A stretch of 62,140 nucleotides of DNA from Aequorivita viscosa (GTDB lineage Bacteria > Bacteroidota > Bacteroidia > Flavobacteriales > Flavobacteriaceae). The stretch lies in NCBI RefSeq assembly GCF_900106795.1, contig NZ_FNNS01000022.1:1-62140 (forward strand). The letters run 5' to 3'. Shown piece after piece: positions 1 to 62,140 of the stretch. A program made the translations under genes and the position numbers. Every line of letters begins with the position of its first letter. Position 1 is the stretch's first letter. The notes under the pieces are model-generated. The model ran no database searches. It saw only the letters and a list, made by a program, of their open reading frames with translations, and was not told the DNA's origin.

Positions 1-23
1 TCATAATGTGTAAAAATTTAAAA

Positions 24-71
24 TTAGTTAAAAAAATAGCGGGGGCCGGCCCCCGCTATTTTTTTAACTAA
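24..71. terminator. 48-bp perfect palindrome, likely bidirectional terminator
   Basis: Two 24-base arms are exactly complementary (TTAGTTAAAAAAATAGC... / ...GCTATTTTTTTAACTAA) with a G5CCGGC5 centre, so A-runs flank a GC core on both sides. This is the layout of a bidirectional intrinsic terminator. The gene it would serve on the left lies outside the window. Confidence 0.75.
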
Positions 72-104
72 CACACTTTATGAGATAGTCCCGAACTCAA
101 ACTT

Positions 105-158
105 AAAGGACGTAAGACCTTGAACTCATTTCCAGTTCGGCCTTACGTCCTTTTTTTT
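105..158 (+). terminator. Hairpin with T-run (GGACGTAAG stem)
   Basis: AAAGGACGTAAG at 105-116 pairs with CTTACGTCCTTT at 142-153, followed by eight T. The arm contains GAC at 109 and 116, seven bases apart, so it may also be a degenerate member of the heptad repeat family seen elsewhere in the window. Confidence 0.6.
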
Positions 159-200
159 AACTAATTTTCCGTTGCCGTGAAGCCTAATCTTTTATCTTTC

Positions 201-265
201 TAACCTCTAACCTCTAACCTCTAACCTCTAACCTCTAACCTCTAACCTCTAACCTCTAACCTCTA
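201..265. repeat. Tandem heptamer array (TAACCTC)x9
   Basis: Nine exact head-to-tail copies of the 7-mer TAACCTC followed by TA. The CTA anchor and 7-bp period match the arrays at 11623, 41005, 41423 and 51326. It lies about 55 bp upstream of the promoter of the pyrophosphatase gene. There are no spacers, so it is not CRISPR. Confidence 0.95.
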
Positions 266-318
266 GCCCTCCCAATACATCCTTACATTTTCCTATTTCG
301 TATTCCGAAGCATTTCTC

Positions 319-326
319 TATTTTTG
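319..326 (+). promoter_or_regulatory. -7 box TATTTTTG for hppA
   Basis: Exact match to the Bacteroidota primary-sigma -7 consensus TAnnTTTG, 40 bp before the ATG of the pyrophosphatase gene. The -33 element is weak. Confidence 0.5.
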
Positions 327-366
327 GAAGTGAAAATTTAAACAACCACCCTAAATTAAAAACTTT

Positions 367-2736
367 ATGGAATCAATGATGATTTATGCGCCAATTGTAA
401 TGGCGGTATTAGGCCTTATTTTTATGGCCGTTAAACGCTCTTGGGTAATGAAACAAAACTCAGGAGATGGTAAAATGAAAGAGATAAGCGACTATATTTA
501 TGAGGGAGCTTTAGCCTTTCTAAATGCCGAATACAAGCTGCTAGCTGTATTCGTTGTTATCGTTAGTATCGCGTTAGCAGTTGTTTCATTCGTAGTGCCT
601 ACCACACATATACTTATAGTTGTAGCTTTTGTTTTTGGAGCTGTTTTTTCTGCATTGGCAGGAAATATGGGAATGAAAATAGCTACTAAAACAAACGTGC
701 GTACTACCCAAGCGGCGAAAACAAGTTTGCCTAATGCACTAAAAATATCTTTTGGCGGTGGTACTGTAATGGGGCTTGGAGTTGCAGGGCTTGCAGTTTT
801 AGGATTAACCGCATTTTTTATCTTCTTTTTCCACTTTTTTATGGGCGGCGAATGGACAAACACAATGGACATGACTATTGTTCTTGAAACATTAGCAGGA
901 TTCTCTCTTGGAGCCGAGTCTATCGCCTTGTTTGCGAGAGTAGGAGGTGGTATATACACAAAAGCTGCCGACGTAGGGGCAGACCTTGTAGGGAAAGTAG
1001 AAGCTGGTATTCCAGAAGACGATCCGCGTAACCCAGCAACTATCGCCGATAACGTGGGTGATAACGTAGGTGATGTTGCAGGTATGGGTGCCGACTTATT
1101 TGGTAGTTATGTAGCAACCGTGCTTGCCGCAATGGTTTTAGGAAACTATGTAATTAAGGATATGGGCGGTGCCATTACAGATGCTTTTGGCGGTATAGGT
1201 CCAATCTTATTGCCAATGGCTATTGCTGGAGCAGGAATTATAATTTCGGTTATTGGAACCATGTTGGTGAAAATAAAAAGCAATGATGCAAAAGAACCTC
1301 AAGTAATGGGCGCATTAAATGTTGGTAACTGGGTTTCGATTATCCTAGTGGCTATTTCGTGTTATGTGCTAGTAATATGGATGCTTCCTAAAACTATGAA
1401 AATGGATTTCTTTGGGGAAGGACTTCAAGAAATTTCATCCATGCGCGTATTTTATGCTACACTAGTTGGTTTGGTCGTGGGCGCTGTAATTTCTTCCATT
1501 ACTGAATACTACACTGGTTTGGGTAAAAAACCAATTCTTAAAATAGTTCAACAATCATCAACTGGTGCAGGAACTAATGTTATTGCAGGTTTGGCAACAG
1601 GAATGATTTCTACATTCCCTTCAGTATTACTTTTTGCAGGTGCTATTTGGGCGTCGTACGCTTTTGCAGGTTTTTATGGAGTTGCACTCGCAGCTTCTGC
1701 TATGATGGCAACAACAGCCATGCAGCTTGCAATTGATGCTTTTGGTCCAATATGCGACAACGCAGGTGGTATTGCCGAAATGAGCGAGCAAGAACCAATT
1801 GTGCGCGAACGTACAGATATATTAGATGCTGTTGGAAATACTACTGCTGCAACTGGTAAAGGTTTTGCAATTGCTTCTGCTGCATTGACTTCATTAGCAC
1901 TTTTTGCTGCTTATGTAACTTTCACAGGAATAGACGGAATTAACATTTTTAAAGCGCCTGTGTTAGCCATGCTTTTCGTGGGCGGTATGATTCCCGTTGT
2001 ATTCTCTGCCTTGGCGATGAATGCCGTAGGGAAAGCTGCGATGGAAATGGTAAATGAAGTGAGACGACAATTTCGTGATATTCCTGGTATAATGGAAGGA
2101 ACGGGTACACCAGAATATGCCAAGTGTGTCGATATTTCTACTAAAGCCGCATTGAGGGAAATGTTATTACCAGGAATTATGACTATTGGTTTCCCAATTG
2201 TTATTGCGTTTGTTCCGATGCTCTTTGGAATGAATAATATGGCTATTGCCGAAATGTTAGGTGGTTATATGGCTGGGGTTACCGTGAGCGGTGTGCTTTG
2301 GGCTATTTTCCAAAACAACGCTGGTGGTGCTTGGGATAATGCAAAAAAATCTTTCGAAGCAGGTGTAATGATTGATGGTAAAATGACCTACAAAGGAAGT
2401 GATGCTCACAAAGCAGCCGTAACGGGTGATACCGTTGGAGACCCATTTAAAGACACTTCTGGTCCTTCAATGAACATCTTGATTAAACTTACTTGTTTAA
2501 TCGGACTTGTAATTGCACCAATTCTTGGAGGTCATGATATAGAAGCGACAACTAGCGAAGACACTACTGAAGAAGTTTACATTTTAAATAGTGAAGCAAA
2601 CACTGTGGTTGTTGCCGAAAAACAAATTAAAAACATCGTAAAAAGCACAACTATCGCCGAAACCTCTTCGCTAAAAAGTTTAAACGAAACAGAAGTTCGT
2701 GCACAACTTAAAGATGCGGAAACGCCTCAAAATTAA
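367..2736 (+). CDS. hppA: Membrane-bound proton/sodium-translocating pyrophosphatase
   Basis: Integral membrane pump that couples PPi hydrolysis to export of H+ and/or Na+ across the inner membrane. The hallmark substrate loop [19 protein letters not shown] followed by [18 protein letters not shown] is present near residues 200-235, and a second conserved acidic cluster lies near 650-700 ([27 protein letters not shown]). The motif [10 protein letters not shown] (about residue 490) has Ala where K+-independent enzymes carry Lys, so by family knowledge this should be the K+-dependent type; whether it pumps H+, Na+ or both cannot be told here. Length is 789 residues. About 70 residues after the last membrane segment form a hydrophilic, Thr/Glu-rich tail that most members lack. 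It has its own promoter box and is followed by a strong hairpin terminator, so it is probably monocistronic. Ppk1 lies about 2.7 kb downstream on the other strand. Confidence 0.97.
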
Positions 2737-2803
2737 AACAACTAATTAAGTATAATTTTAAACCAACGTCTCAACACAGTAAAAGTGTCGTTGACAAAAA
2801 ATC

Positions 2804-2840
2804 AAAAGCCTGCAAGAATCTAGAAGTCTTGCAGGCTTTT
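2804..2840 (+). terminator. Rho-independent terminator after hppA
   Basis: AAAAGCCTGCAAGA / TCTTGCAGGCTTTT, a perfect 14-bp stem with a 9-base loop ending in T4, about 68 bp after the hppA stop. Confidence 0.85.
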
Positions 2841-3032
2841 ATAATTTAACTATTTGAATCTTGCTGATTTTTATTGTCAAATGTGTGTTTTTGATTAACC
2901 AAATAACCCAACAAACCCCATACCTAAGACTGCTAAGTGTTTTGAAAGCACTACTTTTATGTCAATCTAAAAGGAAATCATCGATGTTTTCAAAATCTAT
3001 CGAAGTCAATTTTTCACTATTTTAGTACTATC

Positions 3033-4298
3033 ATGAACTACTACGATATAATAACTTTAGCTATTGCTCTCGGTTTAGGGATGCTTGTAGGTCTTCAACG
3101 CCAAAAAAGCGATCACGAAATGGCGGGCGTCCGAACTTTCACCCTTATTTCAATAATGGGAGTGCTTTCGGCTTTTTTAGCGCGCGATTTTGAGAACCCG
3201 TTTATACTTCCCGTTCTCGGTATCTGCCTTACTGCGTTGTTAGTTACTGCCAATATTATAAAACTCAAAAAACTTAACGATACCGATATAGGTCAAACTA
3301 CCGAAGTCGCCGCTCTGCTCATGTTCGCCGTTGGTGCATACTTAGTTATGGGCGATCGTGTTATTGCTGTAATAGTTGGTGGTTCTGTTGCTATTTTACT
3401 CTATTTAAAGGAACACCTGCATAATTTTATTGATAAATTAGAAGAAAAAGATCTTGCAGCTATAATGACTTTTGCTGGAATTTCTTTAGTAATCCTACCA
3501 CTTTTACCCGATAAAACCTTTGGGCCACTCGATGTATTAAATCCGAGAAACATTTGGCTTATGGTTACCCTGATCGTGGGTATTAGTGTTATAGGGTACT
3601 TCATTTACAAATTTGTTGGTAAGAAGGTTGGGATAATTTCTAACGGAATTCTAGGCGGACTTATTAGCAGTACCGCAACAACTGTTAGCTACGCTCGAAA
3701 AACAAAAGAATCAAAGGCCATCAACAAATTAGCTGCCTTTGTAATAACAGCAGCTTCGGCAGTTGCAATGGTTCGGGTTATGGTTGAAGTTGGAGTCGTA
3801 ATTCCCGAAAAACTATCGCAAATTATCTTGCCGCTTATCTCGGTTTTTGCAATTATGGCGTTAATTTGTGTGGGGTTGTTCTATATTATCAGTAAAAATG
3901 GCGGGGATGAAAAAATGCCCGAACCCGAAAATCCAGCGCAGTTTAAAAGTGCTTTAATCTTCGGATTGCTTTATGGCGCTATTCTCATGGCAGTCGCTTT
4001 CACCAAGCAAGAGTTTGGCAATGAAGCGCTTTATGTAGTGGCTATTATTAGCGGCCTAACCGATGTTGACGCGATAACACTTTCACTTTCGCAAATGATG
4101 AAAACGGGAGGCTTAAATACAACAACAGGGTGGCGACTTATTTTATTGGCATCACTTTCTAACCTGCTTTTTAAAGGTATAATGGCAGCCGTTCTCGGTA
4201 CACGGCAATTGGCTAAATGGATAGGAATTTCATTTGGAATCACTATTGCTTTTGGTTTAACAATAATGTGGCTATGGCCCGATACTTGGCACTTTTAA
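3033..4298 (+). CDS. MgtC/SapB N-domain plus DUF4010 membrane protein
   Basis: Polytopic inner-membrane protein of 421 residues. The N-terminus (ALGLGMLVGLQRQ, then AGVRTFTLISIMG) has the MgtC/SapB-like signature of two short helices and an Arg-rich loop. The rest matches the DUF4010 pattern, with GGLISSTATTVSYARKTKES near residue 210 and a final block AIISGLTDVDAITLSLSQ near 340. About 11-12 hydrophobic segments alternate with short loops. The function of this family is not established; a transport or ion-homeostasis role is only a guess. The next gene starts 6 bp after its stop, so the two are almost certainly co-transcribed. Confidence 0.8.
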   Translation: MNYYDIITLAIALGLGMLVGLQRQKSDHEMAGVRTFTLISIMGVLSAFLARDFENPFILPVLGICLTALLVTANIIKLKKLNDTDIGQTTEVAALLMFAVGAYLVMGDRVIAVIVGGSVAILLYLKEHLHNFIDKLEEKDLAAIMTFAGISLVILPLLPDKTFGPLDVLNPRNIWLMVTLIVGISVIGYFIYKFVGKKVGIISNGILGGLISSTATTVSYARKTKESKAINKLAAFVITAASAVAMVRVMVEVGVVIPEKLSQIILPLISVFAIMALICVGLFYIISKNGGDEKMPEPENPAQFKSALIFGLLYGAILMAVAFTKQEFGNEALYVVAIISGLTDVDAITLSLSQMMKTGGLNTTTGWRLILLASLSNLLFKGIMAAVLGTRQLAKWIGISFGITIAFGLTIMWLWPDTWHF

Positions 4299-4304
4299 TC
4301 GCTT

Positions 4305-5315
4305 ATGTTTAAACGAGACCCAATACAAATTATCACTTTTCACAGTTATGGCACCTCAAACCATTTATATGTGAAAGGCAGAGCTATTGAAGACGAAGGA
4401 ATAGATTTAAATAAAACAGGTTTTTTCAGTTTGTTGCGAAATAGTTGGAAGCGTTTTGAAACTGATAAAGTGAAAAACGCCAAACTCACACTTACCCTTA
4501 CTGACGATAGAACTATTGAAACAATTACAGATTCACAAGGATATTTTTTAATCGATGAAATGATTGAAAATCTACTTCCTTTAACGAATGATGAGGGTTG
4601 GCTTCAATATATTATTTCATTTAATGATAAGATAGGAAGGAGGGAAATACAAGAGAACAACAACTTTTTGGGTGAAGTTTTGATTCCTTCAGAAGAAGCT
4701 AATTTCGGAGTGATAAGTGATATTGACGACACTATTCTTCACACCGGACTTACTTCTCGATTTAAATGGGCAGTGGTGAAAAATACCATTTTTAAAAGTG
4801 CTGAAAACCGAATTCCGTTTGAAGGAGCAGCCGATTTTTATACCAAACTTCACCAAGGGAAATTAGGGAAAAATTGCAATCCTCTATTTTATGTAAGCCA
4901 TAGCCCGTGGAATTTATATAATTACTTAGAGCTGTTTTTAAGTGTGAATAACTTTCCAAAAGGACCGATTTTATTACGGGATTTTGCCAATCCTTTTACG
5001 TCGATATTTCAGCCAAAAGAAAAAGGGGAGAAGCCCGAGAAACAACGTGAAATCCAAAATATTCTGAAGACCTATCCCAAATTACCTTTTATTTTAATTG
5101 GTGATAGCGGCGAACACGACCCTGATATTTATATTGAAATAGCCGAAGCACATCCCGAACGTATTCTGGCTATCTATATGCGAAGCGTGAACCATAGGAA
5201 GAAAATGATACGCGTAGAAGGACTTTTTAAAAAGTTTGAAACCGTACCTGTATTACTCGTAGAAAATAGCACCGAAGCTATTAAGCACGCAAGACAAATG
5301 GGGTTTCTTAAATAA
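4305..5315 (+). CDS. App1-family (DUF2183) HAD-type phosphatase
   Basis: Soluble protein of 336 residues with a C-terminal catalytic domain related to yeast phosphatidate phosphatase App1. The HAD nucleophile motif DIDDT begins near residue 139 (SDIDDTILHTG). FYVSHSPWNLY (about 200) fits motif II, and LIGDSGEHDPDIY (about 265) fits the acidic motif III/IV. The N-terminal ~125 residues look like a beta-rich domain with a predicted TFF-like SHGT start. In fungi the enzyme dephosphorylates phosphatidate; the bacterial substrate is unknown. It begins 6 bp after the DUF4010 membrane protein, suggesting one transcript and possibly a membrane-lipid job. The assignment of family is firm, the substrate is not. 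Confidence 0.85.
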   Translation: MFKRDPIQIITFHSYGTSNHLYVKGRAIEDEGIDLNKTGFFSLLRNSWKRFETDKVKNAKLTLTLTDDRTIETITDSQGYFLIDEMIENLLPLTNDEGWLQYIISFNDKIGRREIQENNNFLGEVLIPSEEANFGVISDIDDTILHTGLTSRFKWAVVKNTIFKSAENRIPFEGAADFYTKLHQGKLGKNCNPLFYVSHSPWNLYNYLELFLSVNNFPKGPILLRDFANPFTSIFQPKEKGEKPEKQREIQNILKTYPKLPFILIGDSGEHDPDIYIEIAEAHPERILAIYMRSVNHRKKMIRVEGLFKKFETVPVLLVENSTEAIKHARQMGFLK

Positions 5316-5431
5316 CCCACGATACACCACGGTTTTGTTTAGGGTTTTATTAGCGTCGCGGACCTCTTGAATCGTGCTTCAAATCGAAATGATTCAAACC
5401 GTCTTGTTTCCTGATTCTCTTTAGTCGTGTT

Positions 5432-7468
5432 TCAAATCATGCTTTCAAAATATCGATAAATGGCCAATTGTGAGCGGACCTCTTTTTTTGAATTTCTCAC
5501 GTATTCATTCTTCTGATCTGCATCTATGATTCTTGCTTTTACATTATCCTCTAATTCGATATTTATTACATCTAAGACTGTTTTTTTGTGGTCTTCGTCT
5601 AGAACAGGCGTTATAACTTCAATTCGGTGGGTTAGGTTTCTCGTCATCCAATCTGCAGAGCCGATAAAAACCTCGGTATTACCATCATTTCCGAAAATGT
5701 AAATACGTCCGTGTTCCAAAAATCTATCCACAATACTAGTTATGTGAATATTCTCACTCTGCCCTTTAATGCCTGGAACTAAAGAACACATACCGCGAAT
5801 TAACAATTCAATTTTAACTCCTGCATTGCTGGCTTTATAGAGCTCTTTTATCATTCCTTTGTCTTCAAGGCTATTCATTTTCAGGGCTATAGAGCCTTTT
5901 TTTTCTGCGTTTACAAGGGCGATTTCTCTTTCAACCATCTCTGTAAATCGTAGACGGGATGAAAAAGGGGAAACTATTACTTCCTTTGTTTTGGGCACAA
6001 TCATCTTTCCTTCCAAAACCATAAACACTTTTTTAATGTCTTTGGTTATCTTTTTATGAGCCGTCATCAAGCCAAAATCGGTGTAGAGCGTGGCTGTGTT
6101 TTCGTTGAAATTCCCAGTGCCTATGTATGCATATCGCCTTTCCTTTCCATCTATTTCCTTTTCAATATAAAGAATTTTAGAATGGACTTTTATGTCGGGA
6201 TAACTATAAATTACCTTCACGCCATGTTTTTTGAAAATAGCACCCCATTTAAGGTTGTTGTCTTCGTCAAAACGGGCTTTTACTTCCATAAAGATTGTGA
6301 CATCCTTTCCATTTTTGGCAGCCAAAGTAATCGCTTTGTTAAGAGCCGATTCCGAAGCTGTCCGGTAAATAGTCATTTGTATGGTTGTCACACTTGGGTC
6401 GGTTGCTGCTTCCTCCATTAATTGGATAACAGGGTCAAAGCGTTGATACGGAAAATGTAATAACTGATCTTTCTTTTCTATTGCCTTAAAAATTGAATCA
6501 CAATCTTTTAAAACAGGGTGAGGTAAAGGCGGTAATTTTTCAGCTGAAAGATTTTTTTTTGTCGGGTTCGGGAAAGATATAAAATCTTTAAAGTTGTGAT
6601 ATCTCCCCCCAATTATTACATCTATATGCGATACATCCAGCACCTGTTTCAATATTTTTTGAAAAACCTCAGGCATTTCAGGATCGATAAGTATTCGAGT
6701 TGCTTGGCCAGTATCCCTTTTTGGTAAAGCAGCTTTTATCTTTTCCATTAAATTTCCAGAAAATTCATCTTCAATATAAAGCTCCGCATCTCGGGATATT
6801 TTTATTGAATACAATGAGATTTTTCCAGTTTCTGAAAATTCTTTCTCGAGATTATATTTTAAAATATCGTCGATAAACGTACTGTGAAAGGTTTTATCAT
6901 CTTCAGAAGGAAACACAAAAAACCTCGGTTCAGAATCTGGGATTTCTATCATTGCAAATTCATTTTCTGTGAATTGCGCCGCTAGATATAAGGTTTCATT
7001 TTTTACAAAAACCTCATGCTTCTCATTAGCAGAGAAGTGATTTACTTGAATGATGTTTTTTAACGTTTTCTGATAATAATCAGCAGCGATTTCCTTTTGT
7101 TTCGCTGAAAAATCTTTCTGCCGAATTAAATGAATTCCTTCAGTTGCTAGTTCTGGAATTATCTTGCTGTTGAAGATTTTTCCGAATTCCTGCTGTTGAA
7201 TATCTACTTGCTTCTTTATTTCTTTTAAAACCCTATTGGGCTTTGTAATAAGCCTTTTTCGTAAGGTTTTGTCCAGATGTTTTATCTGACGAATATCCGA
7301 AACCCGCACTCGAAAAAACTCATCGAGATTGGAAGAGAATATTGCCAGGAATTTGATGCGTTCATATAAAGGATTTCGCTCGTCGGCTGCTTCCTGTAAA
7401 ACCCGATGATTGAATCGCAACCAAGAAAGGTCGCGGTGGTAAAATTTAGTGTTGTAGAGTGATGCCAT
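5432..7468 (-). CDS. ppk1: Polyphosphate kinase 1
   Basis: Reversible transfer of ATP gamma-phosphate onto polyphosphate. At 678 residues it has the usual Ppk1 length. Order of domains: N-domain with FYHRDLSWLRFNHRVLQEA at the start, head domain, then two phospholipase-D-like catalytic domains. Visible active-site motifs are TIQMTIYRTASESALNKAI, EVKARFDEDNNLKWG, IKVHSKILYI (the phosphorylated His) and YIGTGNFNENTATLYTDFG. The start ATG at 7466-7468 is the only one giving the full conserved N-terminus. It stands alone on the minus strand, convergent with the App1 gene. Together with the membrane pyrophosphatase it gives this end of the window a phosphate/PPi energy theme. Confidence 0.97.
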   Translation of the reverse strand: MASLYNTKFYHRDLSWLRFNHRVLQEAADERNPLYERIKFLAIFSSNLDEFFRVRVSDIRQIKHLDKTLRKRLITKPNRVLKEIKKQVDIQQQEFGKIFNSKIIPELATEGIHLIRQKDFSAKQKEIAADYYQKTLKNIIQVNHFSANEKHEVFVKNETLYLAAQFTENEFAMIEIPDSEPRFFVFPSEDDKTFHSTFIDDILKYNLEKEFSETGKISLYSIKISRDAELYIEDEFSGNLMEKIKAALPKRDTGQATRILIDPEMPEVFQKILKQVLDVSHIDVIIGGRYHNFKDFISFPNPTKKNLSAEKLPPLPHPVLKDCDSIFKAIEKKDQLLHFPYQRFDPVIQLMEEAATDPSVTTIQMTIYRTASESALNKAITLAAKNGKDVTIFMEVKARFDEDNNLKWGAIFKKHGVKVIYSYPDIKVHSKILYIEKEIDGKERRYAYIGTGNFNENTATLYTDFGLMTAHKKITKDIKKVFMVLEGKMIVPKTKEVIVSPFSSRLRFTEMVEREIALVNAEKKGSIALKMNSLEDKGMIKELYKASNAGVKIELLIRGMCSLVPGIKGQSENIHITSIVDRFLEHGRIYIFGNDGNTEVFIGSADWMTRNLTHRIEVITPVLDEDHKKTVLDVINIELEDNVKARIIDADQKNEYVRNSKKEVRSQLAIYRYFESMI

Positions 7469-7593
7469 AATTGCCCGTGAAAGCGGGTATCTTTTTAATT
7501 CAGAATCCTAATCATTCAAAGAAAACGATTTAAGTTGAAACGGTCTGTTTTGGAAATGTTAAGGTTTAAGTATGTCGCATATATCAAAAGAAA

Positions 7594-7622
7594 AGACCTC
7601 AAAGGTTTCAAAAACCTTAGAC
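7594..7622. repeat. Degenerate AGACCTC-AAAGGTTT hairpin
   Basis: AGACCTCAAAGGTTTC AAAAACCTTAGACTT, a partly decayed copy of the AGGTCT-type hairpin that recurs at 18308, 21118, 43449 and 43531. It is in the divergent gap between ppk1 and the small antitoxin-like gene. Confidence 0.55.
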
Positions 7623-7756
7623 TTTCGTTCTAAAAACATTGAAATTCATTGAGTCTGTCAGCAAAATCAAATTAGAACTAACAAGTTCATTTCAAGGAAG
7701 GTTTTGATAAATGAGCTTGATAATTACTTGTCTTTGACATAATTAAACTATTCAAA

Positions 7757-7969
7757 GTGAAAAAAGTTTTTTTGAAAGTAGAAGAAGATAAGCTCCAGTT
7801 TTTCTTGGAACTCATTAAAAATTTGGATTTTGTTCAAATACAAGATTATGAAGTAGATTCAAAGGAGGAAATCGAAGCGAATGTGAGAGAAGGATTTGAA
7901 GAACTTCAGAAATACAAAAAAGGAAAATTAAAAACCACTTCTGCTAAAGATTTTATAGATGAGTTATAA
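7757..7969 (+). CDS. Antitoxin-like small protein (partner toxin truncated)
   Basis: A 70-residue acidic/basic helical protein (MKKVFLKVEEDKLQFFLELI...), starting at GTG at 7757. Size, charge pattern and the region EIEANVREGFEELQKYKKGKLKTTSAKDFIDEL resemble antitoxins that precede RelE/ParE-type toxins in Bacteroidota. A second reading frame starts inside it at 7959 and reads like the first 15 residues of a RelE-type toxin before a stop. The gene therefore looks like an orphaned antitoxin. The family call rests on pattern and context, not on a firm motif. Confidence 0.55.
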   Translation: MKKVFLKVEEDKLQFFLELIKNLDFVQIQDYEVDSKEEIEANVREGFEELQKYKKGKLKTTSAKDFIDEL

Positions 7970-8006
7970 AGTTGAACTCACTCCCAATTTTAAAAAGGAA
8001 GTTTAG
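7959..8006 (+). pseudogene. Truncated RelE/ParE-like toxin remnant
   Basis: ATG at 7959 overlaps the antitoxin stop by 11 bp, the usual arrangement for a toxin. It encodes MSYKVELTPNFKKEV and then TAG at 8004. This matches the normal N-terminus of RelE/ParE toxins, which then continue for about 80 more residues. No continuation is readable in any frame downstream, so the toxin appears to be lost. Confidence 0.5.
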
Positions 8007-8083
8007 AATCCAACAAAAACACCAATCACTTTACCAACGGGAGTTCGAAAAAGACAAGTCTTTTAGTAGATTAAATATCCCAA

Positions 8084-8118
8084 GTCCTACGTCTTAAGTC
8101 TAGAAGTCTAATGTCTCC
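8084..8118. repeat. GTC-anchored heptad array
   Basis: GTC occurs at 8084, 8091, 8098, 8106 and 8113, at steps of 7, 7, 8 and 7 bp, with variable bases between. The array abuts the stop codon (8120-8122) of the minus-strand deoxynucleoside kinase gene. Same class as the array at 19321-19435. Confidence 0.75.
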
Positions 8119-8119
8119 T

Positions 8120-8734
8120 CTAAAACAACCCATGCAACTCCGCATCAATCTTGTTGATTACTTCGCCTAAATGCTCTTGGTTTTCAACGAAGTCTAAGTT
8201 GTCCACATCGAGAATAATCAAGTTTCCTTTGTCGTACCCGTGAATCCATGCTTCATAGCGCTCGTTCAAGCGGCTGAGGTATTCAATGCTTATTGAGTTT
8301 TCGTAATCACGACCGCGTTTGTGTATTTGACTAACCAAATTCGGAATACTACTGCGAAGGTAAATGAGTAAATCGGGGCCTTCGGTTACGCTTTCCATCA
8401 ATTCAAAAAGCGAGCGGTAATTTTCAAAATCGCGATTGGTCATTAAGCCCATCGCGTGTAGGTTGGGCGCAAAAATATAGGCGTCTTCATAGATGGTTCT
8501 ATCTTGAATTACACTCTTCCCTTTTTCACGAATATCTAATATTTGACGAAAGCGACTGTTTAAAAAGTAGATTTGAAGGTTGAAAGACCACCGCTCCATT
8601 TGGTTGTAAAAATCGTCTAGATACGGATTGTCGTCCACCTCTTCAAAATGAGGTTGCCATTTGTAATGTTTTGCTAATAAACGAGTAAGGGTAGTTTTTC
8701 CGGAACCAATGTTTCCTGCAATCGCAACGTGCAT
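8120..8734 (-). CDS. Deoxynucleoside kinase
   Basis: Phosphorylates deoxynucleosides for salvage, using ATP. The P-loop GNIGSGKTT is at residues 7-15, and the family DR(S/T)I motif appears as DRTIYEDA near 80, followed by the LID region with Arg residues (HKRGRDYENS) near 135. At 204 residues it has the length of the dNK/dGK family rather than of type II thymidine kinase. The preferred base (dA, dG, dC) cannot be read from sequence. The upstream gene ends one base before its ATG, so the two minus-strand genes form an operon. A heptad repeat array lies directly behind its stop codon. Confidence 0.9.
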   Translation of the reverse strand: MHVAIAGNIGSGKTTLTRLLAKHYKWQPHFEEVDDNPYLDDFYNQMERWSFNLQIYFLNSRFRQILDIREKGKSVIQDRTIYEDAYIFAPNLHAMGLMTNRDFENYRSLFELMESVTEGPDLLIYLRSSIPNLVSQIHKRGRDYENSISIEYLSRLNERYEAWIHGYDKGNLIILDVDNLDFVENQEHLGEVINKIDAELHGLF

Positions 8735-8735
8735 A

Positions 8736-9539
8736 TTATTCTTTCTTAGGGAGGGTTAGTGTAAAAGTGTGCAAATTTTTGCCGTCATAAATATAAAGGA
8801 AATCATTTGTAAGCTGCAAGTCCTTTATTGGCATCTCAGGAAGTTCGAGTTTTACTGTTTCCCTGAATTCTTCGTCATTTCGTTTTGCAAAATCTGGAAT
8901 ATAATAAACCGAATTTTCTTTGAGTGCTACCAAGTTTTCATTTAGTTGAACTATGTTTTCGTACCCATCATTTTTTGTTTCGTTTAAAAGACTTCCGTAT
9001 ACATTAAAAGCGCGTAATTTCTTTTCCGTAAGCGTAAAACAATAGTTGAAATTGCTTGCCTGAGACATCAGCTTTCCTGGAAAAGGCTGAGAAACCACTG
9101 TTTGCATTTTCGCTCTATAATTGTAAAGCTCCAACTGCTGGGTGTCCATATTAAAAATCCACAAACTGTTGCTGCCCGCATTTGTAGCAGAGCTCACATT
9201 CAAAAACTGAGGTAAATTATTGAAGTTGATTCGCTCAATTTCGTTGAGTTTGTTGTCGAGTAAAACCACGGTGTTGGTGTCTTGAAAGAAAATCACCACT
9301 TTTAACGGGTTGATAATATCGACAGTGGTAATGCGTCCTAATTGCAGTGCGTTATAGACAAAATTACCGTCTTCACCTTGTTTGTGAAGCACTCGATCTT
9401 TTAGAAAGTAGGCGTTCTTGAAGTTGTCAATTCCTACAAAACGATCCATAGCAATAGGCTTCGTACTTTTAAGCGAAACGCTCTGCCCAAAGCCAATTTG
9501 GAAGATAAAAACGAAAAGTAAGGAATAAATGAATCTCAT
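8736..9539 (-). CDS. Secreted beta-propeller-like protein, unknown function
   Basis: A 267-residue protein with a Sec signal peptide (MRFIYSLLFVFIFQIGFGQS, cleavage expected after FGQ). The remainder is made of short beta-rich stretches repeating every ~40 residues (DRFVGIDNFKNAYFL, VVLLDNKLNEIERI, LELYNYRAKM, LRAFNVYGSLLNE, LQLTNDFLYIYDGKNLHTF), reminiscent of a small propeller. No catalytic motif is visible. It is co-transcribed with the deoxynucleoside kinase, and this pairing is familiar in Flavobacteriia, but I cannot name a function. Confidence 0.7.
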   Translation of the reverse strand: MRFIYSLLFVFIFQIGFGQSVSLKSTKPIAMDRFVGIDNFKNAYFLKDRVLHKQGEDGNFVYNALQLGRITTVDIINPLKVVIFFQDTNTVVLLDNKLNEIERINFNNLPQFLNVSSATNAGSNSLWIFNMDTQQLELYNYRAKMQTVVSQPFPGKLMSQASNFNYCFTLTEKKLRAFNVYGSLLNETKNDGYENIVQLNENLVALKENSVYYIPDFAKRNDEEFRETVKLELPEMPIKDLQLTNDFLYIYDGKNLHTFTLTLPKKE

Positions 9540-9690
9540 AACTGCGAAAAAGTAGCTAAAGCGAAGATACCTTAAACGAAATAAGTAGCGGAATGTTTTG
9601 GTTGAATTTAAGATTCAAATTTAATTTCAGTTTTGAATTCATTAAGAAGTTTAATTACAATCGGAAGTCATAATGAATTAAGAATTTGTC

Positions 9691-9698
9691 TATTTTTG
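9691..9698 (+). promoter_or_regulatory. -7 box TATTTTTG before first GLPGLI gene
   Basis: Perfect TAnnTTTG 26 bp before the ATG at 9724. No clear -33 box is seen. Confidence 0.45.
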
Positions 9699-9723
9699 AG
9701 TTCACGTTAAAAATATAACTAAT

Positions 9724-10500
9724 ATGCGTATTCTTTTGCTATCCCTGTTTGTCGGTATTTTTTCCTCATCCATTTCAGCACAAAACATCACAGGTCGGGC
9801 ATTTTATACTTCCATGTATAAATTTGATGATCCAGATTTTAATGAAGAACAACTTCAGGATCCACGAACACAAGCGCTGGCGGAACAGCTTAAAAGTGGG
9901 TTTCAAGACCAATACCAACTGGACTTTTCTCAAGAAGAATCTATATTTAAGAAACTTGCCAAACTCGATAAGCCTGCTCCTAAAACGGGGGGGATTTCAG
10001 TATCTATGTCTGTGGTGGGCGACGATGAAATTCTCTATAAAAACATAAAGGAGAACAAATTGATCGATGAAACCGAATTGTATGGAAAGCAATTTTTAAT
10101 CCAAGATGAGTTGGAGACACGAGATTGGCAACTTAGCAAAGAAAGCAAAACCATTGGCGAATATATTTGCTTTAAGGCTACTTATCTTCCAAAGCCTAAC
10201 AGTGATGAGGAATCGGATAAGGATTCAAATAAAAAAGAAATCATTGCTTGGTACACACCTCAAATTCCTATAAAAAACGGCCCGAAGAATTATGATGGTT
10301 TACCAGGATTAATTCTTGAAGTACAAGATGGAAATTTGATATTTCTCTGTACCAAAATTGTTCTAAATCCAGATGAAGCCGTTGTAATCACAAAACCTAC
10401 AAAAGGCAAGAAAGTAAGTCAAAAGGAATTTACCGCTATTTTAGAAAAAAAGAATGAGGAAATAATGGAATCTTTTCAAACTCCAAAGCGTCGGAATTGA
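9724..10500 (+). CDS. GLPGLI family secreted protein
   Basis: A 258-residue protein named for the motif YDGLPGLILEV seen here near residue 198. A signal peptide (MRILLLSLFVGIFSSSISAQ) targets it to the periplasm or outer membrane. Family-typical blocks are all present: FQDQYQLDFSQEESIFKK, LYGKQFLIQDELETRDWQL, TIGEYICFKA and AWYTPQIPIKNGP. The role of the family is unknown; it typically neighbours TonB-dependent barrels, as here. It is a paralogue of the gene immediately downstream. Confidence 0.9.
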   Translation: MRILLLSLFVGIFSSSISAQNITGRAFYTSMYKFDDPDFNEEQLQDPRTQALAEQLKSGFQDQYQLDFSQEESIFKKLAKLDKPAPKTGGISVSMSVVGDDEILYKNIKENKLIDETELYGKQFLIQDELETRDWQLSKESKTIGEYICFKATYLPKPNSDEESDKDSNKKEIIAWYTPQIPIKNGPKNYDGLPGLILEVQDGNLIFLCTKIVLNPDEAVVITKPTKGKKVSQKEFTAILEKKNEEIMESFQTPKRRN

Positions 10501-10673
10501 TTTGGATTTTCAATAGTAACAATTTATGGGTTCAGTCGTCTTAATAAAAAGCAACGACCTTATTTAGATTGAAATATCATTCTTTAGTCTTATTCCATTA
10601 ATCCTTTTGCCTTTTAAAAAGTCTTAATAACTGGAAATAGTCTTTAACTCCTACAAACTCAAATAATAAATAG

Positions 10674-11555
10674 ATGAAAATATTCCTACAAGTATTCTTA
10701 CTAGTTTTTTCCTTACAAAGTTTCGCTCAGAATATCAGCGGACAAGCTTATTACGAATCCAAAACGACTGTCGATCTCGATGCTTTTGGCAATAACCGGG
10801 AGATGACCGACGATATGAAAAAGATGATTGCCGAGCGAATGAAAAGCATGCTCGAAAAGACCTACATCCTCACTTTTAACAAGGAGGAATCCATTTATAA
10901 AGAAGAAGTCAAACTAGATGCCAATCCTGCCGGAGGTAGATTTGGAATGATGATGGGAAGTTTTACGCCCGGTCCTCAGTATAAAAACCTTAAAACTGGA
11001 GAAATGGTAGAGGAAAATGAATTCTTCGGAAAGCAATTCTTGGTTACAGATACAATTAAAAACTTAGATTGGAAAATGGGTAAAGAGTCTAAACAAATTG
11101 GTCAGTATGTTGCTTTTAAGGCGACTGCAATTAAAAAAGTTGATCCAAACGATTTCAGTATGGCACGGCCAAATCGGAATCGGGATAGAAAAAACGAAGA
11201 AAAGGAAAATGCCGAAGTAAAAACCGACTCCACAAAAATCGAAGACCCTATGGATATGATTGAAATTCCAGAGGAAATTGAAGTTACCGCTTGGTTCACA
11301 CCACAAATCCCGGTAAGCAACGGTCCAGGGGAGTATGCTGGTCTTCCAGGATTAATCTTGGAATTAAACGTACACAGAACTACACTTTTATGTTCCAAAA
11401 TTGTAATGAACCCAAAGTCTGCCGAAAAAATTGAAGCCCCAACAAAAGGAAAAGAAGTTACCCGCGAAGAGTACATTAAAATAGTGAAAGAAAAAACCGA
11501 AGAGCTGCGCGATAACTTTAGAAATAGTGGTGGTAGGCGAGGTGGAGGATTCTAA
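10674..11555 (+). CDS. GLPGLI family secreted protein (second copy)
   Basis: A 293-residue paralogue of the preceding gene with its own signal peptide (MKIFLQVFLLVFSLQSFAQ). It carries FGKQFLVTDTIKNLDWKMGKESKQIG, AWFTPQIPVSNGPGEYAGLPGLILEL and LCSKIVMNP. It differs by a Lys/Glu-rich insertion near residues 165-200 and a Gly/Arg-rich tail (RRGGGF). The order GLPGLI-GLPGLI-TonB-type barrel suggests a shared envelope function, but the strong hairpin after this gene argues that the barrel gene has its own promoter. Confidence 0.9.
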   Translation: MKIFLQVFLLVFSLQSFAQNISGQAYYESKTTVDLDAFGNNREMTDDMKKMIAERMKSMLEKTYILTFNKEESIYKEEVKLDANPAGGRFGMMMGSFTPGPQYKNLKTGEMVEENEFFGKQFLVTDTIKNLDWKMGKESKQIGQYVAFKATAIKKVDPNDFSMARPNRNRDRKNEEKENAEVKTDSTKIEDPMDMIEIPEEIEVTAWFTPQIPVSNGPGEYAGLPGLILELNVHRTTLLCSKIVMNPKSAEKIEAPTKGKEVTREEYIKIVKEKTEELRDNFRNSGGRRGGGF

Positions 11556-11559
11556 GAAA

Positions 11560-11613
11560 TTTTTTGCGACTTTGCGAGAATTAATTCGCGCAAAGACGCA
11601 AAGTCGCAAAAAA
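11560..11613. terminator. 17-bp perfect hairpin built from GCAAAG repeats
   Basis: TTTTTTGCGACTTTGCG at 11560-11576 pairs exactly with CGCAAAGTCGCAAAAAA at 11597-11613. It starts 4 bp after the stop of the second GLPGLI gene. CGCAAAG recurs at 7-bp-like spacing in the right arm, tying it to the short-period repeats described in the findings. The A/T ends would let it terminate in either direction. Confidence 0.7.
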
Positions 11614-11622
11614 TAAGAACTT

Positions 11623-11678
11623 TCTCTACTCTCTACTCTCTACTCTCTACTCTCTACTCTCTACTCTCTACCCTCTAT
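11623..11678. repeat. Tandem heptamer array (TCTCTAC)x7
   Basis: Seven exact TCTCTAC copies and one degenerate CCTCTAT, between the hairpin after the GLPGLI genes and the TonB-type gene. One base differs per unit from the array at 51326 (TCTCTAA). The following CCCCTGTGGTAAAAAA echoes 16153-16167. Confidence 0.95.
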
Positions 11679-11726
11679 TCTTCACTCTTTTTCAATCAGC
11701 CCCTGTGGTAAAAAAAAACATCTTCA

Positions 11727-14483
11727 ATGAATAAAACCCTACTCTTTCTCTTATTGATTTTCTCATTTTCACTTTCTGCCCAGAGCATTAAAGTGCGAGG
11801 AACTATAAAAGATACCATCGGAAATCCCTTAGAATTTGCCAATGTAATCGCCAGCATTAAATCTTCTGGCGAAACAGAATCGTATGGCATCACCAACCAC
11901 GAAGGACGTTTTCAGCTAGATCTTCCAAAGGGGAATTCGTATGTTTTAAGAGCTAGTTTTTTAGGATTTCAAAATTCAGAAAAGACCATAGAAGTACCAA
12001 CTGATGCTCAAAACATGCAAATTGATTTCGTCTTGAAAGAACAAGAAAATCAGTTGGATGATGTAGAGCTAGTCTATGAAATGCCCGTGACCATAAAAGG
12101 CGATACCATTGTTTATAATGCCGATAGCTTCACAAATGGCGATGAACGAAAACTTGGCGACGTAATGAAAAAGCTCCCAGGCGTTGAGGTTAATGACGAA
12201 GGAGAAATACAAGTAGAAGGAAAAACCGTTCAGAAAGTAATGGTAGATGGTAAGGATTTCTTTGATGGCGATAGCAAGCTCGCCACCAAAAACATTCCTG
12301 CGGATGCGGTGGATAAAGTGGAAGTACTTCGGAATTATAATGAAGTAAACCAAATGCGCGGCCTCGGAAACGATCAAGATAACGTAGCAATCAACATTAA
12401 ACTAAAGGAAGGAAAAAAGAACTTTTGGTTTGGAGAAGTCACGGCGGGAGCTGGAGTTGCTGCTGGCAATGATGAAAATGGTCGCTATTTAGCCCATCCC
12501 AAACTCTTTTATTACAGTCCGAAATACAGCATCAACATCATTACCGATTTCAACAATATTGGCGAAGTGCCCTTTACTTTTAGGGATTATTTCAAGTTTA
12601 CGGGAGGATTTAGAAACTTCAATCGCGGTGGTGGCACCAACTTTAGTATTCGCGAAAGTGATTTAGGTTTTGCCATAGCGCAAAACGATCGAGCCAAGGC
12701 TATTGAAGCTAAATTTGTTGCTGGAAACTTCAGTTATGCAGTTAATGAAAAGCTAGACTTAAGTGGTTTCGCAATTTTGAGCGACAATAAAACCGATATC
12801 GTAAACAACAGTATTCGCCAATATATCCAATCGGGAATTACCGAAAACACGAATTCTGAAAACAATCAGCGAAACCAATTGGCAATGCTGAAGCTGAGTA
12901 GCACCTATAAGCCTAACTCTAATTTTCAACTGGATTATGACGCCTTGGTGAAAACTTCAAAACAAAGTCAGGATGACGCAACGATTTCAATAGTTGGTGG
13001 CAGTCAGAACGATATTTCAGAAACTAAGGAAAACCAGCCTTTTTCCATAAATCAAAATGCAAATGCTTATTTCACTTTAAACGATAAAAATATTTTTGCA
13101 GCACAACTACAACATTTGTATCAAAATGAAGATCCGTTTTATCAAGCGGTGCAGGATTCTATTCCTTTTCGTGGAGTTTTTACACAGTTAGACCCCTCAA
13201 ATCCTTTCAATGGCAATGCTGATACGTTTGACCCGCTGCAACCAGCAGACAGATACAACATCAACCAAGACAAAACCGTAAAAACAAACAAAGTAGACGG
13301 GAAAGTAGATTATTACTATGTGCTTAATAACGTAAGTAACCTGAATTTCACCTTGGGAACTACGTTTAGCAACCAACGATTTAACTCTGGAATATTCCAG
13401 ATTCTGGACAATGGCAACCGAAATACTTTTGAGGGGGACGATTTCAATAATGACGTTTCTTATACTTTTTCAGATGTATTTCTTGGGCTTCACTATAAAT
13501 TAAAAACAGGGAAGTTTACCATAACACCTGGTATTACACTTCACAATTACAACTTGCGAAATGAACAACTGGGCAGCACTTCTACAAATACCGATTGGCG
13601 CGCACTTCCTGATTTAAACGTGATTTTTGAACTAAAGAAAAGTGAAAATCTTCGCTTTAACTACGCCGTTTCTTCAGAATATAGCGATGTGAACAATTAT
13701 GCTCAAGCCTATGTTTTTAATAATTACAACCGTCTTTTCCGTGGAAATAGAGCGTTGGAAAGTTCGCTTTCACACGTTTATAACCTTACATATTTCAGTT
13801 TTAATCTTTTTAATTATACAAACATTGGCGCAAATTTGAATTACACTCGAAAGATTGATGCCATTAAAACAAATACATTGTTGGCGGGAATTAATCAGGT
13901 AAGTACACCGATAAATTTTGACAGCAATTTTCCAGACGAAACCTTTTCGGTGATGGGAAGTTTTAGCAAACGGATAAAACGGATTCAGTTTAAAGTAAAC
14001 GCGAATCTTTTTCTAACTAAAACGAATAACACGATCAATACTGTAATTCAAGAAAGCCAAAGTTTTACTCAGAATTATATGGCTAGCGTAATCAGTAACT
14101 TCAAAGAATTTCCAAATTTTGAAGTCGGCTACCAGTTTATGAAAAACGACTACGATAATGGCGGAATAGAGCAGACTTATTTTACCAATAAACCTTATGT
14201 AAATATCAATGTCCGTTTTCTCAAGGATTTTGAACTCACTGGCGAATGGGATTTTTATAATTATACCAACGACAAAAAAACCATTGAGAATGAATATTCT
14301 TTCCTAAATGCGAATTTATACTATCAAAAAGGGGATAGTCCTTGGGAATTTTCGGTTCGTGCCACCAATTTATTAAATACGAAGTCGTTGAACAATGATA
14401 GTTTTAGCGACCAGTTTAATAGTACTAGTCAGTATTTTGTAATGCCTCGAATTTTGATGTTTGTGGTTAAGTATGATTTGTAA
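11727..14483 (+). CDS. TonB-dependent-receptor-like outer membrane barrel
   Basis: A 918-residue outer-membrane protein. After a signal peptide (MNKTLLFLLLIFSFSLSAQS) comes a carboxypeptidase-regulatory-like beta-sandwich domain (about 22-105: IKVRGTIKDTIGNPLEFANV). A plug domain follows (about 110-215) with VMKKLPGVEVNDEGEIQVEG, VMVDGKDFFDGD and ATKNIPADAVDKVEVL. The remaining ~650 residues are a 22-strand-type barrel rich in aromatic/Asn turns. This subgroup lacks an obvious TonB box, and its cargo is unknown. It lies directly after two GLPGLI genes, an association common in Flavobacteriia. A close structural relative sits at 56032. Confidence 0.88.
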   Translation: MNKTLLFLLLIFSFSLSAQSIKVRGTIKDTIGNPLEFANVIASIKSSGETESYGITNHEGRFQLDLPKGNSYVLRASFLGFQNSEKTIEVPTDAQNMQIDFVLKEQENQLDDVELVYEMPVTIKGDTIVYNADSFTNGDERKLGDVMKKLPGVEVNDEGEIQVEGKTVQKVMVDGKDFFDGDSKLATKNIPADAVDKVEVLRNYNEVNQMRGLGNDQDNVAINIKLKEGKKNFWFGEVTAGAGVAAGNDENGRYLAHPKLFYYSPKYSINIITDFNNIGEVPFTFRDYFKFTGGFRNFNRGGGTNFSIRESDLGFAIAQNDRAKAIEAKFVAGNFSYAVNEKLDLSGFAILSDNKTDIVNNSIRQYIQSGITENTNSENNQRNQLAMLKLSSTYKPNSNFQLDYDALVKTSKQSQDDATISIVGGSQNDISETKENQPFSINQNANAYFTLNDKNIFAAQLQHLYQNEDPFYQAVQDSIPFRGVFTQLDPSNPFNGNADTFDPLQPADRYNINQDKTVKTNKVDGKVDYYYVLNNVSNLNFTLGTTFSNQRFNSGIFQILDNGNRNTFEGDDFNNDVSYTFSDVFLGLHYKLKTGKFTITPGITLHNYNLRNEQLGSTSTNTDWRALPDLNVIFELKKSENLRFNYAVSSEYSDVNNYAQAYVFNNYNRLFRGNRALESSLSHVYNLTYFSFNLFNYTNIGANLNYTRKIDAIKTNTLLAGINQVSTPINFDSNFPDETFSVMGSFSKRIKRIQFKVNANLFLTKTNNTINTVIQESQSFTQNYMASVISNFKEFPNFEVGYQFMKNDYDNGGIEQTYFTNKPYVNINVRFLKDFELTGEWDFYNYTNDKKTIENEYSFLNANLYYQKGDSPWEFSVRATNLLNTKSLNNDSFSDQFNSTSQYFVMPRILMFVVKYDL

Positions 14484-14487
14484 AATA

Positions 14488-14674
14488 ATTCCACGCAAAG
14501 GGCTACAAAGAAAAACTCCAACTCCGCGTTCTCTGCGACTCCTCTGCGCCCTCTGCGTGAAACCCACATCCCGAAAGATTCCACGCAAAGTCCGCAAAGT
14601 TTTTCACAAAGGACTCAAAGAAAAACTCCAACTCTGCGTTCTCTGCGTCTTCTCCGCGCCATCTGCGTGAAACC
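14488..14674. repeat. Duplicated nonamer-phased repeat (CAAAG / CTCTGCG)
   Basis: Two ~90-bp direct copies (14488-14563 and 14578-14673). Each has a left half in which CAAAG recurs at about 9-bp steps and a right half in which CTCTGCG or CTCCGCG recurs at steps of 9, 11 and 9 bp. CGCAAAG is nearly the complement of CTCTGCG, so each copy can fold back. It begins just after the stop of the TonB-type gene. No coding content is convincing here. Confidence 0.8.
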
Positions 14675-14767
14675 TATCTAGAACATATTCACAACAAATA
14701 ATTTCCTCTTTCTGAAATCATTTTCCATCCAAAACCTTTAAATTCCCCTCTTATTTATAAATCGAAA

Positions 14768-15274
14768 ATGGACAATCATTTCAGAAAAGCTACTCCCTCT
14801 GATGCCTCTACAATTTGGGAGATTCTTCAATTCGCCATTGCAAGCAGAAAAAACGATGGCAGCAACCAGTGGCAGGACGGCTATCCAAATCCAGAAGTCA
14901 TTGCAGCGGATATTCAGAAAGGTGCAGGCTATGTTTTAACGCAAAATAATGAAATTGTCGGGTACGTAGCCATTCTCATTAACGACGAACCAGAGTACGC
15001 TAAAATTGAAGGGAAATGGCTCACCAACGATGATTTCGTTGTTTTTCATCGGGTGGCAATCGCTGAAAACTGGCTTGGGAAAGGACAGGCTAAAGAATTA
15101 CTTTTTCAAATAGAAAAATTTGCCCGAAGCCATAAAATAAACAGCATTAAAGCCGATACAAATTTTGATAACAAACCAATGCTCCAACTTTTTGATAATG
15201 CTGGTTATGTTTACTGTGGCGAAGTATATTTTAGAGGCAGTCCACGAAAAGCTTATGAAAAAGTTTTGAAATAA
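14768..15274 (+). CDS. GNAT family N-acetyltransferase
   Basis: A 168-residue acetyltransferase-fold protein (acetyl-CoA donor, acceptor unknown). It shows the N-terminal FRKATPSDASTIWEILQFAI, the central strand VVFHRVAIAENWLGKGQAKELL, which carries the pyrophosphate-binding loop in the form W-L-G-K-G-Q-A, and the end KADTNFDNKPMLQLFDNAGYVYCGEVYF. The QWQDGYPNPE element near residue 32 is typical of a Bacteroidota/Firmicutes GNAT subgroup. It is a single gene preceded by the duplicated nonamer repeat. Confidence 0.88.
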   Translation: MDNHFRKATPSDASTIWEILQFAIASRKNDGSNQWQDGYPNPEVIAADIQKGAGYVLTQNNEIVGYVAILINDEPEYAKIEGKWLTNDDFVVFHRVAIAENWLGKGQAKELLFQIEKFARSHKINSIKADTNFDNKPMLQLFDNAGYVYCGEVYFRGSPRKAYEKVLK

Positions 15275-15448
15275 GTTTTCCCTAAAGTCTTTCAAGGTTA
15301 ATAACTGCTTCAAATTAGTGCTTCAAAGCTATTTTCGTCTTAAATCTTTCTCAAAGTTCACCAGGCTGACGTATTCTGCTTTAATATTCCTTATTTTTAT
15401 AGGCTTCGTTGTAACTTTTATAACGATTCGGTTTTAAGACTCTTTACT

Positions 15449-16063
15449 ATGCGAAATGTTTTTCTCGGAATTATAATTGCCTTTGTAATCGTTTTTGGTT
15501 TACGGTATTGCGAACACAAAAAAGACGATCGAGAGCAATTGGAAGCTAGTACTGCATTAATTCAGAAAGAACTTAAAAATGTAGGAAAGCTCATTGTTAC
15601 CGAAGGAACGTACGCTCAAATATTTAACTATAGTGCTAGTCGCGATTTGATGTACGGATTATTCGACGCGCGAAAAAAGGCCTTGGTTGTTGTAAACGCA
15701 AAAGCAACTATTGCCTATGATTTAAGCAAGGTAGAAATGGAAGTAGATGAAGCTACAAAAACGGTGGTTATTACAAAAATTCCCGAGCCTGAACTCAATA
15801 TTTATCCCGACATCGAATTCTATGATGTGCAACAAGAATACTTGAATAAATTTCAAGCTTCCGATTACAACACTATTAAAAGACGTGTTACCAAACTAAT
15901 GCGGGAAAAAATAGAGAAATCTGAATTGCGAACCAATGCAGAAAACAGACTGATTTCCGAACTCTCAAAAATTTATATTCTTACCCACTCTATGGGTTGG
16001 ACTTTGGAATACAATCAAACGGTAATTGAAAAAGAAGAAGATTTAAAGCAGTTAAAGCTTTGA
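15449..16063 (+). CDS. DUF4230 domain protein, membrane-anchored
   Basis: A 204-residue protein with one N-terminal membrane helix (VFLGIIIAFVIVFGLRYC) and a DUF4230 domain after it (KNVGKLIVTEGTYAQIFNYSAS, KALVVVNAKATIAYDLSKV, IPEPELNIYPDIEFYDV). Function unknown. A short GAAGTC-rich stretch follows the stop, then a few nonamer repeat units (CTCTGCG, CTCAGTG, CTCTGTG at 16137-16160). Confidence 0.85.
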   Translation: MRNVFLGIIIAFVIVFGLRYCEHKKDDREQLEASTALIQKELKNVGKLIVTEGTYAQIFNYSASRDLMYGLFDARKKALVVVNAKATIAYDLSKVEMEVDEATKTVVITKIPEPELNIYPDIEFYDVQQEYLNKFQASDYNTIKRRVTKLMREKIEKSELRTNAENRLISELSKIYILTHSMGWTLEYNQTVIEKEEDLKQLKL

Positions 16064-16205
16064 GAAGCTGAAGTCGAAGTCGAAAATGTAAGGATAGCCA
16101 AATGACTTCTATGAATTTTTACAGATTAACAACCTTCTCTGCGTCCTCAGTGCCTCTGTGGTAAAAAAATAAGAGCATTTCCCTTCCTTTCCTTTAGGAC
16201 AGAAA

Positions 16206-16520
16206 TCATAGTTTTCTGCTCAAACTAAACCAACCCCCGCCATTGATAGCTTCCACACCTTGACTTCGTAGAATACCAGCAGCACTACCGCTACGCATTC
16301 CACTGGCGCAGCAACAAATAACTGGTTTATTCCATTTTTTAATAGTAGGAATTTTAGAATTCAGACTTTGAAGCGGGATGTTTTTTGATCCAGGAATTGC
16401 TCCATCGTCGTATTCACCTTTACTGCGTACGTCTAGAATAATTGCACCTCGGTTTTTAAAATCGTCAATTTTCTTGTTTTTGTTTCCGAATAAAAAATCT
16501 AAGAAGCCCATTTTGTTCAA
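16206..16520 (-). CDS. Rhodanese-like sulfurtransferase domain protein
   Basis: Single-domain rhodanese of about 101-104 residues. It has AIILDVRSKGEYDDGAIPGSKNIPL and the active-site loop CCASGMRSGSAA with catalytic Cys (the second Cys of ICCCASG lies in the loop). Start: ATG at 16520 or, three codons inside, MGFLDFLFGN at 16511; the latter looks more natural. Sulfur acceptor unknown. It diverges from the TetR gene. Confidence 0.88.
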   Translation of the reverse strand: MNKMGFLDFLFGNKNKKIDDFKNRGAIILDVRSKGEYDDGAIPGSKNIPLQSLNSKIPTIKKWNKPVICCCASGMRSGSAAGILRSQGVEAINGGGWFSLSRKL

Positions 16521-16588
16521 GTTTTTATAAATGGTAAAATTACGATTTTCTTCTAAACCTTCTCTCTCTTATTTGTTATATTGCAGTA

Positions 16589-17158
16589 ATGAAAACGCTT
16601 TCTAGAAAAGAAGAAATCATTAAAGTTGCTGCCACGCTTTTTAGGAAAAAAGGATACAACGCCATTTCTATGCGCGATTTGGCAGCCGAAATGGACATGA
16701 AGGCCGCTAGCTTGTATAATCATATTAGCGGGAAACAGGAAATACTCGCCGCCATCATTTTAGAAGTGGCTCTGGAATTTACTGAAGGAATGGAAAGTGT
16801 AATGACACAAAACTCCTCATCCCTTAAAAAGCTCGAAGGCTTAATTGAACTTCATATTGATATAACTTTAAATCACTCAGAAGCACTTGCCGCTGTAAAT
16901 AATGATTGGATGCATTTGGAAGGTGAAAACCTGAGTGCCTTTGTAAAAATGAGAGATGGATATGAAGATAATTTCAGAAATATAATAAAACAAGGAATCG
17001 AAACAAATGAAATAAAACCCCATCATCCCGAAGTAATCTTATTCTCTATTCTTTCCACCTTACGCACGCTTTACCTTTGGCAGGAAAAACGCGGAAAACT
17101 AGATGTGAATGTGTTGAAGAAAGATATGGTTTCGGTTTTGATAGGTGGAATCGTATAA
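16589..17158 (+). CDS. paaR: TetR-family regulator of the phenylacetate locus
   Basis: A 189-residue TetR-type repressor. The N-terminal helix-turn-helix is clear (EEIIKVAATLFRKKGYNAIS, MRDLAAEMDMKAASLYNHIS at about 8-45). The C-terminal ligand domain is helical. It lies 67 bp before paaE in the same orientation, and the gap holds a perfect 18-bp palindrome overlapping a promoter. By analogy with known PaaR proteins it probably represses the paa genes and is released by phenylacetyl-CoA; that ligand is inferred from context. PaaX, the GntR-like regulator of Proteobacteria, is absent here. Confidence 0.82.
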   Translation: MKTLSRKEEIIKVAATLFRKKGYNAISMRDLAAEMDMKAASLYNHISGKQEILAAIILEVALEFTEGMESVMTQNSSSLKKLEGLIELHIDITLNHSEALAAVNNDWMHLEGENLSAFVKMRDGYEDNFRNIIKQGIETNEIKPHHPEVILFSILSTLRTLYLWQEKRGKLDVNVLKKDMVSVLIGGIV

Positions 17159-17171
17159 TTTACACACAGAC

Positions 17172-17202
17172 TTGCAATTCTAACTAACAACTGTTAGTTT
17201 TG
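17172..17202 (+). promoter_or_regulatory. paaE promoter overlapped by TetR-type operator
   Basis: TTG at 17172-17174, a 20-bp spacer, then TAGTTTTG at 17195-17202 fit the Bacteroidota -33/-7 promoter. The perfect palindrome AACTAACA-AC-TGTTAGTT occupies 17182-17199, inside the spacer and overlapping the -7 box. A dimeric TetR repressor bound there would block the promoter. The GTG start of paaE is about 24 bp downstream. Confidence 0.75.
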
Positions 17203-17225
17203 TTCCTAATAAACGACAAAAACAC

Positions 17226-18299
17226 GTGGCTAAATTTCATAATTTAAAAGTTAAAGACATTCAAAAGGAGACTCGGGATTGCTCGGTCATTACTTTTGAG
17301 GTTCCTGAAAACCTTACAAATGATTTTCATTTTCGTCAAGGACAACATCTTACCTTGCGTTCTATAATAGATGGTGAAGATATTCGACGCTCCTACAGTT
17401 TGTGCTCTAGCCCTGTCGATAACCAATGGCAGGTTGCCGTGAAAATGATCCCAGAAGGCAAGTTTTCCAATTTTGTAAACTCCGAACTTCAGTCTGGCGA
17501 TATGCTCGATGTAATGATTCCGAGTGGAACTTTTGGAGTGGATGTTAATCCTGATAAACCCAAGAATTATCTTTTTTTTGCTGCAGGAAGTGGAATTACG
17601 CCAGTGCTTTCAATGATAAAAACTCACTTAGCTTTGGAACCGAATTCCACTTGCAAATTGTTTTATGTGAATAGGACGGCGAAATCAATTATCTTTAAGG
17701 AAGCCTTAGAGCAACTTCGGAATAAATATTTTGGGCGCTTGGAGATTTATTATTTCCTGACCAAAGAACGCCGCGATATTGAATTATTCAACGGTCGTTT
17801 TGATGATGAGAAAATGGACATTTTGACAAAGAACTTTATTGATATTCCAGATACGAGTGAAGTGTTTTTGTGCGGTCCAGAAAAAATGGTAAATTATGTA
17901 AGTGAATATTTGATTGAAGCTGGTTTACCAAAAGAACTGATTCATTTTGAACTCTTTGTTACAGGTCTTTCTGAGGAAGATATTGCAAGATCTGAGAGAT
18001 TGGCAAAACAAAATGTCGAAGGAGTGGAAGTGACCATTGTAGATGGCGGAAAGGAATTCCAATTTACCATGACTAAAGACTTTGACAACATCCTAGATGC
18101 AGCACTAGCTGCAGGAGCAGATTTACCTTTTGCGTGTAAAGGCGGGGTTTGTAGCACTTGCAAATGTCAAATAATGGAAGGCGAAGTCGAAATGAAAATC
18201 AACTATGCTTTAGATGATAAGGAAGTTTCACAAAATTTAGTGTTAAGTTGCCAATCTGTGCCGATTACAAAGAAAGTAAAAGTAGATTTTGATGTTTAG
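17226..18299 (+). CDS. paaE: Phenylacetyl-CoA epoxidase reductase subunit PaaE
   Basis: Electron-transfer subunit that passes electrons from NAD(P)H through FAD and a 2Fe-2S cluster to the PaaA di-iron centre. Of 357 residues, the N-terminal ferredoxin-reductase part shows RQGQHLTL, RRSYSLCSSP (FAD) and FFAAGSGITPVLSMI (nucleotide). The C-terminal ~90 residues are a plant-type ferredoxin with FACKGGVCSTCKC and a final Cys in LSCQ. The start is GTG; no in-frame ATG precedes the conserved region. In most species paaE ends the paaABCDE block, whereas here it is first, right behind the regulator and its operator. Confidence 0.96.
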   Translation: MAKFHNLKVKDIQKETRDCSVITFEVPENLTNDFHFRQGQHLTLRSIIDGEDIRRSYSLCSSPVDNQWQVAVKMIPEGKFSNFVNSELQSGDMLDVMIPSGTFGVDVNPDKPKNYLFFAAGSGITPVLSMIKTHLALEPNSTCKLFYVNRTAKSIIFKEALEQLRNKYFGRLEIYYFLTKERRDIELFNGRFDDEKMDILTKNFIDIPDTSEVFLCGPEKMVNYVSEYLIEAGLPKELIHFELFVTGLSEEDIARSERLAKQNVEGVEVTIVDGGKEFQFTMTKDFDNILDAALAAGADLPFACKGGVCSTCKCQIMEGEVEMKINYALDDKEVSQNLVLSCQSVPITKKVKVDFDV

Positions 18300-18307
18300 A
18301 AACTGAA

Positions 18308-18340
18308 AGACCCCACAGGTTTCAAAAACCTGTGGGGTCT
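18308..18340. repeat. AGACCCCACAGGTTT hairpin
   Basis: AGACCCCACAGGTTT and AAACCTGTGGGGTCT form a perfect 15-bp stem with a 3-base loop, between paaE and paaA. It lacks a T-run, so it may be a transcript-stability element or a mobile palindrome rather than a terminator. Copies of the same family occur at 7594, 21118, 43449 and 43531. Confidence 0.75.
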
Positions 18341-18356
18341 GAGAAAAGATAAGATT

Positions 18357-19313
18357 ATGAGCGAAAAAGAAATAAAGAATCTAGAAGAAATTTTCGAAGC
18401 CCGCATTGCGCGCGATGAAAAGATAGAGCCAAAAGATTGGATGCCGGAGAAATATAGACAAACACATATTCGGCAAATAAGTCAGCACGCCCACTCAGAA
18501 ATTGTTGGGATGTTGCCAGAAGGAAATTGGATAACCCGAGCTCCTTCCTTGCGAAGAAAAGTTGCGCTCTTGGCAAAAGTTCAGGACGAGGCAGGACATG
18601 GATTATACCTTTATTCTGCGTGTGAAACCTTGGGTATTTCCCGAGACGAAATGTATGAACAACTTCACAGCGGAAAAGCGAAATATTCTTCGATATTCAA
18701 TTATCCTACTATTACTTGGGCAGATATTGGCGCAATAGGTTGGCTTGTGGATGGTGCTGCAATCATTAATCAAGTACCGTTGTGCAACACCTCTTTCGGG
18801 CCTTATGCCCGTGCAATGGTGCGTGTTTGTAAAGAAGAAAGTTTTCACCAACGTCAGGGATTTGAGATTATGCTCACGCTTTGTCGAGGTACAGAGAAGC
18901 AGAAAGCCATGGCGCAAGATGCACTGAACCGTTGGTGGTGGCCAGCTTTAATGATGTTGGGGCCAACCGATGCAGAGTCAGTTCACACCGAGCAATCGAT
19001 GAAGTGGAAACTGAAACGAAAATCAAACGACGAACTGCGTCAACAATTTATAGATCAAACCGTGCCTCAAGCCGATATCCTCGGAATTACAATGCCCGAC
19101 CCCGATCTAAAATGGAATGAGGAAACTGGCCATTATGATTTCGGTGAAATAGATTGGGATGAATTTTGGCAAGTTGTAAAAGGTCACGGCCCAATGAATA
19201 AAGAACGAATGAAAGCTCGTGTGGGCGCTTGGGAGCGTGGCGAATGGGTGCGCGATGCTGCAATGGCTTTTGCCGAAAAGAACGAGCAAAGAAAAATAGC
19301 AAAATCAAGTTGA
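18357..19313 (+). CDS. paaA: Phenylacetyl-CoA epoxidase catalytic subunit PaaA
   Basis: Di-iron subunit of the 1,2-phenylacetyl-CoA epoxidase, inserting one O2-derived oxygen into the ring of phenylacetyl-CoA. It has 318 residues, close to the usual 310-330. Metal ligands are visible in [12 protein letters not shown] (about 75) and [13 protein letters not shown] (about 160). The core [14 protein letters not shown] and [29 protein letters not shown] are family signatures. It starts 17 bp after the palindrome behind paaE. Directly after its stop begins a GAC/GTC heptad array that runs into the paaB start codon. Confidence 0.97.
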
Positions 19314-19320
19314 TAAGAAG

Positions 19321-19435
19321 GACGTAGGACGGCAGGACATAAGACGTATGACCAAAGCAACCAAGTCTTATATCCTATGTCTTATAGCGCAGCGGTCTTA
19401 AGTCTAACATTTAATATCTGAAACCTAATGTCTGA
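19321..19435. repeat. Inverted GAC/GTC heptad array between paaA and paaB
   Basis: GAC at 19321, 19328, 19336, 19343 and 19350, then GTC/ATC-type anchors at 19365, 19372, 19379, 19395, 19402, 19409, 19416, 19423 and 19430. Steps are 7 bp except for one 8 and one 16 (7+9). The bases between anchors vary. The array starts 8 bp after the paaA stop, and its last unit contains the paaB ATG (19428). The two halves are complementary in anchor and can fold as one long imperfect hairpin. Confidence 0.85.
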
Positions 19436-19721
19436 AAACAAAAAAAACTGGCCCCTTTGGGAAATATTTGTCCGTAGTAAAAATGGATTAGAGCATCGTC
19501 ACTTCGGAAGCTTACATGCTGCCGATGCCGATATGGCTCTAGAAAATGCCCGTGATGTGTATACCCGTCGAAACGAAGGTGTAAGTATTTGGGTTGTAGA
19601 ATCAAAAAACATAACTGCATCAAACCCCGAGCACAACGCCGAAATGTTTGAACCCGCAAAAGATAAAATATACCGACATCCTACTTTTTATGATTTGCCG
19701 GATGAGGTGAAGCATATGTAG
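19428..19721 (+). CDS. paaB: Phenylacetyl-CoA epoxidase subunit PaaB
   Basis: Small structural subunit needed for assembly of the PaaABCE complex. At 97 residues it has the normal length. Signatures: WPLWEIFVRSKNGLEHRHFGSLHAADADMALENARDVYTRR and WVVESKNITAS. Its start codon lies in the last unit of the upstream heptad array, so its ribosome-binding region is made of repeat sequence. Its TAG stop is directly followed by a dRS3-like palindrome. The next paa gene is about 580 bp away, behind the GIY-YIG gene. Confidence 0.95.
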   Translation: MSENKKNWPLWEIFVRSKNGLEHRHFGSLHAADADMALENARDVYTRRNEGVSIWVVESKNITASNPEHNAEMFEPAKDKIYRHPTFYDLPDEVKHM

Positions 19722-19741
19722 TTTCCCGCGAAGGCGGGAAT
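19722..19741. repeat. dRS3-like palindrome, abuts paaB stop
   Basis: TTTCCCGCGAAGGCGGGAAT, followed by CTCTGG. It starts on the base after the paaB stop codon. Confidence 0.9.
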
Positions 19742-19815
19742 CTCTGGGGCTCATCAAAAAAACGGGTGGTAAATTTAAAGCCGAGAAGTAAACGGAGAAT
19801 TGAATGAGATTCCCA

Positions 19816-19835
19816 TTTCCCGCGAAGGCGGGAAT
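19816..19835. repeat. dRS3-like palindrome
   Basis: TTTCCCGCGAAGGCGGGAAT, followed by CCAGAG, which is complementary to the CTCTGG after the previous copy. It lies in the non-coding stretch between paaB and the GIY-YIG gene. Confidence 0.9.
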
Positions 19836-19926
19836 CCAGAGTGATAATTGCAATGCTTATTTTGATTAATTGGGTATTTGACCAATAAAGATCCTAGTTG
19901 AATGCGACGAAATAGAAATTAAGATT

Positions 19927-20307
19927 ATGGGCGGAGCACGAAAAGATTCCCACCTACGTGGGAATGAAGTATGGTATGTGTACATTATGACCAACAAATC
20001 GAATAATGTTCTTTACATCGGAGTGACGGACGATATTGATTCTCGGGTTGAAGAACATAAACACAAAGTGTATCCACAGAGCTTTACGGCGAGATACAAT
20101 TGTAATAAATTAATTTATTTCGAGGAATTTGATAATGGACATAAAGCTTCTCAACGTGAAAAGCAAATGAAGAAATGGAACCGTGAATGGAAAATAAAAT
20201 TGATTGAAGAAATGAATCCAAGTTGGTTTGACTTAAGCTTAAATTGGAACAATATAGATTTGATTTATAAAACAAAAAGGATTTCCCCAAATAAACTGAA
20301 ATTATGA
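19927..20307 (+). CDS. GIY-YIG nuclease domain protein
   Basis: A stand-alone GIY-YIG nuclease of the short UPF0213-like type. The core is WYVYIMTNKSNNVLYIGVTDDIDSRVEEHK: the two Tyr-containing strands, YIG, and the catalytic Arg in DSRV. It is followed by ASQREKQMKKWNREWKIKLIEEMNPSWFDL, the conserved second half with a Glu. The reading frame from ATG 19927 passes through a dRS3-like palindrome (residues about 7-13, DSHLRGN) before the domain, so the true start may be downstream (in-frame GTG at the VYIM segment). It sits between paaB and paaC with repeats on both sides. Its job is unknown; acting on the palindromes is a hypothesis. Confidence 0.85.
   Translation: MGGARKDSHLRGNEVWYVYIMTNKSNNVLYIGVTDDIDSRVEEHKHKVYPQSFTARYNCNKLIYFEEFDNGHKASQREKQMKKWNREWKIKLIEEMNPSWFDLSLNWNNIDLIYKTKRISPNKLKL
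19946..19965. repeat. dRS3-like palindrome inside GIY-YIG reading frame
   Basis: ATTCCCACCTACGTGGGAAT with compensating changes in both arms (CAC/GTG). It is read in frame as DSHLRGN. Confidence 0.88.
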
Positions 20308-21083
20308 ATAATGAACAGGGAGATTCCCGCCTTCGCGGGAATTTATACAACTACATCCTAACAATCGCCGATAACTCACTAATTCTCGGCCAACGAATGG
20401 GCGAGCTTTGCGGGCATGGGCCAAGCTTGGAAACAGATATTGCTTGCACGAATATTTCATTAGACTTATTGGGGCAAGTGCGCAGTTATTACCAATATGC
20501 TGCAAAAATCGCTGGTGATGGCAGAACCGAAGACGATATTGCTATGCTTAGAACCGAGCGCGAATATGTAAACGTACTATTGGTGGAACAACCTAATACA
20601 GACTTTGCCTATACCATCGCTCGTCACTTTTTATTCGATATTTTTCATTTCCTTTTTCTAACAGAATTGCAAAAAAGCAAAGACCTAACATTAGCAGCCA
20701 TTGCAAAAAAATCATTAAAAGAAGTAAGTTATCATGAACGATTCACTTCAGATTGGATAAAAAGATTGGGAGATGGTACCGAAGAAAGTCACCAAAAAAT
20801 GCAAACTGCAATTGATGATTTATGGGCTTATACCGACGAATTTTTCAATCCAACTTCTGCTGAAAAAGCTATGGCCGAAGAGGGAATTGGAGTAGATATT
20901 ACTGCCCTGAAGAAAAAATATTACGATACCGTTAGTGAAGTTTTAGAAGAAGCTACACTGAAAGTTCCTGAATCAAAATACTTTCATAAAGGCGGAAAGC
21001 AAGGAATACATTCCGAGCATATGGGTTTTTTGCTTGCGGAATTGCAGTATATGCAGAGAACATATCCAAATTTGGAGTGGTAA
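20304..21083 (+). CDS. paaC: Phenylacetyl-CoA epoxidase structural subunit PaaC
   Basis: Ferritin-like partner of PaaA lacking catalytic iron; it stabilises and tunes the catalytic subunit. 259 residues. Signatures: LYNYILTIADNSLILGQRMGELCGHGP, LDLLGQVRSYYQYAAK and SYHERFTSDWIKRLGDGTEESHQKMQ. The N-terminus is abnormal: between the usual MNN and LYNYIL there are ten extra residues, EQGDSRLRGN, most of them encoded by a dRS3-like palindrome (20323-20342), so the gene seems to carry an in-frame insertion. Its ATG overlaps the end of the GIY-YIG gene by 4 bp (stop TGA at 20305-20307). Its TAA stop is followed at once by another palindrome. Confidence 0.95.
   Translation: MNNEQGDSRLRGNLYNYILTIADNSLILGQRMGELCGHGPSLETDIACTNISLDLLGQVRSYYQYAAKIAGDGRTEDDIAMLRTEREYVNVLLVEQPNTDFAYTIARHFLFDIFHFLFLTELQKSKDLTLAAIAKKSLKEVSYHERFTSDWIKRLGDGTEESHQKMQTAIDDLWAYTDEFFNPTSAEKAMAEEGIGVDITALKKKYYDTVSEVLEEATLKVPESKYFHKGGKQGIHSEHMGFLLAELQYMQRTYPNLEW
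20323..20342. repeat. dRS3-like palindrome in the paaC 5' coding region
   Basis: ATTCCCGCCTTCGCGGGAAT, read in frame as part of DSRLRGN at PaaC residues 7-13. Confidence 0.92.
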
Positions 21084-21103
21084 ATTCCCGCGTAGGAGGG
21101 AAT
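21084..21103. repeat. dRS3-like palindrome, abuts paaC stop
   Basis: ATTCCCGCGTAGGAGGGAAT, beginning on the base after the TAA of paaC (21081-21083); one stem mismatch. Confidence 0.88.
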
Positions 21104-21117
21104 CTCTTCACCAACTT

Positions 21118-21143
21118 CCTGCAAGGTCTCCAGACCTTGTAGG
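21118..21143. repeat. CCTGCAAGGTCT hairpin
   Basis: CCTGCAAGGTCT and AGACCTTGTAGG form a 12-bp stem with one G-T pair, between paaC and paaD, 19 bp before the paaD ATG. Member of the AGGTCT family of hairpins. Confidence 0.7.
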
Positions 21144-21161
21144 TATTGAAAAAGATAGATA

Positions 21162-21665
21162 ATGACCCAATTAGACAAACCGAACATACAAGATCATTTA
21201 TATTCGATTCTGGAAACCGTTCCAGATCCAGAGATTCCTGTGATCTCTTTATTGGATCTTGGTGTTATTCGCACCGCAGTTGAGATTGATGGAATTGTTT
21301 ATATCAAAATGACGCCTACCTACTCGGGTTGTCCCGCCACCGATGTGATGTCGGATGACATTAAGGCTGCATTCGCCAGAGAAGGTAAAACTGCCAAGGT
21401 CGAGCTTATCCTTTCTCCAGCTTGGACCACCGATTGGCTTTCGGAAGAAGGACTGCGGAAAATGGAGGAATATGGGATCGCACGTCCACTATCTGAATCA
21501 CACGACAAGGACGTTTTGCTGGGAGGAAAGAAATTAGTGAAATGCCCACAATGCGGCAGTACGCAAACCCACTTAGTGAGCCAATTCGGTTCCACGCCAT
21601 GCAAAGCTCTCTTTAAGTGTGATGACTGTCACGAGCCCTTTGATTATTTTAAATGTTTAAAATAA
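21162..21665 (+). CDS. paaD: PaaD, SUF-like (MIP18/DUF59) protein of the phenylacetate epoxidase
   Basis: Needed for epoxidase activity in vivo, probably in metal-centre assembly. 167 residues. The N-terminal DUF59 domain shows ILETVPDPEIPVISLLDLGVIR and MTPTYSGCPATDVM with its conserved Cys. The C-terminal zinc-ribbon-like part has CPQCGS and FKCDDCHE. Its TAA stop shares its last base with the first base of a dRS3-like palindrome. Confidence 0.95.
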   Translation: MTQLDKPNIQDHLYSILETVPDPEIPVISLLDLGVIRTAVEIDGIVYIKMTPTYSGCPATDVMSDDIKAAFAREGKTAKVELILSPAWTTDWLSEEGLRKMEEYGIARPLSESHDKDVLLGGKKLVKCPQCGSTQTHLVSQFGSTPCKALFKCDDCHEPFDYFKCLK

Positions 21666-21684
21666 TTCCCGCGAAGGCGGGAAT
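21665..21684. repeat. dRS3-like palindrome, overlaps paaD stop
   Basis: ATTCCCGCGAAGGCGGGAAT; its first A is the last base of the paaD TAA stop. Followed by CTCGAC. Confidence 0.92.
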
Positions 21685-21767
21685 CTCGACTTTTCTAAAT
21701 GGGTCGAGATTTATAGCAATGCTTCAAAAAAAGCTAGAGAACGATAAACATGTGAAATATTCACACT

Positions 21768-21790
21768 ATAATCGGAAAATATCCGATTAT
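21768..21790. promoter_or_regulatory. Upstream AbiEi-type operator (ATAATCGG-N7-CCGATTAT)
   Basis: Perfect 8-bp inverted half-sites around a 7-base spacer, just upstream of the -33 box of the AbiE promoter. The same half-sites recur at 21831-21853, centre-to-centre 63 bp. Confidence 0.82.
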
Positions 21791-21793
21791 CTA

Positions 21794-21823
21794 TTTGAGT
21801 TTCTTCAAAAAACTGTATATTTG
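21794..21823 (+). promoter_or_regulatory. abiE promoter (TTTG-N18-TATATTTG)
   Basis: TTTG at 21794-21797 and TATATTTG at 21816-21823 match the Bacteroidota promoter, and it lies exactly between the two operators. Predicted transcript start is near 21830, about 40 nt before the AbiEi ATG. Confidence 0.75.
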
Positions 21824-21830
21824 TGGAGGC

Positions 21831-21853
21831 ATAATCGGTTATAATCCGATTAT
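21831..21853. promoter_or_regulatory. Downstream AbiEi-type operator
   Basis: ATAATCGG-N7-CCGATTAT again, covering the expected transcription start. Identical half-sites to 21768-21790. Confidence 0.82.
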
Positions 21854-21871
21854 GTTCTGTAGAATATACAA

Positions 21872-22510
21872 ATGACCTTTAGAAGATCCATACAAAATTA
21901 TGCAGATGCTCCCTTAACCCATCAGCTTGTTTCCGATGTGTTGGCAGAGTATCGGCGTCCGAATGACAAAATCAATGATTTGGTGCAGAGTGGATTTTTA
22001 ATTTCCCTAAGAAGAGGATTATACGTTTCAGGACCAGAGTTGGATTTGCCACTTCCCCATCTTTTTGTAATCGCTAATCACCTTCGAGGCCCAAGTTATG
22101 TTTCCCTAGAAACGGCACTTGCGCATTGGGAAATGATTCCGGAACGGGTTTATGAAATCAATTCCATAACTCTAAAAACTTCCCATCTTTATAACACGCC
22201 TATTGGTAACTTCACCTATCGCCATCTCGACGTGCCTTATTATTCTTTTGGTCTGCAACGTGTAGAACTGGGTGATAACCAGTTTGCGCTTATGGCCTCT
22301 CCCGAAAAAGCTATTTGCGACAAAATAATCACCACATCAGGAATTACCTTCCGTAGTCAATCCCAAACGATAGCTTTTTTATTGGAAGATTTGCGTATTG
22401 ATGAGGAGACGTTAGAGAATTTAGATTTAAATGCCATCTCTAGTTGGATAAAAGATGCTCCAAAAGCATCCAGTCTGCAAATGTTGGTCAATACACTTCA
22501 AGGCTTATGA
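21872..22510 (+). CDS. AbiEi-type antitoxin / transcriptional autorepressor
   Basis: Antitoxin of a type IV toxin-antitoxin and phage abortive-infection system; 212 residues. The N-terminal winged-helix region is DLVQSGFLISLRRGLYVSG (about 45-65). The middle part contains VIANHLRGPSYVSLETALAHWEMIPE and the C-terminal part ALMASPEKAICDKII; both are AbiEi-like signatures. The family is known to repress its own promoter by binding two inverted repeats, and two identical inverted repeats flank the promoter here. The toxin gene overlaps its stop by 4 bp. The unit sits inside the paa locus after paaD and has no metabolic link to it, so it is probably a horizontally acquired insertion. Confidence 0.85.
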   Translation: MTFRRSIQNYADAPLTHQLVSDVLAEYRRPNDKINDLVQSGFLISLRRGLYVSGPELDLPLPHLFVIANHLRGPSYVSLETALAHWEMIPERVYEINSITLKTSHLYNTPIGNFTYRHLDVPYYSFGLQRVELGDNQFALMASPEKAICDKIITTSGITFRSQSQTIAFLLEDLRIDEETLENLDLNAISSWIKDAPKASSLQMLVNTLQGL

Positions 22511-23361
22511 TAAAGGAATGGATGGACACGTATCAACCTGCGAATGAGGAAGATGCACTCTCCGCTTTGCGCGAGATTATGCAGGAAATCGCCCTTGCTG
22601 GTTTATCACGTACAGATTTTTTTAAGAAGGCGGCCTTTTATGGAGGTACGGCTCTAAGGATTTTTCATGGATTGGACCGATATTCAGAAGACTTGGATTT
22701 TTCCTTACTCTCTGTGGATAAGAAGTTTTCTTTAGAGCCATATTTTCAAGCCATACAGGACGAGTTTAACAGTTTGGGGATGAATGTAAGTCTGCGGCAA
22801 AAGAGTAAGATCCATAAAACGCCAATCGAGTCTGCATTTCTTAAATCTGAAACCCTTTGGAAGGAATTGGTTCTGGAGGATGTAGTTGAGCAACTGGGAA
22901 TACGGTCAAATAAGAATATAAGAATCAAAATTGAGGTGGATCGGAATCCACCTATGCATTTTCAAACAGAGGAGAAATTATCGCTTCGGCCATTTTCCTT
23001 TTATGTGAAATGTTTTGACTTGCCTAGTTTATTTGCGGGTAAAATGCACGCCCTTCTTTTTCGGAAATGGCAAAACCGCGTAAAAGGTCGTGATTGGTTT
23101 GATATGGAGTGGTATATCCGCAAAGGTGTTCCTCTAAACCTAACCCATTTTCTTCAGCGTGCCCAAGATTCCAATGATTGGCAAAAGCCGACAATTTCAA
23201 GGGAAGAGTTTTTTGATTTATTGCGAGATAAAATCAAAACTACATCTATTGACAAAGTGAAAGCGGATGTACGGCCATTTATTCGAAACAATGAAAAGCT
23301 AGAAATATGGAGCCCTCAGTATTTTCAAGATTTGGTGGATTTGTTGAAGGTGAAGGAATAG
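22507..23361 (+). CDS. AbiEii-type nucleotidyltransferase toxin
   Basis: Toxin of the AbiE system, a nucleotidyltransferase-fold protein that in studied relatives modifies tRNA acceptor ends. 284 residues from ATG 22507, which overlaps the antitoxin stop as ATGA; a longer frame from 22444 is less likely. Motif I is FYGGTALRIFHGLDRYSEDLDFSLL (GG-(S/T)x9-10-DxD type, about residues 41-63). The later block SLFAGKMHALLFRKWQNRVKGRDWFDMEWYI carries the conserved Lys and Asp residues. Intact by length and motifs. Confidence 0.88.
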   Translation: MIKEWMDTYQPANEEDALSALREIMQEIALAGLSRTDFFKKAAFYGGTALRIFHGLDRYSEDLDFSLLSVDKKFSLEPYFQAIQDEFNSLGMNVSLRQKSKIHKTPIESAFLKSETLWKELVLEDVVEQLGIRSNKNIRIKIEVDRNPPMHFQTEEKLSLRPFSFYVKCFDLPSLFAGKMHALLFRKWQNRVKGRDWFDMEWYIRKGVPLNLTHFLQRAQDSNDWQKPTISREEFFDLLRDKIKTTSIDKVKADVRPFIRNNEKLEIWSPQYFQDLVDLLKVKE

Positions 23362-23451
23362 GAAGTATATTCAAACAAAATAGCTTCAATCATAAAACTT
23401 ATATATCTAATTTGTGAAAAATAGGACAAAAAAATAATTTCGAAATTTACT

Positions 23452-23937
23452 ATGGAATTTTATTCACCAGATAAAGAATTAAAGGATGCTTTTAATGCAG
23501 AAATTAAAGATGCTGATTACATTTCTGCATTATATAAATTTTGCCAAAAATCAGATATTCTTTATTCTGAAGTTCAATTTTTTCCTCATAATTTATTAAC
23601 GGCCTGGAATGAATATGTAGAAATTGCGCAGTTTGGGGATGATTTGGACGAGGAATTCCATATGGATATTCGTAGAGAAATACTTTTGGAAATAGAAAAT
23701 GAAAAATCGTTCATAAAATTTTCCGATCATCAGACTTTTCTTAAAATTCTGTATTCTATTGATGAAAAATTCAAAGCAGTAACCTTTATACCATCCGAAC
23801 TGAAAAATGAGGAAAAATGGTGGCACGCATCAATCTATAAAAAGGGTTCTATGGAGTATATTGAAAATATTGAAAAATATATTTACGATCGCTTTGGAAA
23901 AAAATTATCATTAAAGGAACAAATAGAATTAATTTAA
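23452..23937 (+). CDS. Hypothetical protein beside the AbiE module
   Basis: A 161-residue acidic, aromatic-rich soluble protein (MEFYSPDKELKDAFNAEIKD...) with no signal peptide, membrane helix or motif I recognise. The coding sequence is more AT-rich than the paa genes around it. It starts 90 bp after the AbiE toxin. Position suggests cargo or a third component of the inserted defence unit, or an immunity-type protein, but neither can be shown from sequence. Confidence 0.6.
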   Translation: MEFYSPDKELKDAFNAEIKDADYISALYKFCQKSDILYSEVQFFPHNLLTAWNEYVEIAQFGDDLDEEFHMDIRREILLEIENEKSFIKFSDHQTFLKILYSIDEKFKAVTFIPSELKNEEKWWHASIYKKGSMEYIENIEKYIYDRFGKKLSLKEQIELI

Positions 23938-23964
23938 ACTACCCAATAATAAGTTGTAAAAAAT

Positions 23965-24768
23965 ATGGATTATTACTACGAGTTACTCCAACGCCAAACC
24001 GATGCAGAGGGAAGCCAAGTATCGAAATATCGCCCTACACTAAACACCCAAGGCGCATGGAATGAAAATGAGCAGCATATGGCACCTGCCACGGGAGTTA
24101 TTTGTGCTGAGCTAGAGAAGTTCCAACCCAAAGAAAACATGCGAATTGGTCGTATGAGCTTCGATATTCTGGGAATGATCCATCTGGACGATTTTCAAAT
24201 TACAACCCGCTGCATCCGCCCAGGAAAAACCATTGAACTACTTGAATCGGTTTTTGAAGCCAAGGGAAGAGCCTGTATCGTTGCGCGAACTTGGAGGATG
24301 ATAACCGAAGACACCACAGATGTTGCAGGTTTGGAAGACAAACCAATGCCTTCTTATAAAACATTGTCCAATTGGGAAGGTATGTCCCTCTGGGGCGGTG
24401 GATACATCCAGTCAGTTTCAAGAAATATTAAAGTAGTGGAACGTCGCCCTGGGAAAGGCAGGGTATGGATTACCAACGATTTGGAAATGGTAAAAGGAGA
24501 AACCACAAGCTCTTTCGTAAAGCTAATGGGAATGGTAGATACGATGAATGGGGTTGTAGTGCGACAGGATAACCTTTTTTCACATATATTTCCGAACGTG
24601 GATCTACAAATCCATCTCTATCGACTGCCAACAGGAATGTGGTTGGGATTGGAAGTGGAGCAACAATATGGACAGGACGGTATTGGCTTAACCACCGCAG
24701 TGCTTCACGATGAGGAAGGGCCGTTTGGACATGCCGAACAAATTTTGACGGTTCGAAAAATATCTTAA
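23965..24768 (+). CDS. Thioesterase-like double hot-dog protein
   Basis: A 267-residue soluble protein that fits the TesB-like/4HBT_3 thioesterase pattern: an N-terminal hot-dog (ATGVICAELEKFQPKENMRIGRMSFDILGMIHLDDFQITTRCIRPGKTIELLESVFEAKGRACIVARTWRM) and a C-terminal hot-dog ending in a conserved block (TGMWLGLEVEQQYGQDGIGLTTAVLHDEEGPFGHAEQILTVR). It would hydrolyse or bind acyl-CoA thioesters; the substrate is unknown. Its place between the epoxidase genes and paaG suggests use in phenylacetate metabolism. Family call moderately firm. Confidence 0.65.
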   Translation: MDYYYELLQRQTDAEGSQVSKYRPTLNTQGAWNENEQHMAPATGVICAELEKFQPKENMRIGRMSFDILGMIHLDDFQITTRCIRPGKTIELLESVFEAKGRACIVARTWRMITEDTTDVAGLEDKPMPSYKTLSNWEGMSLWGGGYIQSVSRNIKVVERRPGKGRVWITNDLEMVKGETTSSFVKLMGMVDTMNGVVVRQDNLFSHIFPNVDLQIHLYRLPTGMWLGLEVEQQYGQDGIGLTTAVLHDEEGPFGHAEQILTVRKIS

Positions 24769-24873
24769 CATTTGCGAATTTATTGAAATAAAAAAAGATG
24801 ATTGTTCATTTATCAATCTGTATTGAAAAGTTTCTTTCATATCAATTAACCATCAAATTTCCACAACTCTTTC

Positions 24874-24881
24874 TATTTTTG
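24874..24881 (+). promoter_or_regulatory. -7 box TATTTTTG before paaG
   Basis: Perfect TAnnTTTG 69 bp before the paaG ATG, so paaG probably starts a new transcript after the AbiE/thioesterase block. No copy of the AACTAACA/TGTTAGTT operator is seen here. Confidence 0.5.
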
Positions 24882-24949
24882 TAAAAACACCCTCGGCAAA
24901 GCAGTATCTTGCTGCATTAAACCAGAAATTCATTTTTTAAACAAACTAT

Positions 24950-25729
24950 ATGGCTTCAATTACTAATGAAATTAACGATAAAATCGCATATCTCACCCTA
25001 AATCGTCCTGAAGTTTTCAATAGCTTCAATCGTGAAATGGCGTTGCTGCTCCAAAGCGAATTAGATGCTGCGGAAAAAAATCCTGAAGTCCGAGCAATTG
25101 TAATCACTGGAAACGGAAAGGCTTTTTGTGCAGGACAGGATTTAAAAGAAGTAACTTCACCTGAATTAAACCCAGGGTTTAAGAAAATCCTTGAGGAACA
25201 TTACAACCCAATTATTTCCCGAATACGAAAAATTGAAAAACCGATAATCGCCGCTATTAACGGAGTTGCTGCAGGAGCTGGTGCAAATATAGCCTTGGCC
25301 TGTGATGTAGTAATCGCTTCGGAAAATGCGAGTTTCATCCAAGCTTTTAGCAAAATAGGGTTGGTTCCCGATAGCGCTGGAACCTTCTTTTTACCCCGCT
25401 TGATTGGCTTTCAAAAAGCTTCGGCATTGATGATGCTCGGCGATAAGGTTTCTGCTGCGGACGCTGAAAAACTCGGAATGGTATACAAAGTAGTTTCTTC
25501 CGAAAATTTCATGGACGAAGTGAATAACATTGCTACTACTATGGCGAATATGTCTACAAAAGCGCTCGGTTTAACCAAGCGATTGTTGAATAATTCATTA
25601 GAAAGTTCATTAGAAGAACAATTGGCTTTAGAGAGCAAACTTCAAATTGAAGCTGCCCAAAGTGAAGATTACGCAGAAGGAGTTGATGCATTTGTAAATA
25701 AAAGAAAACCTGAGTTTAAAGGGAGGTAA
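24950..25729 (+). CDS. paaG: Ring-1,2-epoxyphenylacetyl-CoA isomerase PaaG
   Basis: Crotonase-fold enzyme turning the ring epoxide into oxepin-CoA and also shifting double bonds later in the pathway. 259 residues. Oxyanion-hole segments are AFCAGQDLKEV and GVAAGAGANIALACD. The catalytic position in KIGLVPDSAGTFFLPRLIG is Asp, which distinguishes PaaG from ordinary enoyl-CoA hydratases with two Glu. A GAA/TTC heptad array starts on the base after its TAA stop. Confidence 0.92.
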   Translation: MASITNEINDKIAYLTLNRPEVFNSFNREMALLLQSELDAAEKNPEVRAIVITGNGKAFCAGQDLKEVTSPELNPGFKKILEEHYNPIISRIRKIEKPIIAAINGVAAGAGANIALACDVVIASENASFIQAFSKIGLVPDSAGTFFLPRLIGFQKASALMMLGDKVSAADAEKLGMVYKVVSSENFMDEVNNIATTMANMSTKALGLTKRLLNNSLESSLEEQLALESKLQIEAAQSEDYAEGVDAFVNKRKPEFKGR

Positions 25730-25837
25730 GAAGTAAGAATAACGAACATCGAACCGCAGAATGATGAAGTAACGAAACTTCGATATTCAGTATTCGTAAT
25801 TCAATATTCGATACTAAAATATAGTATTCAACATTCT
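25730..25837. repeat. Inverted GAA/TTC heptad array upstream of four-helix-bundle gene
   Basis: GAA at 25730, 25737, 25744, 25751, 25759, 25766 and 25774, then TTC at 25779, 25786, 25793, 25800, 25807, 25827 and 25834. Nearly all steps are 7 bp. It begins directly after the paaG stop and ends 13 bp before the start of the four-helix-bundle gene. Confidence 0.85.
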
Positions 25838-25850
25838 GAAATTTAAAAGT

Positions 25851-26220
25851 ATGGCAACTTACAAATACGATTTAGAGGAACGACTCATTAAATTTGCCGT
25901 AGACGTAATTATCTGCTGTGGAAAAATGGATGGAAGTTTTGCTGCACAGCACTTATCCAAACAGCTAATTCGTTCAGCCACTTCCGCTGCCTTAAATTAT
26001 GGAGAAGCTCAAAGTGCAGAATCCGCAAGAGATTTTCTTCATAAAATGAAACTCTGTTTAAAGGAATTGAGAGAGTCATTAGTGAATTTGAAAATTCAAA
26101 AAGGAGCAGATTTGATTAAAGATATTGCGCGGCTTGATTATCTTTTTAAAAAAAAACAATGAACTTATTGCGATTTTTGTTTCAAGTATTCGTACTTCAC
26201 AGAATAAAAATAAATCCTAA
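25851..26220 (+). pseudogene. S23/Avd-type four-helix-bundle protein, frameshifted in A9
   Basis: Member of the small four-helix-bundle family (TIGR02436) that includes the 23S-rRNA intervening-sequence proteins and the Avd accessory protein of diversity-generating retroelements. The first frame (25851-26162) gives 103 residues with LIRSATSAALNYGEAQSAESARDFLHKMKLCLKELRESL. It stops just after a run of nine A (26148-26156). If one A is removed, the frame continues as NNELIAIFVSSIRTSQNKNKS to TAA at 26220, which restores the usual family C-terminus. So it is a frameshifted gene, a phase-variable one, or one using slippage. Heptad arrays lie on both sides. Confidence 0.8.
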
Positions 26221-26258
26221 ATTTTAAAATTAAGAATATACTTAGATACAGCTTTTAC

Positions 26259-26293
26259 TTCAAAATTCAGTATTCAAAATTCTTTATTCGATA
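26259..26293. repeat. TTC heptad array downstream of four-helix-bundle gene
   Basis: TTC at 26259, 26266, 26273, 26280 and 26287, five units at exact 7-bp steps, just before the paaH gene. Two or three further TTC steps (26181, 26189, 26196) fall within the restored C-terminus of the four-helix-bundle gene. Confidence 0.85.
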
Positions 26294-26309
26294 TTAAAAA
26301 AGTAGTAAT

Positions 26310-27482
26310 ATGATATTAAAAAACATTGGTATTATCGGCGCAGGAACAATGGGCGCTGGCATTGCACAAGTAGCTGCCACAGCTGGATGCACAGTGAAAA
26401 TTTACGATACAAAAACGGACGCTTTAGAAACTTCTAAAGCCGATTTAGAAAGAATAATGGATCGCTTAGTCGAAAAAGGACGAATCGATTCCGAAGAAAA
26501 GGAGCGAATCCAAAACAATATAAAATACGTCAACACTTTAAAGGAATTGAAAGATTCTGATATGACTATTGAAGCAATCGTTGAAAATTTGGACGTTAAG
26601 AAAAACGTGTTCTCAACGCTGGAAAAATTTGTGAGTGACGATTGTATCCTCGCTTCAAACACTTCGTCATTGTCTATTGCATCTATAGCTTCTTCATTAG
26701 AAAAACCAGAACGTTGCATCGGGATACATTTTTTCAACCCGGCACCTTTGATGAAATTGGTTGAGGTTATTCCAGCCATTCAGACTTCCATAGAGGTTTT
26801 AAACACTTCAGTTAAAACTATCAAGGACTGGGGAAAAACGGTTGCCGTCGCAAAAGATACTCCTGGGTTTATCGTAAACCGTGTTGCGCGTCCGTTTTAT
26901 GGTGAAGCACTTCGAATTTATGAAGAAGGAATTGCGGATTTTGCAACGATAGATTGGACAATGAAAAACTTCGGAGGTTTTAAAATGGGGCCATTCGAAC
27001 TTATGGATTTTATAGGAAACGACGTAAATTATACGGTTACCGAAACCGTTTTTAAAGCTTTCTACTACGATCCGAGATACAAGCCGTCTTTTACTCAAAA
27101 ACGTTTTGCAGAAGCTGGCTATCTAGGTCGTAAATCTGGTCGTGGATATTATAATTATTCCAAAAATGCCGTAAAAGCGGAACCTAATTTTCGAGAAGAA
27201 TTAAATGTTGAAGTACTGGTTTTCGAAAGAATACTTGTAATGCTCATCAACGAAGCTGCCGATGCACTTTTCTGGGGTATCGCTTCGGCAGAAGATATAG
27301 ATAATGCAATGACCAAAGGTGTAAACTATCCACAAGGACTATTGGCGTGGGCAAACGAAAAAGGTGTTGATTGGTGCGTCGAAAAAATGGACGAACTCTA
27401 TAATGAATACCACGAAGACCGTTATCGTTGCTCGCCCTTATTGCGCAAAATGAGAAAACAAGGGTCTAAATTCGATGTTTAA
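26310..27482 (+). CDS. paaH: 3-hydroxyadipyl-CoA dehydrogenase PaaH
   Basis: NAD-dependent oxidation of 3-hydroxyadipyl-CoA to 3-oxoadipyl-CoA. 390 residues: Rossmann NAD domain with IGIIGAGTMGAGIAQVAA at the start, catalytic His in CIGIHFFNPAPLMKLVEVIP (about 138), then VARPFYGEALRIYEEG and two C-terminal dimerisation segments (GPFELMDFIGNDV; NEAADALFWGIASAEDIDNAMTKGVNYPQG). The C-terminal repeat makes it longer than the ~285-residue form. Only 17 bp separate the last heptad unit from its ATG. Confidence 0.93.
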   Translation: MILKNIGIIGAGTMGAGIAQVAATAGCTVKIYDTKTDALETSKADLERIMDRLVEKGRIDSEEKERIQNNIKYVNTLKELKDSDMTIEAIVENLDVKKNVFSTLEKFVSDDCILASNTSSLSIASIASSLEKPERCIGIHFFNPAPLMKLVEVIPAIQTSIEVLNTSVKTIKDWGKTVAVAKDTPGFIVNRVARPFYGEALRIYEEGIADFATIDWTMKNFGGFKMGPFELMDFIGNDVNYTVTETVFKAFYYDPRYKPSFTQKRFAEAGYLGRKSGRGYYNYSKNAVKAEPNFREELNVEVLVFERILVMLINEAADALFWGIASAEDIDNAMTKGVNYPQGLLAWANEKGVDWCVEKMDELYNEYHEDRYRCSPLLRKMRKQGSKFDV

Positions 27483-27637
27483 TTCAATTTATTTGAATCC
27501 AAAAGTAATAGGCTTACACAATAAAACACCAAACAAAATAAATCACTATTCGAGAATTTCAAGGAATTGGTGACCACCATTTCAGAAGAAACGGAAGGAG
27601 CTAATTACAACATTTAGATTCTCTAAATTATTATATT

Positions 27638-28972
27638 ATGAAAAAATATACATATTTGATTCTAGCTGTAACGCTTGTTTTTGGATCCTGCGGAAACAAG
27701 AAAGAAGAGCAGAAGGCCCAAATCAATGAAACCGCCGAAACTGTGTTAGAAAAAGCAAAAAGAATTCACGATAACGTCATTACAATCGATACTCATGTGG
27801 ATTTTGATGTGCGCAATTTCACTTCAGAAACAAACTACACCCAAGAACTTCCTATTCAGGTAGATTTACCTAAAATGAATGCGGGCGGTTTGGATGCTGT
27901 GTTTTTAATCGTTTATACAGGGCAGGGCGAATTGACCGATGAAGGTTATAAAAAAGCTTATGAAAATGCAGATGCTAAATTCAAAGCAATTCACCGCTTA
28001 ACTGAAGAAATTGCTCCTGATCAGATTGAATTGGCGACTACTGCCGATGATGTTCGGAGTATTGTAAAATCAGGTAAAAAAGTTGCGCTCATTGGTATAG
28101 AAAATGGGTATCCTATGGGTAAGGATATTTCTAAACTTCAAGAGTTTTACGACCTTGGCGCTCGCTATATCTCCTTAGCTCACAACGGACATAACCAATT
28201 GGCAGATTCCAATACAGGAGAGGGGGACAATGTTTGGCTTTATGAAAACAACTTGAGTAAGCTAGGAAAAGAAGCTGTTGCCGAACTCAACCGTTTGGGA
28301 ATAATGATCGATGTTTCGCATCCTTCAACAGGTTCAAATAAAGAGACATTAGCACTTTCAAAAGCACCCGTAATTGCGTCACACTCTTCAGCACGAGCTG
28401 TGAATGATGTAAGTAGAAACCTTTGGGACGACGAACTATTGGCTATTAAACAAAACAGGGGCGTGGTTCAAGCCGTCGCATTTTCTAGTTACTTAAACTC
28501 TAAAAAAGATTCAATTCATAAAGCAGCATCCCGAAATATTCTTGAAGAAATTGCAAAAGATATGGATATGCAGATACTCACTTGGCAAGAGTATAGCAAG
28601 TTGGACGAAACTGAAGCCGATGCGTATCTCGATAAATACAGAGCCTTACAGGCCAAAGCTAAACCTCGTATTGAAAAAGAAGTGAACCCTATTGCGCCAC
28701 CCGTGGATGTAAAGGATTTTGTTGAACATATCGATTATATGGTAAAACTAATCGGCATTGACCACGTGGGAATCAGTTCCGATTTTGACGGAGGTGGCGG
28801 AGTTGAAGGTTGGAGAGATGCTTCAGAGACGTTTAATGTAACTTTAGAGTTGGTTGAACGCGGTTATAGCGAAGAGGATATTAAAAAACTTTGGGGTGAA
28901 AACTTACTTCGTGTTATGGATGAAGTAGCAGAAGTTGCAACTAAACTGCAAAGCAAAAGAGCAATTAATTAA
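27638..28972 (+). CDS. Membrane dipeptidase (M19) lipoprotein
   Basis: Zinc dipeptidase of the renal-dipeptidase family, 444 residues, anchored by a lipobox (LVFGSCGN, Cys about residue 19). Metal and active-site segments: TIDTHVDFDV, ISLAHNGHNQLADS, GIMIDVSHPS, VIASHSSARAV and IDHVGISSDFDGGG. It would cleave dipeptides in the periplasm. It is convergent with the AbgT-family transporter gene, sharing the terminator between them. Just upstream (27525-27616) a 29-codon open stretch without start looks like a gene remnant. Confidence 0.92.
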   Translation: MKKYTYLILAVTLVFGSCGNKKEEQKAQINETAETVLEKAKRIHDNVITIDTHVDFDVRNFTSETNYTQELPIQVDLPKMNAGGLDAVFLIVYTGQGELTDEGYKKAYENADAKFKAIHRLTEEIAPDQIELATTADDVRSIVKSGKKVALIGIENGYPMGKDISKLQEFYDLGARYISLAHNGHNQLADSNTGEGDNVWLYENNLSKLGKEAVAELNRLGIMIDVSHPSTGSNKETLALSKAPVIASHSSARAVNDVSRNLWDDELLAIKQNRGVVQAVAFSSYLNSKKDSIHKAASRNILEEIAKDMDMQILTWQEYSKLDETEADAYLDKYRALQAKAKPRIEKEVNPIAPPVDVKDFVEHIDYMVKLIGIDHVGISSDFDGGGGVEGWRDASETFNVTLELVERGYSEEDIKKLWGENLLRVMDEVAEVATKLQSKRAIN

Positions 28973-28996
28973 AACATCTTTGCAACTTATCACATC

Positions 28997-29036
28997 AAAA
29001 AAAGCCTTCCCGGAAATTATTCAGAAAGGCTTTTTT
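28997..29036. terminator. Bidirectional terminator
   Basis: AAAAAAAGCCTT / AAGGCTTTTTT stem with a 17-base loop, between the convergent dipeptidase and AbgT genes. Confidence 0.85.
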
Positions 29037-29055
29037 GTTTAGTCAAGGTTCTGTG

Positions 29056-30612
29056 TTATGGAGCGATATACTCATAACTCGCCTGCAATCCTAGAGGAAT
29101 ACCTAACGCCCAATAAACCAAAAGGAAAATTGTCCATAAAACGAAGAACGCGATAGAATAAGGTACCATTGTAGAAACCAACGTTCCTATTCCCGTGCCT
29201 TTTACATACTTCTGACAGTAAACCACTACCAACGGGAAATAAGGCATCAGTGGTGTGATAATATTCGACACCGAATCTCCAACTCTATAGGAAGCTTGCG
29301 TAAGATCGGGTGAAATCCCCAATTGCATCAACATTGGAACCATTATAGGAGCGATAAGCGCCCATTTTGCAGATGCCGATCCAATAAAAATATTCACAAA
29401 GCCAGTAAGTACGATAATTCCTACAATTGTAATTTGGGCAGGTAGGTTTAAAGCCTGTAGTCCTGACGCTCCTTTTAACGCCAACAGTGCTCCAAGATTC
29501 GATTTTGCAAAAGCATCGATAAACAACGCACAGAAAAAAGCCATCACTATATAGTAACTCATGCCGCTCATAGATTTGGTCATACTTTCAATAATGTCTT
29601 TACTTGTTTTAAAAGTTTTCGACATCATTCCATAAACCACTCCAGGAATTAAGAAAATGATAAAAATCAACGGTACAATAGACTGCATTAAAGGCGCAGA
29701 AAAAGAGGTGATTTCGCCCTCGGCATCACGTAAGGCAGAGTCTTCAGGGAAAGCCCAAAAGAAAAGTCCTATCAAACCTAAAATCATTGCTAGACAGGCC
29801 GTATAAAATGCCTTTTTTTCTTTTTTATCCAAGGCACCCATATTTACCTCTTCTCCTTCTTCAACAACTACGGGAACTTTTTTCAATCTTGGTTCCACAA
29901 TTCTGTCGGTAACGTACCATCCAATTAAAACAATTAGAATAGTCGATGCCGAAGTAAAATACCAGTTGTTTAAAGGGTTTAATTGAATGGCAGGGTCAAT
30001 AATTCTAGCTGCAGATTGTGTAAACCCTTGTAGTAAAGGGTCAATTCCTGAAGGCACGAAATTAGCACTAAAGCCGCCAGAAACTCCAGCAAAAGCGGCT
30101 GCTATACCCGCAATTGGGTGTCGTCCTGCGGCATAAAATATTATTCCGCCCAACGGAATTACCAAAACGTAACCCGCATCAGTTGCTGTGTGAGAAACAA
30201 TGGCAACCAATACTAACATTGGAGTTAAAAGTTTTTTAGGAGTTACTTTCAACATCGATTTTAGTCCAGCATTTATAAATCCTGAATGTTCCGCGACTCC
30301 CACTCCAAGCATTGCAACAAGCACGATTCCCAACGGAGCAAAGCTGGTAAAAGTGGTTACCATTCCTGACAAAAACTTCGCTAAAGCTGCGCTAGTTAGT
30401 AAATTATGTATTTGAATGGCTTCCCCTGTGGAAGGGTCGATTTCCGAAAATTGAACCGAGGAAAAAAGGGCAGATAACACCCAAATTAGCAGCATTAAGC
30501 CGAAAAATAAAATCGCGGGATCGGGAAGTTTGTTTCCAATGCGTTCAACCGAATCTAGAATGCGAGTAACGAATCCCTTTTTTTCTGAAGTAGTGTCTTT
30601 TGTTGTATTCAT
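29056..30612 (-). CDS. AbgT-family transporter
   Basis: Inner-membrane protein of 518 residues of the AbgT family (E. coli AbgT imports p-aminobenzoyl-glutamate; MtrF-type members export sulfonamides). Diagnostic stretches are LDSVERIGNKLPDPAILFFGLM at the N-terminus, FAPLGIVLVAMLGVGVAEHSG, FVNIFIGSASAKWALIAPIMVPM and YRVGDSVSNIITPLMPYFPL. The transported substrate cannot be deduced. The neighbouring dipeptidase, convergent with it, could act on peptides or on glutamate conjugates, but no direct link is shown. Confidence 0.93.
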   Translation of the reverse strand: MNTTKDTTSEKKGFVTRILDSVERIGNKLPDPAILFFGLMLLIWVLSALFSSVQFSEIDPSTGEAIQIHNLLTSAALAKFLSGMVTTFTSFAPLGIVLVAMLGVGVAEHSGFINAGLKSMLKVTPKKLLTPMLVLVAIVSHTATDAGYVLVIPLGGIIFYAAGRHPIAGIAAAFAGVSGGFSANFVPSGIDPLLQGFTQSAARIIDPAIQLNPLNNWYFTSASTILIVLIGWYVTDRIVEPRLKKVPVVVEEGEEVNMGALDKKEKKAFYTACLAMILGLIGLFFWAFPEDSALRDAEGEITSFSAPLMQSIVPLIFIIFLIPGVVYGMMSKTFKTSKDIIESMTKSMSGMSYYIVMAFFCALFIDAFAKSNLGALLALKGASGLQALNLPAQITIVGIIVLTGFVNIFIGSASAKWALIAPIMVPMLMQLGISPDLTQASYRVGDSVSNIITPLMPYFPLVVVYCQKYVKGTGIGTLVSTMVPYSIAFFVLWTIFLLVYWALGIPLGLQASYEYIAP

Positions 30613-30759
30613 GTCTTTTTTGTAGGAACAGTCAAATTATTAGTATATCAATCCATTTGCAGATTAAAAAAAGGACTAACTTACAATTATTTCTTAAAAT
30701 TTACCGAATTAAGATGCTTAGAATGTCAATAACGCTAATATTTTTGCGTTAAATTCATT

Positions 30760-31953
30760 TTAAGTAATTCGGTAATATCCCGTTTTTAAATAAGCGCCTT
30801 CATCAAAAGCTACAGGATGATCGATGTCGTGTTGTGTAAATTCTTCCAATTCAAAAGGAACTCCCAATCGCTCAAATTCTTCTTGATGCACCTCTAAAAA
30901 CTCATTGGCCGAAATTCTTGACGAACAGGAAGCCAAAATCAATATTCCTTTTTTCCTCGTTAGCTGAATTCCTAAAGTTGTTAATTCTGCATACTTTTTT
31001 TTAGCTACATCTATTTCCTTTTTACTTTTTGCGAAAGATGGTGGGTCGATTATCACAATGTCATATTGCTTTTTCTTAGTAACCAATTCCTTTAATAGTA
31101 CAAAAGCGTCACCATCTAAGATTAAGTGTTGTCCTGAATGTTCGTTTAATTGAGTATTTTGTTTCGCCAGCTCCAAGGCTTGTTTGCTAAAATCTAGGCT
31201 CGTTACTTCTTTTGCGCCACCCGATAATGCGTGAACTGAAAAGCCGCCAGCGTATGAAAACACGTCTAAAACAGTTTTGTTTTTTGAAATTTGACCAACT
31301 TTATATCGGTTAGCACGGTGGTCTAAGAAAAATCCAGTTTTATGTCCAAGTAATACATCTGCTTGAAACTGTACTCCATATTCTTTAAAAGAGACAATAG
31401 AGTTTTTGAAATCTCCAAAAAGCACATCGCCTTCCTTAGAAGGGATATTCATTTTCTGAAGGTTCCTGCTCAGGCGAAGCACTAGACTTTCTGCGTTACT
31501 TATTTCGGCAATTGCCGGTACTATCATTTTCAGGTAAGGTAGCCAAATGGGAGAATACAGTTTTACAACGCCAACTTTATTATAAACATCAACAATAAGA
31601 CCTGGCAAGCTATCATTTTCACCAAAAATCAAGCGATAAGCATTGGTGTCTGTTTCTAATAACGGCTTTCGAATTTGAAATGCTTCAAAAATTTTTTCCT
31701 TAAAAAACATCTCATCAATTTTTGCTGAACCCCCTAAATGAATCATTTTTATCCGAATGGGCGAATCGGGATCGTACAAACCAATGCCAAACACTTTGTT
31801 ATTCCGCTGATCAAATAAAACGGCAAGATCGCCAGCTTTACCGGCCTTGTTAATTTTTTCAATACTATCAGAAAAAATCCAAGGATGTCCTTGTTTTACA
31901 ATCTTTTCTGCTCCTATTCGCAGTTTTACAGCCAATGCAATTGGGTTTGTCAT
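30760..31953 (-). CDS. RlmI-like class I rRNA methyltransferase (PUA + SAM)
   Basis: A 397-residue enzyme of the RlmI family, which makes m5C in 23S rRNA (C1962 in E. coli). N-terminal PUA domain (KIVKQGHPWIFSDSI), then the EEHD-like middle domain (YRLIFGENDSLPGLIVDVY), then a Rossmann SAM domain with VLDVFSYAGGFSVHALSGGAKEVTSLDFS, LDGDAF and the catalytic-region IIDPPSFAKSKKE followed by LASCSSRI with the nucleophilic Cys. Divergent from paaI. Confidence 0.92.
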   Translation of the reverse strand: MTNPIALAVKLRIGAEKIVKQGHPWIFSDSIEKINKAGKAGDLAVLFDQRNNKVFGIGLYDPDSPIRIKMIHLGGSAKIDEMFFKEKIFEAFQIRKPLLETDTNAYRLIFGENDSLPGLIVDVYNKVGVVKLYSPIWLPYLKMIVPAIAEISNAESLVLRLSRNLQKMNIPSKEGDVLFGDFKNSIVSFKEYGVQFQADVLLGHKTGFFLDHRANRYKVGQISKNKTVLDVFSYAGGFSVHALSGGAKEVTSLDFSKQALELAKQNTQLNEHSGQHLILDGDAFVLLKELVTKKKQYDIVIIDPPSFAKSKKEIDVAKKKYAELTTLGIQLTRKKGILILASCSSRISANEFLEVHQEEFERLGVPFELEEFTQHDIDHPVAFDEGAYLKTGYYRIT

Positions 31954-32052
31954 AATGAGTTTTTTGAAGCGGTGAAAGTATAGTTATTTTAAATAAGAAA
32001 AAAGAATAGCGAAACCCATAGGAAATATTGAAGTATTATAAAGTTGGAGTTT

Positions 32053-32085
32053 TTGAAGAAATCTATTTATATTATTCTATTTTTG
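32053..32085 (+). promoter_or_regulatory. paaI promoter (TTG-N22-TATTTTTG)
   Basis: TTG at 32053-32055 and TATTTTTG at 32078-32085. The promoter falls inside the longest reading frame from 32028, supporting translation from the internal ATG at 32121 instead. Confidence 0.55.
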
Positions 32086-32120
32086 ATAGAAATGAAGCTT
32101 ATTTCACCTTACAATCAAAT

Positions 32121-32567
32121 ATGAAAGAAGGAAATACAAAAGTAGGAAGTGTAAAAATCAATCCTGAAGAAATTCCAGTTAAAATGCTTTCGTTAGACCC
32201 ATTTAGCTCGTGGCTCGGAATTGAAATTCTGGAAGCCGAAAAAGGCAGGGTTAAGCTTGGAATGCGCATTCGGAAAGAAATGCTCAATAGTATGAATAAA
32301 GCCCATGGCGGCATTTCATATTCGTTGGCAGATACTGCTTTCGGGTTTGCTGCAAATACGCACGGAAAATATGCAGTGTCTATTGAAACTTCAATTAATC
32401 ATATTGAAGCGCTAAATGAAGGCGATTATTTAATAGCAGAATCTGTAATTGAAAAAGTAGGCAATAAACTTGGGTTTAATATTGTGGAAATAAAACGAGG
32501 CGATGATTTGGTAGCCCTTTTTAAAGGAGTGGTTTATAGAACCTCGAAAGATTGGACTGAAGAATAA
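32121..32567 (+). CDS. paaI: Hydroxyphenylacetyl-CoA/acyl-CoA thioesterase PaaI
   Basis: Single hot-dog thioesterase of 148 residues that rescues CoA from dead-end phenylacetate intermediates. Signature MNKAHGGISYSLADTAFGFAANT carries the active-site Asp, with HGG before it; GDYLIAESVIEKVGNKLGFNIVEI ends the fold. The frame is open from 32028, but the extra 31 residues are unlike the family and cover a promoter, so ATG 32121 is chosen. It lies apart from the other paa genes, behind the convergent dipeptidase/AbgT block. Confidence 0.9.
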   Translation: MKEGNTKVGSVKINPEEIPVKMLSLDPFSSWLGIEILEAEKGRVKLGMRIRKEMLNSMNKAHGGISYSLADTAFGFAANTHGKYAVSIETSINHIEALNEGDYLIAESVIEKVGNKLGFNIVEIKRGDDLVALFKGVVYRTSKDWTEE

Positions 32568-32896
32568 AAAAAGTAGGTGTATAAACAGGCCCCATAATTT
32601 TCTAATACTTCAAATTTGGAACATAATTATTCATTTGCTTCCTATGTAAATTTGAATAGTTTTTTTAAATTTCATTTAAGAGAAAATATTTGTGTGGATA
32701 GCTTTACAGTTGCTTTTTCATATCTTCATTATTTTCAATAAATCATAGTAATTGTTATCGCTTTTTAGTGTTAAAAGACAGAAGGTAAGGTGATTTTTTA
32801 ACACCTAGATAGATTAGAATTTTTGGTAAAGCTTAACGTTTTAGAAATGTACTTTTCTATAGTTTTACCAAGCTGTTTATAAACCAAATAAGAAAA
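32568..32896. other. 329-bp non-coding stretch before nhaA
   Basis: AT-rich, with no credible reading frame. It holds one perfect TAnnTTTG box (TAAATTTG at 32647-32654), which if used would give a leader of about 240 nt for nhaA. No hairpin with T-run, no repeat of the heptad or dRS3 types and no known riboswitch pattern was recognised. Confidence 0.4.
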
Positions 32897-34219
32897 ATGC
32901 AAATGAAAATATACCCTATAGATCGAATAAAAAGACCTTTTGTGAAAATGATGAAAGAGGAGAAGTCTGGATCCCTTGTTTTAGGATTTAGTATTCTTGT
33001 CGCATTTGCACTCGCTAACTCTCCGTGGCACGAACAATATCATCTCTTTTTTGAACACAAGCTTGGTTTTCAATTCGATGGAAAACCCTATTTAGAATAC
33101 ACTATTTCCGAATGGATTAACGATGGGTTAATGGCTATGTTCTTTTTTGTCGTTGGGTTGGAACTCAAAAGAGAAATCGTGGCAGGGGAACTATCGAATA
33201 TTCGAAAGGCAATGTTGCCAATTTCGGCTGCAATTGGTGGAATGATAGTTCCAGCAATAATTTATCTTCTATTGAATCCAACAGGAGAAGTTCACAGCGG
33301 ATGGGGTATCCCAATGGCTACCGATATTGCTTTGGCTCTTGGTGTGCTCTACCTTTTAGGAAATAGAATACCATTAGTTTTAAAGGTTTTTTTAACGGCT
33401 TTAGCAATTGTCGATGACCTTGGAGCTGTTTTGGTTATCGCATTCTTCTATACTTCAAATATTTCATTTTTAAATCTGGCGTTAGGCTTCGCGTTTCTGA
33501 TGTTGATGTTTATCGGAAACCGTTTGGGTGTGAGAAACCTCTTTTACTATGCTATAATTGGCATTGTAGGGGTATGGACAGCATTTTTACTATCTGGAAT
33601 CCACGCTACAATTGCCGCAGTATTAGCTGCCTTCATGATTCCTGCTGAAGTAAGAATTAAAGAAGGTATTTATGTAGCTCGTATTAAAAAACACTTACTT
33701 CGTTTTACGCATACCGATCCAAATGATAATATCCCAACCCTAACTCACGAACAATTAGAAATTTTAGAAAGAGTTAATGAAGATACCAAGAGGGCTATGC
33801 CACCATTGCAAAAACTTGAGCATGCAATGACTCCTTTCGTGAACTTTGTTGTGCTTCCTATTTTTGCGCTGGCAAATGCCGGGGTTACCGTGTTTAATAT
33901 AGATGTTGATACACTATTTAACACCAATGTTGCCATCGGAGTTGGATTAGGGCTTATTTTAGGAAAGCTTTTTGGTATCGTAGGTTTTTCTTGGTTAGCT
34001 GTTAAATTGAAAATCTCATCGTTTCCAAAAGAAATGAATCTTAAAAACCTCGCTGGTTTAGCACTTTTAGCATCAATCGGATTTACAATGTCGCTTTTTA
34101 TTACCCAATTAGCTTTCTCTCACGAAGAATATAAAACACAGGCAAAAATTGGAATTTTCGTCGCGTCTATACTTGGTGGTCTTTTAGGTTATTTGATTCT
34201 AAGGAAACAACCAAAATAG
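32897..34219 (+). CDS. nhaA: Na+/H+ antiporter NhaA
   Basis: Inner-membrane antiporter, 440 residues, about 12 membrane segments. Hallmarks: FALANSPWHEQYH, DGLMAMFFFVVGLELKREIVAGEL, GWGIPMATDIALALGVL and TALAIVDDLGAVLVIAFFY with the two transport Asp residues, then LLSGIHATIAAVLAAFMIPAEVR. It exports Na+ in exchange for protons. Fits a salt-exposed lifestyle together with the ion-pumping pyrophosphatase. The zinc-peptidase gene follows after 50 bp. Confidence 0.97.
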   Translation: MQMKIYPIDRIKRPFVKMMKEEKSGSLVLGFSILVAFALANSPWHEQYHLFFEHKLGFQFDGKPYLEYTISEWINDGLMAMFFFVVGLELKREIVAGELSNIRKAMLPISAAIGGMIVPAIIYLLLNPTGEVHSGWGIPMATDIALALGVLYLLGNRIPLVLKVFLTALAIVDDLGAVLVIAFFYTSNISFLNLALGFAFLMLMFIGNRLGVRNLFYYAIIGIVGVWTAFLLSGIHATIAAVLAAFMIPAEVRIKEGIYVARIKKHLLRFTHTDPNDNIPTLTHEQLEILERVNEDTKRAMPPLQKLEHAMTPFVNFVVLPIFALANAGVTVFNIDVDTLFNTNVAIGVGLGLILGKLFGIVGFSWLAVKLKISSFPKEMNLKNLAGLALLASIGFTMSLFITQLAFSHEEYKTQAKIGIFVASILGGLLGYLILRKQPK

Positions 34220-34269
34220 AAATCGACTTCCATATAAATAATTTAAAAGCTATAACTAATCAATAAAAT

Positions 34270-35130
34270 ATGAAGTGGAAAGGAAGGAGACAAAGTGATA
34301 ACCTCGACGATCGTCGTGGAATGAGTTCTAAAGGTAAACTTGCCGCAGGAGGAGGTGTTATAGCCTTAATTATTATTGCGTTACAGTTTTTTGGTGGTGA
34401 AACAGGCAAAACCCTAGCGCCTATTGTTGAACAAATTGGAAATAGTCAAACCATTCAGCAAACCGAACAAAGAGAACTCACTGCGCAAGAAAAAGAAATG
34501 GGCGCTTTTATGGGAACCGTCTTAGCAGATACTGAAGACATTTGGAGTCAAATTTTTAATGAGAATAATCTAGGGCAATACCAAAAACCTACGATGGTTC
34601 TTCTTACCGATGCAGTTAGTACGGGTTGCGGAAATGCCAGTTCGGCTTCTGGGCCTTTTTATTGCCCTGCCGACCAAAACGTATATATGGATTTGGCGTT
34701 TTTTGACAAATTAAAGACTCGTTTTGGAGCAAAAGGTGGAGATTTTGCAATTGCTTACGTAACTGCGCACGAAATAGGTCATCACGTGCAAACACTTCTC
34801 GGAACATCACAAAAAGTAAGTAAACTCCAACGACAAACTAACAAAACCGAAGCCAATAAACTTTCCGTAGCTTTGGAACTTCAAGCAGACTTTTACGCGG
34901 GAGTTTGGGCGCATTATAACAGGGAATATTTAGAAGAAGGCGATATTGAAGAAGCCCTAAGTGCCGCAAATGCCGTTGGAGACGATGCGATTCAAAAAAG
35001 AACAAGAGGAGATGTAATTCCAGACAGCTTTACCCACGGAACCTCTGACCAACGTATGAAATGGTTTATGAAAGGGTATAATACAGGGGATGTAAAACAA
35101 GGCGACACCTTTTCAGAAATAATAAATTAA
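34270..35130 (+). CDS. YpfJ-type neutral zinc metallopeptidase
   Basis: A 286-residue protein with one membrane helix near residues 22-38 (LAAGGGVIALIIIALQFFGG) and the start MKWKGRRQSDNLDDRRG, which is characteristic of the family. The zinc site is YVTAHEIGHHVQ (about residue 170), followed by LELQADFYAGVWAH with the third ligand. Substrates are unknown. A GAT/ATC heptad array begins 7 bp after its stop and ends at the paaJ start codon. Confidence 0.9.
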   Translation: MKWKGRRQSDNLDDRRGMSSKGKLAAGGGVIALIIIALQFFGGETGKTLAPIVEQIGNSQTIQQTEQRELTAQEKEMGAFMGTVLADTEDIWSQIFNENNLGQYQKPTMVLLTDAVSTGCGNASSASGPFYCPADQNVYMDLAFFDKLKTRFGAKGGDFAIAYVTAHEIGHHVQTLLGTSQKVSKLQRQTNKTEANKLSVALELQADFYAGVWAHYNREYLEEGDIEEALSAANAVGDDAIQKRTRGDVIPDSFTHGTSDQRMKWFMKGYNTGDVKQGDTFSEIIN

Positions 35131-35136
35131 CAAAAA

Positions 35137-35220
35137 GATTAATGATTGTTGTTTAACGATTTTTGATTCGAAAGGGAAAATCAAAAATCGTCAATCGTTA
35201 ATCTAAAATCAAAAATCAAA
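35137..35220. repeat. Inverted GAT/ATC heptad array upstream of paaJ
   Basis: GAT-type anchors at 35137, 35144, 35151 (GTT), 35158 and 35165, then ATC at 35180, 35187, 35194, 35201, 35208 and 35215. Every step within each half is exactly 7 bp, while the four other bases vary. The ATG of paaJ is the next codon, so the whole leader of that gene is repeat sequence. Confidence 0.92.
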
Positions 35221-36432
35221 ATGGAAGCATATATAATTGACGGAATAAGAACGCCAATAGGAAGTTATCAAGGTTCATTAAGCACAATTAGAACAGACGA
35301 TTTAGCAGCTTTGGTAATTGCAGAAGTCGTAAAACGAAATCCAAACATTCCAACAGAAGCTTATGACGATGTTATCCTGGGCTGTGCTAATCAAGCTGGA
35401 GAAGATAATAGAAACGTTGCTAGAATGGCATCCCTTTTAGCAGGATTGCCAGTAACAGTTCCAGGCGAAACAGTAAACAGGCTTTGTAGTAGTGGCCTAT
35501 CAGCAATTATCCACGCCAATCGTGCTATAAAAGCAGGCGATGGCGATTTGTTTATAGCAGGCGGTGTGGAGCACATGACTCGCGGACCATATGTGGTAGC
35601 AAAGCCATCCAAAGCTTTTGGAACAGATGCAAAAATGTATGATTCTAGCTTCGGCTGGCGATTTGTTAATCCTAAAATGCACGACATGTATGGCACAGAT
35701 GGAATGGGAAATACTGCTGAGAACCTAGTCGAAAAGTATAACATTTCGAGAGAAGATCAAGATAAATTTGCTCACTGGAGCCAAATGAAAGCTGCCAAAG
35801 CACAAGAAAATGGTCGATTGGCAAAAGAAATTGTTACGGTTCAAATTCCCCAACGTAAAAAGGATCCTATTAAATTTTCAAAAGATGAATTTGTAAAGCC
35901 CGGCACCACTTTAGGGATTTTAGGGAAATTACGCCCTGCCTTTAAAAGAGATGGCGGTAGTGTTACAGCTGGAAATTCTTCTGGTTTAAACGATGGAGCG
36001 GCAGCAACAATTATTGCTTCCGAAGATGCTGTAAAGAAGTATAATCTAAAACCACTAGCGAGAATTGTTAGTTCTGCGGTTGTGGGTGTTGAACCTAAAA
36101 TCATGGGTATCGGTCCCGTGGAAGCTGCAAACAAAGCTTTGAAAATAGCAGGTCTAACTATGGACGACATGGATGTTATTGAGCTTAATGAAGCATTCGC
36201 CGCTCAAGCTTTGGCTTGTACCCGAGCTTGGGGCTTAGCAGATGATGATTCACGACTTAACCCCAACGGCGGTGCAATCGCAATTGGGCATCCACTTGGA
36301 GTTACTGGTGCAAGAGTCGCATATTCAGCAGCTTTGGAATTAAAAGAACAGAATAAAAGATATGCGTTAGTTACTATGTGTATTGGCGTTGGACAAGGTT
36401 ATGCTTCAATAATCGAACGAATTCCTGCGTAG
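35221..36432 (+). CDS. paaJ: 3-oxoadipyl-CoA/3-oxo-5,6-dehydrosuberyl-CoA thiolase PaaJ
   Basis: Thiolase acting twice in the pathway: on 3-oxo-5,6-dehydrosuberyl-CoA and on 3-oxoadipyl-CoA (to acetyl-CoA and succinyl-CoA). 403 residues. Nucleophile Cys in VNRLCSSGLSA (about 91), His in GGAIAIGHPLGVTGARV (about 360) and Cys in TMCIGVGQG (about 390). The last three residues and the TAG stop lie inside a decayed dRS3-like palindrome, so the natural C-terminus (usually ending near IIERV) seems to have been replaced by repeat sequence. Confidence 0.94.
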   Translation: MEAYIIDGIRTPIGSYQGSLSTIRTDDLAALVIAEVVKRNPNIPTEAYDDVILGCANQAGEDNRNVARMASLLAGLPVTVPGETVNRLCSSGLSAIIHANRAIKAGDGDLFIAGGVEHMTRGPYVVAKPSKAFGTDAKMYDSSFGWRFVNPKMHDMYGTDGMGNTAENLVEKYNISREDQDKFAHWSQMKAAKAQENGRLAKEIVTVQIPQRKKDPIKFSKDEFVKPGTTLGILGKLRPAFKRDGGSVTAGNSSGLNDGAAATIIASEDAVKKYNLKPLARIVSSAVVGVEPKIMGIGPVEAANKALKIAGLTMDDMDVIELNEAFAAQALACTRAWGLADDDSRLNPNGGAIAIGHPLGVTGARVAYSAALELKEQNKRYALVTMCIGVGQGYASIIERIPA

Positions 36433-36440
36433 GCAGAAAT
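36421..36440. repeat. Degenerate dRS3-like palindrome supplying the paaJ stop
   Basis: ATTCCTGCGTAGGCAGAAAT: TGC/GCA pairing is kept although two outer positions have diverged. The TAG (36430-36432) is the paaJ stop. Followed by CTCTGG, as at 19742. Confidence 0.75.
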
Positions 36441-36543
36441 CTCTGGAGTGAAAGCAACTTTAGATTTCAGATATTCTGAAAGTGCCATATTAAACCAGCC
36501 GAAGAATGTTCTTGTTTTGGCCAAAGCTAAAATAAACCTCTTT

Positions 36544-36598
36544 CCTGCAAGGTGTCGTTTTCTTTTTACGATAGTAAAAAAGAAAACCTCCTTGTAGG
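36544..36598. repeat. Long CCTGCAAGG / CCTTGTAGG hairpin
   Basis: CCTGCAAGG (36544) pairs with CCTTGTAGG (36590-36598), and internally TTTTCTTTTTAC pairs with GTAAAAAAGAAAA. It lies 45 bp before the RHH antitoxin gene and relates by its outer arms to the 21118 hairpin. Confidence 0.65.
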
Positions 36599-36642
36599 TT
36601 TAATGACCAATATGAACTATATTTACAAAAAATAAATATAAA

Positions 36643-36888
36643 ATGGCAACATTTACATCATCATTACCAGACCATCTCTTAGAGCAGCTATCCCAGGCAG
36701 CGAAAGATCTTCAACTGCCAAAGAATAAGATAATTGAAAAAGCACTTGAAATTTATCTTGAGCAGTTAGATCGTGCTGCTTTTCTAAAATCTTATAAAAA
36801 AATGGCTAATGATCCTGATATGCTTGCAATGGCTGAAGAAGGTATGGCAGATTACTTTAAACAACTTGAAGATTTAGACAAAGAATGA
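36643..36888 (+). CDS. Ribbon-helix-helix antitoxin
   Basis: An 81-residue CopG/MetJ-type DNA-binding protein. FTSSLPDHLLEQLSQAAKDLQLPKNKIIEKALEIYLEQL shows the beta strand and two helices of an RHH domain; the acidic C-terminal half would bind and neutralise the toxin encoded next. It overlaps the toxin gene as ATGA. Type II antitoxins of this kind usually repress their own promoter. The pair is inserted between paaJ and paaZ. Confidence 0.88.
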   Translation: MATFTSSLPDHLLEQLSQAAKDLQLPKNKIIEKALEIYLEQLDRAAFLKSYKKMANDPDMLAMAEEGMADYFKQLEDLDKE

Positions 36889-37217
36889 AGCAGGCAGAAA
36901 TTTGGGATGTTTATTTTGACCCAGTTTTGGGGAGTGAACAAAGTGGGCGCCGTCCAGCTCTAATAATTTCAGGAAATTTGGCAAATAATAACCTGAATAC
37001 GATTATAGCTTGTCCCTTAACGTCGAAACTAAAAAACTATCACGGTAATTTAATTTTAAAGCCATCAGCTAGCAATGGATTATCAAAAACATCGGAAGTT
37101 ATGACAGTTCACATTCGTTCTTTGTCAAAAGAGCGATTTTTGAAAAAAGTGGGTGCGATTTCAATGTCTGATTTTCAAATTGTAAAAGAGGGGCTTGACA
37201 AAATCATAAAATATTGA
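36885..37217 (+). CDS. MazF/PemK-type endoribonuclease toxin
   Basis: A 110-residue type II toxin. KQAEIWDVYFDPVLGSEQSGRRPALIISG holds the conserved Arg of the MazF fold (usual GSEQ-GxRPA motif), then TIIACPLTSKL with the catalytic Thr/Ser, and TSEVMTVHIRSLSKERFLKKVG. It should cut mRNA at short motifs. Length and motifs are complete, so it is probably active. paaZ begins 6 bp after its stop. Confidence 0.93.
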   Translation: MKQAEIWDVYFDPVLGSEQSGRRPALIISGNLANNNLNTIIACPLTSKLKNYHGNLILKPSASNGLSKTSEVMTVHIRSLSKERFLKKVGAISMSDFQIVKEGLDKIIKY

Positions 37218-37223
37218 TAATCA

Positions 37224-39722
37224 ATGAAAAAACTACATAATTACGTTACAGGACAATGGAGAACAGGGAATGGAGAAGGCGTGCCTATGCACGACGCCAT
37301 AACCGGTGAAGTCGTTGCCCTTTCAGATACAGAAGGACTGGATTTTGGCGAAATCCTTCATTACGGAAGAACAAAAGGAGGCGAGGTACTTCGCAAGATG
37401 ACTTTTCAAGAACGCGGGAATATGCTAAAATCCCTTGCGCTTCACCTAGTAAAAAAGAAAGCCGATTTTTATGAAATCAGCTATAGAACCGGCGCAACGA
37501 AAGTTGATAGCTGGATAGATATTGAAGGTGGTTTTGGAAACTTATTTGCAAATGCTTCCCTTCGAAAGTTATTTCCAAATCAATCCTATCACGTTGAAGG
37601 AGATCCTATAGATCTTTCCCGTGGTGGCCGTTTTATGGCGCATCATATTATGGTGCCCAAACGCGGAGTTGCAGTACATATAAACGCTTTTAACTTCCCA
37701 GTATGGGGAATGTTGGAAAAATGTGCCGTAAACTGGATGGCAGGTGTTCCTGCGGTTGTAAAGCCAGCAACAAACACTTCTTTTTTAACTGAAGCCGTAG
37801 TTCGTGAAATTATAACTTCAGGAATTTTACCTGAAGGTGCTTTACAATTAATTACAGGTTCAGCAAGAAGTATTCTTGACACTGTGGAATCACAAGATGT
37901 TGTAACTTTTACTGGGTCGGCAAGTACGGGTAGAATGTTGAAGGCACATAAAAGAATAATTGAGGAAGCAGTGCCTTTCACAATGGAAGCTGATAGCTTA
38001 AATGCTTCGATTTTAGGTGAAGACGCCGTTCCAGGAACTCCAGAATTCGACCTTTTTATCAAAGAAGTTAGAAATGAAATGACAGTAAAGTGCGGGCAAA
38101 AATGTACTGCAATTCGTCGTGTGATTGTTCCACAAGACTTGGTTGAAGATGTTCAAATTGCCCTTGGAAAAGCACTTTCCAAAGTAACTATTGGAGATCC
38201 TCGATTAAAAGAAGTGCGAATGGGTTCTTTGGTGAGTATGGACCAAGTTCAGGAAGTTAGGGAGCGCGTTCAAGAATTGTCAAAAACCGCAAGTATTGTT
38301 TATGGCGATTTAGATAAAATAGATGTTATTGGTGCCGATGCTAAAAAAGGCGCTTTCTTAGCTCCAATTTTACTTCGTGAAGACAATCCGTTCAAAAATC
38401 TTTCCGTTCACGAAACCGAAGCTTTCGGTCCTGTGAGTACTATAATGCCGTACAACGATTTAGATGAAGCAATCCTGTTGGCCCAAATGGGTAAAGGTTC
38501 ATTAGTTTCATCTATCGCGACAAATGATGATAAAATTGCAAAGGATTACGTAATCAACGCAGCTTCCCATCACGGTCGAATTTTAGTATTAAACCGCGAA
38601 AGTGCCAAAGAAAGTACAGGTCACGGCTCACCATTGCCAAGTTTAGTCCATGGAGGTCCAGGACGTGCTGGAGGGGGCGAGGAAATGGGCGGAATGCGCG
38701 GAATAAAGCATTATATGCAGCGCACAGCCATTCAAGGTTCGCCAACAACATTAACCGAAATTACAGGAATCTATCAAGCAAACGCAAAATATAAAGAAGC
38801 GGAACACCATCCGTTTAAATATCATTGGGAAGACATCCAACCTGGAATGTCCCTAAAAACACACAAACGCACGCTTACAGATTCAGATATTATAAGCTTT
38901 GCGAATCTTACTTGGGATCATTTTTATGCGCATACCGACATTACTTCTTTAGATGGAAGTATTTTTGAACAGCGAACTGCTCATGGTTATTTCATTATTG
39001 CAGCCGCAGCAGGATTATTTGTTTATCCAAATAAAGGACCTGTAGCAGCGAATTATGGTTTAGAGGATTGCCGATTTTTACGTCCGCTGTATCACAACGA
39101 CACCATCTATGTGCGATTAACGTGTAAACAAAAGATTGACCGAGACGTTGCATCCGCAGAACATCCAAGCGGAATTGTAAAATGGTTCGTTGAGGTTTTT
39201 GACGCCGAAGATGAGTTGGTGGCTGTTGCTACAATCTTAACAATGGTTCAGAAAAAACAAGAAGTTTTTGTTGAAATGACTGATGAAAAGATTCAGGAAT
39301 TATTGAATAAATTAACCGAAGATTCCAAACCAAAATGGGGAATTATGACACCTCAGCATTTAGTGGAACACTTGGAAGAAGGATACAGAATTCTTTCTGG
39401 AGAAAAACAGGATTTTGACATTGCAACTCCAGAAAAGATTTTAGATAAAGTTCATAACAGTTTATATAATTACGAGAAGTTTCCTCAAAACTCACATTTC
39501 CCAACAATGAAAAAAGGAGAATTGGAAGATTTAAAACATCCAGACTTGGCAACGGCAAAGGAAAAGTTTTTTGAAGCCAGAGAGGAATATAAAACCTTCT
39601 TCAAAGAAAACCCTGACGCAGTATTAAAAAACATGGTGTTTGGTGAATTGAATAAATATGCATCGTATTTGTTAGAAAGAAAACACCTAAATCACCATTT
39701 TGAGCAGTTTAATTTGCTGTAG
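37224..39722 (+). CDS. paaZ: Bifunctional oxepin-CoA hydrolase/aldehyde dehydrogenase PaaZ with extra C-terminal DUF1569-like domain
   Basis: Ring-opening enzyme: the C-proximal MaoC-type hydratase hydrolyses oxepin-CoA and the N-terminal aldehyde dehydrogenase oxidises the resulting aldehyde. ALDH domain about 1-500 with FTMEADSLNAS (Glu) and EVRNEMTVKCGQKCTAIRR (catalytic Cys). MaoC domain about 530-680 with FANLTWDHFYAHTD and FEQRTAHGYFIIAA. After residue ~685 an additional ~145 residues follow (WGIMTPQHLVEHLEEGYRIL ... ELNKYASYLLERKHLNHHFEQF) that match a DinB/DUF1569-like helical bundle with His residues. E. coli PaaZ ends near 680, so this is a three-domain version. A perfect 13-bp hairpin straddles its stop codon. 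Confidence 0.94.
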   Translation: MKKLHNYVTGQWRTGNGEGVPMHDAITGEVVALSDTEGLDFGEILHYGRTKGGEVLRKMTFQERGNMLKSLALHLVKKKADFYEISYRTGATKVDSWIDIEGGFGNLFANASLRKLFPNQSYHVEGDPIDLSRGGRFMAHHIMVPKRGVAVHINAFNFPVWGMLEKCAVNWMAGVPAVVKPATNTSFLTEAVVREIITSGILPEGALQLITGSARSILDTVESQDVVTFTGSASTGRMLKAHKRIIEEAVPFTMEADSLNASILGEDAVPGTPEFDLFIKEVRNEMTVKCGQKCTAIRRVIVPQDLVEDVQIALGKALSKVTIGDPRLKEVRMGSLVSMDQVQEVRERVQELSKTASIVYGDLDKIDVIGADAKKGAFLAPILLREDNPFKNLSVHETEAFGPVSTIMPYNDLDEAILLAQMGKGSLVSSIATNDDKIAKDYVINAASHHGRILVLNRESAKESTGHGSPLPSLVHGGPGRAGGGEEMGGMRGIKHYMQRTAIQGSPTTLTEITGIYQANAKYKEAEHHPFKYHWEDIQPGMSLKTHKRTLTDSDIISFANLTWDHFYAHTDITSLDGSIFEQRTAHGYFIIAAAAGLFVYPNKGPVAANYGLEDCRFLRPLYHNDTIYVRLTCKQKIDRDVASAEHPSGIVKWFVEVFDAEDELVAVATILTMVQKKQEVFVEMTDEKIQELLNKLTEDSKPKWGIMTPQHLVEHLEEGYRILSGEKQDFDIATPEKILDKVHNSLYNYEKFPQNSHFPTMKKGELEDLKHPDLATAKEKFFEAREEYKTFFKENPDAVLKNMVFGELNKYASYLLERKHLNHHFEQFNLL

Positions 39723-39734
39723 CAAATTAAACTG
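39705..39734. terminator. Hairpin straddling the paaZ stop
   Basis: CAGTTTAATTTGC and GCAAATTAAACTG form a perfect 13-bp stem with loop TGTA; the stop TAG (39720-39722) spans loop and arm. A second small hairpin (CTGCGC / GCGCAG, 39738-39756) follows. Confidence 0.65.
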
Positions 39735-39789
39735 TTTCTGCGCACCCGTTGCGCAGTCACTTGAACCCAACTCAAATGTCGATTGAACT

Positions 39790-40113
39790 ATGCCGCGTGA
39801 ACATAAATACTACACCTACATCCTAACACACGAAAGGAATTACATTTTTTACGTAGGCGTAACAAATAATATTGAAAGAAGGATTTTTGAACATAAAAAC
39901 GCAACCCATAAAACCCATGTTGGTTTTTATAATATTAAAAAATTGGTTTAATTTGAATAGCATCAGTGGATTCAAGAGGCAATCAGAAGAGAGAAAACCA
40001 TAAAAAAATGGAAGCGGGAATGGAAGGTAAACATCATTACAGAAAATAATCCGAAGTGGTTAGATTTAAGTGATGGGTGGGATCTTTCCAAGTTTGAGAA
40101 GAACAAAGGATAA
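39790..40113 (+). pseudogene. GIY-YIG nuclease pseudogene
   Basis: Reads as a full-length 107-codon relative of the GIY-YIG gene at 19927: YYTYILTHERNYIFYVGVTNNIERRIFEHK, then IRREKTIKKWKREWKVNIITENNPKWLDL. Two in-frame stops interrupt it (TAA at position of KLV*FE and TAG in E*HQ); both positions are Tyr in the family, so each is explained by a single base change in TAT or TAC. The frame is otherwise open, indicating recent inactivation. It lies between paaZ and the paaF-like gene. Confidence 0.9.
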
Positions 40114-40235
40114 AACGAATGCGGAGCGGATCCGTAAAAAAATATTAGGAACTAGCATTAAACCGTATGCGGTACGGAAGTTTAATACTAAGCTGAAGAA
40201 TCATTAAAACGAATGCGGAATAAATCCGCATTTAC
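40110..40235. repeat. Three consecutive ATGCGG palindromes
   Basis: AACGAATGCGGA-GC-GGATCCG near 40113-40135, TTAAACCGTATGCGGTACGGAAGTTTA near 40157-40183, and AACGAATGCGGAATAAATCCGCATT near 40207-40231. They share the ATGCGG core, each folds on itself, and all lie just before the paaF-like gene after the GIY-YIG pseudogene. Confidence 0.75.
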
Positions 40236-40248
40236 AAGACAATAAAAT

Positions 40249-41007
40249 ATGAGCGGAGAACCATACGTAAAACAAAATACCGAAAACGGAATCGCAACCA
40301 TCGAATTTTTTCACCCTGCACACAATAGTTTGCCAGGAGATTTGTTGGCAAAACTTGCAAATACGATTACCGAAGCTGGAAATGACGATAAAATAAAAGT
40401 AATAATTTTAAAAAGTGGTGGCGACAGAACCTTCTGTGCAGGCGCCAGTTTCACTGAATTGATAAGCATCAACGATGCCGAAACTGGAAAAGTATTTTTC
40501 AGTGGGTTTGCAAATGTGATTAATGCAATGCGCAAATGCCCTAAATTTATCATTGGTAGAATTCAAGGAAAAACAGTTGGTGGTGGAGTAGGAGTGGCAT
40601 CTGCGACAGATTATTGTATGGCAACCAAGTTTGCTGCAATTAAACTGAGTGAACTGAATGTGGGTATTGGTCCATTTGTAGTCGGTCCAGCTGTAGAGCG
40701 CAAACTAGGTCTAAGTGGAATGAGTCAAATAGCCATCGATGCCAATACTTTTTACGATGCCGAATGGGCAAAACAAAAAGGATTGTACAATCAGGTTTAT
40801 GAGTCTGTAGAAGAATTGGACGAAGCAGTTCAAAAGTTCGCAAAAGGGCTTTGTAACTACAATCCAGAAGCAATGAAAGAAATGAAAAAAGTTTTCTGGA
40901 GCGGCACCGAAAATTGGGATGAACTTTTAGCCGAAAGAGCTGTTATTTCAGGAAGATTAGTACTTAGTGATTTCACGAAAGAAACGCTGAAGAGATTTGA
41001 GGAGTAG
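40249..41007 (+). CDS. paaF: Enoyl-CoA hydratase/isomerase family protein, PaaF-like
   Basis: Crotonase-fold enzyme, 252 residues, presumably hydrating 2,3-dehydroadipyl-CoA. Oxyanion-hole segments are RTFCAGASFTELI and QGKTVGGGVGVASATDYCM. The loop after SELNVGIGP reads FVVGPAVERKLG instead of the usual PGxGGTQ, so this is a divergent subgroup, and PaaF is assigned by position rather than by catalytic residues. Its TAG stop is the first unit of a TAG-anchored heptad array. Confidence 0.75.
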   Translation: MSGEPYVKQNTENGIATIEFFHPAHNSLPGDLLAKLANTITEAGNDDKIKVIILKSGGDRTFCAGASFTELISINDAETGKVFFSGFANVINAMRKCPKFIIGRIQGKTVGGGVGVASATDYCMATKFAAIKLSELNVGIGPFVVGPAVERKLGLSGMSQIAIDANTFYDAEWAKQKGLYNQVYESVEELDEAVQKFAKGLCNYNPEAMKEMKKVFWSGTENWDELLAERAVISGRLVLSDFTKETLKRFEE

Positions 41008-41039
41008 TTTTTAGAGAGAAGTTTGTAGAGGGTAGAATG
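41005..41039. repeat. TAG heptad array, upstream flank of second four-helix-bundle gene
   Basis: TAG at 41005, 41012, 41026 and 41033 with AAG at 41019, all exact 7-bp steps. The first TAG is the stop codon of the paaF-like gene. The start of the four-helix-bundle gene follows. Confidence 0.8.
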
Positions 41040-41426
41040 CAGCATACAATGATAAGTCAATATCATTTTAAATTTGAAGAGTTGCATGTGTATCAAAAAG
41101 CCATTGAGTTTGGAGAATTGGTACATTCGCAAATAGCTGCTTTTCCTAAAATCGAAGATTATAGACTATCTGCTCAGTTCGCTCGTGCGGCAAATTCTAT
41201 ATCATTTAACATAGCTGAAGGTTCAGGAAGTTCAGATGCAAGTTTTTTAAATTATCCTAGAATATCAAGAGATAGCTCACGAGAAGGCCTAACGGCAACT
41301 ACTAAAGCATTAGTAAGAAATTATATAACACTCGAACAATGTGAGAAAAACAGAGGGTTGTTGGTAGAAATAAATAAGATGCTAGCAGCTTTAATGAAAC
41401 ACCTAAATAATAAAAATAGTCCCTAA
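41037..41426 (+). CDS. S23/Avd-type four-helix-bundle protein
   Basis: A 129-residue (or 125 from the internal ATG 41049) member of the TIGR02436 four-helix-bundle family: FKFEELHVYQKAIEFGELVHSQ, YRLSAQFARAANSISFNIAEGSGSSDASFLNYPRISRDSSREGLTATTKALVRNYI. The Ala/Arg-rich helix and IAEGSG loop are typical. This subgroup forms pentameric barrels in the Avd/bIVP relatives and binds nucleic acid there; function here is unknown. Heptad arrays of complementary anchors (TAG upstream, CTA downstream) flank it, and its stop lies within the downstream array. No reverse transcriptase is nearby, so it is not an Avd of a retroelement. Confidence 0.85.
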   Translation: MQHTMISQYHFKFEELHVYQKAIEFGELVHSQIAAFPKIEDYRLSAQFARAANSISFNIAEGSGSSDASFLNYPRISRDSSREGLTATTKALVRNYITLEQCEKNRGLLVEINKMLAALMKHLNNKNSP

Positions 41427-41452
41427 CCCACTATTCTCTACTCCCTAAAAAC
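41423..41452. repeat. CTA heptad array, downstream flank
   Basis: CTA at 41423, 41431, 41438 and 41445 (steps 8, 7, 7), i.e. the reverse complement of the TAG array at 41005. The four-helix-bundle gene stop TAA (41424-41426) is in the first unit. GTTTTTAG at 41008 and CTAAAAAC at 41445-41452 are exact inverted ends of the block. Confidence 0.8.
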
Positions 41453-41458
41453 TTAATC

Positions 41459-42055
41459 ATGATTTATTCCTTTAGAGGCCACATCCCCATAATCCACGAA
41501 TCCAGTTTTGTTCACCCTTTGGCGGCTGTAACAGGCAATGTAATTATCGGAAAAAACTGTTATATTGGCCCTGGTGCGGCAATTCGTGGCGATTGGGGTG
41601 AAATTATTCTGGAAGATGGTGTAAACGTCCAAGAAAACTGTACTATACATATGTTCCCAGGTAAGAGTATTGTGCTGAAAGAAGGCGCTCACGTGGGCCA
41701 CGGCGCAGTAATTCACGGAGCCAATTTGGGCAGAAATTGCTTGATTGGTATGAATAGTGTAATTATGGACGATGCCGAAATTGGTGATGAATGCATCGTT
41801 GGCGCACTGAGTTTTGTGAAAGCCGAAGAGAAGTTTCCAAAGAGAAAGTTGATTGTTGGCAATCCAGCAAAAGCCATTAAAGATATTTCCGAAGAAATGA
41901 TAGCGTGGAAAACAGCGGGAACGAGATTGTATCAGCAATTGCCAACAGACTGCCACGAGGGTTTAAGGGAAGTTGAGCCTTTGCGTGAAATACCTAAAAA
42001 CAGACCAATTCAAGAAGATTTTTATAAAACCTTGGAAGAATATAAAAAACAGTAA
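41459..42055 (+). CDS. paaY: PaaY, hexapeptide-repeat gamma-carbonic-anhydrase-like thioesterase
   Basis: Left-handed beta-helix protein of 198 residues, proposed to remove CoA from inhibitory phenylacetate by-products. Hexapeptide repeats run from VTGNVIIGKNCYIGPGAAIRGDWGEI to AEIGDECIVGALSFV. Likely metal-binding His residues are in TIHMFPG and HVGHGAVIHGA. The C-terminal helix MIAWKTAGTRLYQQLP is typical of PaaY. Its ATG is 6 bp after the heptad block of the four-helix-bundle gene. Confidence 0.9.
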   Translation: MIYSFRGHIPIIHESSFVHPLAAVTGNVIIGKNCYIGPGAAIRGDWGEIILEDGVNVQENCTIHMFPGKSIVLKEGAHVGHGAVIHGANLGRNCLIGMNSVIMDDAEIGDECIVGALSFVKAEEKFPKRKLIVGNPAKAIKDISEEMIAWKTAGTRLYQQLPTDCHEGLREVEPLREIPKNRPIQEDFYKTLEEYKKQ

Positions 42056-42111
42056 ATGACGGAGTTCTTCCAGGTTTTTGAAACTTGTGAGGTCTAATAC
42101 AGCATAAACTA

Positions 42112-43434
42112 ATGAATAAACAAGAATTCAAAATGCCCAAAATGGGCGAAAGCATAACCGAAGGCACCATCATTGAATGGCATGTTAATGAAGGTGATTC
42201 TTTTGAAGAAGGCGATATACTACTTGAAGTCGCTACCGATAAAGTGGATAATGAGGTGCCTGCACCTTACTCTGGGAATATGGTTGAACACAAATTCAGC
42301 AATGGAGATGTAGTACCAATCGGGAAGGTGATTGCAATTTTAGAAGCTTCAGACGTAAAGAGTTCGAATCATGCCATAGGAAAGTCGTCATCTTCACCTA
42401 AGAAAAATAAGATTACTGAGCAAAGCCGAAACACAAATTCATCTTCAAAAAACCAGGTTACTGAGCCTAGATCAAGTACAACTTCAAAATCTTTCAAGGT
42501 AAACGAAAATATCTTTATTTCGCCTTTAGTTGATAGCATTGCCCGTAAAAACCATATCAGTTACGAAGAGCTTGCTAGAATTCCTGGAACTGGGAAAGAT
42601 GGAAGATTGCGCAAGAGTGATGTTTCAGAATATATAGAAAACGGACGCCCCTTTAAATTTGCGCAAAATTCCCACGAAGGCGAAAATCCCACGTTCCAAG
42701 TTCCCAATTTAAAATTTGACAAAGGCAAGGGCAAGATTGTCGAAATGGACCGTATGCGGCAAATGATTGCCGATCATATGGTTTTTTCCAAACATACTTC
42801 TCCACACGTTACTGCTTATGTTGAAGCAGATTTAACTGAAATGGTAAATTGGAGAAATACGAATAAAATTCCGTTTCAAGAGAAGTATGGCGAACGTTTA
42901 ACATTCACACCTTTATTTGTGGAAGCTGTGGCCAAAGCAATCAAGGATTTTCCAATGATAAATTCATCCTTAGATGGAAAAAATGTCATTGTAAAAGATG
43001 AAATTAATATCGGAATGGCAACGGCCTTACCTTCAGGAAACCTAATTGTTCCGGTTGTAAGAAATGCCGATAAAAAGAATTTAAAAGAATTAGCTGCAGC
43101 TACAAATGAACTTGCTGGAAAAGCGCGTGACAACAAACTAAAAGCTGACGACACAAAGGGCAGCACATTTACAATCAGTAATGTAGGTACTTTTGGCAGC
43201 TTAATGGGTACACCCATTATCAACCAGCCGGAAGCCGCGATTTTGGCCGTGGGAGTTATCAAAAAACGTGCTGAGGTAATGGAACGAGAAGAAGGGGATA
43301 GCATTGAAATAAGACAAATGATGTATCTTTCACTCTCTTTCGATCATAGAATCGTTGATGGATATTTGGCAGGTTCTTTTTTAAGAAGGATTGCTGATTA
43401 TATGGAGAAGTTTGATTCCAATAGAAAAATATAA
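42112..43434 (+). CDS. 2-oxoacid dehydrogenase E2 (dihydrolipoyl acyltransferase)
   Basis: Acyltransferase core of a branched-chain-type 2-oxoacid dehydrogenase, 440 residues. Lipoyl domain about 1-77 with the lipoylated Lys in EVATDKVDNEVPAP; flexible Ser/Lys-rich linker; E1/E3-binding domain about 140-180 (FISPLVDSIARKNHISYEELARIPGTGKDGRLRKSDV); catalytic domain about 210-440 with active-site His in SLSFDHRIVDG. Residues about 186-192 (NSHEGEN) are read from a weakened dRS3-like sequence (42668-42687). The E1 gene follows. No E3 gene is in the window, so that subunit must come from elsewhere. Confidence 0.93.
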   Translation: MNKQEFKMPKMGESITEGTIIEWHVNEGDSFEEGDILLEVATDKVDNEVPAPYSGNMVEHKFSNGDVVPIGKVIAILEASDVKSSNHAIGKSSSSPKKNKITEQSRNTNSSSKNQVTEPRSSTTSKSFKVNENIFISPLVDSIARKNHISYEELARIPGTGKDGRLRKSDVSEYIENGRPFKFAQNSHEGENPTFQVPNLKFDKGKGKIVEMDRMRQMIADHMVFSKHTSPHVTAYVEADLTEMVNWRNTNKIPFQEKYGERLTFTPLFVEAVAKAIKDFPMINSSLDGKNVIVKDEINIGMATALPSGNLIVPVVRNADKKNLKELAAATNELAGKARDNKLKADDTKGSTFTISNVGTFGSLMGTPIINQPEAAILAVGVIKKRAEVMEREEGDSIEIRQMMYLSLSFDHRIVDGYLAGSFLRRIADYMEKFDSNRKI

Positions 43435-43448
43435 GGTTATTTAAACCC

Positions 43449-43470
43449 AAAGGTTTCCAAAAACCTTTGA
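43449..43470. repeat. AAAGGTTT / AACCTTT hairpin
   Basis: AAAGGTTT-CC-AAAAACCTTT followed by GAGGTCT, a member of the AGGTCT hairpin family, 14 bp after the E2 stop. Confidence 0.6.
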
Positions 43471-43530
43471 GGTCTTTGGTCGATACTATTTTGATTTAAA
43501 ACGCAAAATTGCAACAGTAAAAAACAAAAT

Positions 43531-43563
43531 AGACCTCACAGGTCTCAAAGACCTGTGAGGTCT
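43531..43563. repeat. Perfect AGACCTCACAGGTCT hairpin
   Basis: AGACCTCACAGGTCT-CAA-AGACCTGTGAGGTCT, a perfect 15-bp stem, between E2 and E1; nearly identical to the copy at 18308. Confidence 0.8.
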
Positions 43564-43588
43564 CCAAACAACTTAAATTCGTGAATCC

Positions 43589-45739
43589 GTGGTTAAGAAA
43601 ATAAACAAAGAAACCCTTAAAAAAGCCTTCAAAACTCTCGTCACCGCAAAAGCAATGACAGATATTTATGAAGAGAACTTCAAAACAGTTTCAAAATATG
43701 TTCACGCTACCTCTCGTGGACACGAAGTGATACAAATTGCTGCTGGCATGCAACTCTTGCCACAAGATTATGTATTTCCATATTACAGAGACGACTCAAT
43801 TCTACTTTCTATCGGAATGACACCATATGAATTGATGCTTCAGGTTTTGGCGAAAAAAGACGATCCATTTTCAGGTGGACGAACCTATTATTCGCACGCT
43901 AGTTTACGGGATAACGATAAACCAAAAATTCCACATCAAAGTTCAGCTACGGGAATGCAAGCAATACCAGCAACAGGTGTGGCTTTAGGGTTTCATTATC
44001 GCGAAAGCGGTAATCTCTTTGATGACGCACAAAATTCAAGTGTTGCAGCAAATACTAAAACAAAGAATTCTTCAAGTGATTACGATTCGTACGTTCATTC
44101 TAAAGATTCCCGTCTGCGCGGGAATGCACCAATTGTTATTTGTAGTCTAGGCGATGCTTCCGTTACTGAAGGTGAAGTTGCCGAAGCTTTTCAGATGGCA
44201 GTTTTAAAGAAGTTACCAATTCTTTATTTAGTTCAGGATAATGGTTGGGATATTTCGGCAAACGCTGAAGAAACAAGAGCTCAAGACGCTTTTGAATACG
44301 TACAAGGATTTAAAGGATTGGAAGCTGTAACTATAGACGGTACCGATTTTGAAGAAAGCTATAACACACTTCAAGATGTAATTTCAAAGATAAGAACCGA
44401 GCGCAGGCCGTTTTTGGTCCACGCCAAAGTTCCATTGTTGAATCATCACACTTCTGGAGTTAGGATGGAGTTTTACCGCGATGATTTGGAGGAAGCACGA
44501 AGCCGTGATCCATATCCGAAAATCATTAAATTATTACTCGATAATGATTTTAACCAAAACGAACTTGACGAAATTGAAACTGAAGTTAAAATCCAAGTTA
44601 AAAACGCATTGGAAAAAGCACTTAAAGCTGAAGATCCAAAGCCAGAAGATTTATTCACACACGATTTTGCGCCCACACCCATTACTGAAGAAGTTGGAGA
44701 TAGAAGTCCAGCTGGCGCAGAGAAAGTGGTAATGGTAGATTGTGCACTTTCTGCACTTGAAGAAATTATGCATAAGCACCCGGAATCACTTTTATACGGT
44801 CAGGATGTAGGACGTAGATTGGGCGGAGTTTTCCGTGAAGCTGCTACATTAGCCGAGAAGTTTGGTGATAATCGGGTGTTTAACACGCCAATTCAAGAAG
44901 CTTTTATTGTTGGAAGTACGGTTGGAATGAGTGCCGTTGGTTTAAAACCATTCGTAGAGGTTCAGTTTGCTGATTATATTTGGCCAGGACTAAATCAACT
45001 TTTCACGGAAGTTTCGCGTAGCTGTTATCTTTCGGAAGGAAAATGGCCAGTTTCAATGGTTTTACGTGTGCCAATTGGTGCTTATGGAAGCGGTGGGCCA
45101 TACCACTCATCTTCTGTAGAAAGTGTTGTTGCAAATATTCGAGGTCTAAAAATAGCCTACCCGAGTAATGGTGCTGATTTAAAAGGGCTACTCAAAGCAG
45201 CTTATTACGACCCGAATCCGGTTGTGATTTTTGAACATAAAGGGCTTTATTGGAGTAAAGTAAAAGGTACTAAGGGAGCGACATCTGTTTTACCCGCAGA
45301 GGATTATATTTTACCTTTCGGAAAAGCTTGGGTATTACAAGAAATTTGGAAGCAAGAAGACGAAGAAACGCTTTCTATAATCACTTATGGTATGGGTGTA
45401 CACTGGGCCATGAATGCTTCTGAGGAACTTGGAATGCAAGATAAAATTGAAGTAGTTGACCTTAGAACATTGCATCCGTTAGATTATGAAACAGTATTTA
45501 AGTCGGTAAAAAAGTGTGGAAAATGTTTAGTTGTAACTGAAGAACCTTCAGAAAACGGATTTAGTAGGGGTCTACAAGGTAGAATCCAAGAAGAGTGTTT
45601 CCAGCAATTGGATGCGCCTGTAATGTTAATTGGTTCAGAAAACATGCCAGCAATTCCACTTAATTCTGTTTTGGAGGAAACCATGATTCCTTCAACAGAA
45701 AAGGTGAAGAAGAAGATTTTGGAAGTTTTGAACTACTGA
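43589..45739 (+). CDS. 2-oxoacid dehydrogenase E1, fused alpha-beta
   Basis: Thiamine-diphosphate-dependent decarboxylase with alpha and beta parts in one chain (716 residues). The alpha half (about 1-340) has GHEVIQIAAGMQLLP, PHQSSATGMQAIPATGVALGF and the ThDP motif SLGDASVTEGEVAEAFQMAVLKKLPILYLVQDN. The beta half (about 385-716) has HPESLLYGQDVGRRLGGVFREA, FNTPIQEAFIVGSTVGMSAVGLKPFVEVQFADY and VPIGAYGSGGPYHSSSVE. Between HYRES and the ThDP motif about 38 extra residues are inserted, ending in DSRLRGN encoded by a dRS3-like palindrome. Start is GTG in a CGTG-rich repeat-like context, so the start is less certain. Substrate: branched-chain 2-oxoacids by family, possibly phenylpyruvate by context. 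Confidence 0.92.
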   Translation: MVKKINKETLKKAFKTLVTAKAMTDIYEENFKTVSKYVHATSRGHEVIQIAAGMQLLPQDYVFPYYRDDSILLSIGMTPYELMLQVLAKKDDPFSGGRTYYSHASLRDNDKPKIPHQSSATGMQAIPATGVALGFHYRESGNLFDDAQNSSVAANTKTKNSSSDYDSYVHSKDSRLRGNAPIVICSLGDASVTEGEVAEAFQMAVLKKLPILYLVQDNGWDISANAEETRAQDAFEYVQGFKGLEAVTIDGTDFEESYNTLQDVISKIRTERRPFLVHAKVPLLNHHTSGVRMEFYRDDLEEARSRDPYPKIIKLLLDNDFNQNELDEIETEVKIQVKNALEKALKAEDPKPEDLFTHDFAPTPITEEVGDRSPAGAEKVVMVDCALSALEEIMHKHPESLLYGQDVGRRLGGVFREAATLAEKFGDNRVFNTPIQEAFIVGSTVGMSAVGLKPFVEVQFADYIWPGLNQLFTEVSRSCYLSEGKWPVSMVLRVPIGAYGSGGPYHSSSVESVVANIRGLKIAYPSNGADLKGLLKAAYYDPNPVVIFEHKGLYWSKVKGTKGATSVLPAEDYILPFGKAWVLQEIWKQEDEETLSIITYGMGVHWAMNASEELGMQDKIEVVDLRTLHPLDYETVFKSVKKCGKCLVVTEEPSENGFSRGLQGRIQEECFQQLDAPVMLIGSENMPAIPLNSVLEETMIPSTEKVKKKILEVLNY
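44106..44125. repeat. dRS3-like palindrome inside the E1 coding region
   Basis: ATTCCCGTCTGCGCGGGAAT, translated in frame as part of DSRLRGN (E1 residues 173-179), the same peptide as in PaaC. Confidence 0.92.
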
Positions 45740-46015
45740 TTTTATGAAATGCATATCTCTTATTTAAGTAACTGATATTCATTTAATCGTATTTTTTCTG
45801 TATAGAATATTGTTGATAGTGTTTAAAATCATAACTTTGTGAAATCACAATCCGCTTTTGAGATGTGTTAAAATCAATGTTTTGTCCTGAAATACAAATC
45901 CGATTAGGATAAATTATTGAAAATAATACTGTCAAAAGAACGCTTTGAAAGAGATTGTCCAAGAATTGGGCAAGGAAGAAAATACTAGCAAAAATCAACC
46001 TAAAACCAAACAACA

Positions 46016-47626
46016 TTGAAAACAATTTCTACAATTATCTGTTTTTTAACCGTGTTTATAGCTTCTGCGCAATGGACAACAGATACAGACCAAAATACGT
46101 TCGTTGCTGAATCAGGAGAATTAGATATTCATGCTCATGGCACTTCAGATGGCCAGACCTACGTGGTTTATTGGAAAACTGTTGACGCGCCTACCAACGT
46201 AGAGCTTCGCTTGCAAGTTATGGATGCCGATGGCTACCAAATGTTGGGAGAGGATGGAATCTTGGTGAGTGATCAACTTCCTATGGGCGGCTATACCGTA
46301 TCAATGAGTGCTGTGGTAGATGCAAATGATCATTTTTATATTGGTGTAACAGGTACTGGAGGCGGAGATCCTGCTTTTGTATATAAAATGGACACAAATG
46401 GTAACCACTTATGGGGTACAAACGGAATTCAAGTGGGCAGTGGTAATGTTGTTACTGTTTTGCCATTGTCTTCTGGCGGCGCTGTTGTGAGTTGGCTTGG
46501 TTCCTCGGGAGGCTTAATGCAGAAGTTTGACGAAAATGGAGTTGCCTTATGGCCAAGTGATAAACCAATTCAGCAAGGCTCTAGCACAACAGTTCCAGGA
46601 AACCTGTTTGAACTTTCAGATGGCGACTATATTGTGGTTTTCCATTCCTTGCTATTTGGAATCAACTCAAATCTTTATGCACAACGATATGATTTAGATG
46701 GGAATGCTATTTGGACAAATGCAATTCAAATTTCAGACAGAGCAACCTCTTTTAATCGATCTTATACAGGTTTACAAGATGGCGATAATGTATATATGGG
46801 ATATTTTGCTTCCGAAGGAATACGTTTTGACTCGTACTTACAGCGAATTAACCCTGACGGAACTTTACCGTGGGGAATTAATGGTTCCGACTTTGACATT
46901 AATGAAACAGATTATGAAATGGAAACCGAGATTGCATTTCAAGAAGGATCTCAATACGTTTGGGCTGTTTCTACCTATATGAATTCCAACCAAAGTGAGC
47001 GAGGGGAGTATGTTCAAAAATTTAATAAAGAATCTGGAGCACGGGAATTGACAGATAATGCCAAAGTAGTATTTCCGATAGGCACCAATAAATCTCATGC
47101 GGGGCAACTTCGTTTAAGAGATGACAGCCCTCTTTTCCTAATGGAGGAAGGAGATAATAACGGAGTGTCTCCAACCACGTTAAACGCTGTGTATCTTGAT
47201 GAAAATGGCGATTTTATGTGGCCACAAGAAACACGTCCTGTTGCCACTTTTGCAGCTAGTAAAAATCGGGTCAATTTTACAAAAGAAGGAAATATGCAAA
47301 ATGTAGCAGTTTTTGCTGAAGACAAAGGAACTGGACTAAAAATTTATGCTCAGAATATAGTAGATGACACTGTGGGTGTTGAAGAGTTTTTTAATGCAAC
47401 TGTATTTTTTGCCAACCCTGTGCCAGAAGAAATGGTTATTAATAGTAATGCATCTATTGAAGAGGTTTCCGTATTTAATGTTTTAGGACAACAAGTATTT
47501 AATTCTAAATACAATCAGCAGAATACGGTTTCAATAAACACCCAAAACTGGACTTCAGGAATTTATTTTATGAATATTTCAACAGATAAAGGTTTCCAAA
47601 AGGGAGCAAAGCTGATAAAGTTATAG
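46016..47626 (+). CDS. Secreted protein with type IX secretion C-terminal domain
   Basis: A 536-residue exported protein: signal peptide (MKTISTIICFLTVFIASAQ), a large region of propeller-like repeats (ADGYQMLGEDGILVSDQLPMGGYTVS, MDTNGNHLWGTNGIQV, FDENGVALWPSDKPIQ, DLDGNAIWTNAIQIS, NPDGTLPWGINGSDF), and a ~75-residue T9SS type A sorting domain (NSNASIEEVSVFNVLGQQVFNSK ... SGIYFMNISTDKGFQKGAKLIKL). It should pass the outer membrane by the PorSS machinery. The start codon is TTG; no in-frame ATG gives a signal peptide. Function of the repeat part is unknown. Confidence 0.85.
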   Translation: MKTISTIICFLTVFIASAQWTTDTDQNTFVAESGELDIHAHGTSDGQTYVVYWKTVDAPTNVELRLQVMDADGYQMLGEDGILVSDQLPMGGYTVSMSAVVDANDHFYIGVTGTGGGDPAFVYKMDTNGNHLWGTNGIQVGSGNVVTVLPLSSGGAVVSWLGSSGGLMQKFDENGVALWPSDKPIQQGSSTTVPGNLFELSDGDYIVVFHSLLFGINSNLYAQRYDLDGNAIWTNAIQISDRATSFNRSYTGLQDGDNVYMGYFASEGIRFDSYLQRINPDGTLPWGINGSDFDINETDYEMETEIAFQEGSQYVWAVSTYMNSNQSERGEYVQKFNKESGARELTDNAKVVFPIGTNKSHAGQLRLRDDSPLFLMEEGDNNGVSPTTLNAVYLDENGDFMWPQETRPVATFAASKNRVNFTKEGNMQNVAVFAEDKGTGLKIYAQNIVDDTVGVEEFFNATVFFANPVPEEMVINSNASIEEVSVFNVLGQQVFNSKYNQQNTVSINTQNWTSGIYFMNISTDKGFQKGAKLIKL

Positions 47627-47645
47627 CGATTTTATCCCCAAACTA

Positions 47646-47680
47646 TGAAGAAACCTTCCTGTATTGGGAAGGCTTCTTCA
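47646..47680. terminator. Hairpin between convergent genes
   Basis: TGAAGAAACCTTCC / GGGAAGGCTTCTTCA, a near-perfect 14-bp stem with a short loop, 20 bp after the T9SS gene; only a weak T-run follows. Confidence 0.65.
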
Positions 47681-47715
47681 TTTAGATGTATTAGTAGGCT
47701 GTCAACTTTCCTTCT

Positions 47716-48627
47716 TTAAAAATAAAAGTAAAGCCCAGCATTCACGAAATGTGTATTAACCACAAATGGTATTACTTCATCGTTATTGATAAAAGAAAGG
47801 TCATTTTCGTATTCAGGGATATAACTCACAATAACTCCGAGCGATTTTTTTTCGTCTAAATCGTATAACAGTCCAATTTTAGGAGTCCAAAAAGCACTGC
47901 CTTTAGTCCGATCTATTTTATAAGTGCTAAAATTTCCTTTGTATTGGTCACGGGCCAGTCCAGCTGCAATCCCAACTATAGGATGAATAGTTCCATTTTC
48001 ATTAAAGTGATATTCCGCTCCTAGATTCCACCTGTAAGTGTTTTTATTAAAGTTTGTCTTAGAAGTAGAATTGCTAAAATTTTTATCTCCTGAAAAAGCA
48101 GCACTTACCTCCATAGTAAAATGTAATTTTCCTTGTAAGCTCCCTAAAAAACCAGGAGTCGCAGCCAGACCAAAACTAAGTTGTGCTTGTGTTAAGTTTT
48201 CAAATTTATCTAACTGAAAGAAGCTAATACGGTTTACAGAAGCCCCTACACTTCCAAAAAGCTTGAATTGATCTCCTTTAAAGTCAGCAGCTTTTTTAAT
48301 TTCTTTGTCCGTGGGTTTAAATGGGGTGTAGTCGCAATTGTTGTATTCTATTACTGTTTTCACCAAAGCCCGTTCAGTTATTTCAGTTAAATTAAATACA
48401 CTTTGCCGCGTTTTTTCACAATCATTAAATAGTACCGAAAGTGTTCCTTGAATATGTTCTTCAGCATTAGGTCTAATGTCAATCGTCTTTACAGTCCCAT
48501 CATTCTTCTTTATTTCGTAGACTCCTTTTTGTAATTTAGTCAGCGTAGCTTGACCAACAACAAGTTCTTGGGCTTGCATTCCGAAATTTGTGATCAAGGC
48601 AAGTAGAAGTAGTTTAATCAATTTCAT
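47716..48627 (-). CDS. Outer-membrane beta-barrel protein
   Basis: A 303-residue protein with a signal peptide (MKLIKLLLLALITNFGMQAQ), a ~100-residue N-terminal periplasmic part, and a C-terminal barrel of alternating strands (FKLFGSVGASVNRISFF, AQLSFGLAATPGFLGSLQ, LHFTMEVSAAFSG, YRWNLGAEYHFNENGTIHPIVGIAAGLA, PKIGLLYDLDEKKSLGVIVSYIP) ending in the aromatic GLYFYF typical of porin C-termini. Size suggests 8-10 strands. Ligand unknown. Confidence 0.75.
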   Translation of the reverse strand: MKLIKLLLLALITNFGMQAQELVVGQATLTKLQKGVYEIKKNDGTVKTIDIRPNAEEHIQGTLSVLFNDCEKTRQSVFNLTEITERALVKTVIEYNNCDYTPFKPTDKEIKKAADFKGDQFKLFGSVGASVNRISFFQLDKFENLTQAQLSFGLAATPGFLGSLQGKLHFTMEVSAAFSGDKNFSNSTSKTNFNKNTYRWNLGAEYHFNENGTIHPIVGIAAGLARDQYKGNFSTYKIDRTKGSAFWTPKIGLLYDLDEKKSLGVIVSYIPEYENDLSFINNDEVIPFVVNTHFVNAGLYFYF

Positions 48628-48723
48628 CTGTACCTAAATTAGATATTATAAAAATGAGTCGTTGAATGGAAATAGCTAAAGAAATAGCTTTAAAGCCAAA
48701 GCAGTTTTTACATCAATGATATT

Positions 48724-49260
48724 TTACTTTATCTTACTTCCTGGAGGATATTCAGCTAAAATCTTCATCACTATTTCCCGAATTCGTTCCTCTTTTTTCT
48801 CCATATTTTGAGTTACCAAGTCGGCAGTTCCCATTCCTTGCCATACTAAATTATTGGTTTTGGCATCAATGAGGTCAATAAACAGTGTTCCTTCTGCAGT
48901 ACGTGATACATTACTAGTGTTATAACTGCCGTACCAATATGGATTCCAACCCCAACCATACCCGAAGTTGTTATTGTACACATCGACACGCTCTCTCTCT
49001 TTCGTAAAAATGCTAACGAGCAAATCCGGGATTTCAGATTTTATCAGTCCCTTCGTCGTCAATTCACTTTCAATTGCACGAAGGATACGCTTTTTATCTA
49101 AGTCGTTTATCTTCGCCTTATCAATTCCTGGTTTGTAAAATGCAAAGGAATTATATTGATTAAAATTTACTTCCTTGTCAAAATCTGTAGCCACACGAAC
49201 GGTGGAACAAGAAGTGAAAACAAAGAGAAGTAGTAGCGGTAAAAACTTGAATGCTTTCAT
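48724..49260 (-). CDS. DUF4136 lipoprotein
   Basis: A 178-residue lipoprotein with lipobox LLLFVFTSCSTV (Cys about 18). DUF4136 blocks are VRVATDFDKEVNFNQYNSFAFYKPG, KKRILRAIESELTTKGL and EGTLFIDLIDAKTNNLVWQGMGTADL. The Tyr/Gly/Trp-rich loop FGYGWGWNPYWYG is also typical. Function unknown. It starts 12 bp after the HutU stop on the same strand, so probably co-transcribed. Confidence 0.88.
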   Translation of the reverse strand: MKAFKFLPLLLLFVFTSCSTVRVATDFDKEVNFNQYNSFAFYKPGIDKAKINDLDKKRILRAIESELTTKGLIKSEIPDLLVSIFTKERERVDVYNNNFGYGWGWNPYWYGSYNTSNVSRTAEGTLFIDLIDAKTNNLVWQGMGTADLVTQNMEKKEERIREIVMKILAEYPPGSKIK

Positions 49261-49271
49261 GGTTTTATTTT

Positions 49272-51254
49272 TTAATTGAACAATGTGTCGTCAACATAAT
49301 TAGGAAGCGTAACTTGTAATTGGGGATTGTTTTCCATCGCTCTTTTTATTGCAAAAACAGCACCTTCATTCCGTGCCCAACTGCGGCGTGAAATTCCGTT
49401 ATTTACATCCCAAAACAGCATGTTTTCCAAACGTTGTTGTGAGTCTTTACTACCATCAAGAACCATTCCGAAACCTCCGTTAATCACTTCGCCCCAGCCA
49501 ACACCGCCACCGTTGTGGATGCTCACCCAAGTTGCGCCACGGAAGCTATCGCCAATTACGTTTTGAATGGCCATGTCTGCGGTAAATCGGCTTCCATCAT
49601 AAATGTTTGATGTTTCGCGATAGGGCGAATCTGTTCCTGAAACATCGTGATGGTCTCGCCCTAAAATAACTGGACCTATTTTTCCTTCAGAAATAGCTTT
49701 GTTGAATTCCGAAGCAATTTGTACACGTCCATCGGAATCTGCATATAGAATACGGGCTTGCGAACCAACTACCAATTTATTTTCCTGAGCACCTTTTATC
49801 CACGTTATATTGTCTTGCATCTGTTGCTGGATTTCTTTAGGCGAATTTTTCATCAAATTTTCCAGGACTTCAGTTGCAATTTCATCCGTTTTTTCAAGAT
49901 CTTCTGGTTTTCCTGAAGCACACACCCAACGGAATGGTCCAAAACCAAAATCAAAGCACATTGGTCCCATAATGTCTTGCACATAAGAAGGGTATTTAAA
50001 CTCTTTGTTTTTTTCTTCTGAAAGAATATCTGCACCTGCACGAGAAGCTTCTAAAAGGAACGCATTTCCATAGTCGAAAAAGTAAGTGCCTCTTTCAGTA
50101 TGTCTGTTTATAGCTTTTACTTGTCGGCGTAGACTTTCTTGAACTTTCTCTTTAAAAAGTTCGGGGTTGCTACCCATCATTTTGTTAGATTCTTCATAAG
50201 TCATTCCAGCTGGATAATATCCTCCTGCCCAAGGGTTATGGAGCGAAGTTTGATCGCTTCCAAGGTCAATCTGAATATTTTCGTCAGCAAATTTTTCCCA
50301 TACATCTACAATGTTTCCGTCATACGCTATTGAAACTGTTTCACTATTTAAAACCGCTGCTCTAACTCGCGTACACAAGGCGTCTACATCTGAGATTACT
50401 TCATCTACCCATCCTTGAGAATGTCTGGTTTTTGTAGCTTTTTTATTTACTTCAGCACACACTGTTACACATCCAGCAATATTTCCTGCTTTGGGTTGTG
50501 CGCCACTCATTCCGCCAAGGCCAGAGGTTACAAATAGTCCGCCTTTTGGTTCCTTTTTAATTTTCCGGAAACCGTTTAAAACTGTAATTGTAGTTCCGTG
50601 AACAATACCTTGTGGGCCAATATACATATAGCTTCCAGCTGTCATTTGGCCGTATTGAGTAACGCCTAGCGCATTGAATTTCTCCCAATCATCCTGACTC
50701 GAATAATTCGGAATCATCATACCATTGGTTACAACCACTCGTGGGGCGTCTTTATGCGAAGGAAACAACCCCATTGGATGACCAGAATACATTGCCAAGG
50801 TTTGCTCGTCGTTCATTTCGGAAAGGTATTTCATCGTTAGGAGATACTGTGCCCAGTTTTGGAAAACAGCGCCATTTCCACCATAGGTAATGAGTTCGTG
50901 AGGATGTTGGGCGACGGCGTAATCCAAATTGTTTTGAATCATCAGCATAATTGCTTTTGCCTGCTCGCTTTTGCCTGGATATTCGTTTACGGGTCGGGCA
51001 TACATTTTATAATCTGGACGAAAACGGTACATGTAAATGCGTCCGTATTTTTCTAATTCTTCTTTAAATTCTGGAAGAAGTGTGGCGTGATGCTTTGGTT
51101 CAAAATACCGAAGTGCATTTCGAAGTGCGAGTTCTTTCTCATCTTCTGAAAGAATCTCTTTTCGCTTTGGCGCGTGATTCACGGTTGTATCATAAGCCTT
51201 CTTCTCTGGAAGCGTTGAAGGAATGCCTTGTTGTATTTGTTCTTTGAAATTCAT
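49272..51254 (-). CDS. hutU: Urocanate hydratase
   Basis: NAD+-dependent hydration of urocanate to 4-imidazolone-5-propionate in histidine degradation. 660 residues, the longer form seen in Bacteroidota. Signatures: ITYGGNGAVFQNWAQYLLTMKYLSEM, HPMGLFPSHKDAPRVVVTNGM, GLGGMSGAQPKAGNIAGCVTV, DQTSLHNPWAGGYYPAGMTYEESNKMM and FDFGFGPFRWVCASGKPEDL (active-site Cys). No hutH, hutI or hutG is present in the window. A CTA heptad array lies in the region upstream. Confidence 0.96.
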   Translation of the reverse strand: MNFKEQIQQGIPSTLPEKKAYDTTVNHAPKRKEILSEDEKELALRNALRYFEPKHHATLLPEFKEELEKYGRIYMYRFRPDYKMYARPVNEYPGKSEQAKAIMLMIQNNLDYAVAQHPHELITYGGNGAVFQNWAQYLLTMKYLSEMNDEQTLAMYSGHPMGLFPSHKDAPRVVVTNGMMIPNYSSQDDWEKFNALGVTQYGQMTAGSYMYIGPQGIVHGTTITVLNGFRKIKKEPKGGLFVTSGLGGMSGAQPKAGNIAGCVTVCAEVNKKATKTRHSQGWVDEVISDVDALCTRVRAAVLNSETVSIAYDGNIVDVWEKFADENIQIDLGSDQTSLHNPWAGGYYPAGMTYEESNKMMGSNPELFKEKVQESLRRQVKAINRHTERGTYFFDYGNAFLLEASRAGADILSEEKNKEFKYPSYVQDIMGPMCFDFGFGPFRWVCASGKPEDLEKTDEIATEVLENLMKNSPKEIQQQMQDNITWIKGAQENKLVVGSQARILYADSDGRVQIASEFNKAISEGKIGPVILGRDHHDVSGTDSPYRETSNIYDGSRFTADMAIQNVIGDSFRGATWVSIHNGGGVGWGEVINGGFGMVLDGSKDSQQRLENMLFWDVNNGISRRSWARNEGAVFAIKRAMENNPQLQVTLPNYVDDTLFN

Positions 51255-51325
51255 GTTTATGTTTTTTCTCGCAAAGCCGCAAAGTCGCCAAGCTTTATTG
51301 CGTTGTCAAATTATTTTTTTAATTT

Positions 51326-51402
51326 TCTCTAATCTCTAATCTCTAATCTCTAATCTCTAATCTCTAATCTCTAATCTCTAATCTCTAACCTCTAACCTCT
51401 AA
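51326..51402. repeat. Tandem heptamer array (TCTCTAA)x9 + (CCTCTAA)x2
   Basis: Eleven uninterrupted 7-mers. The last unit overlaps the stop codon of the small DUF5522 gene (51399-51401 on the minus strand), so the repeat supplies the stop. Same CTA anchor as 201, 11623 and 41423. A CGCAAAG-type stretch (51264-51290) precedes it. Confidence 0.95.
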
Positions 51403-51560
51403 CCCTTCTTCCTGTCAAACCCATACGGACAATGCCTGCAACCACTTTGGCAGCAATAACCACGTTTTAAGTGGTATTGTTCGGTGAAGCATTTATAACC
51501 TTCGGGTGTGAGGTAATAATCTCCTTCTTCTATCTCTATTTTTTTCTTCGGAAACAGCAT
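51399..51560 (-). CDS. Small Cys-rich DUF5522 protein
   Basis: A 53-residue protein, too short for most gene finders. MLFPKKKIEIEEGDYYLTPE is followed by a Cys-rich end, GYCCQSGCRHCPYGFD, with a CC-x3-C-x2-C pattern that could bind metal. Matches the DUF5522 pattern found next to housekeeping genes in Bacteroidota. Its TAG stop is made by the adjacent heptamer array. Divergent from era. Confidence 0.8.
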   Translation of the reverse strand: MLFPKKKIEIEEGDYYLTPEGYKCFTEQYHLKRGYCCQSGCRHCPYGFDRKKG

Positions 51561-51663
51561 TTTACAAAAATAGGAATTTCAACATTGAAAGTGCGTAAAT
51601 TGTAACAAATCAAATTCTCGGCGGATTGCGATTTATTTACGACCAATTCGCTGAAAATAACCG

Positions 51664-51671
51664 TAATTTTG
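51664..51671 (+). promoter_or_regulatory. -7 box TAATTTTG before era
   Basis: Perfect TAnnTTTG, 16 bp before the ATG of era, implying a very short leader. Confidence 0.45.
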
Positions 51672-51687
51672 TAACAAATCAATTGCT

Positions 51688-52569
51688 ATGTCAAATCATA
51701 AAGCCGGATACGTAAATATTATAGGAAACCCGAATGTGGGTAAGAGCACACTTATGAACGCTTTTGTAGGGGAGCGACTTTCCATAATTACTTCGAAGGC
51801 ACAAACCACCCGACACAGAATTCTCGGAATTGTAAACGGAGATGATTTTCAAGTACTTTTTAGTGATACGCCAGGTATTATCAAGCCAGCATATCAACTG
51901 CAAGAAAGTATGATGGATTTTGTGAAATCTGCTTTTGAAGATGCCGATATTCTTCTTTATTTGGTTGAATTGGGTGAAAAGGAGCTGAAGGATGAAAAGT
52001 TTTTTGATAAAATTAAAAATGCAAAAATTCCAGTCTTACTGTTGATAAACAAAATAGACCAAGGAAATGAAGCCTTGCTCGCCGAAGCACTCAAACTATG
52101 GCAAGAAAAAGTTCCGAATGCGGAAATTTTTGCTATTTCAGCGCTAAAAAACTTCGGAGTACCTGAAGTTTTCAGTAGAATAATCGAACTTCTTCCCGAA
52201 TCTCCAGCATTTTATCCGAAAGATCAGTTAACCGATAAACCTGAACGCTTTTTTGTAAATGAAACCATTCGCGAGAAAATCCTAATACATTATAAAAAGG
52301 AAATCCCCTATTCTGTTGAAATCGATACGGAGGAGTTTATTGAAGATGAAAACATTATCCGCATTCGCAGTATTATTATGGTGGAACGCGAAACACAAAA
52401 AGGAATTATAATTGGCCATAAAGGATCTGCTTTAAAGCGAGTAGGAGTAGAATCGCGAAAAGATTTGGAGAAATTCTTTGGAAAACAAATTCACTTAGAA
52501 CTTTACGTAAAAGTCAATAAAGACTGGCGTAGCAACGAAAGGCAATTGCGCAGGTTTGGGTACAATTAG
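51688..52569 (+). CDS. era: GTPase Era
   Basis: Essential GTPase that binds the 3' end of 16S rRNA during 30S maturation. 293 residues: G1 GNPNVGKST, G2 region TTRHRILG, G3 DTPG, G4 NKID, G5 ISAL, then a C-terminal KH domain (IRSIIMVERETQKGIIIGHKGSALKRVGVESRKDLEKFFGKQIHLELYVKVNKDWR). Complete and of normal length. Confidence 0.97.
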   Translation: MSNHKAGYVNIIGNPNVGKSTLMNAFVGERLSIITSKAQTTRHRILGIVNGDDFQVLFSDTPGIIKPAYQLQESMMDFVKSAFEDADILLYLVELGEKELKDEKFFDKIKNAKIPVLLLINKIDQGNEALLAEALKLWQEKVPNAEIFAISALKNFGVPEVFSRIIELLPESPAFYPKDQLTDKPERFFVNETIREKILIHYKKEIPYSVEIDTEEFIEDENIIRIRSIIMVERETQKGIIIGHKGSALKRVGVESRKDLEKFFGKQIHLELYVKVNKDWRSNERQLRRFGYN

Positions 52570-52657
52570 AAATAAAACGCCAATTTTAGTCCTTTCAAAT
52601 TTTGGGCAATTCTCCAACTGAGATGGAGTTACGGATGGTTAAAAGAAGTATAGCATT

Positions 52658-52807
52658 GGGCTAAAGCCCGTTTTTTGTTCAGGCTCATTTATCCCCCAAC
52701 TAAAGCTGGAGGTTATTTATTAAAAGTTTGGTGTGGAGTGGATGAATAACCTCGTGGGTTTAGCCAGGGGTTGTGGAATCGCTCTTCGTTTAAACGGATT
52801 TTAGCCC
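52658..52807. repeat. ~150-bp GGGCTAAAGCCC-type intergenic element
   Basis: Begins with the palindrome GGGCTAAAGCCC, ends with TTTTAGCCC (inverted match). It contains further small palindromes (CCCCCAACTAAAGCTGG; AATAACCTCGTGGG; CGTTTAAACG) and the pair GGTTATTTA / AATAACC. Looks like a non-coding mobile palindromic element between era and a membrane-protein gene. Confidence 0.55.
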
Positions 52808-52836
52808 AAAATCACTTTCTAGAAAGAAAGAAGGTT

Positions 52837-53328
52837 TCAACTAATCGTTTTCATCATAAAATCGTAGAGTCCGCGCATTCCAGGCTTACCTTTTTTCTTG
52901 CCAATTCTACCTGCAATGTAAAGCAATATCCAAACTACAACGAGCCCTATTGCAATTCCAATTTGTAGCGCAATTGGATTCCCTAAACTTGAATTGGAGT
53001 ACAACCAAATCATATCGGCCATAAAAAGAATTCCAACTACTACGTGAAAAAAGATAAACATCGTCCATACGGTAGGATTCGGCCCAAAAAAACCGTGGAG
53101 CGTGCATTTGTTTTCCGAAACCTCGGTGATTTCTAAATGTAACTGAGGCGACCAAAAAAGCTGTTCGTTTTTCGGCAGTTTCAGAAACACGTGATCGTCT
53201 AGGCAGGAAATTCCGTATTTGCTATTCTTCTTTTTTTCTTCTTTAAATCGCGCAATCAATTGGTGGCAAGGCATTTCAAGTTCCATTTGAAATCTTGGAC
53301 GAAGGACTATTTCGTTGGATAATTGCAT
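52837..53328 (-). CDS. Hypothetical membrane protein
   Basis: A 163-residue protein with a soluble N-terminal part (PRFQMELEMPCHQLIARFKEEKK ... HLEITEVSENKCTLHGFFGP) and two membrane helices (WTMFIFFHVVVGILFMADMIWLY and LQIGIAIGLVVVWILLYIAG), ending in a basic tail. No motif recognised. It lies between era and der on the opposite strand. Confidence 0.7.
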   Translation of the reverse strand: MQLSNEIVLRPRFQMELEMPCHQLIARFKEEKKKNSKYGISCLDDHVFLKLPKNEQLFWSPQLHLEITEVSENKCTLHGFFGPNPTVWTMFIFFHVVVGILFMADMIWLYSNSSLGNPIALQIGIAIGLVVVWILLYIAGRIGKKKGKPGMRGLYDFMMKTIS

Positions 53329-53381
53329 AAGTTCGAATTTTAAAAGCCGTGAAAATACTATTTTTTATGACAACTAAAAGC

Positions 53382-53389
53382 TATTTTTG
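53382..53389 (+). promoter_or_regulatory. -7 box TATTTTTG before der
   Basis: Perfect TAnnTTTG 41 bp before the ATG of der. Confidence 0.5.
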
Positions 53390-53430
53390 CAGTTGCCTAT
53401 CTCAAATGGATAGGTTCTAAATTTAAGATT

Positions 53431-54735
53431 ATGAGCATTGTTGCTGTTGTGGGAAGACCAAATGTAGGAAAATCCACCTTTTTTAATAGATTAATTCAAC
53501 GTAGAGAAGCCATTGTAGACTCCGTAAGCGGAGTTACCCGAGATCGCCATTATGGAAAAAGCGATTGGAACGGAAAAGATTTCTCCTTAATTGATACAGG
53601 AGGATATGTGCTAGGAAGCGATGACGTTTTTGAAGCTGAAATCGATAAACAAGTGAGTCTCGCAATAGATGAAGCTGACGCAATAATTTTCATGGTAGAC
53701 GTAGAAAGCGGCGTTACCGGAATGGATCAAGAAGTAGCCAAACTTTTACGACGTTCCAAAAAACCTGTCTTTTTAGCCGTCAACAAGGTTGATACCGCTT
53801 CTAGAATGAACGACGCTTTAGAGTTTTATTCGCTTGGTTTTGAAAATCAATATCCACTTTCAAGTATTAGCGGAAGTGGAACTGGCGATTTACTAGACGA
53901 CTTAGTAAAAGCGCTTCCAGACAAAGAACCTGAAGACAATAGCGAATTGCCACGTTTTGCAGTGGTAGGTCGCCCAAATGCGGGAAAATCTTCTTTCATA
54001 AATGCCTTAATTGGCGAAGATAGATATATAGTTACCGACATTGCAGGAACCACTCGCGATAGTATTGATACAAAGTATAACCGTTTCGGCTTTGAATTCA
54101 ACCTTGTAGATACCGCTGGTATTCGCAAAAAAAGTAAGGTGAAGGAAAATCTTGAATTCTATTCCGTTATGCGAAGTGTTCGTGCCATAGAACATTGCGA
54201 TGTTATTATTCTTGTTTTTGACGCTACACGGGGCTTCGATGGGCAGGTTGAAAACATCTTTTGGTTGGCACAACGAAATAATAAAGGAATTGTAATTGTT
54301 GCCAATAAATGGGATTTAGTTGAAGACAAAGAAACTAGCACAGTAAAGGATTACGAAAAATATATTCGTCAACAATGCGAACCTTTTGTAGATGTCCCCA
54401 TTGTTTTCATCTCTACCGTTACAAAACAACGACTTTACAAAGCCATAGAAACAGCTGTTGAGGTGTATAAAAGCCGAAGCAAAAAAATAAAAACCAGTGA
54501 GCTTAACGATGTTATGCTTCCTATTATTGAAAGCTATCCGCCACCAGCTTACAAAGGAAAATACGTGAAAATTAAGTTCTGTACACAGCTTCCAACGCCG
54601 TATCCGAGTTTTGCATTTTTCTGCAATCTACCACAGTATGTAAAGGATCCTTATAAACGTTTTATCGAAAACAAGGTTCGGGAGAATTTTGATTTTTCAG
54701 GAGTTCCTGTTACGATATACTTTAGGAAGAAGTAA
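53431..54735 (+). CDS. der: GTPase Der (EngA)
   Basis: Double-GTPase for 50S ribosome assembly. 434 residues with two G domains: [20 protein letters not shown] and NKVD in the first (about 8-165), [26 protein letters not shown] and NKWDL in the second (about 178-340), then a KH-like C-terminal domain ([25 protein letters not shown]). Complete. Confidence 0.97.
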
Positions 54736-54752
54736 TTAAAATATTGGTTATA

Positions 54753-54861
54753 GCGTTTTGGGCGTTCCCGATTGCTTCGTGTCTCGCAAACGGGCGGGCT
54801 TTCCGCTACAATCTTTTTGCTCGTGCCTCACAAAAAGGATTTCCACTTCAATCCCTAACGC
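54753..54861. repeat. ~109-bp imperfect palindromic element
   Basis: Ends GCGTTTTGGG and CCCTAACGC are near inverted repeats. Internally AATCTTTTTG (54810) pairs with CAAAAAGGATT (54831). The sequence GGGCGGGCTTTCCGCTACAATC and AATCCCTAACGC ends are familiar as a Bacteroidota intergenic repeat. No transposase nearby; probably a MITE-like element. Confidence 0.6.
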
Positions 54862-54931
54862 ATGATTACGTAACGTAGAATTTTTTTTTAATAAAAATCA
54901 TTAGGTTTGCTCGTAAATTCAATCAAAAAAA

Positions 54932-55108
54932 ATGAAAAAGATAGTTGTTGATAGTCTATTCCTTTTCGGTTTGGCAGCCCTTATGCTTGGAATGTTTACA
55001 GTGTTACCATCCAATGATTTTATTGCCTTTTCATATCTTCCTGCGCTTATAGCGTATTGGGTCGGACAGCTAGTGCAACGAAAGTATGGGGAAGCAGATG
55101 AAAAATAA
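54932..55108 (+). CDS. Small two-helix membrane protein
   Basis: A 58-residue open frame: MKKIVVDSLFLFGLAALMLGMF, a short loop (TVLPSNDFIAF), a second hydrophobic stretch (SYLPALIAYWVGQL) and a charged tail (VQRKYGEADEK). Composition is protein-like, with a purine-rich stretch before the ATG. No family recognised. It follows the palindromic element behind der. Confidence 0.55.
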   Translation: MKKIVVDSLFLFGLAALMLGMFTVLPSNDFIAFSYLPALIAYWVGQLVQRKYGEADEK

Positions 55109-55196
55109 TTAAAACCTTAATCCATAAAGAGGATAGAATGCATTTGCGCTAGTCGCATACTCCTAAAGCCTAAAACTGTAATTAATTTTTGGATTA

Positions 55197-55829
55197 TTAA
55201 CTAATCTTTAAACGCACTCTTTGGAAAAATTTCAACGAAAACTGAAACACGGGACTCAATAAAAATGTATAGATAAAAGTCACCCAAAAAACGGGGCCTC
55301 CTAAAAGGTATCCGATAACCAGCACGATGCTTTCGACCAAGATTCGCGCTTTGCTCACAGACAATCCCGTTCGTTCAGACATAGAGAGCATGAATCCATC
55401 TCGCGGTCCTGCGCCTACACCGCCAGAAACATACAATCCGCCGCCCATTCCAATTATTATAATGCCTAAAAGAAGCAGGAGGTAGTCGGTCCAAGTGTTG
55501 CTTGCATCTGGTAAAACATCTATCCAAAGAAAGAAATCCATTATTGGGCCAATAAGCAAGGCGTTTAGAAACGTGCCGATATTGACATATTTCTTGCTTA
55601 CTAGTAACGAAACGCCTATTAAAAGCAGCCCTACAACAATACTCCACGTGCCAATACTAAATCCAAAATGGTCAAATAACGCTACGTTTAAAACATCCCA
55701 CGGATGCAATCCCAGATACTTGACCTTTACAGAAACAGCCACGCCCAGTCCGAAAAAAACCAGTCCGGTAAAGTAAAAAGTGTAACGAATTGTGTTATGT
55801 CGCCAGCCTTTTTTAGTGGTAGCTTCCAT
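55197..55829 (-). CDS. YczE/YitT-like membrane protein
   Basis: A 210-residue inner-membrane protein with five to six hydrophobic segments. Motifs: FYFTGLVFFGLGVAVSVKVKYLGLHPWDVLNVAL, GTWSIVVGLLLIGVSLLVSKK and GLYVSGGVGAGPRDGFMLSMSERTGLS, typical of COG2364 (YczE). Function unknown. Confidence 0.8.
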   Translation of the reverse strand: MEATTKKGWRHNTIRYTFYFTGLVFFGLGVAVSVKVKYLGLHPWDVLNVALFDHFGFSIGTWSIVVGLLLIGVSLLVSKKYVNIGTFLNALLIGPIMDFFLWIDVLPDASNTWTDYLLLLLGIIIIGMGGGLYVSGGVGAGPRDGFMLSMSERTGLSVSKARILVESIVLVIGYLLGGPVFWVTFIYTFLLSPVFQFSLKFFQRVRLKIS

Positions 55830-56031
55830 TTGATAGCTTTGAAAAATTAAAGGCGCAAACTACGAAAAATAGCAGGACTGGAAGATGAAATAAATTTTTA
55901 AATATGCTTTCTTTAGGCGTTGTAATTCCTGTTCTTTTCCCATTCATACAATATTTCTTTTTAAAAGTGTTCAGTAATATATCCCTAGAATTTTTCGTTA
56001 CTTTGAAAATCAATAATACCAGCCGTATTCA

Positions 56032-58806
56032 ATGAAGCATTTACTCTCCTTTTTTCTGATTATTTTTATTTCAGCCCATTCTTTCTCACAAAACTTTAAA
56101 GTTAGCGGAACATTAATAGATGCGGAAACTCAGAATCCACTTGAAGCAGCAACGGTGTTTATGGAAACGCTGCGGGACAGTACACTAATAACCTATACTA
56201 TTACCGATAGAAACGGAAAATTTGTACTGGAAGGCAATACCTCGGTTAAGAAAGCAAGAGTGAATATCAGTTTTGTGGGTTATGAATCTTTTCAGAGAGA
56301 AGTAGATTTAAATACGGCTGTTAAAGATATGGAAAAAATTCCACTGGCTTTTTCGATTGCAAGTCTGGATGAGGTAGTTGTGAGGTCTCGTGCTCCTGTA
56401 ACTGTAAAAAAAGATACCTTGGAATTTAATGTAGCTTCTTTTAAAACAAAAAAAGATGCTACCATAGAAGATCTGTTAAAGGAACTTCCCGGAGTCGAAG
56501 TAGATGCCGACGGAAAAATAAAAGTGAACGGAAAGGATGTAAGCAATATTCTGGTAAATGGAAAACCTTTCTTCGGAAATGATCCAACCATCGCTACTCG
56601 TAATTTGACCAAGGAAATCATCGAAAAAGTGCAGGTGGTCGATACCAAAACAAAGTCAGAAGCTTTTACTGGCGAAGAAGGTGATAAAGAATCTAAAACC
56701 ATCAACCTTACCATTAAAGAGGAAAATAACAAAGGAATCTTCGGAAGGGTAGCAGCAGGAGGAGGAACCGACGAACGCTTTGAATACGCTGGGCTTTTTA
56801 ATTATTTTAATAACGACACGAGATTGAGCGTGCTAGGTGGCGGAAACAACATAAATTCCCCTGGTTTTAGCTTTGGTGAAATCCAAAAAATGTTCGGGAA
56901 TGCGAATAGCATGTCCATGAGCAGTTCCGGGGCATTTATGATAGATGGCCGTAGTTTTGGATATGGCGAAGGCATCGTAAACAGCCGAATTGCGGGTGCC
57001 AATTACGCAGATGCAATAAAAGAGAAAACCGATATTTCAGCCGATTATTTTTATTCCGGAAGTAATTCCAACAGCGATTCTAAAACCCAAAGAGAAAATA
57101 TTTTGCCCGACCGTCGCTACTTCACCGAAAGTAACAATACTAGTAATAGCGAAACAGATAGCCACGCTGTTAATATGGGTTTTGATATAAAAGTAGACTC
57201 TACTTTTTTAATAAACATCAAACCTAATATTTCGTACACGCAGCTAAAAGGCACGCGATATAATGAATCCTCTTCATTAGACGAAGATAGAACCTTGACA
57301 AATACTGCCCTTTCTGAAAGTTTTAATGAAACAAATAGCCGAAAATTTAAAAATCAACTAGATGTTACAAAAAAATACGGTGATGCAGGAGGTTTTTTGA
57401 AAGTTAGCTTCACCAATGAATGGAATACGATTACCGGAGACAATTATCTATACAGTGAAACAAATATTTTTGGGGAAATGCCTTCCGAAGAGATAAGAAA
57501 TCAACACACCGATTCTGATAATAAGGAAACTAAATATGGAGCGAGTGCTACATATCGATTGCCATTATTATCCAAAAAACTATTCTTGGATTTAAAATAT
57601 CATTACGATAACAAACAAAATTTGAATGACAAGTCGGTATATGATTTTGATGAAATATCTCAGGCATTTTCTAGTTTCAATACTACTCTAAGCACAGATT
57701 ATACGTTCAATAATATCAGAAGTATCCCTTACGCTTCTATAGTTTTAAAAACTGAAAAATCTTCTTTGGATGCGGGTGTGGGGTACGTTTTTCAAGAATT
57801 GGAAGGTAAAGATGGATTACGGCCAGGCTTGAAAGTTGATAGCCGATTTGAAGCATTGCAAATGTACGCACGAGGAAATTTGAAATTGTCTGCTACTGGT
57901 CAAATTTATTCTGGTTACACCCTTCGGAATGAAGCACCACAAATAGAACAGATGCTTCCCAATACCGATGTTTCTGATCCGCTTAATATCGTTACAGGAA
58001 ACCCAGATCTAAATCCATCCAATCGTCATTATATATATTTAAATTATAACAATTACGATTTTCAAAAGGGGGGTGGGTTTTATGCCTACATAAATGCAGA
58101 AGTGGTTGAAGATGCTGTAGTTCCAAAAACTATAGTCGATGAAAATAATATTCGAAATACCACGTACGCGAATGTTAAAGGAAAGTATAGTTTTTATGGA
58201 GGTATGTCTATGGGCAGGAAATACAAATTAGATAGTTTGGTTAGTCTGTCGCCTAGAATTGGAATGTGGAATAATTATTCTCAGGATATTAATTTTAATA
58301 ATGGGGTTGAATACAAAAGCAAGAATTTTTCAGTGAGTCCTAATGTAAATCTTACTTTAGCGTGGCAAAAACTTTTTGATATTCGAGCGAGTTACACTTT
58401 AGATATTGGCAAAAACAGTTTTGAGGACAATATTTTTGAAGACAGAAACTTCTTGAGCCATTCCTTGAATATTAGAACAAGTCTTTTTGTTCCAAAGAAT
58501 TTTGAATGGCGAAACGACATCGATTACAATTATCATCCAGATATAAGCGATGGCTTTCAAAAAAGCGCTTGGTTCTGGAATACAACCTTATCATATTCAT
58601 TGCTAAAGGATAATGGAACGGTAACATTAAAAGTATATGATCTTTTAAATCAAAATACCAATGCCAGTCGATATTCATCTGAAAATTATATCCAAGACAG
58701 CCAGAGCACAGTTTTAGAGCAGTATTTTATGCTGGGTTTTAGTTATAAATTCAACACCCTGGGAAGCAAAGGAGAAACGGGCAGGGGTGCGATATATTTT
58801 GATTAG
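56032..58806 (+). CDS. TonB-dependent-receptor-like outer membrane barrel
   Basis: A 924-residue outer-membrane protein of the same architecture as the one at 11727. Signal peptide (MKHLLSFFLIIFISAHSFSQ), carboxypeptidase-regulatory-like domain (FKVSGTLIDAETQNPLEAATVFME), plug (LLKELPGVEVDADGKIKVNGKDV, ILVNGKPFFGNDPTIATRNLTKE), then a long barrel with a Ser/Asn-rich loop near residues 340-375. Transported or exported cargo is unknown. No GLPGLI partner is adjacent. Confidence 0.88.
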   Translation: MKHLLSFFLIIFISAHSFSQNFKVSGTLIDAETQNPLEAATVFMETLRDSTLITYTITDRNGKFVLEGNTSVKKARVNISFVGYESFQREVDLNTAVKDMEKIPLAFSIASLDEVVVRSRAPVTVKKDTLEFNVASFKTKKDATIEDLLKELPGVEVDADGKIKVNGKDVSNILVNGKPFFGNDPTIATRNLTKEIIEKVQVVDTKTKSEAFTGEEGDKESKTINLTIKEENNKGIFGRVAAGGGTDERFEYAGLFNYFNNDTRLSVLGGGNNINSPGFSFGEIQKMFGNANSMSMSSSGAFMIDGRSFGYGEGIVNSRIAGANYADAIKEKTDISADYFYSGSNSNSDSKTQRENILPDRRYFTESNNTSNSETDSHAVNMGFDIKVDSTFLINIKPNISYTQLKGTRYNESSSLDEDRTLTNTALSESFNETNSRKFKNQLDVTKKYGDAGGFLKVSFTNEWNTITGDNYLYSETNIFGEMPSEEIRNQHTDSDNKETKYGASATYRLPLLSKKLFLDLKYHYDNKQNLNDKSVYDFDEISQAFSSFNTTLSTDYTFNNIRSIPYASIVLKTEKSSLDAGVGYVFQELEGKDGLRPGLKVDSRFEALQMYARGNLKLSATGQIYSGYTLRNEAPQIEQMLPNTDVSDPLNIVTGNPDLNPSNRHYIYLNYNNYDFQKGGGFYAYINAEVVEDAVVPKTIVDENNIRNTTYANVKGKYSFYGGMSMGRKYKLDSLVSLSPRIGMWNNYSQDINFNNGVEYKSKNFSVSPNVNLTLAWQKLFDIRASYTLDIGKNSFEDNIFEDRNFLSHSLNIRTSLFVPKNFEWRNDIDYNYHPDISDGFQKSAWFWNTTLSYSLLKDNGTVTLKVYDLLNQNTNASRYSSENYIQDSQSTVLEQYFMLGFSYKFNTLGSKGETGRGAIYFD

Positions 58807-58929
58807 GAGTTTGTTTTTGGACACCTTGCAAAATAAAACAACACCGTTCTAGCGTATCGTAGTGCGCTAAGGCTTAATAAACAAAACCGATAACCTCCTG
58901 AGTTGTGTGCTTGGCGGTAAAGTTTAAGC

Positions 58930-59184
58930 CTAGCTGAACTTCACATTCGAAATTCCGATATACGGCGGCAGTTTTTCTTTTACTTCTGGCAACAATCCGT
59001 CTAATTGCGCTACGGGTACTGGCAATAGCGAAGCATCTTTGGCGACATATAAGTGAATATTGAATTTTATCCGATTATCGCTGGCCACGATGGGTTCAGG
59101 ATTGGCTAAAAATTGATGTTTGTTCTCATTGATGGTTTTTACAATGAGTTTTTTTAGAATTCCAGTTAGTTGAATAGTGAACAT
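58930..59184 (-). CDS. Hypothetical small protein
   Basis: An 84-residue protein (MFTIQLTGILKKLIVKTINENKHQF...) with alternating hydrophobic strands (IKFNIHLYVAKDASLLPVPVAQLDGLLPEVKEKLPPYIGISNVKFS). No motif recognised; the frame is protein-like and well separated from neighbours. Confidence 0.5.
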   Translation of the reverse strand: MFTIQLTGILKKLIVKTINENKHQFLANPEPIVASDNRIKFNIHLYVAKDASLLPVPVAQLDGLLPEVKEKLPPYIGISNVKFS

Positions 59185-59648
59185 ATTGTTTTAGGTGTTT
59201 ATAAAGTGATTAAACCAAGTTCTCGACCCACTGTTATATTACAATTTTGGAATACTAAGTGATAGCTCGAGTAAAATTAAATAAAAAATGAAGAACTTAT
59301 ATGTTGTATGTTTGCTAGCGTGCCTCAAGGTGCTTTCTTCTTGAGCTTTTTTAGGTTATGAAAATCTAGCTGTATTGGCTTTATCAATGGCTTCAATTCA
59401 AAACATTTCTACTCGCTTACCATAAAACTTCTTTGCTTTTTGGATGCCATTCTAAAAATTAAAACCACACCACCAAGCAACTCCCCAAATTGATGGTAAT
59501 ATGGTTTTGGATAATTGGCTTTAATCTAAAGCTCAATTTATTTATCTTCAATTCAACTATCTTATGTTGCTATTTTATGGAGATAGTTGGAACGTATAAA
59601 ATTTTCTGGCCCAATCATTTCAGATGTCACAATATCTTGTGTTTCTTT
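59185..59648. other. 464-bp gap with possible gene remnant
   Basis: A start at 59288 reads MKNLYVVCLLACLKVLSS and then TGA, like a lipoprotein signal sequence whose lipobox Cys codon has become a stop; the frame stays open for some 20 codons afterwards and then breaks. Nothing else in this gap looks coding, and no repeat of the classes described here is present. Confidence 0.3.
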
Positions 59649-60002
59649 CTATTTCTTTTTCAATAAAAAATGATAAATGCTATTTCCTTTGCTGTTGGTT
59701 AAGGTGTATGCGGTCTCAAACTCATACCCATTTTCTTCCATAAAGTTGAGTGCGTCGATCATAGAGTTGAATTCTAGTTTATTACCGTCCTTGTCTTTTA
59801 AATCATGTTCTTTGGAACTCCACATACTGTCTTTCTGTCCAAAATCCATTTGAATGTTGAGTTTGGAGCTGAACATTTTTCCGGAGCCTACAATTTGGAC
59901 ATACGTTGCAGGAATATCAGAAAGAGGTACGTCGTTAACGGTTTGTGAAAATGCAATATTGGCGACGAAAATAAAGGCTATAAGTGCGATTATTTTTTTC
60001 AT
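59649..60002 (-). CDS. Hypothetical secreted protein
   Basis: A 117-residue protein with a signal peptide (MKKIIALIAFIFVANIAFSQ). The mature part includes IPATYVQIVGSGKMFSSKLNIQMDFGQ and ALNFMEENGYEFETAYTLTNSKGNSIYHFLLKKK. Looks like a small periplasmic or outer-membrane protein; no family assigned. Confidence 0.6.
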   Translation of the reverse strand: MKKIIALIAFIFVANIAFSQTVNDVPLSDIPATYVQIVGSGKMFSSKLNIQMDFGQKDSMWSSKEHDLKDKDGNKLEFNSMIDALNFMEENGYEFETAYTLTNSKGNSIYHFLLKKK

Positions 60003-60189
60003 GATTTGAGGTGTTTTAATACTGCCTACTCCCTTTTTTATTGGTGTTTCGGCTTATTTCCAACATTAACTTGCATGAATTATTCGAATAGTTCATAAAA
60101 CCTAATTAGGCTTCGTTAAGCTAATATCTCGTATTAAAACACTTTAAAAAACTAAAAATGAAAACCCACCCAAAACAGATGAAAATCCG

Positions 60190-61029
60190 CTACTTGAATT
60201 TTTGGTAAAGCAATTCAAGCCGTTTTTCAACCTCTGGTTTATAGGTCTTGGAAATGTGGCAAATGTAGTCGCCAATTTTAAGTCGGCTGCCGTTTATGCG
60301 TCCTTCCAAAACGTGATGGCTTAGGTTTACAATCTCGCTTTCGTTGATGCGGATAAAATTGTGCGGCAGTTTTCCGATTATCTCGGCCAGGGAGATAGGT
60401 AGATAAAATGAATTTTGTTTCCAGTTTTCCACTCTTGTATAATTGGTCTTCAATTTGTGATAACACGGCTTGCCTCTTTCTTGCGATTTCTGCTCGTTTT
60501 TTTCGGTGGAGTTGGTAGTTATTAAGACTATTTCCTCAAAAGGAATAGGAATTTGTGATACTTGTGTGCTGTTGAAGTCTTTTGTCTGACCAATATAATC
60601 GGCAAAGCACAACAAGCCATCTTTAAAGCTTGATGCTTCTTTTTTCTTCTTGCGATGTAGAGCAGTCTGAATAGCACGTATCACTTGCTTGGTATCTAAA
60701 CGGGGCTTTGTCTTTACTAAAAAATTTTCATGCTCGGTTTGAAGACTTTCAAAAAAAGTCTCGTTGTCATCGTAATCGGTAACGTAGATAAATGGGATTT
60801 TATAGTCGAATGCTAATATCTTCCCAAGATCAATTCCACTCTTTTCGCCTTCTAAATCGATGTCAAGCAAAGCAACATCTGGCATTTTTGCTTGAATTCG
60901 CTCTAATGCTTTTGAAACGCTCGGTGTAAAACCGTCTACGCTGTAATTCTCTTGCTTTAAGGCCATAGAAAGCCTTTTGTACAAAATAGCTTTGTCTTCA
61001 ACTATAAGGATGTGGGCTTTTGGTTTCAT
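60190..61029 (-). CDS. Response regulator with LytTR DNA-binding domain
   Basis: A 279-residue two-component regulator. Receiver domain about 1-125: acidic pair at HILIVEDKA, phospho-acceptor Asp in VALLDIDLEGEKSG, Thr/Lys sites near FIYVTDYDDNE and FLVKTKPRL. LytTR domain about 195-279: YTRVENWKQNSFYLPISLAEIIGKLPHNFIRINESEIVNLSHH. It would respond to the histidine kinase upstream on the same strand, which is damaged here, so signalling through it may be lost or rewired. Confidence 0.88.
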   Translation of the reverse strand: MKPKAHILIVEDKAILYKRLSMALKQENYSVDGFTPSVSKALERIQAKMPDVALLDIDLEGEKSGIDLGKILAFDYKIPFIYVTDYDDNETFFESLQTEHENFLVKTKPRLDTKQVIRAIQTALHRKKKKEASSFKDGLLCFADYIGQTKDFNSTQVSQIPIPFEEIVLITTNSTEKNEQKSQERGKPCYHKLKTNYTRVENWKQNSFYLPISLAEIIGKLPHNFIRINESEIVNLSHHVLEGRINGSRLKIGDYICHISKTYKPEVEKRLELLYQKFK

Positions 61030-61139
61030 TTTAGACTTGATTAAGTTTGATTACTATTCGGAATTATGAGGCAATAATTGCAAAAAAGTATTTTAATGGG
61101 CTCTACTCCCGATGTTGTTTATTGCGATTGCAGACTTTT

Positions 61140-61814
61140 TCAGACAGTGTTTTTCGGGAAACTAATCTCCATTTTCATCCCGTTGCTTCCATCTAGCTTA
61201 AAAGTTCCTTTATATTCCTGTGTCAATAATTTTATAGTTTCCATTCCAAAAGAATTTAAGTTGTCAATGTCAAAATCAATTGGCAGTCCTATTCCTGTAT
61301 CACTCAATTGCAGACAGTATTGTCCTGCCTTTTCATAAAAGGAAATAGATATAATTCCGTTTTCACCATTTGGAAAGGCGTATTTATAGCTATTGGTAAT
61401 AAATTCGTTAACTATTAAGCCAATTGGAAAAGAAATGTCGGCACGCAATTGGAGTGCTTCCACATTTTTCTTCAAAGTAATGTTGGGTTGGTCGTATACT
61501 TTCTTTACATTTTCTGCAAGAACCGAGATGTATTTCTTTGCATTTACGCTAGTAACATCTTCTTTTTTGAATAATTGTTTATGGACTTCAAACATGCTAT
61601 TAATACGGTTTTGAAGTTCGTTTAACTTTTCCTTATACGCTTCATCTGGAAATTTTTCCTTTGCTAGGGTGATGAAAAAGTCTATGAATGAAAGATTGTT
61701 TTTTAAACGATGATGAAGTTCGCGTTGGAGTTCTTCAACTAGGTTTTTCTGTTTTTCTATCTCACGTTTCTGTTTTTGGTTTTTGCGATAGGCCACAAAA
61801 AAGATAGCCAAACC
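61140..61814 (-). pseudogene. Histidine kinase truncated at its N-terminus by an IS
   Basis: C-terminal 223+ residues of a HisKA_2-type sensor kinase. The phospho-His box is LQRELHHRLKNNLSFIDFF, with ATPase motifs LIVNEFITNSYKYAF (N box) and LSDTGIGLP (G1), and GMETIKLLTQEYKG near the end. Homology-like sequence begins in the middle of what should be a membrane helix (GLAIFFVAYRKNQKQ) right where IS-like sequence starts. Relatives have several hundred extra N-terminal residues (TPR or sensor plus membrane helix), so the kinase is interrupted rather than short. An internal ATG at 61811 could still express a soluble kinase core. Confidence 0.8.
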
Positions 61815-62140
61815 TGTAAGCTTCCCCTATTTAGAACTGTTAGTTTTTCCAAATATATAATTTTTTACGTTTTAAAATAGAATGGCTTTCTCTTCATATT
61901 GTTTCTTTAAAGCCATTTTATTTTAAAATGAGCCTAGCGGCAGCGACACGTTTGTTTTCAGCATATTTTACTGGTGGTATTTTCCCTAAGCTATCGTGTG
62001 GTCTTTTATGGTTATAATCATCCATCCAAATTTGAGTTTGTTCACGCACTTGGTGTAGGTCTTCAAAAATATATTTGTTTAGCACCCCACGCCTATATGA
62101 GCCGTTGAAACGTTCTATAAAAGCATTTTGGGTTGGTTTT
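61815..62140 (-). mobile_element. IS3-family element, partial (runs off window end)
   Basis: Sequence from TGTAAGCTTCCCC at 61815 onward contains an end region and the C-terminal part of an IS3-type transposase. The other end is outside the window. It interrupts the histidine kinase gene. The exact terminus is inferred from where kinase-like coding stops. Confidence 0.75.
61918..62140 (-). CDS. IS3-family transposase (OrfB-type), C-terminal part
   Basis: Partial frame, open to the window edge, stop at 61918-61920. It reads [26 protein letters not shown], then [26 protein letters not shown], the end of the DDE integrase core of IS3-group transposases: the Glu of the DDE triad is in NAFIERFNG and the [10 protein letters not shown] block is diagnostic. 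It catalyses transposition of the element. Confidence 0.9.

Follow-up and report, generated by a model that had tools for sequence, protein, structure and literature searches.

Period-7 anchored arrays in Aequorivita viscosa look like the ends of a small intercistronic unit carrying an S23 gene

Short intergenic repeats with a unit of 7 bases are known from cyanobacteria as STRR, a class of heptanucleotide repeats, and MITEs and REP/REPIN elements are short, inverted intergenic units that may be moved in trans. Like the latter two, the arrays analyzed here are short, inverted, and intergenic; unlike MITEs and REP/REPIN elements, the arrays associated with S23 genes showed neither a constant terminal sequence nor a target duplication, and no transposase was seen. 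Heptanucleotide repeats have been described with the motifs GGGAATC in Xanthomonas, where two genomes contain 70 and 75 inverted pairs, and GGGGA(C/T)T in Nostoc (excerpts of PMC4692102). The excerpts of PMC4679880 describe TAACTGA heptamer repeats and, in Aequorivita, heptamer arrays that are missing from a relative, and quote the long simple sequence repeats of Mrazek et al. These excerpts draw no link between heptanucleotide repeats and S23 genes, and the terms "S23" and "four helix" are absent from PMC4692102. Our arrays share the 7-base unit and the intergenic location of the published repeats, which the excerpts present as near-exact copies of one motif, whereas the arrays here are also degenerate and anchored. 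The other relevant system is the 23S rRNA intervening sequence (IVS) of Coxiella burnetii, an element of ~430 nt with an S23p open reading frame (ORF) between inverted repeats, which was termed selfish and for which mobility was suggested (excerpts of PMC4990558). The elements described below resemble the IVS in having an ORF of the same family inside inverted repeats but are located between protein genes rather than inside an rRNA gene, and their arms are phased and degenerate with many anchors, in contrast to the 28-bp, nearly fully complementary stem described in those excerpts. By a weak match, S23 is also related in its four-helix-bundle fold to Avd (NF033474) of diversity-generating retroelements; unlike the latter, the elements show no reverse transcriptase, template-variable repeat pair, or adenine-specific change. 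As the first-pass annotation had supposed, no named class was found that covers the arrays as a whole. Beyond that annotation, the analysis adds the S23 ORFs between arms, the spread past Flavobacteriaceae, a period-8 form, and the tie to published heptanucleotide repeats.

Two array sites of the window (the whole stretch of 62,140 nucleotides that was analyzed) enclose small ORFs of the S23/23S rRNA intervening sequence family, both on the + strand, as are their arms. At the first site, a GAA-phased 5' arm (25730..25768) directly 3' of an enoyl-CoA hydratase stop codon is followed by a TTC-phased array (25779..25837), a divergent S23/IVP ORF of 103 aa (25851..26162; PF05635, 2.9e-9; TIGR02436, 1.5e-16), and a TTC-phased 3' arm (26254..26296) just upstream of the next start codon. 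At the second site, in-phase reading gave a TAG-phased 5' arm (41000..41039) and a CTA-phased 3' arm (41423..41452) on either side of an S23/IVP ORF of 129 aa (41037..41426; PF05635, 4.4e-22; TIGR02436, 1.3e-21). The two ORFs scored 37.5 and 78.8 bits with PF05635 (curated cut-off, 33.8) and 60.6 and 76.9 with TIGR02436 (cut-off, 24), and the S23 fold has already been solved (2gsc and 2rld). The arrays noted in the first pass thus look like the ends of something larger, with an S23 ORF between the arms. Two inverted arrays on the + strand are devoid of an ORF. One (19319..19434; RNA fold z, -2.47), with a GAC-phased 5' half and a GTC-phased 3' half, occupies the whole gap between two genes and extends into the next start codon; the other (35137..35221; RNA fold z, -6.68), with a GAT half and then an ATC half, lies between genes for a zinc peptidase and a thiolase. 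A single GTC-phased array (8084..8118, by in-phase reading) and three heptamer arrays, TCTAACC (199..268), TCTCTAC (11623..11689), and TCTCTAA (51326..51404), have no S23 ORF. The latter three consist of near-exact tandem copies of one unit, which the degenerate anchored sites do not.

Read in phase, all the sites of the first-pass annotation carried the anchors attributed to them, those at 8084, 19321, 41005, and 41423 and the GAT half at 35137 being judged by eye because of 8-bp steps or mismatches. Runs of at least four identical trinucleotides at an exact period of 7, grouped as clusters over the whole window, gave nine clusters; 20 first-order Markov resamples averaged 1.1, and each of the other periods from 4 to 13 gave 0 to 5. 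Seven of the nine are arrays or half-arrays of that annotation. The remaining two consist of AAA (7910) and GGA (21443). In 21 stretches (421,762 bases, window included, a sample biased toward contigs with pattern hits), intergenic identity at lag 7 was 0.3486 versus 0.3221 to 0.3365 for the remainder of lags 2 to 13; lags 14 and 21 showed lesser rises, and the coding DNA of these stretches had no lag-7 peak. Lag-7 segments numbered 56 in intergenic DNA (18 in coding DNA) versus 3 to 14 at nonharmonic lags. Stretches L050 to L070 held 11 arrays in 334,744 bases, and the total sample held 67 in 736,506 bases. The comparison proposed at the outset, of period-7 anchors with resampled sequence and ordinary genes, thus revealed an excess over both, and over other periods as well. 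Intergenic arrays with a short anchor every 7 bp and variable filler are therefore confirmed as real in the A. viscosa genome.

These arrays share a rule (period, anchor, and inversion) and not a sequence, as had been stated. The GTC anchor is not special, since the pattern read backwards matched equally (64 versus 63, with at most two mismatches). The same control for the exact-heptamer pattern (53 versus 50 matches) is uninformative because the reversed unit rotates into the same repeat. Column unevenness, anchor and filler together, exceeded a uniform-mismatch null in 65 of the 83 degenerate arrays flanking S23 genes. Shared descent of array copies could add to such unevenness. Frequent inversion, as described in the first pass, applies to the named sites and to the surroundings of S23 genes but not to the array-bearing intergenic regions genome-wide: in A. 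viscosa, strong hairpins were present in 6/35 of these regions versus 12/70 sampled array-free regions, and hairpin enrichment was rejected.

Matches to PF05635 were found in all 28 genomes of the genus (5 to 21 each), in 157 of the 198 phylum genomes sampled, and in 0/14 controls. In many phyla, well beyond Flavobacteriaceae, S23 ORFs sit between phased arrays, 144 of period 7 and 58 of period 8, the latter being a sister form in some lineages. At least one arm was present at 125 of 149 S23 loci, a total that, like that of 139 proteins below, includes one locus twice (L133 = L225). Arrays at lags 7/8 occurred in 202/298 flanks, versus 13, 6, and 2 for lags 5-6, 9-10, and 11-12. The contrast with non-S23 gaps of the same loci was modest (33/85 versus 137/200 S23-adjacent gaps; 4/85 versus 11/200 at lags 6/9), this control being contaminated because arrays cluster. 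Lag-7 identity in S23 flanks was 0.404 in a named set (the best 80 of 583 relatives, a choice that biases it toward one S23 type), 0.386 in the genus (29/30 loci; L128 was omitted since its S23 frame was not found), and 0.347 in the phylum, against a background of ~0.25 to 0.31 at lags other than the multiples of 7 and 8.

The arms have a fixed polarity, 85/103 of the 5' arms being G-rich and 86/99 of the 3' arms C-rich, and the 5' arm tends to mirror the 3' arm. Pairing scores between a locus's own arms were 16.5, 18, and 15 (the same best 80 of 583 relatives, genus, and phylum, respectively) versus 9 in swapped loci (flanks of <80 bases omitted; 78/80, 28/29, and 30/30 used). Some flanks are direct instead of inverted (locus L285). 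Arm type follows S23 type (Mantel r, 0.19; 0/2000 permutations), as determined with 138 of 139 proteins, one of <90 aa being omitted, and 137 with a signature. The S23 ORF lies on the strand of both neighbors in 113/124 cases. One S23 gene, from Luteimonas, has arms of the GGGAATC type, and S23 genes inside operons include some in cas operons.

The content of three orthologous slots varies between an element, an inverted array without an ORF, and a bare stop-start junction, so that the alignment check proposed in the first pass found arrays present or absent as units. Among 28 congeneric genomes, one slot held an S23 element in 8, an ORF-less inverted array resembling those of the window in 13, nothing in 3, and other sequence in 4. 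In one element pair between species, the dS of S23 was 0.081 versus 1.29 and 2.46 for the flanks; in a second pair, it was 0.028 versus 0.61. A slower synonymous rate may explain part of the gap, since S23 dS was mildly below flank dS in most slots tested (e.g., at one slot, in 8/10 pairs versus the upstream gene); one tested slot showed the opposite.

We consider that the arrays probably belong to a small S23 element that is mobile, intercistronic, mostly in the sense orientation, and ~430 to 550 bp long in measured copies, either as its termini or as ORF-less remnants and non-autonomous forms. In such an element, an ORF for a four-helix-bundle protein (S23/IVP) would lie between two arms of equal period (7, or 8 in some lineages), the 5' one with phased anchors and the 3' one with their reverse complement. 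The unit would transfer between species into the same slots, although short-tract homologous recombination could also move it. S23 may read the phased anchors, in DNA or in the transcript, with the filler tolerated, and slippage in 7-bp units might extend arms into exact heptamer arrays. A host enzyme would do the cutting or joining, because the element holds no other ORF: S23 is the only one between the arms of the slot-1 elements, and neither transposase, nuclease, reverse transcriptase, nor target duplication (the latter judged by eye at bare junctions) was seen. The arms vary from element to element, unlike fixed terminal inverted repeats. Counted against this reading are the direct orientation of some flanks, the scant covariation and the lack of a lag-7 excess in S23-rich genomes given below, the 24/149 S23 loci that are array-free by the cut-off and the 48 with a single arm, the 5' arm of the thiolase pair, which is only 89% identical, the missing hairpin partner of most A. 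viscosa arrays, and the ORF-less arrays of this genome, which far outnumber its S23 genes. Tentatively, and with some doubt, S23 elements might form a bacteria-wide mobile class in which an S23 oligomer reads anchors every 7 (or 8) bases and homes into operon stop-start junctions. In Bacteroidota, Cyanobacteria, and Xanthomonadaceae, heptanucleotide repeats would then largely be ends and debris of such elements, and rRNA IVSs one outlying case. The ends of that class would be phase coded, the period rather than the sequence defining the termini and any filler being tolerated.

A less likely explanation is that nothing is mobile and that S23 is a host RNA-binding regulator whose sites in intercistronic leaders are the arrays, its own arms being autoregulatory, with turnover of sites. 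Purifying selection on S23 is strong at two slots, with dN/dS values of 0.02 to 0.08 in 20/21 pairs at one and of 0.03 to 0.07 in 10 pairs at the other (for the dN/dS and dS sets, 7/8 slot-1 elements were used; G020, of 432 bp versus 433 to 440, was left out). These values, the sense orientation, the proximity to start codons, and the presence of arrays without an ORF close to start codons of other operons all fit a regulator, and a translational role was proposed for the TAACTGA heptamers (excerpts of PMC4679880). Regulation does not sit well with low divergence confined to the element, with a thiolase slot that hosts two S23 subtypes, each with its own arm type, with bare junctions in close relatives, or with antisense copies in some cyanobacterial plasmids. 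Slippage alone, by which favored 7-nt replication slips would create microsatellites that then decay, the S23 link being incidental, appears quite improbable. It accounts for the many-unit exact heptamer arrays of A. viscosa and for an array length that differs by one 7-bp unit between two species, and was proposed by Mrazek et al. (as quoted in excerpts of PMC4679880), but leaves unpredicted S23 between arms, the fixed polarity and own-arm pairing, the arm-S23 linkage, and the uneven columns, although shared descent can contribute to the last. The idea that a reverse transcriptase mutates the filler while S23 plays the part of Avd, as in diversity-generating retroelements, has in its favor the weak match to NF033474 (4.8e-6; 26.8 bits, under the cut-off of 80) but is scarcely credible, since the element has no reverse transcriptase ORF and mismatch rates by consensus base in 113 arrays (A, 0.166; C, 0.132; G, 0.230; T, 0.168) do not single out adenine, so that adenine-targeted change was dropped.

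The mobile-element reading would unite heptanucleotide repeats with S23/IVP proteins and with rRNA intervening sequences, three things described apart. S23/IVP proteins would gain a candidate substrate, making their function testable, and S23 genes within operons, cas operons included, may be passengers rather than partners.

Further ideas were abandoned. RNA-stem covariation was limited to a double change in 1/8 predicted pairs. ORF-less arrays do not generally abound where S23 is present, since random DNA showed no lag-7 identity excess with or without S23, including random 20-kb stretches of S23-rich genomes: nine S23-free genomes gave 0 lag-7 or lag-8 segments in 164,850 bases, and 10 genomes with 8 to 15 S23 copies gave 6 in 200,000 bases. 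Phages are not an evident vehicle, given 0 matches among 50,697 phage records at an E value of 1e-5 and 16 S23 loci on viral contigs; the flanks of 10 of these loci were inspected, and several carried arms.

The first-pass annotation described arrays in which a short anchor recurs every 7 bp (or 8) amid variable filler; all of those that it named are present in the window and in phase. As it proposed, they share a rule and not a sequence, many different units occurring across arrays with a common period and no common motif (TCTCTAA, TCTCTAG, AGAGGTT, TGACCAC, and GGTTGTC are examples from G000, the genome holding the window). A strict test, requiring at least four identical trinucleotides spaced by one period, gave 9 period-7 clusters in the window, versus 1.1 expected by chance and 0 to 5 for other periods from 4 to 13. 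The suggested intergenic enrichment was also recovered in G000 (3.54 Mb in 62 contigs), which was examined by sampled stretches: in 21 stretches (421,762 bases), a lag-7 peak was present in intergenic DNA and 56 lag-7 segments were found versus 3 to 14 for other lags, in a sample biased towards hits (stretches L050 to L070 represent 11 of 67 arrays in 334,744 of 736,506 bases). Period-8 arrays (CGCAAAGN) at 11562-11612, with an inverted TTTGCGAC partner, and at 51270-51293 adjoin the exact heptamer arrays at 11623 and 51326 and are a sister form within the same genome. A non-periodic insert, AGCGAAGCGG, breaks the GTC array in six of the seven GAC/GTC-type sequences among the window and its orthologous arrays; the window version, at 19382-19392, is AGCGCAGCGG.

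Two ORFs of the window, at 25851-26162 and 41037-41426, encode proteins of the S23 / 23S-rRNA-intervening-sequence family (PF05635), each with arrays (arms) on either side. All 28 genomes of the genus had PF05635 matches (5 to 21 per genome), as did 157 of 198 genomes sampled across the phylum; none of 14 control genomes did. Locus L133 of congener G003, together with its 60-bp flanks, matches a locus of Aequorivita aurantiaca without any difference, which makes Aequorivita the probable genus. Both flanks were examined at 29 S23 loci of the genus, 30 of the phylum, and 80 of a named set (the best 80 of 583 relatives). Lag-7 identity in 100-base flanks was 0.404, 0.386, and 0.347 for the named, genus, and phylum sets, respectively, versus about 0.25 to 0.31 at lags that are multiples of neither 7 nor 8; lag-8 identity was 0.322, 0.366, and 0.313, because some lineages have period 8. 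When a fixed cut-off was applied to 149 loci, arrays were scored on both sides of 77, on one side of 48, and on neither side of 24, and 202 of 298 flanks were arrayed at lags 7/8 versus 2 to 13 for control lag pairs. In a less sharp control, 33/85 other gaps of the same loci carried such arrays versus 137/200 S23-adjacent gaps.

The arms of one locus tend to match each other. The reverse-complemented 5' flank aligned to its own 3' flank with median scores of 16.5 (named), 18 (genus), and 15 (phylum), versus 9 for swapped loci; scores of at least 15 were obtained for 45/78, 17/28, and 17/30 own pairs versus 7/156, 2/56, and 1/60 swapped pairs. Arm polarity is fixed, with G-rich 5' arms (85/103) and C-rich 3' arms (86/99). 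Of 83 degenerate arrays, 65 showed uneven conservation among columns, to which shared descent of the copies can contribute. At three loci (L285, L153, and L183), both arms looked alike in the same direction, or mixed, rather than inverted.

Arrays were expected to come and go as units at orthologous loci, and in three gaps between orthologous gene pairs an S23 element, an ORF-less inverted array, and a bare junction did alternate. In slot 1, between genes that we take to be paaA and paaB, 28 genomes showed an S23 element of 432 to 440 bp (8 genomes), an ORF-less inverted array of 73 to 114 bp (13), a gap of just 1 bp (3), ~80 bp of sequence with no clear array (3), or other ORFs (1). The last, L093 of G005, is a 590-bp gap holding two small ORFs, not S23-like in look and possibly a toxin-antitoxin-like pair. 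In slot 2, between the genes for enoyl-CoA hydratase and 3-hydroxyacyl-CoA dehydrogenase, the match pattern placed S23 in 5/28 genomes, and the 9 examined of the remaining 23 had inverted heptad arrays (3), TAA-ATG junctions (3), or other states (3). Slot 3, between the genes for enoyl-CoA hydratase and a hexapeptide protein, held S23 in 14 of 26 scorable genomes, 4 by continuous match and 10 by PF05635 coordinates within the gap; the 11 examined of the other 12 had inverted heptad arrays (4), 3-bp junctions (4), or other states (3). Array calls at slots 2 and 3 were made by eye. At slot 3 of G024 (L247), a different kind of inverted repeat, rich in GC, stands where relatives carry an S23 element or heptad array. 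Slot-1 states were scattered over a tree of the flanking genes (a short alignment), with differing neighbours in G002 (bare) and G026 (hairpin; support, 0.998), G020 (S23) and G004 (hairpin; 0.944), and G008 (S23) and G011 (bare; 0.866).

Synonymous divergence (dS) of S23 at slot 1 was below that of the flanks in 21/21 pairs, the extreme being G007/G014 (0.028 versus 0.61; the upstream gene taken by itself gives 0.40); the 3' arm of G014 exceeds that of G007 by one 7-bp unit. In a slot preceding a thiolase gene, fadB-fadA by reading, loci L122 (G009) and L123 (G027) differed by a dS of 0.081 in S23 versus 1.29 and 2.46 in the neighbours, and identity along the locus was 81.7% (upstream gene), 89.3% (5' arm plus leader), 97.0% (S23 ORF), 100% (84-base 3' arm), and 84.4% (downstream). 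In both cases, similarity was limited to the element. A somewhat slower synonymous rate of S23 may add to the gap outside these pairs, yet it is insufficient for the two extremes, since S23 dS was only mildly under the flanks in most other comparisons (8/10 at another slot, relative to the upstream gene) and reversed in one (2.74 versus 1.42 and 1.54). Two S23 subtypes occupied the thiolase slot, each in three genomes, one flanked by TCT-type arms and the other by GAC/GTC arms, the neighbours being 90 to 97% identical in protein across both, indicating that arms track S23 and not the slot. Arm similarity likewise followed S23 similarity among pairs under 70% identity (Mantel r, 0.188; 0/2000 permutations).

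Where S23 had a near neighbour on each side (124 loci), it was codirectional with both at 113 and opposed to both at 2, same-strand pair baselines being 80% and 72%; some cyanobacterial copies were antisense. The dN/dS ratio of S23 was 0.02 to 0.08 in 20 of 21 slot-1 pairs (0.26 in the closest pair) and 0.03 to 0.07 in 10 pairs at another slot. This purifying selection fits either a host function or recurrent transfer of an active element; the divergence of element versus flanks and the linkage of arms to S23 lead us to lean towards recurrent transfer, for which short-tract homologous recombination is a possible vehicle.

In a mechanism of recurrent transfer, S23 would bind the phased anchors and the host would supply catalysis; ORF-less arrays may be decayed or trans-mobilised forms, and exact heptamer arrays probable products of slippage. 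The S23 relatives 2gsc (XCC0516, Xanthomonas campestris) and 2rld were deposited with five chains, and the title of a cited paper mentions five four-helix bundles. In the transcript, the arms could pair with each other and enclose the S23 message, like those of 23S rRNA intervening sequences. RNA fold z-scores of three ORF-less or partial arrays were -2.5, -2.3, and -6.7, and covariation in array stems was poor; we therefore favour a model in which phased anchors are read over one that requires an exact stem.

The components are known separately. Earlier papers describe rRNA intervening sequences carrying S23p (PMC4990558), heptamers of Xanthomonas and Nostoc that include inverted pairs (PMC4692102), and TAACTGA repeats, an Aequorivita relative being noted to lack arrays (PMC4679880). 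S23 proteins and heptamer arrays were joined in no title or abstract found, most subscription papers being outside this scope and absence unproven.

Visual inspection also revealed arms outside Bacteroidota, examples being an Acidobacteria MAG, Geobacter, Thiohalocapsa, Luteimonas, Pontiellaceae, and Nitrospira. Ten of 44 plasmid records were examined, and arms flanked S23 on nine cyanobacterial plasmids and one Gemmatirosa plasmid. Among the records listed, plasmid S23 genes (L283 to L292) came mostly from Nostoc and Calothrix, a group known for heptamer STRR repeats. Eighteen S23 genes at cas loci are reported in PMC3936711. On two cyanobacterial plasmids (L285 and L292), S23 ORFs with phased flanks lay within cas operons, in a cas6-cas4 gap and a gap between cas10 and a cmr3-type gene.
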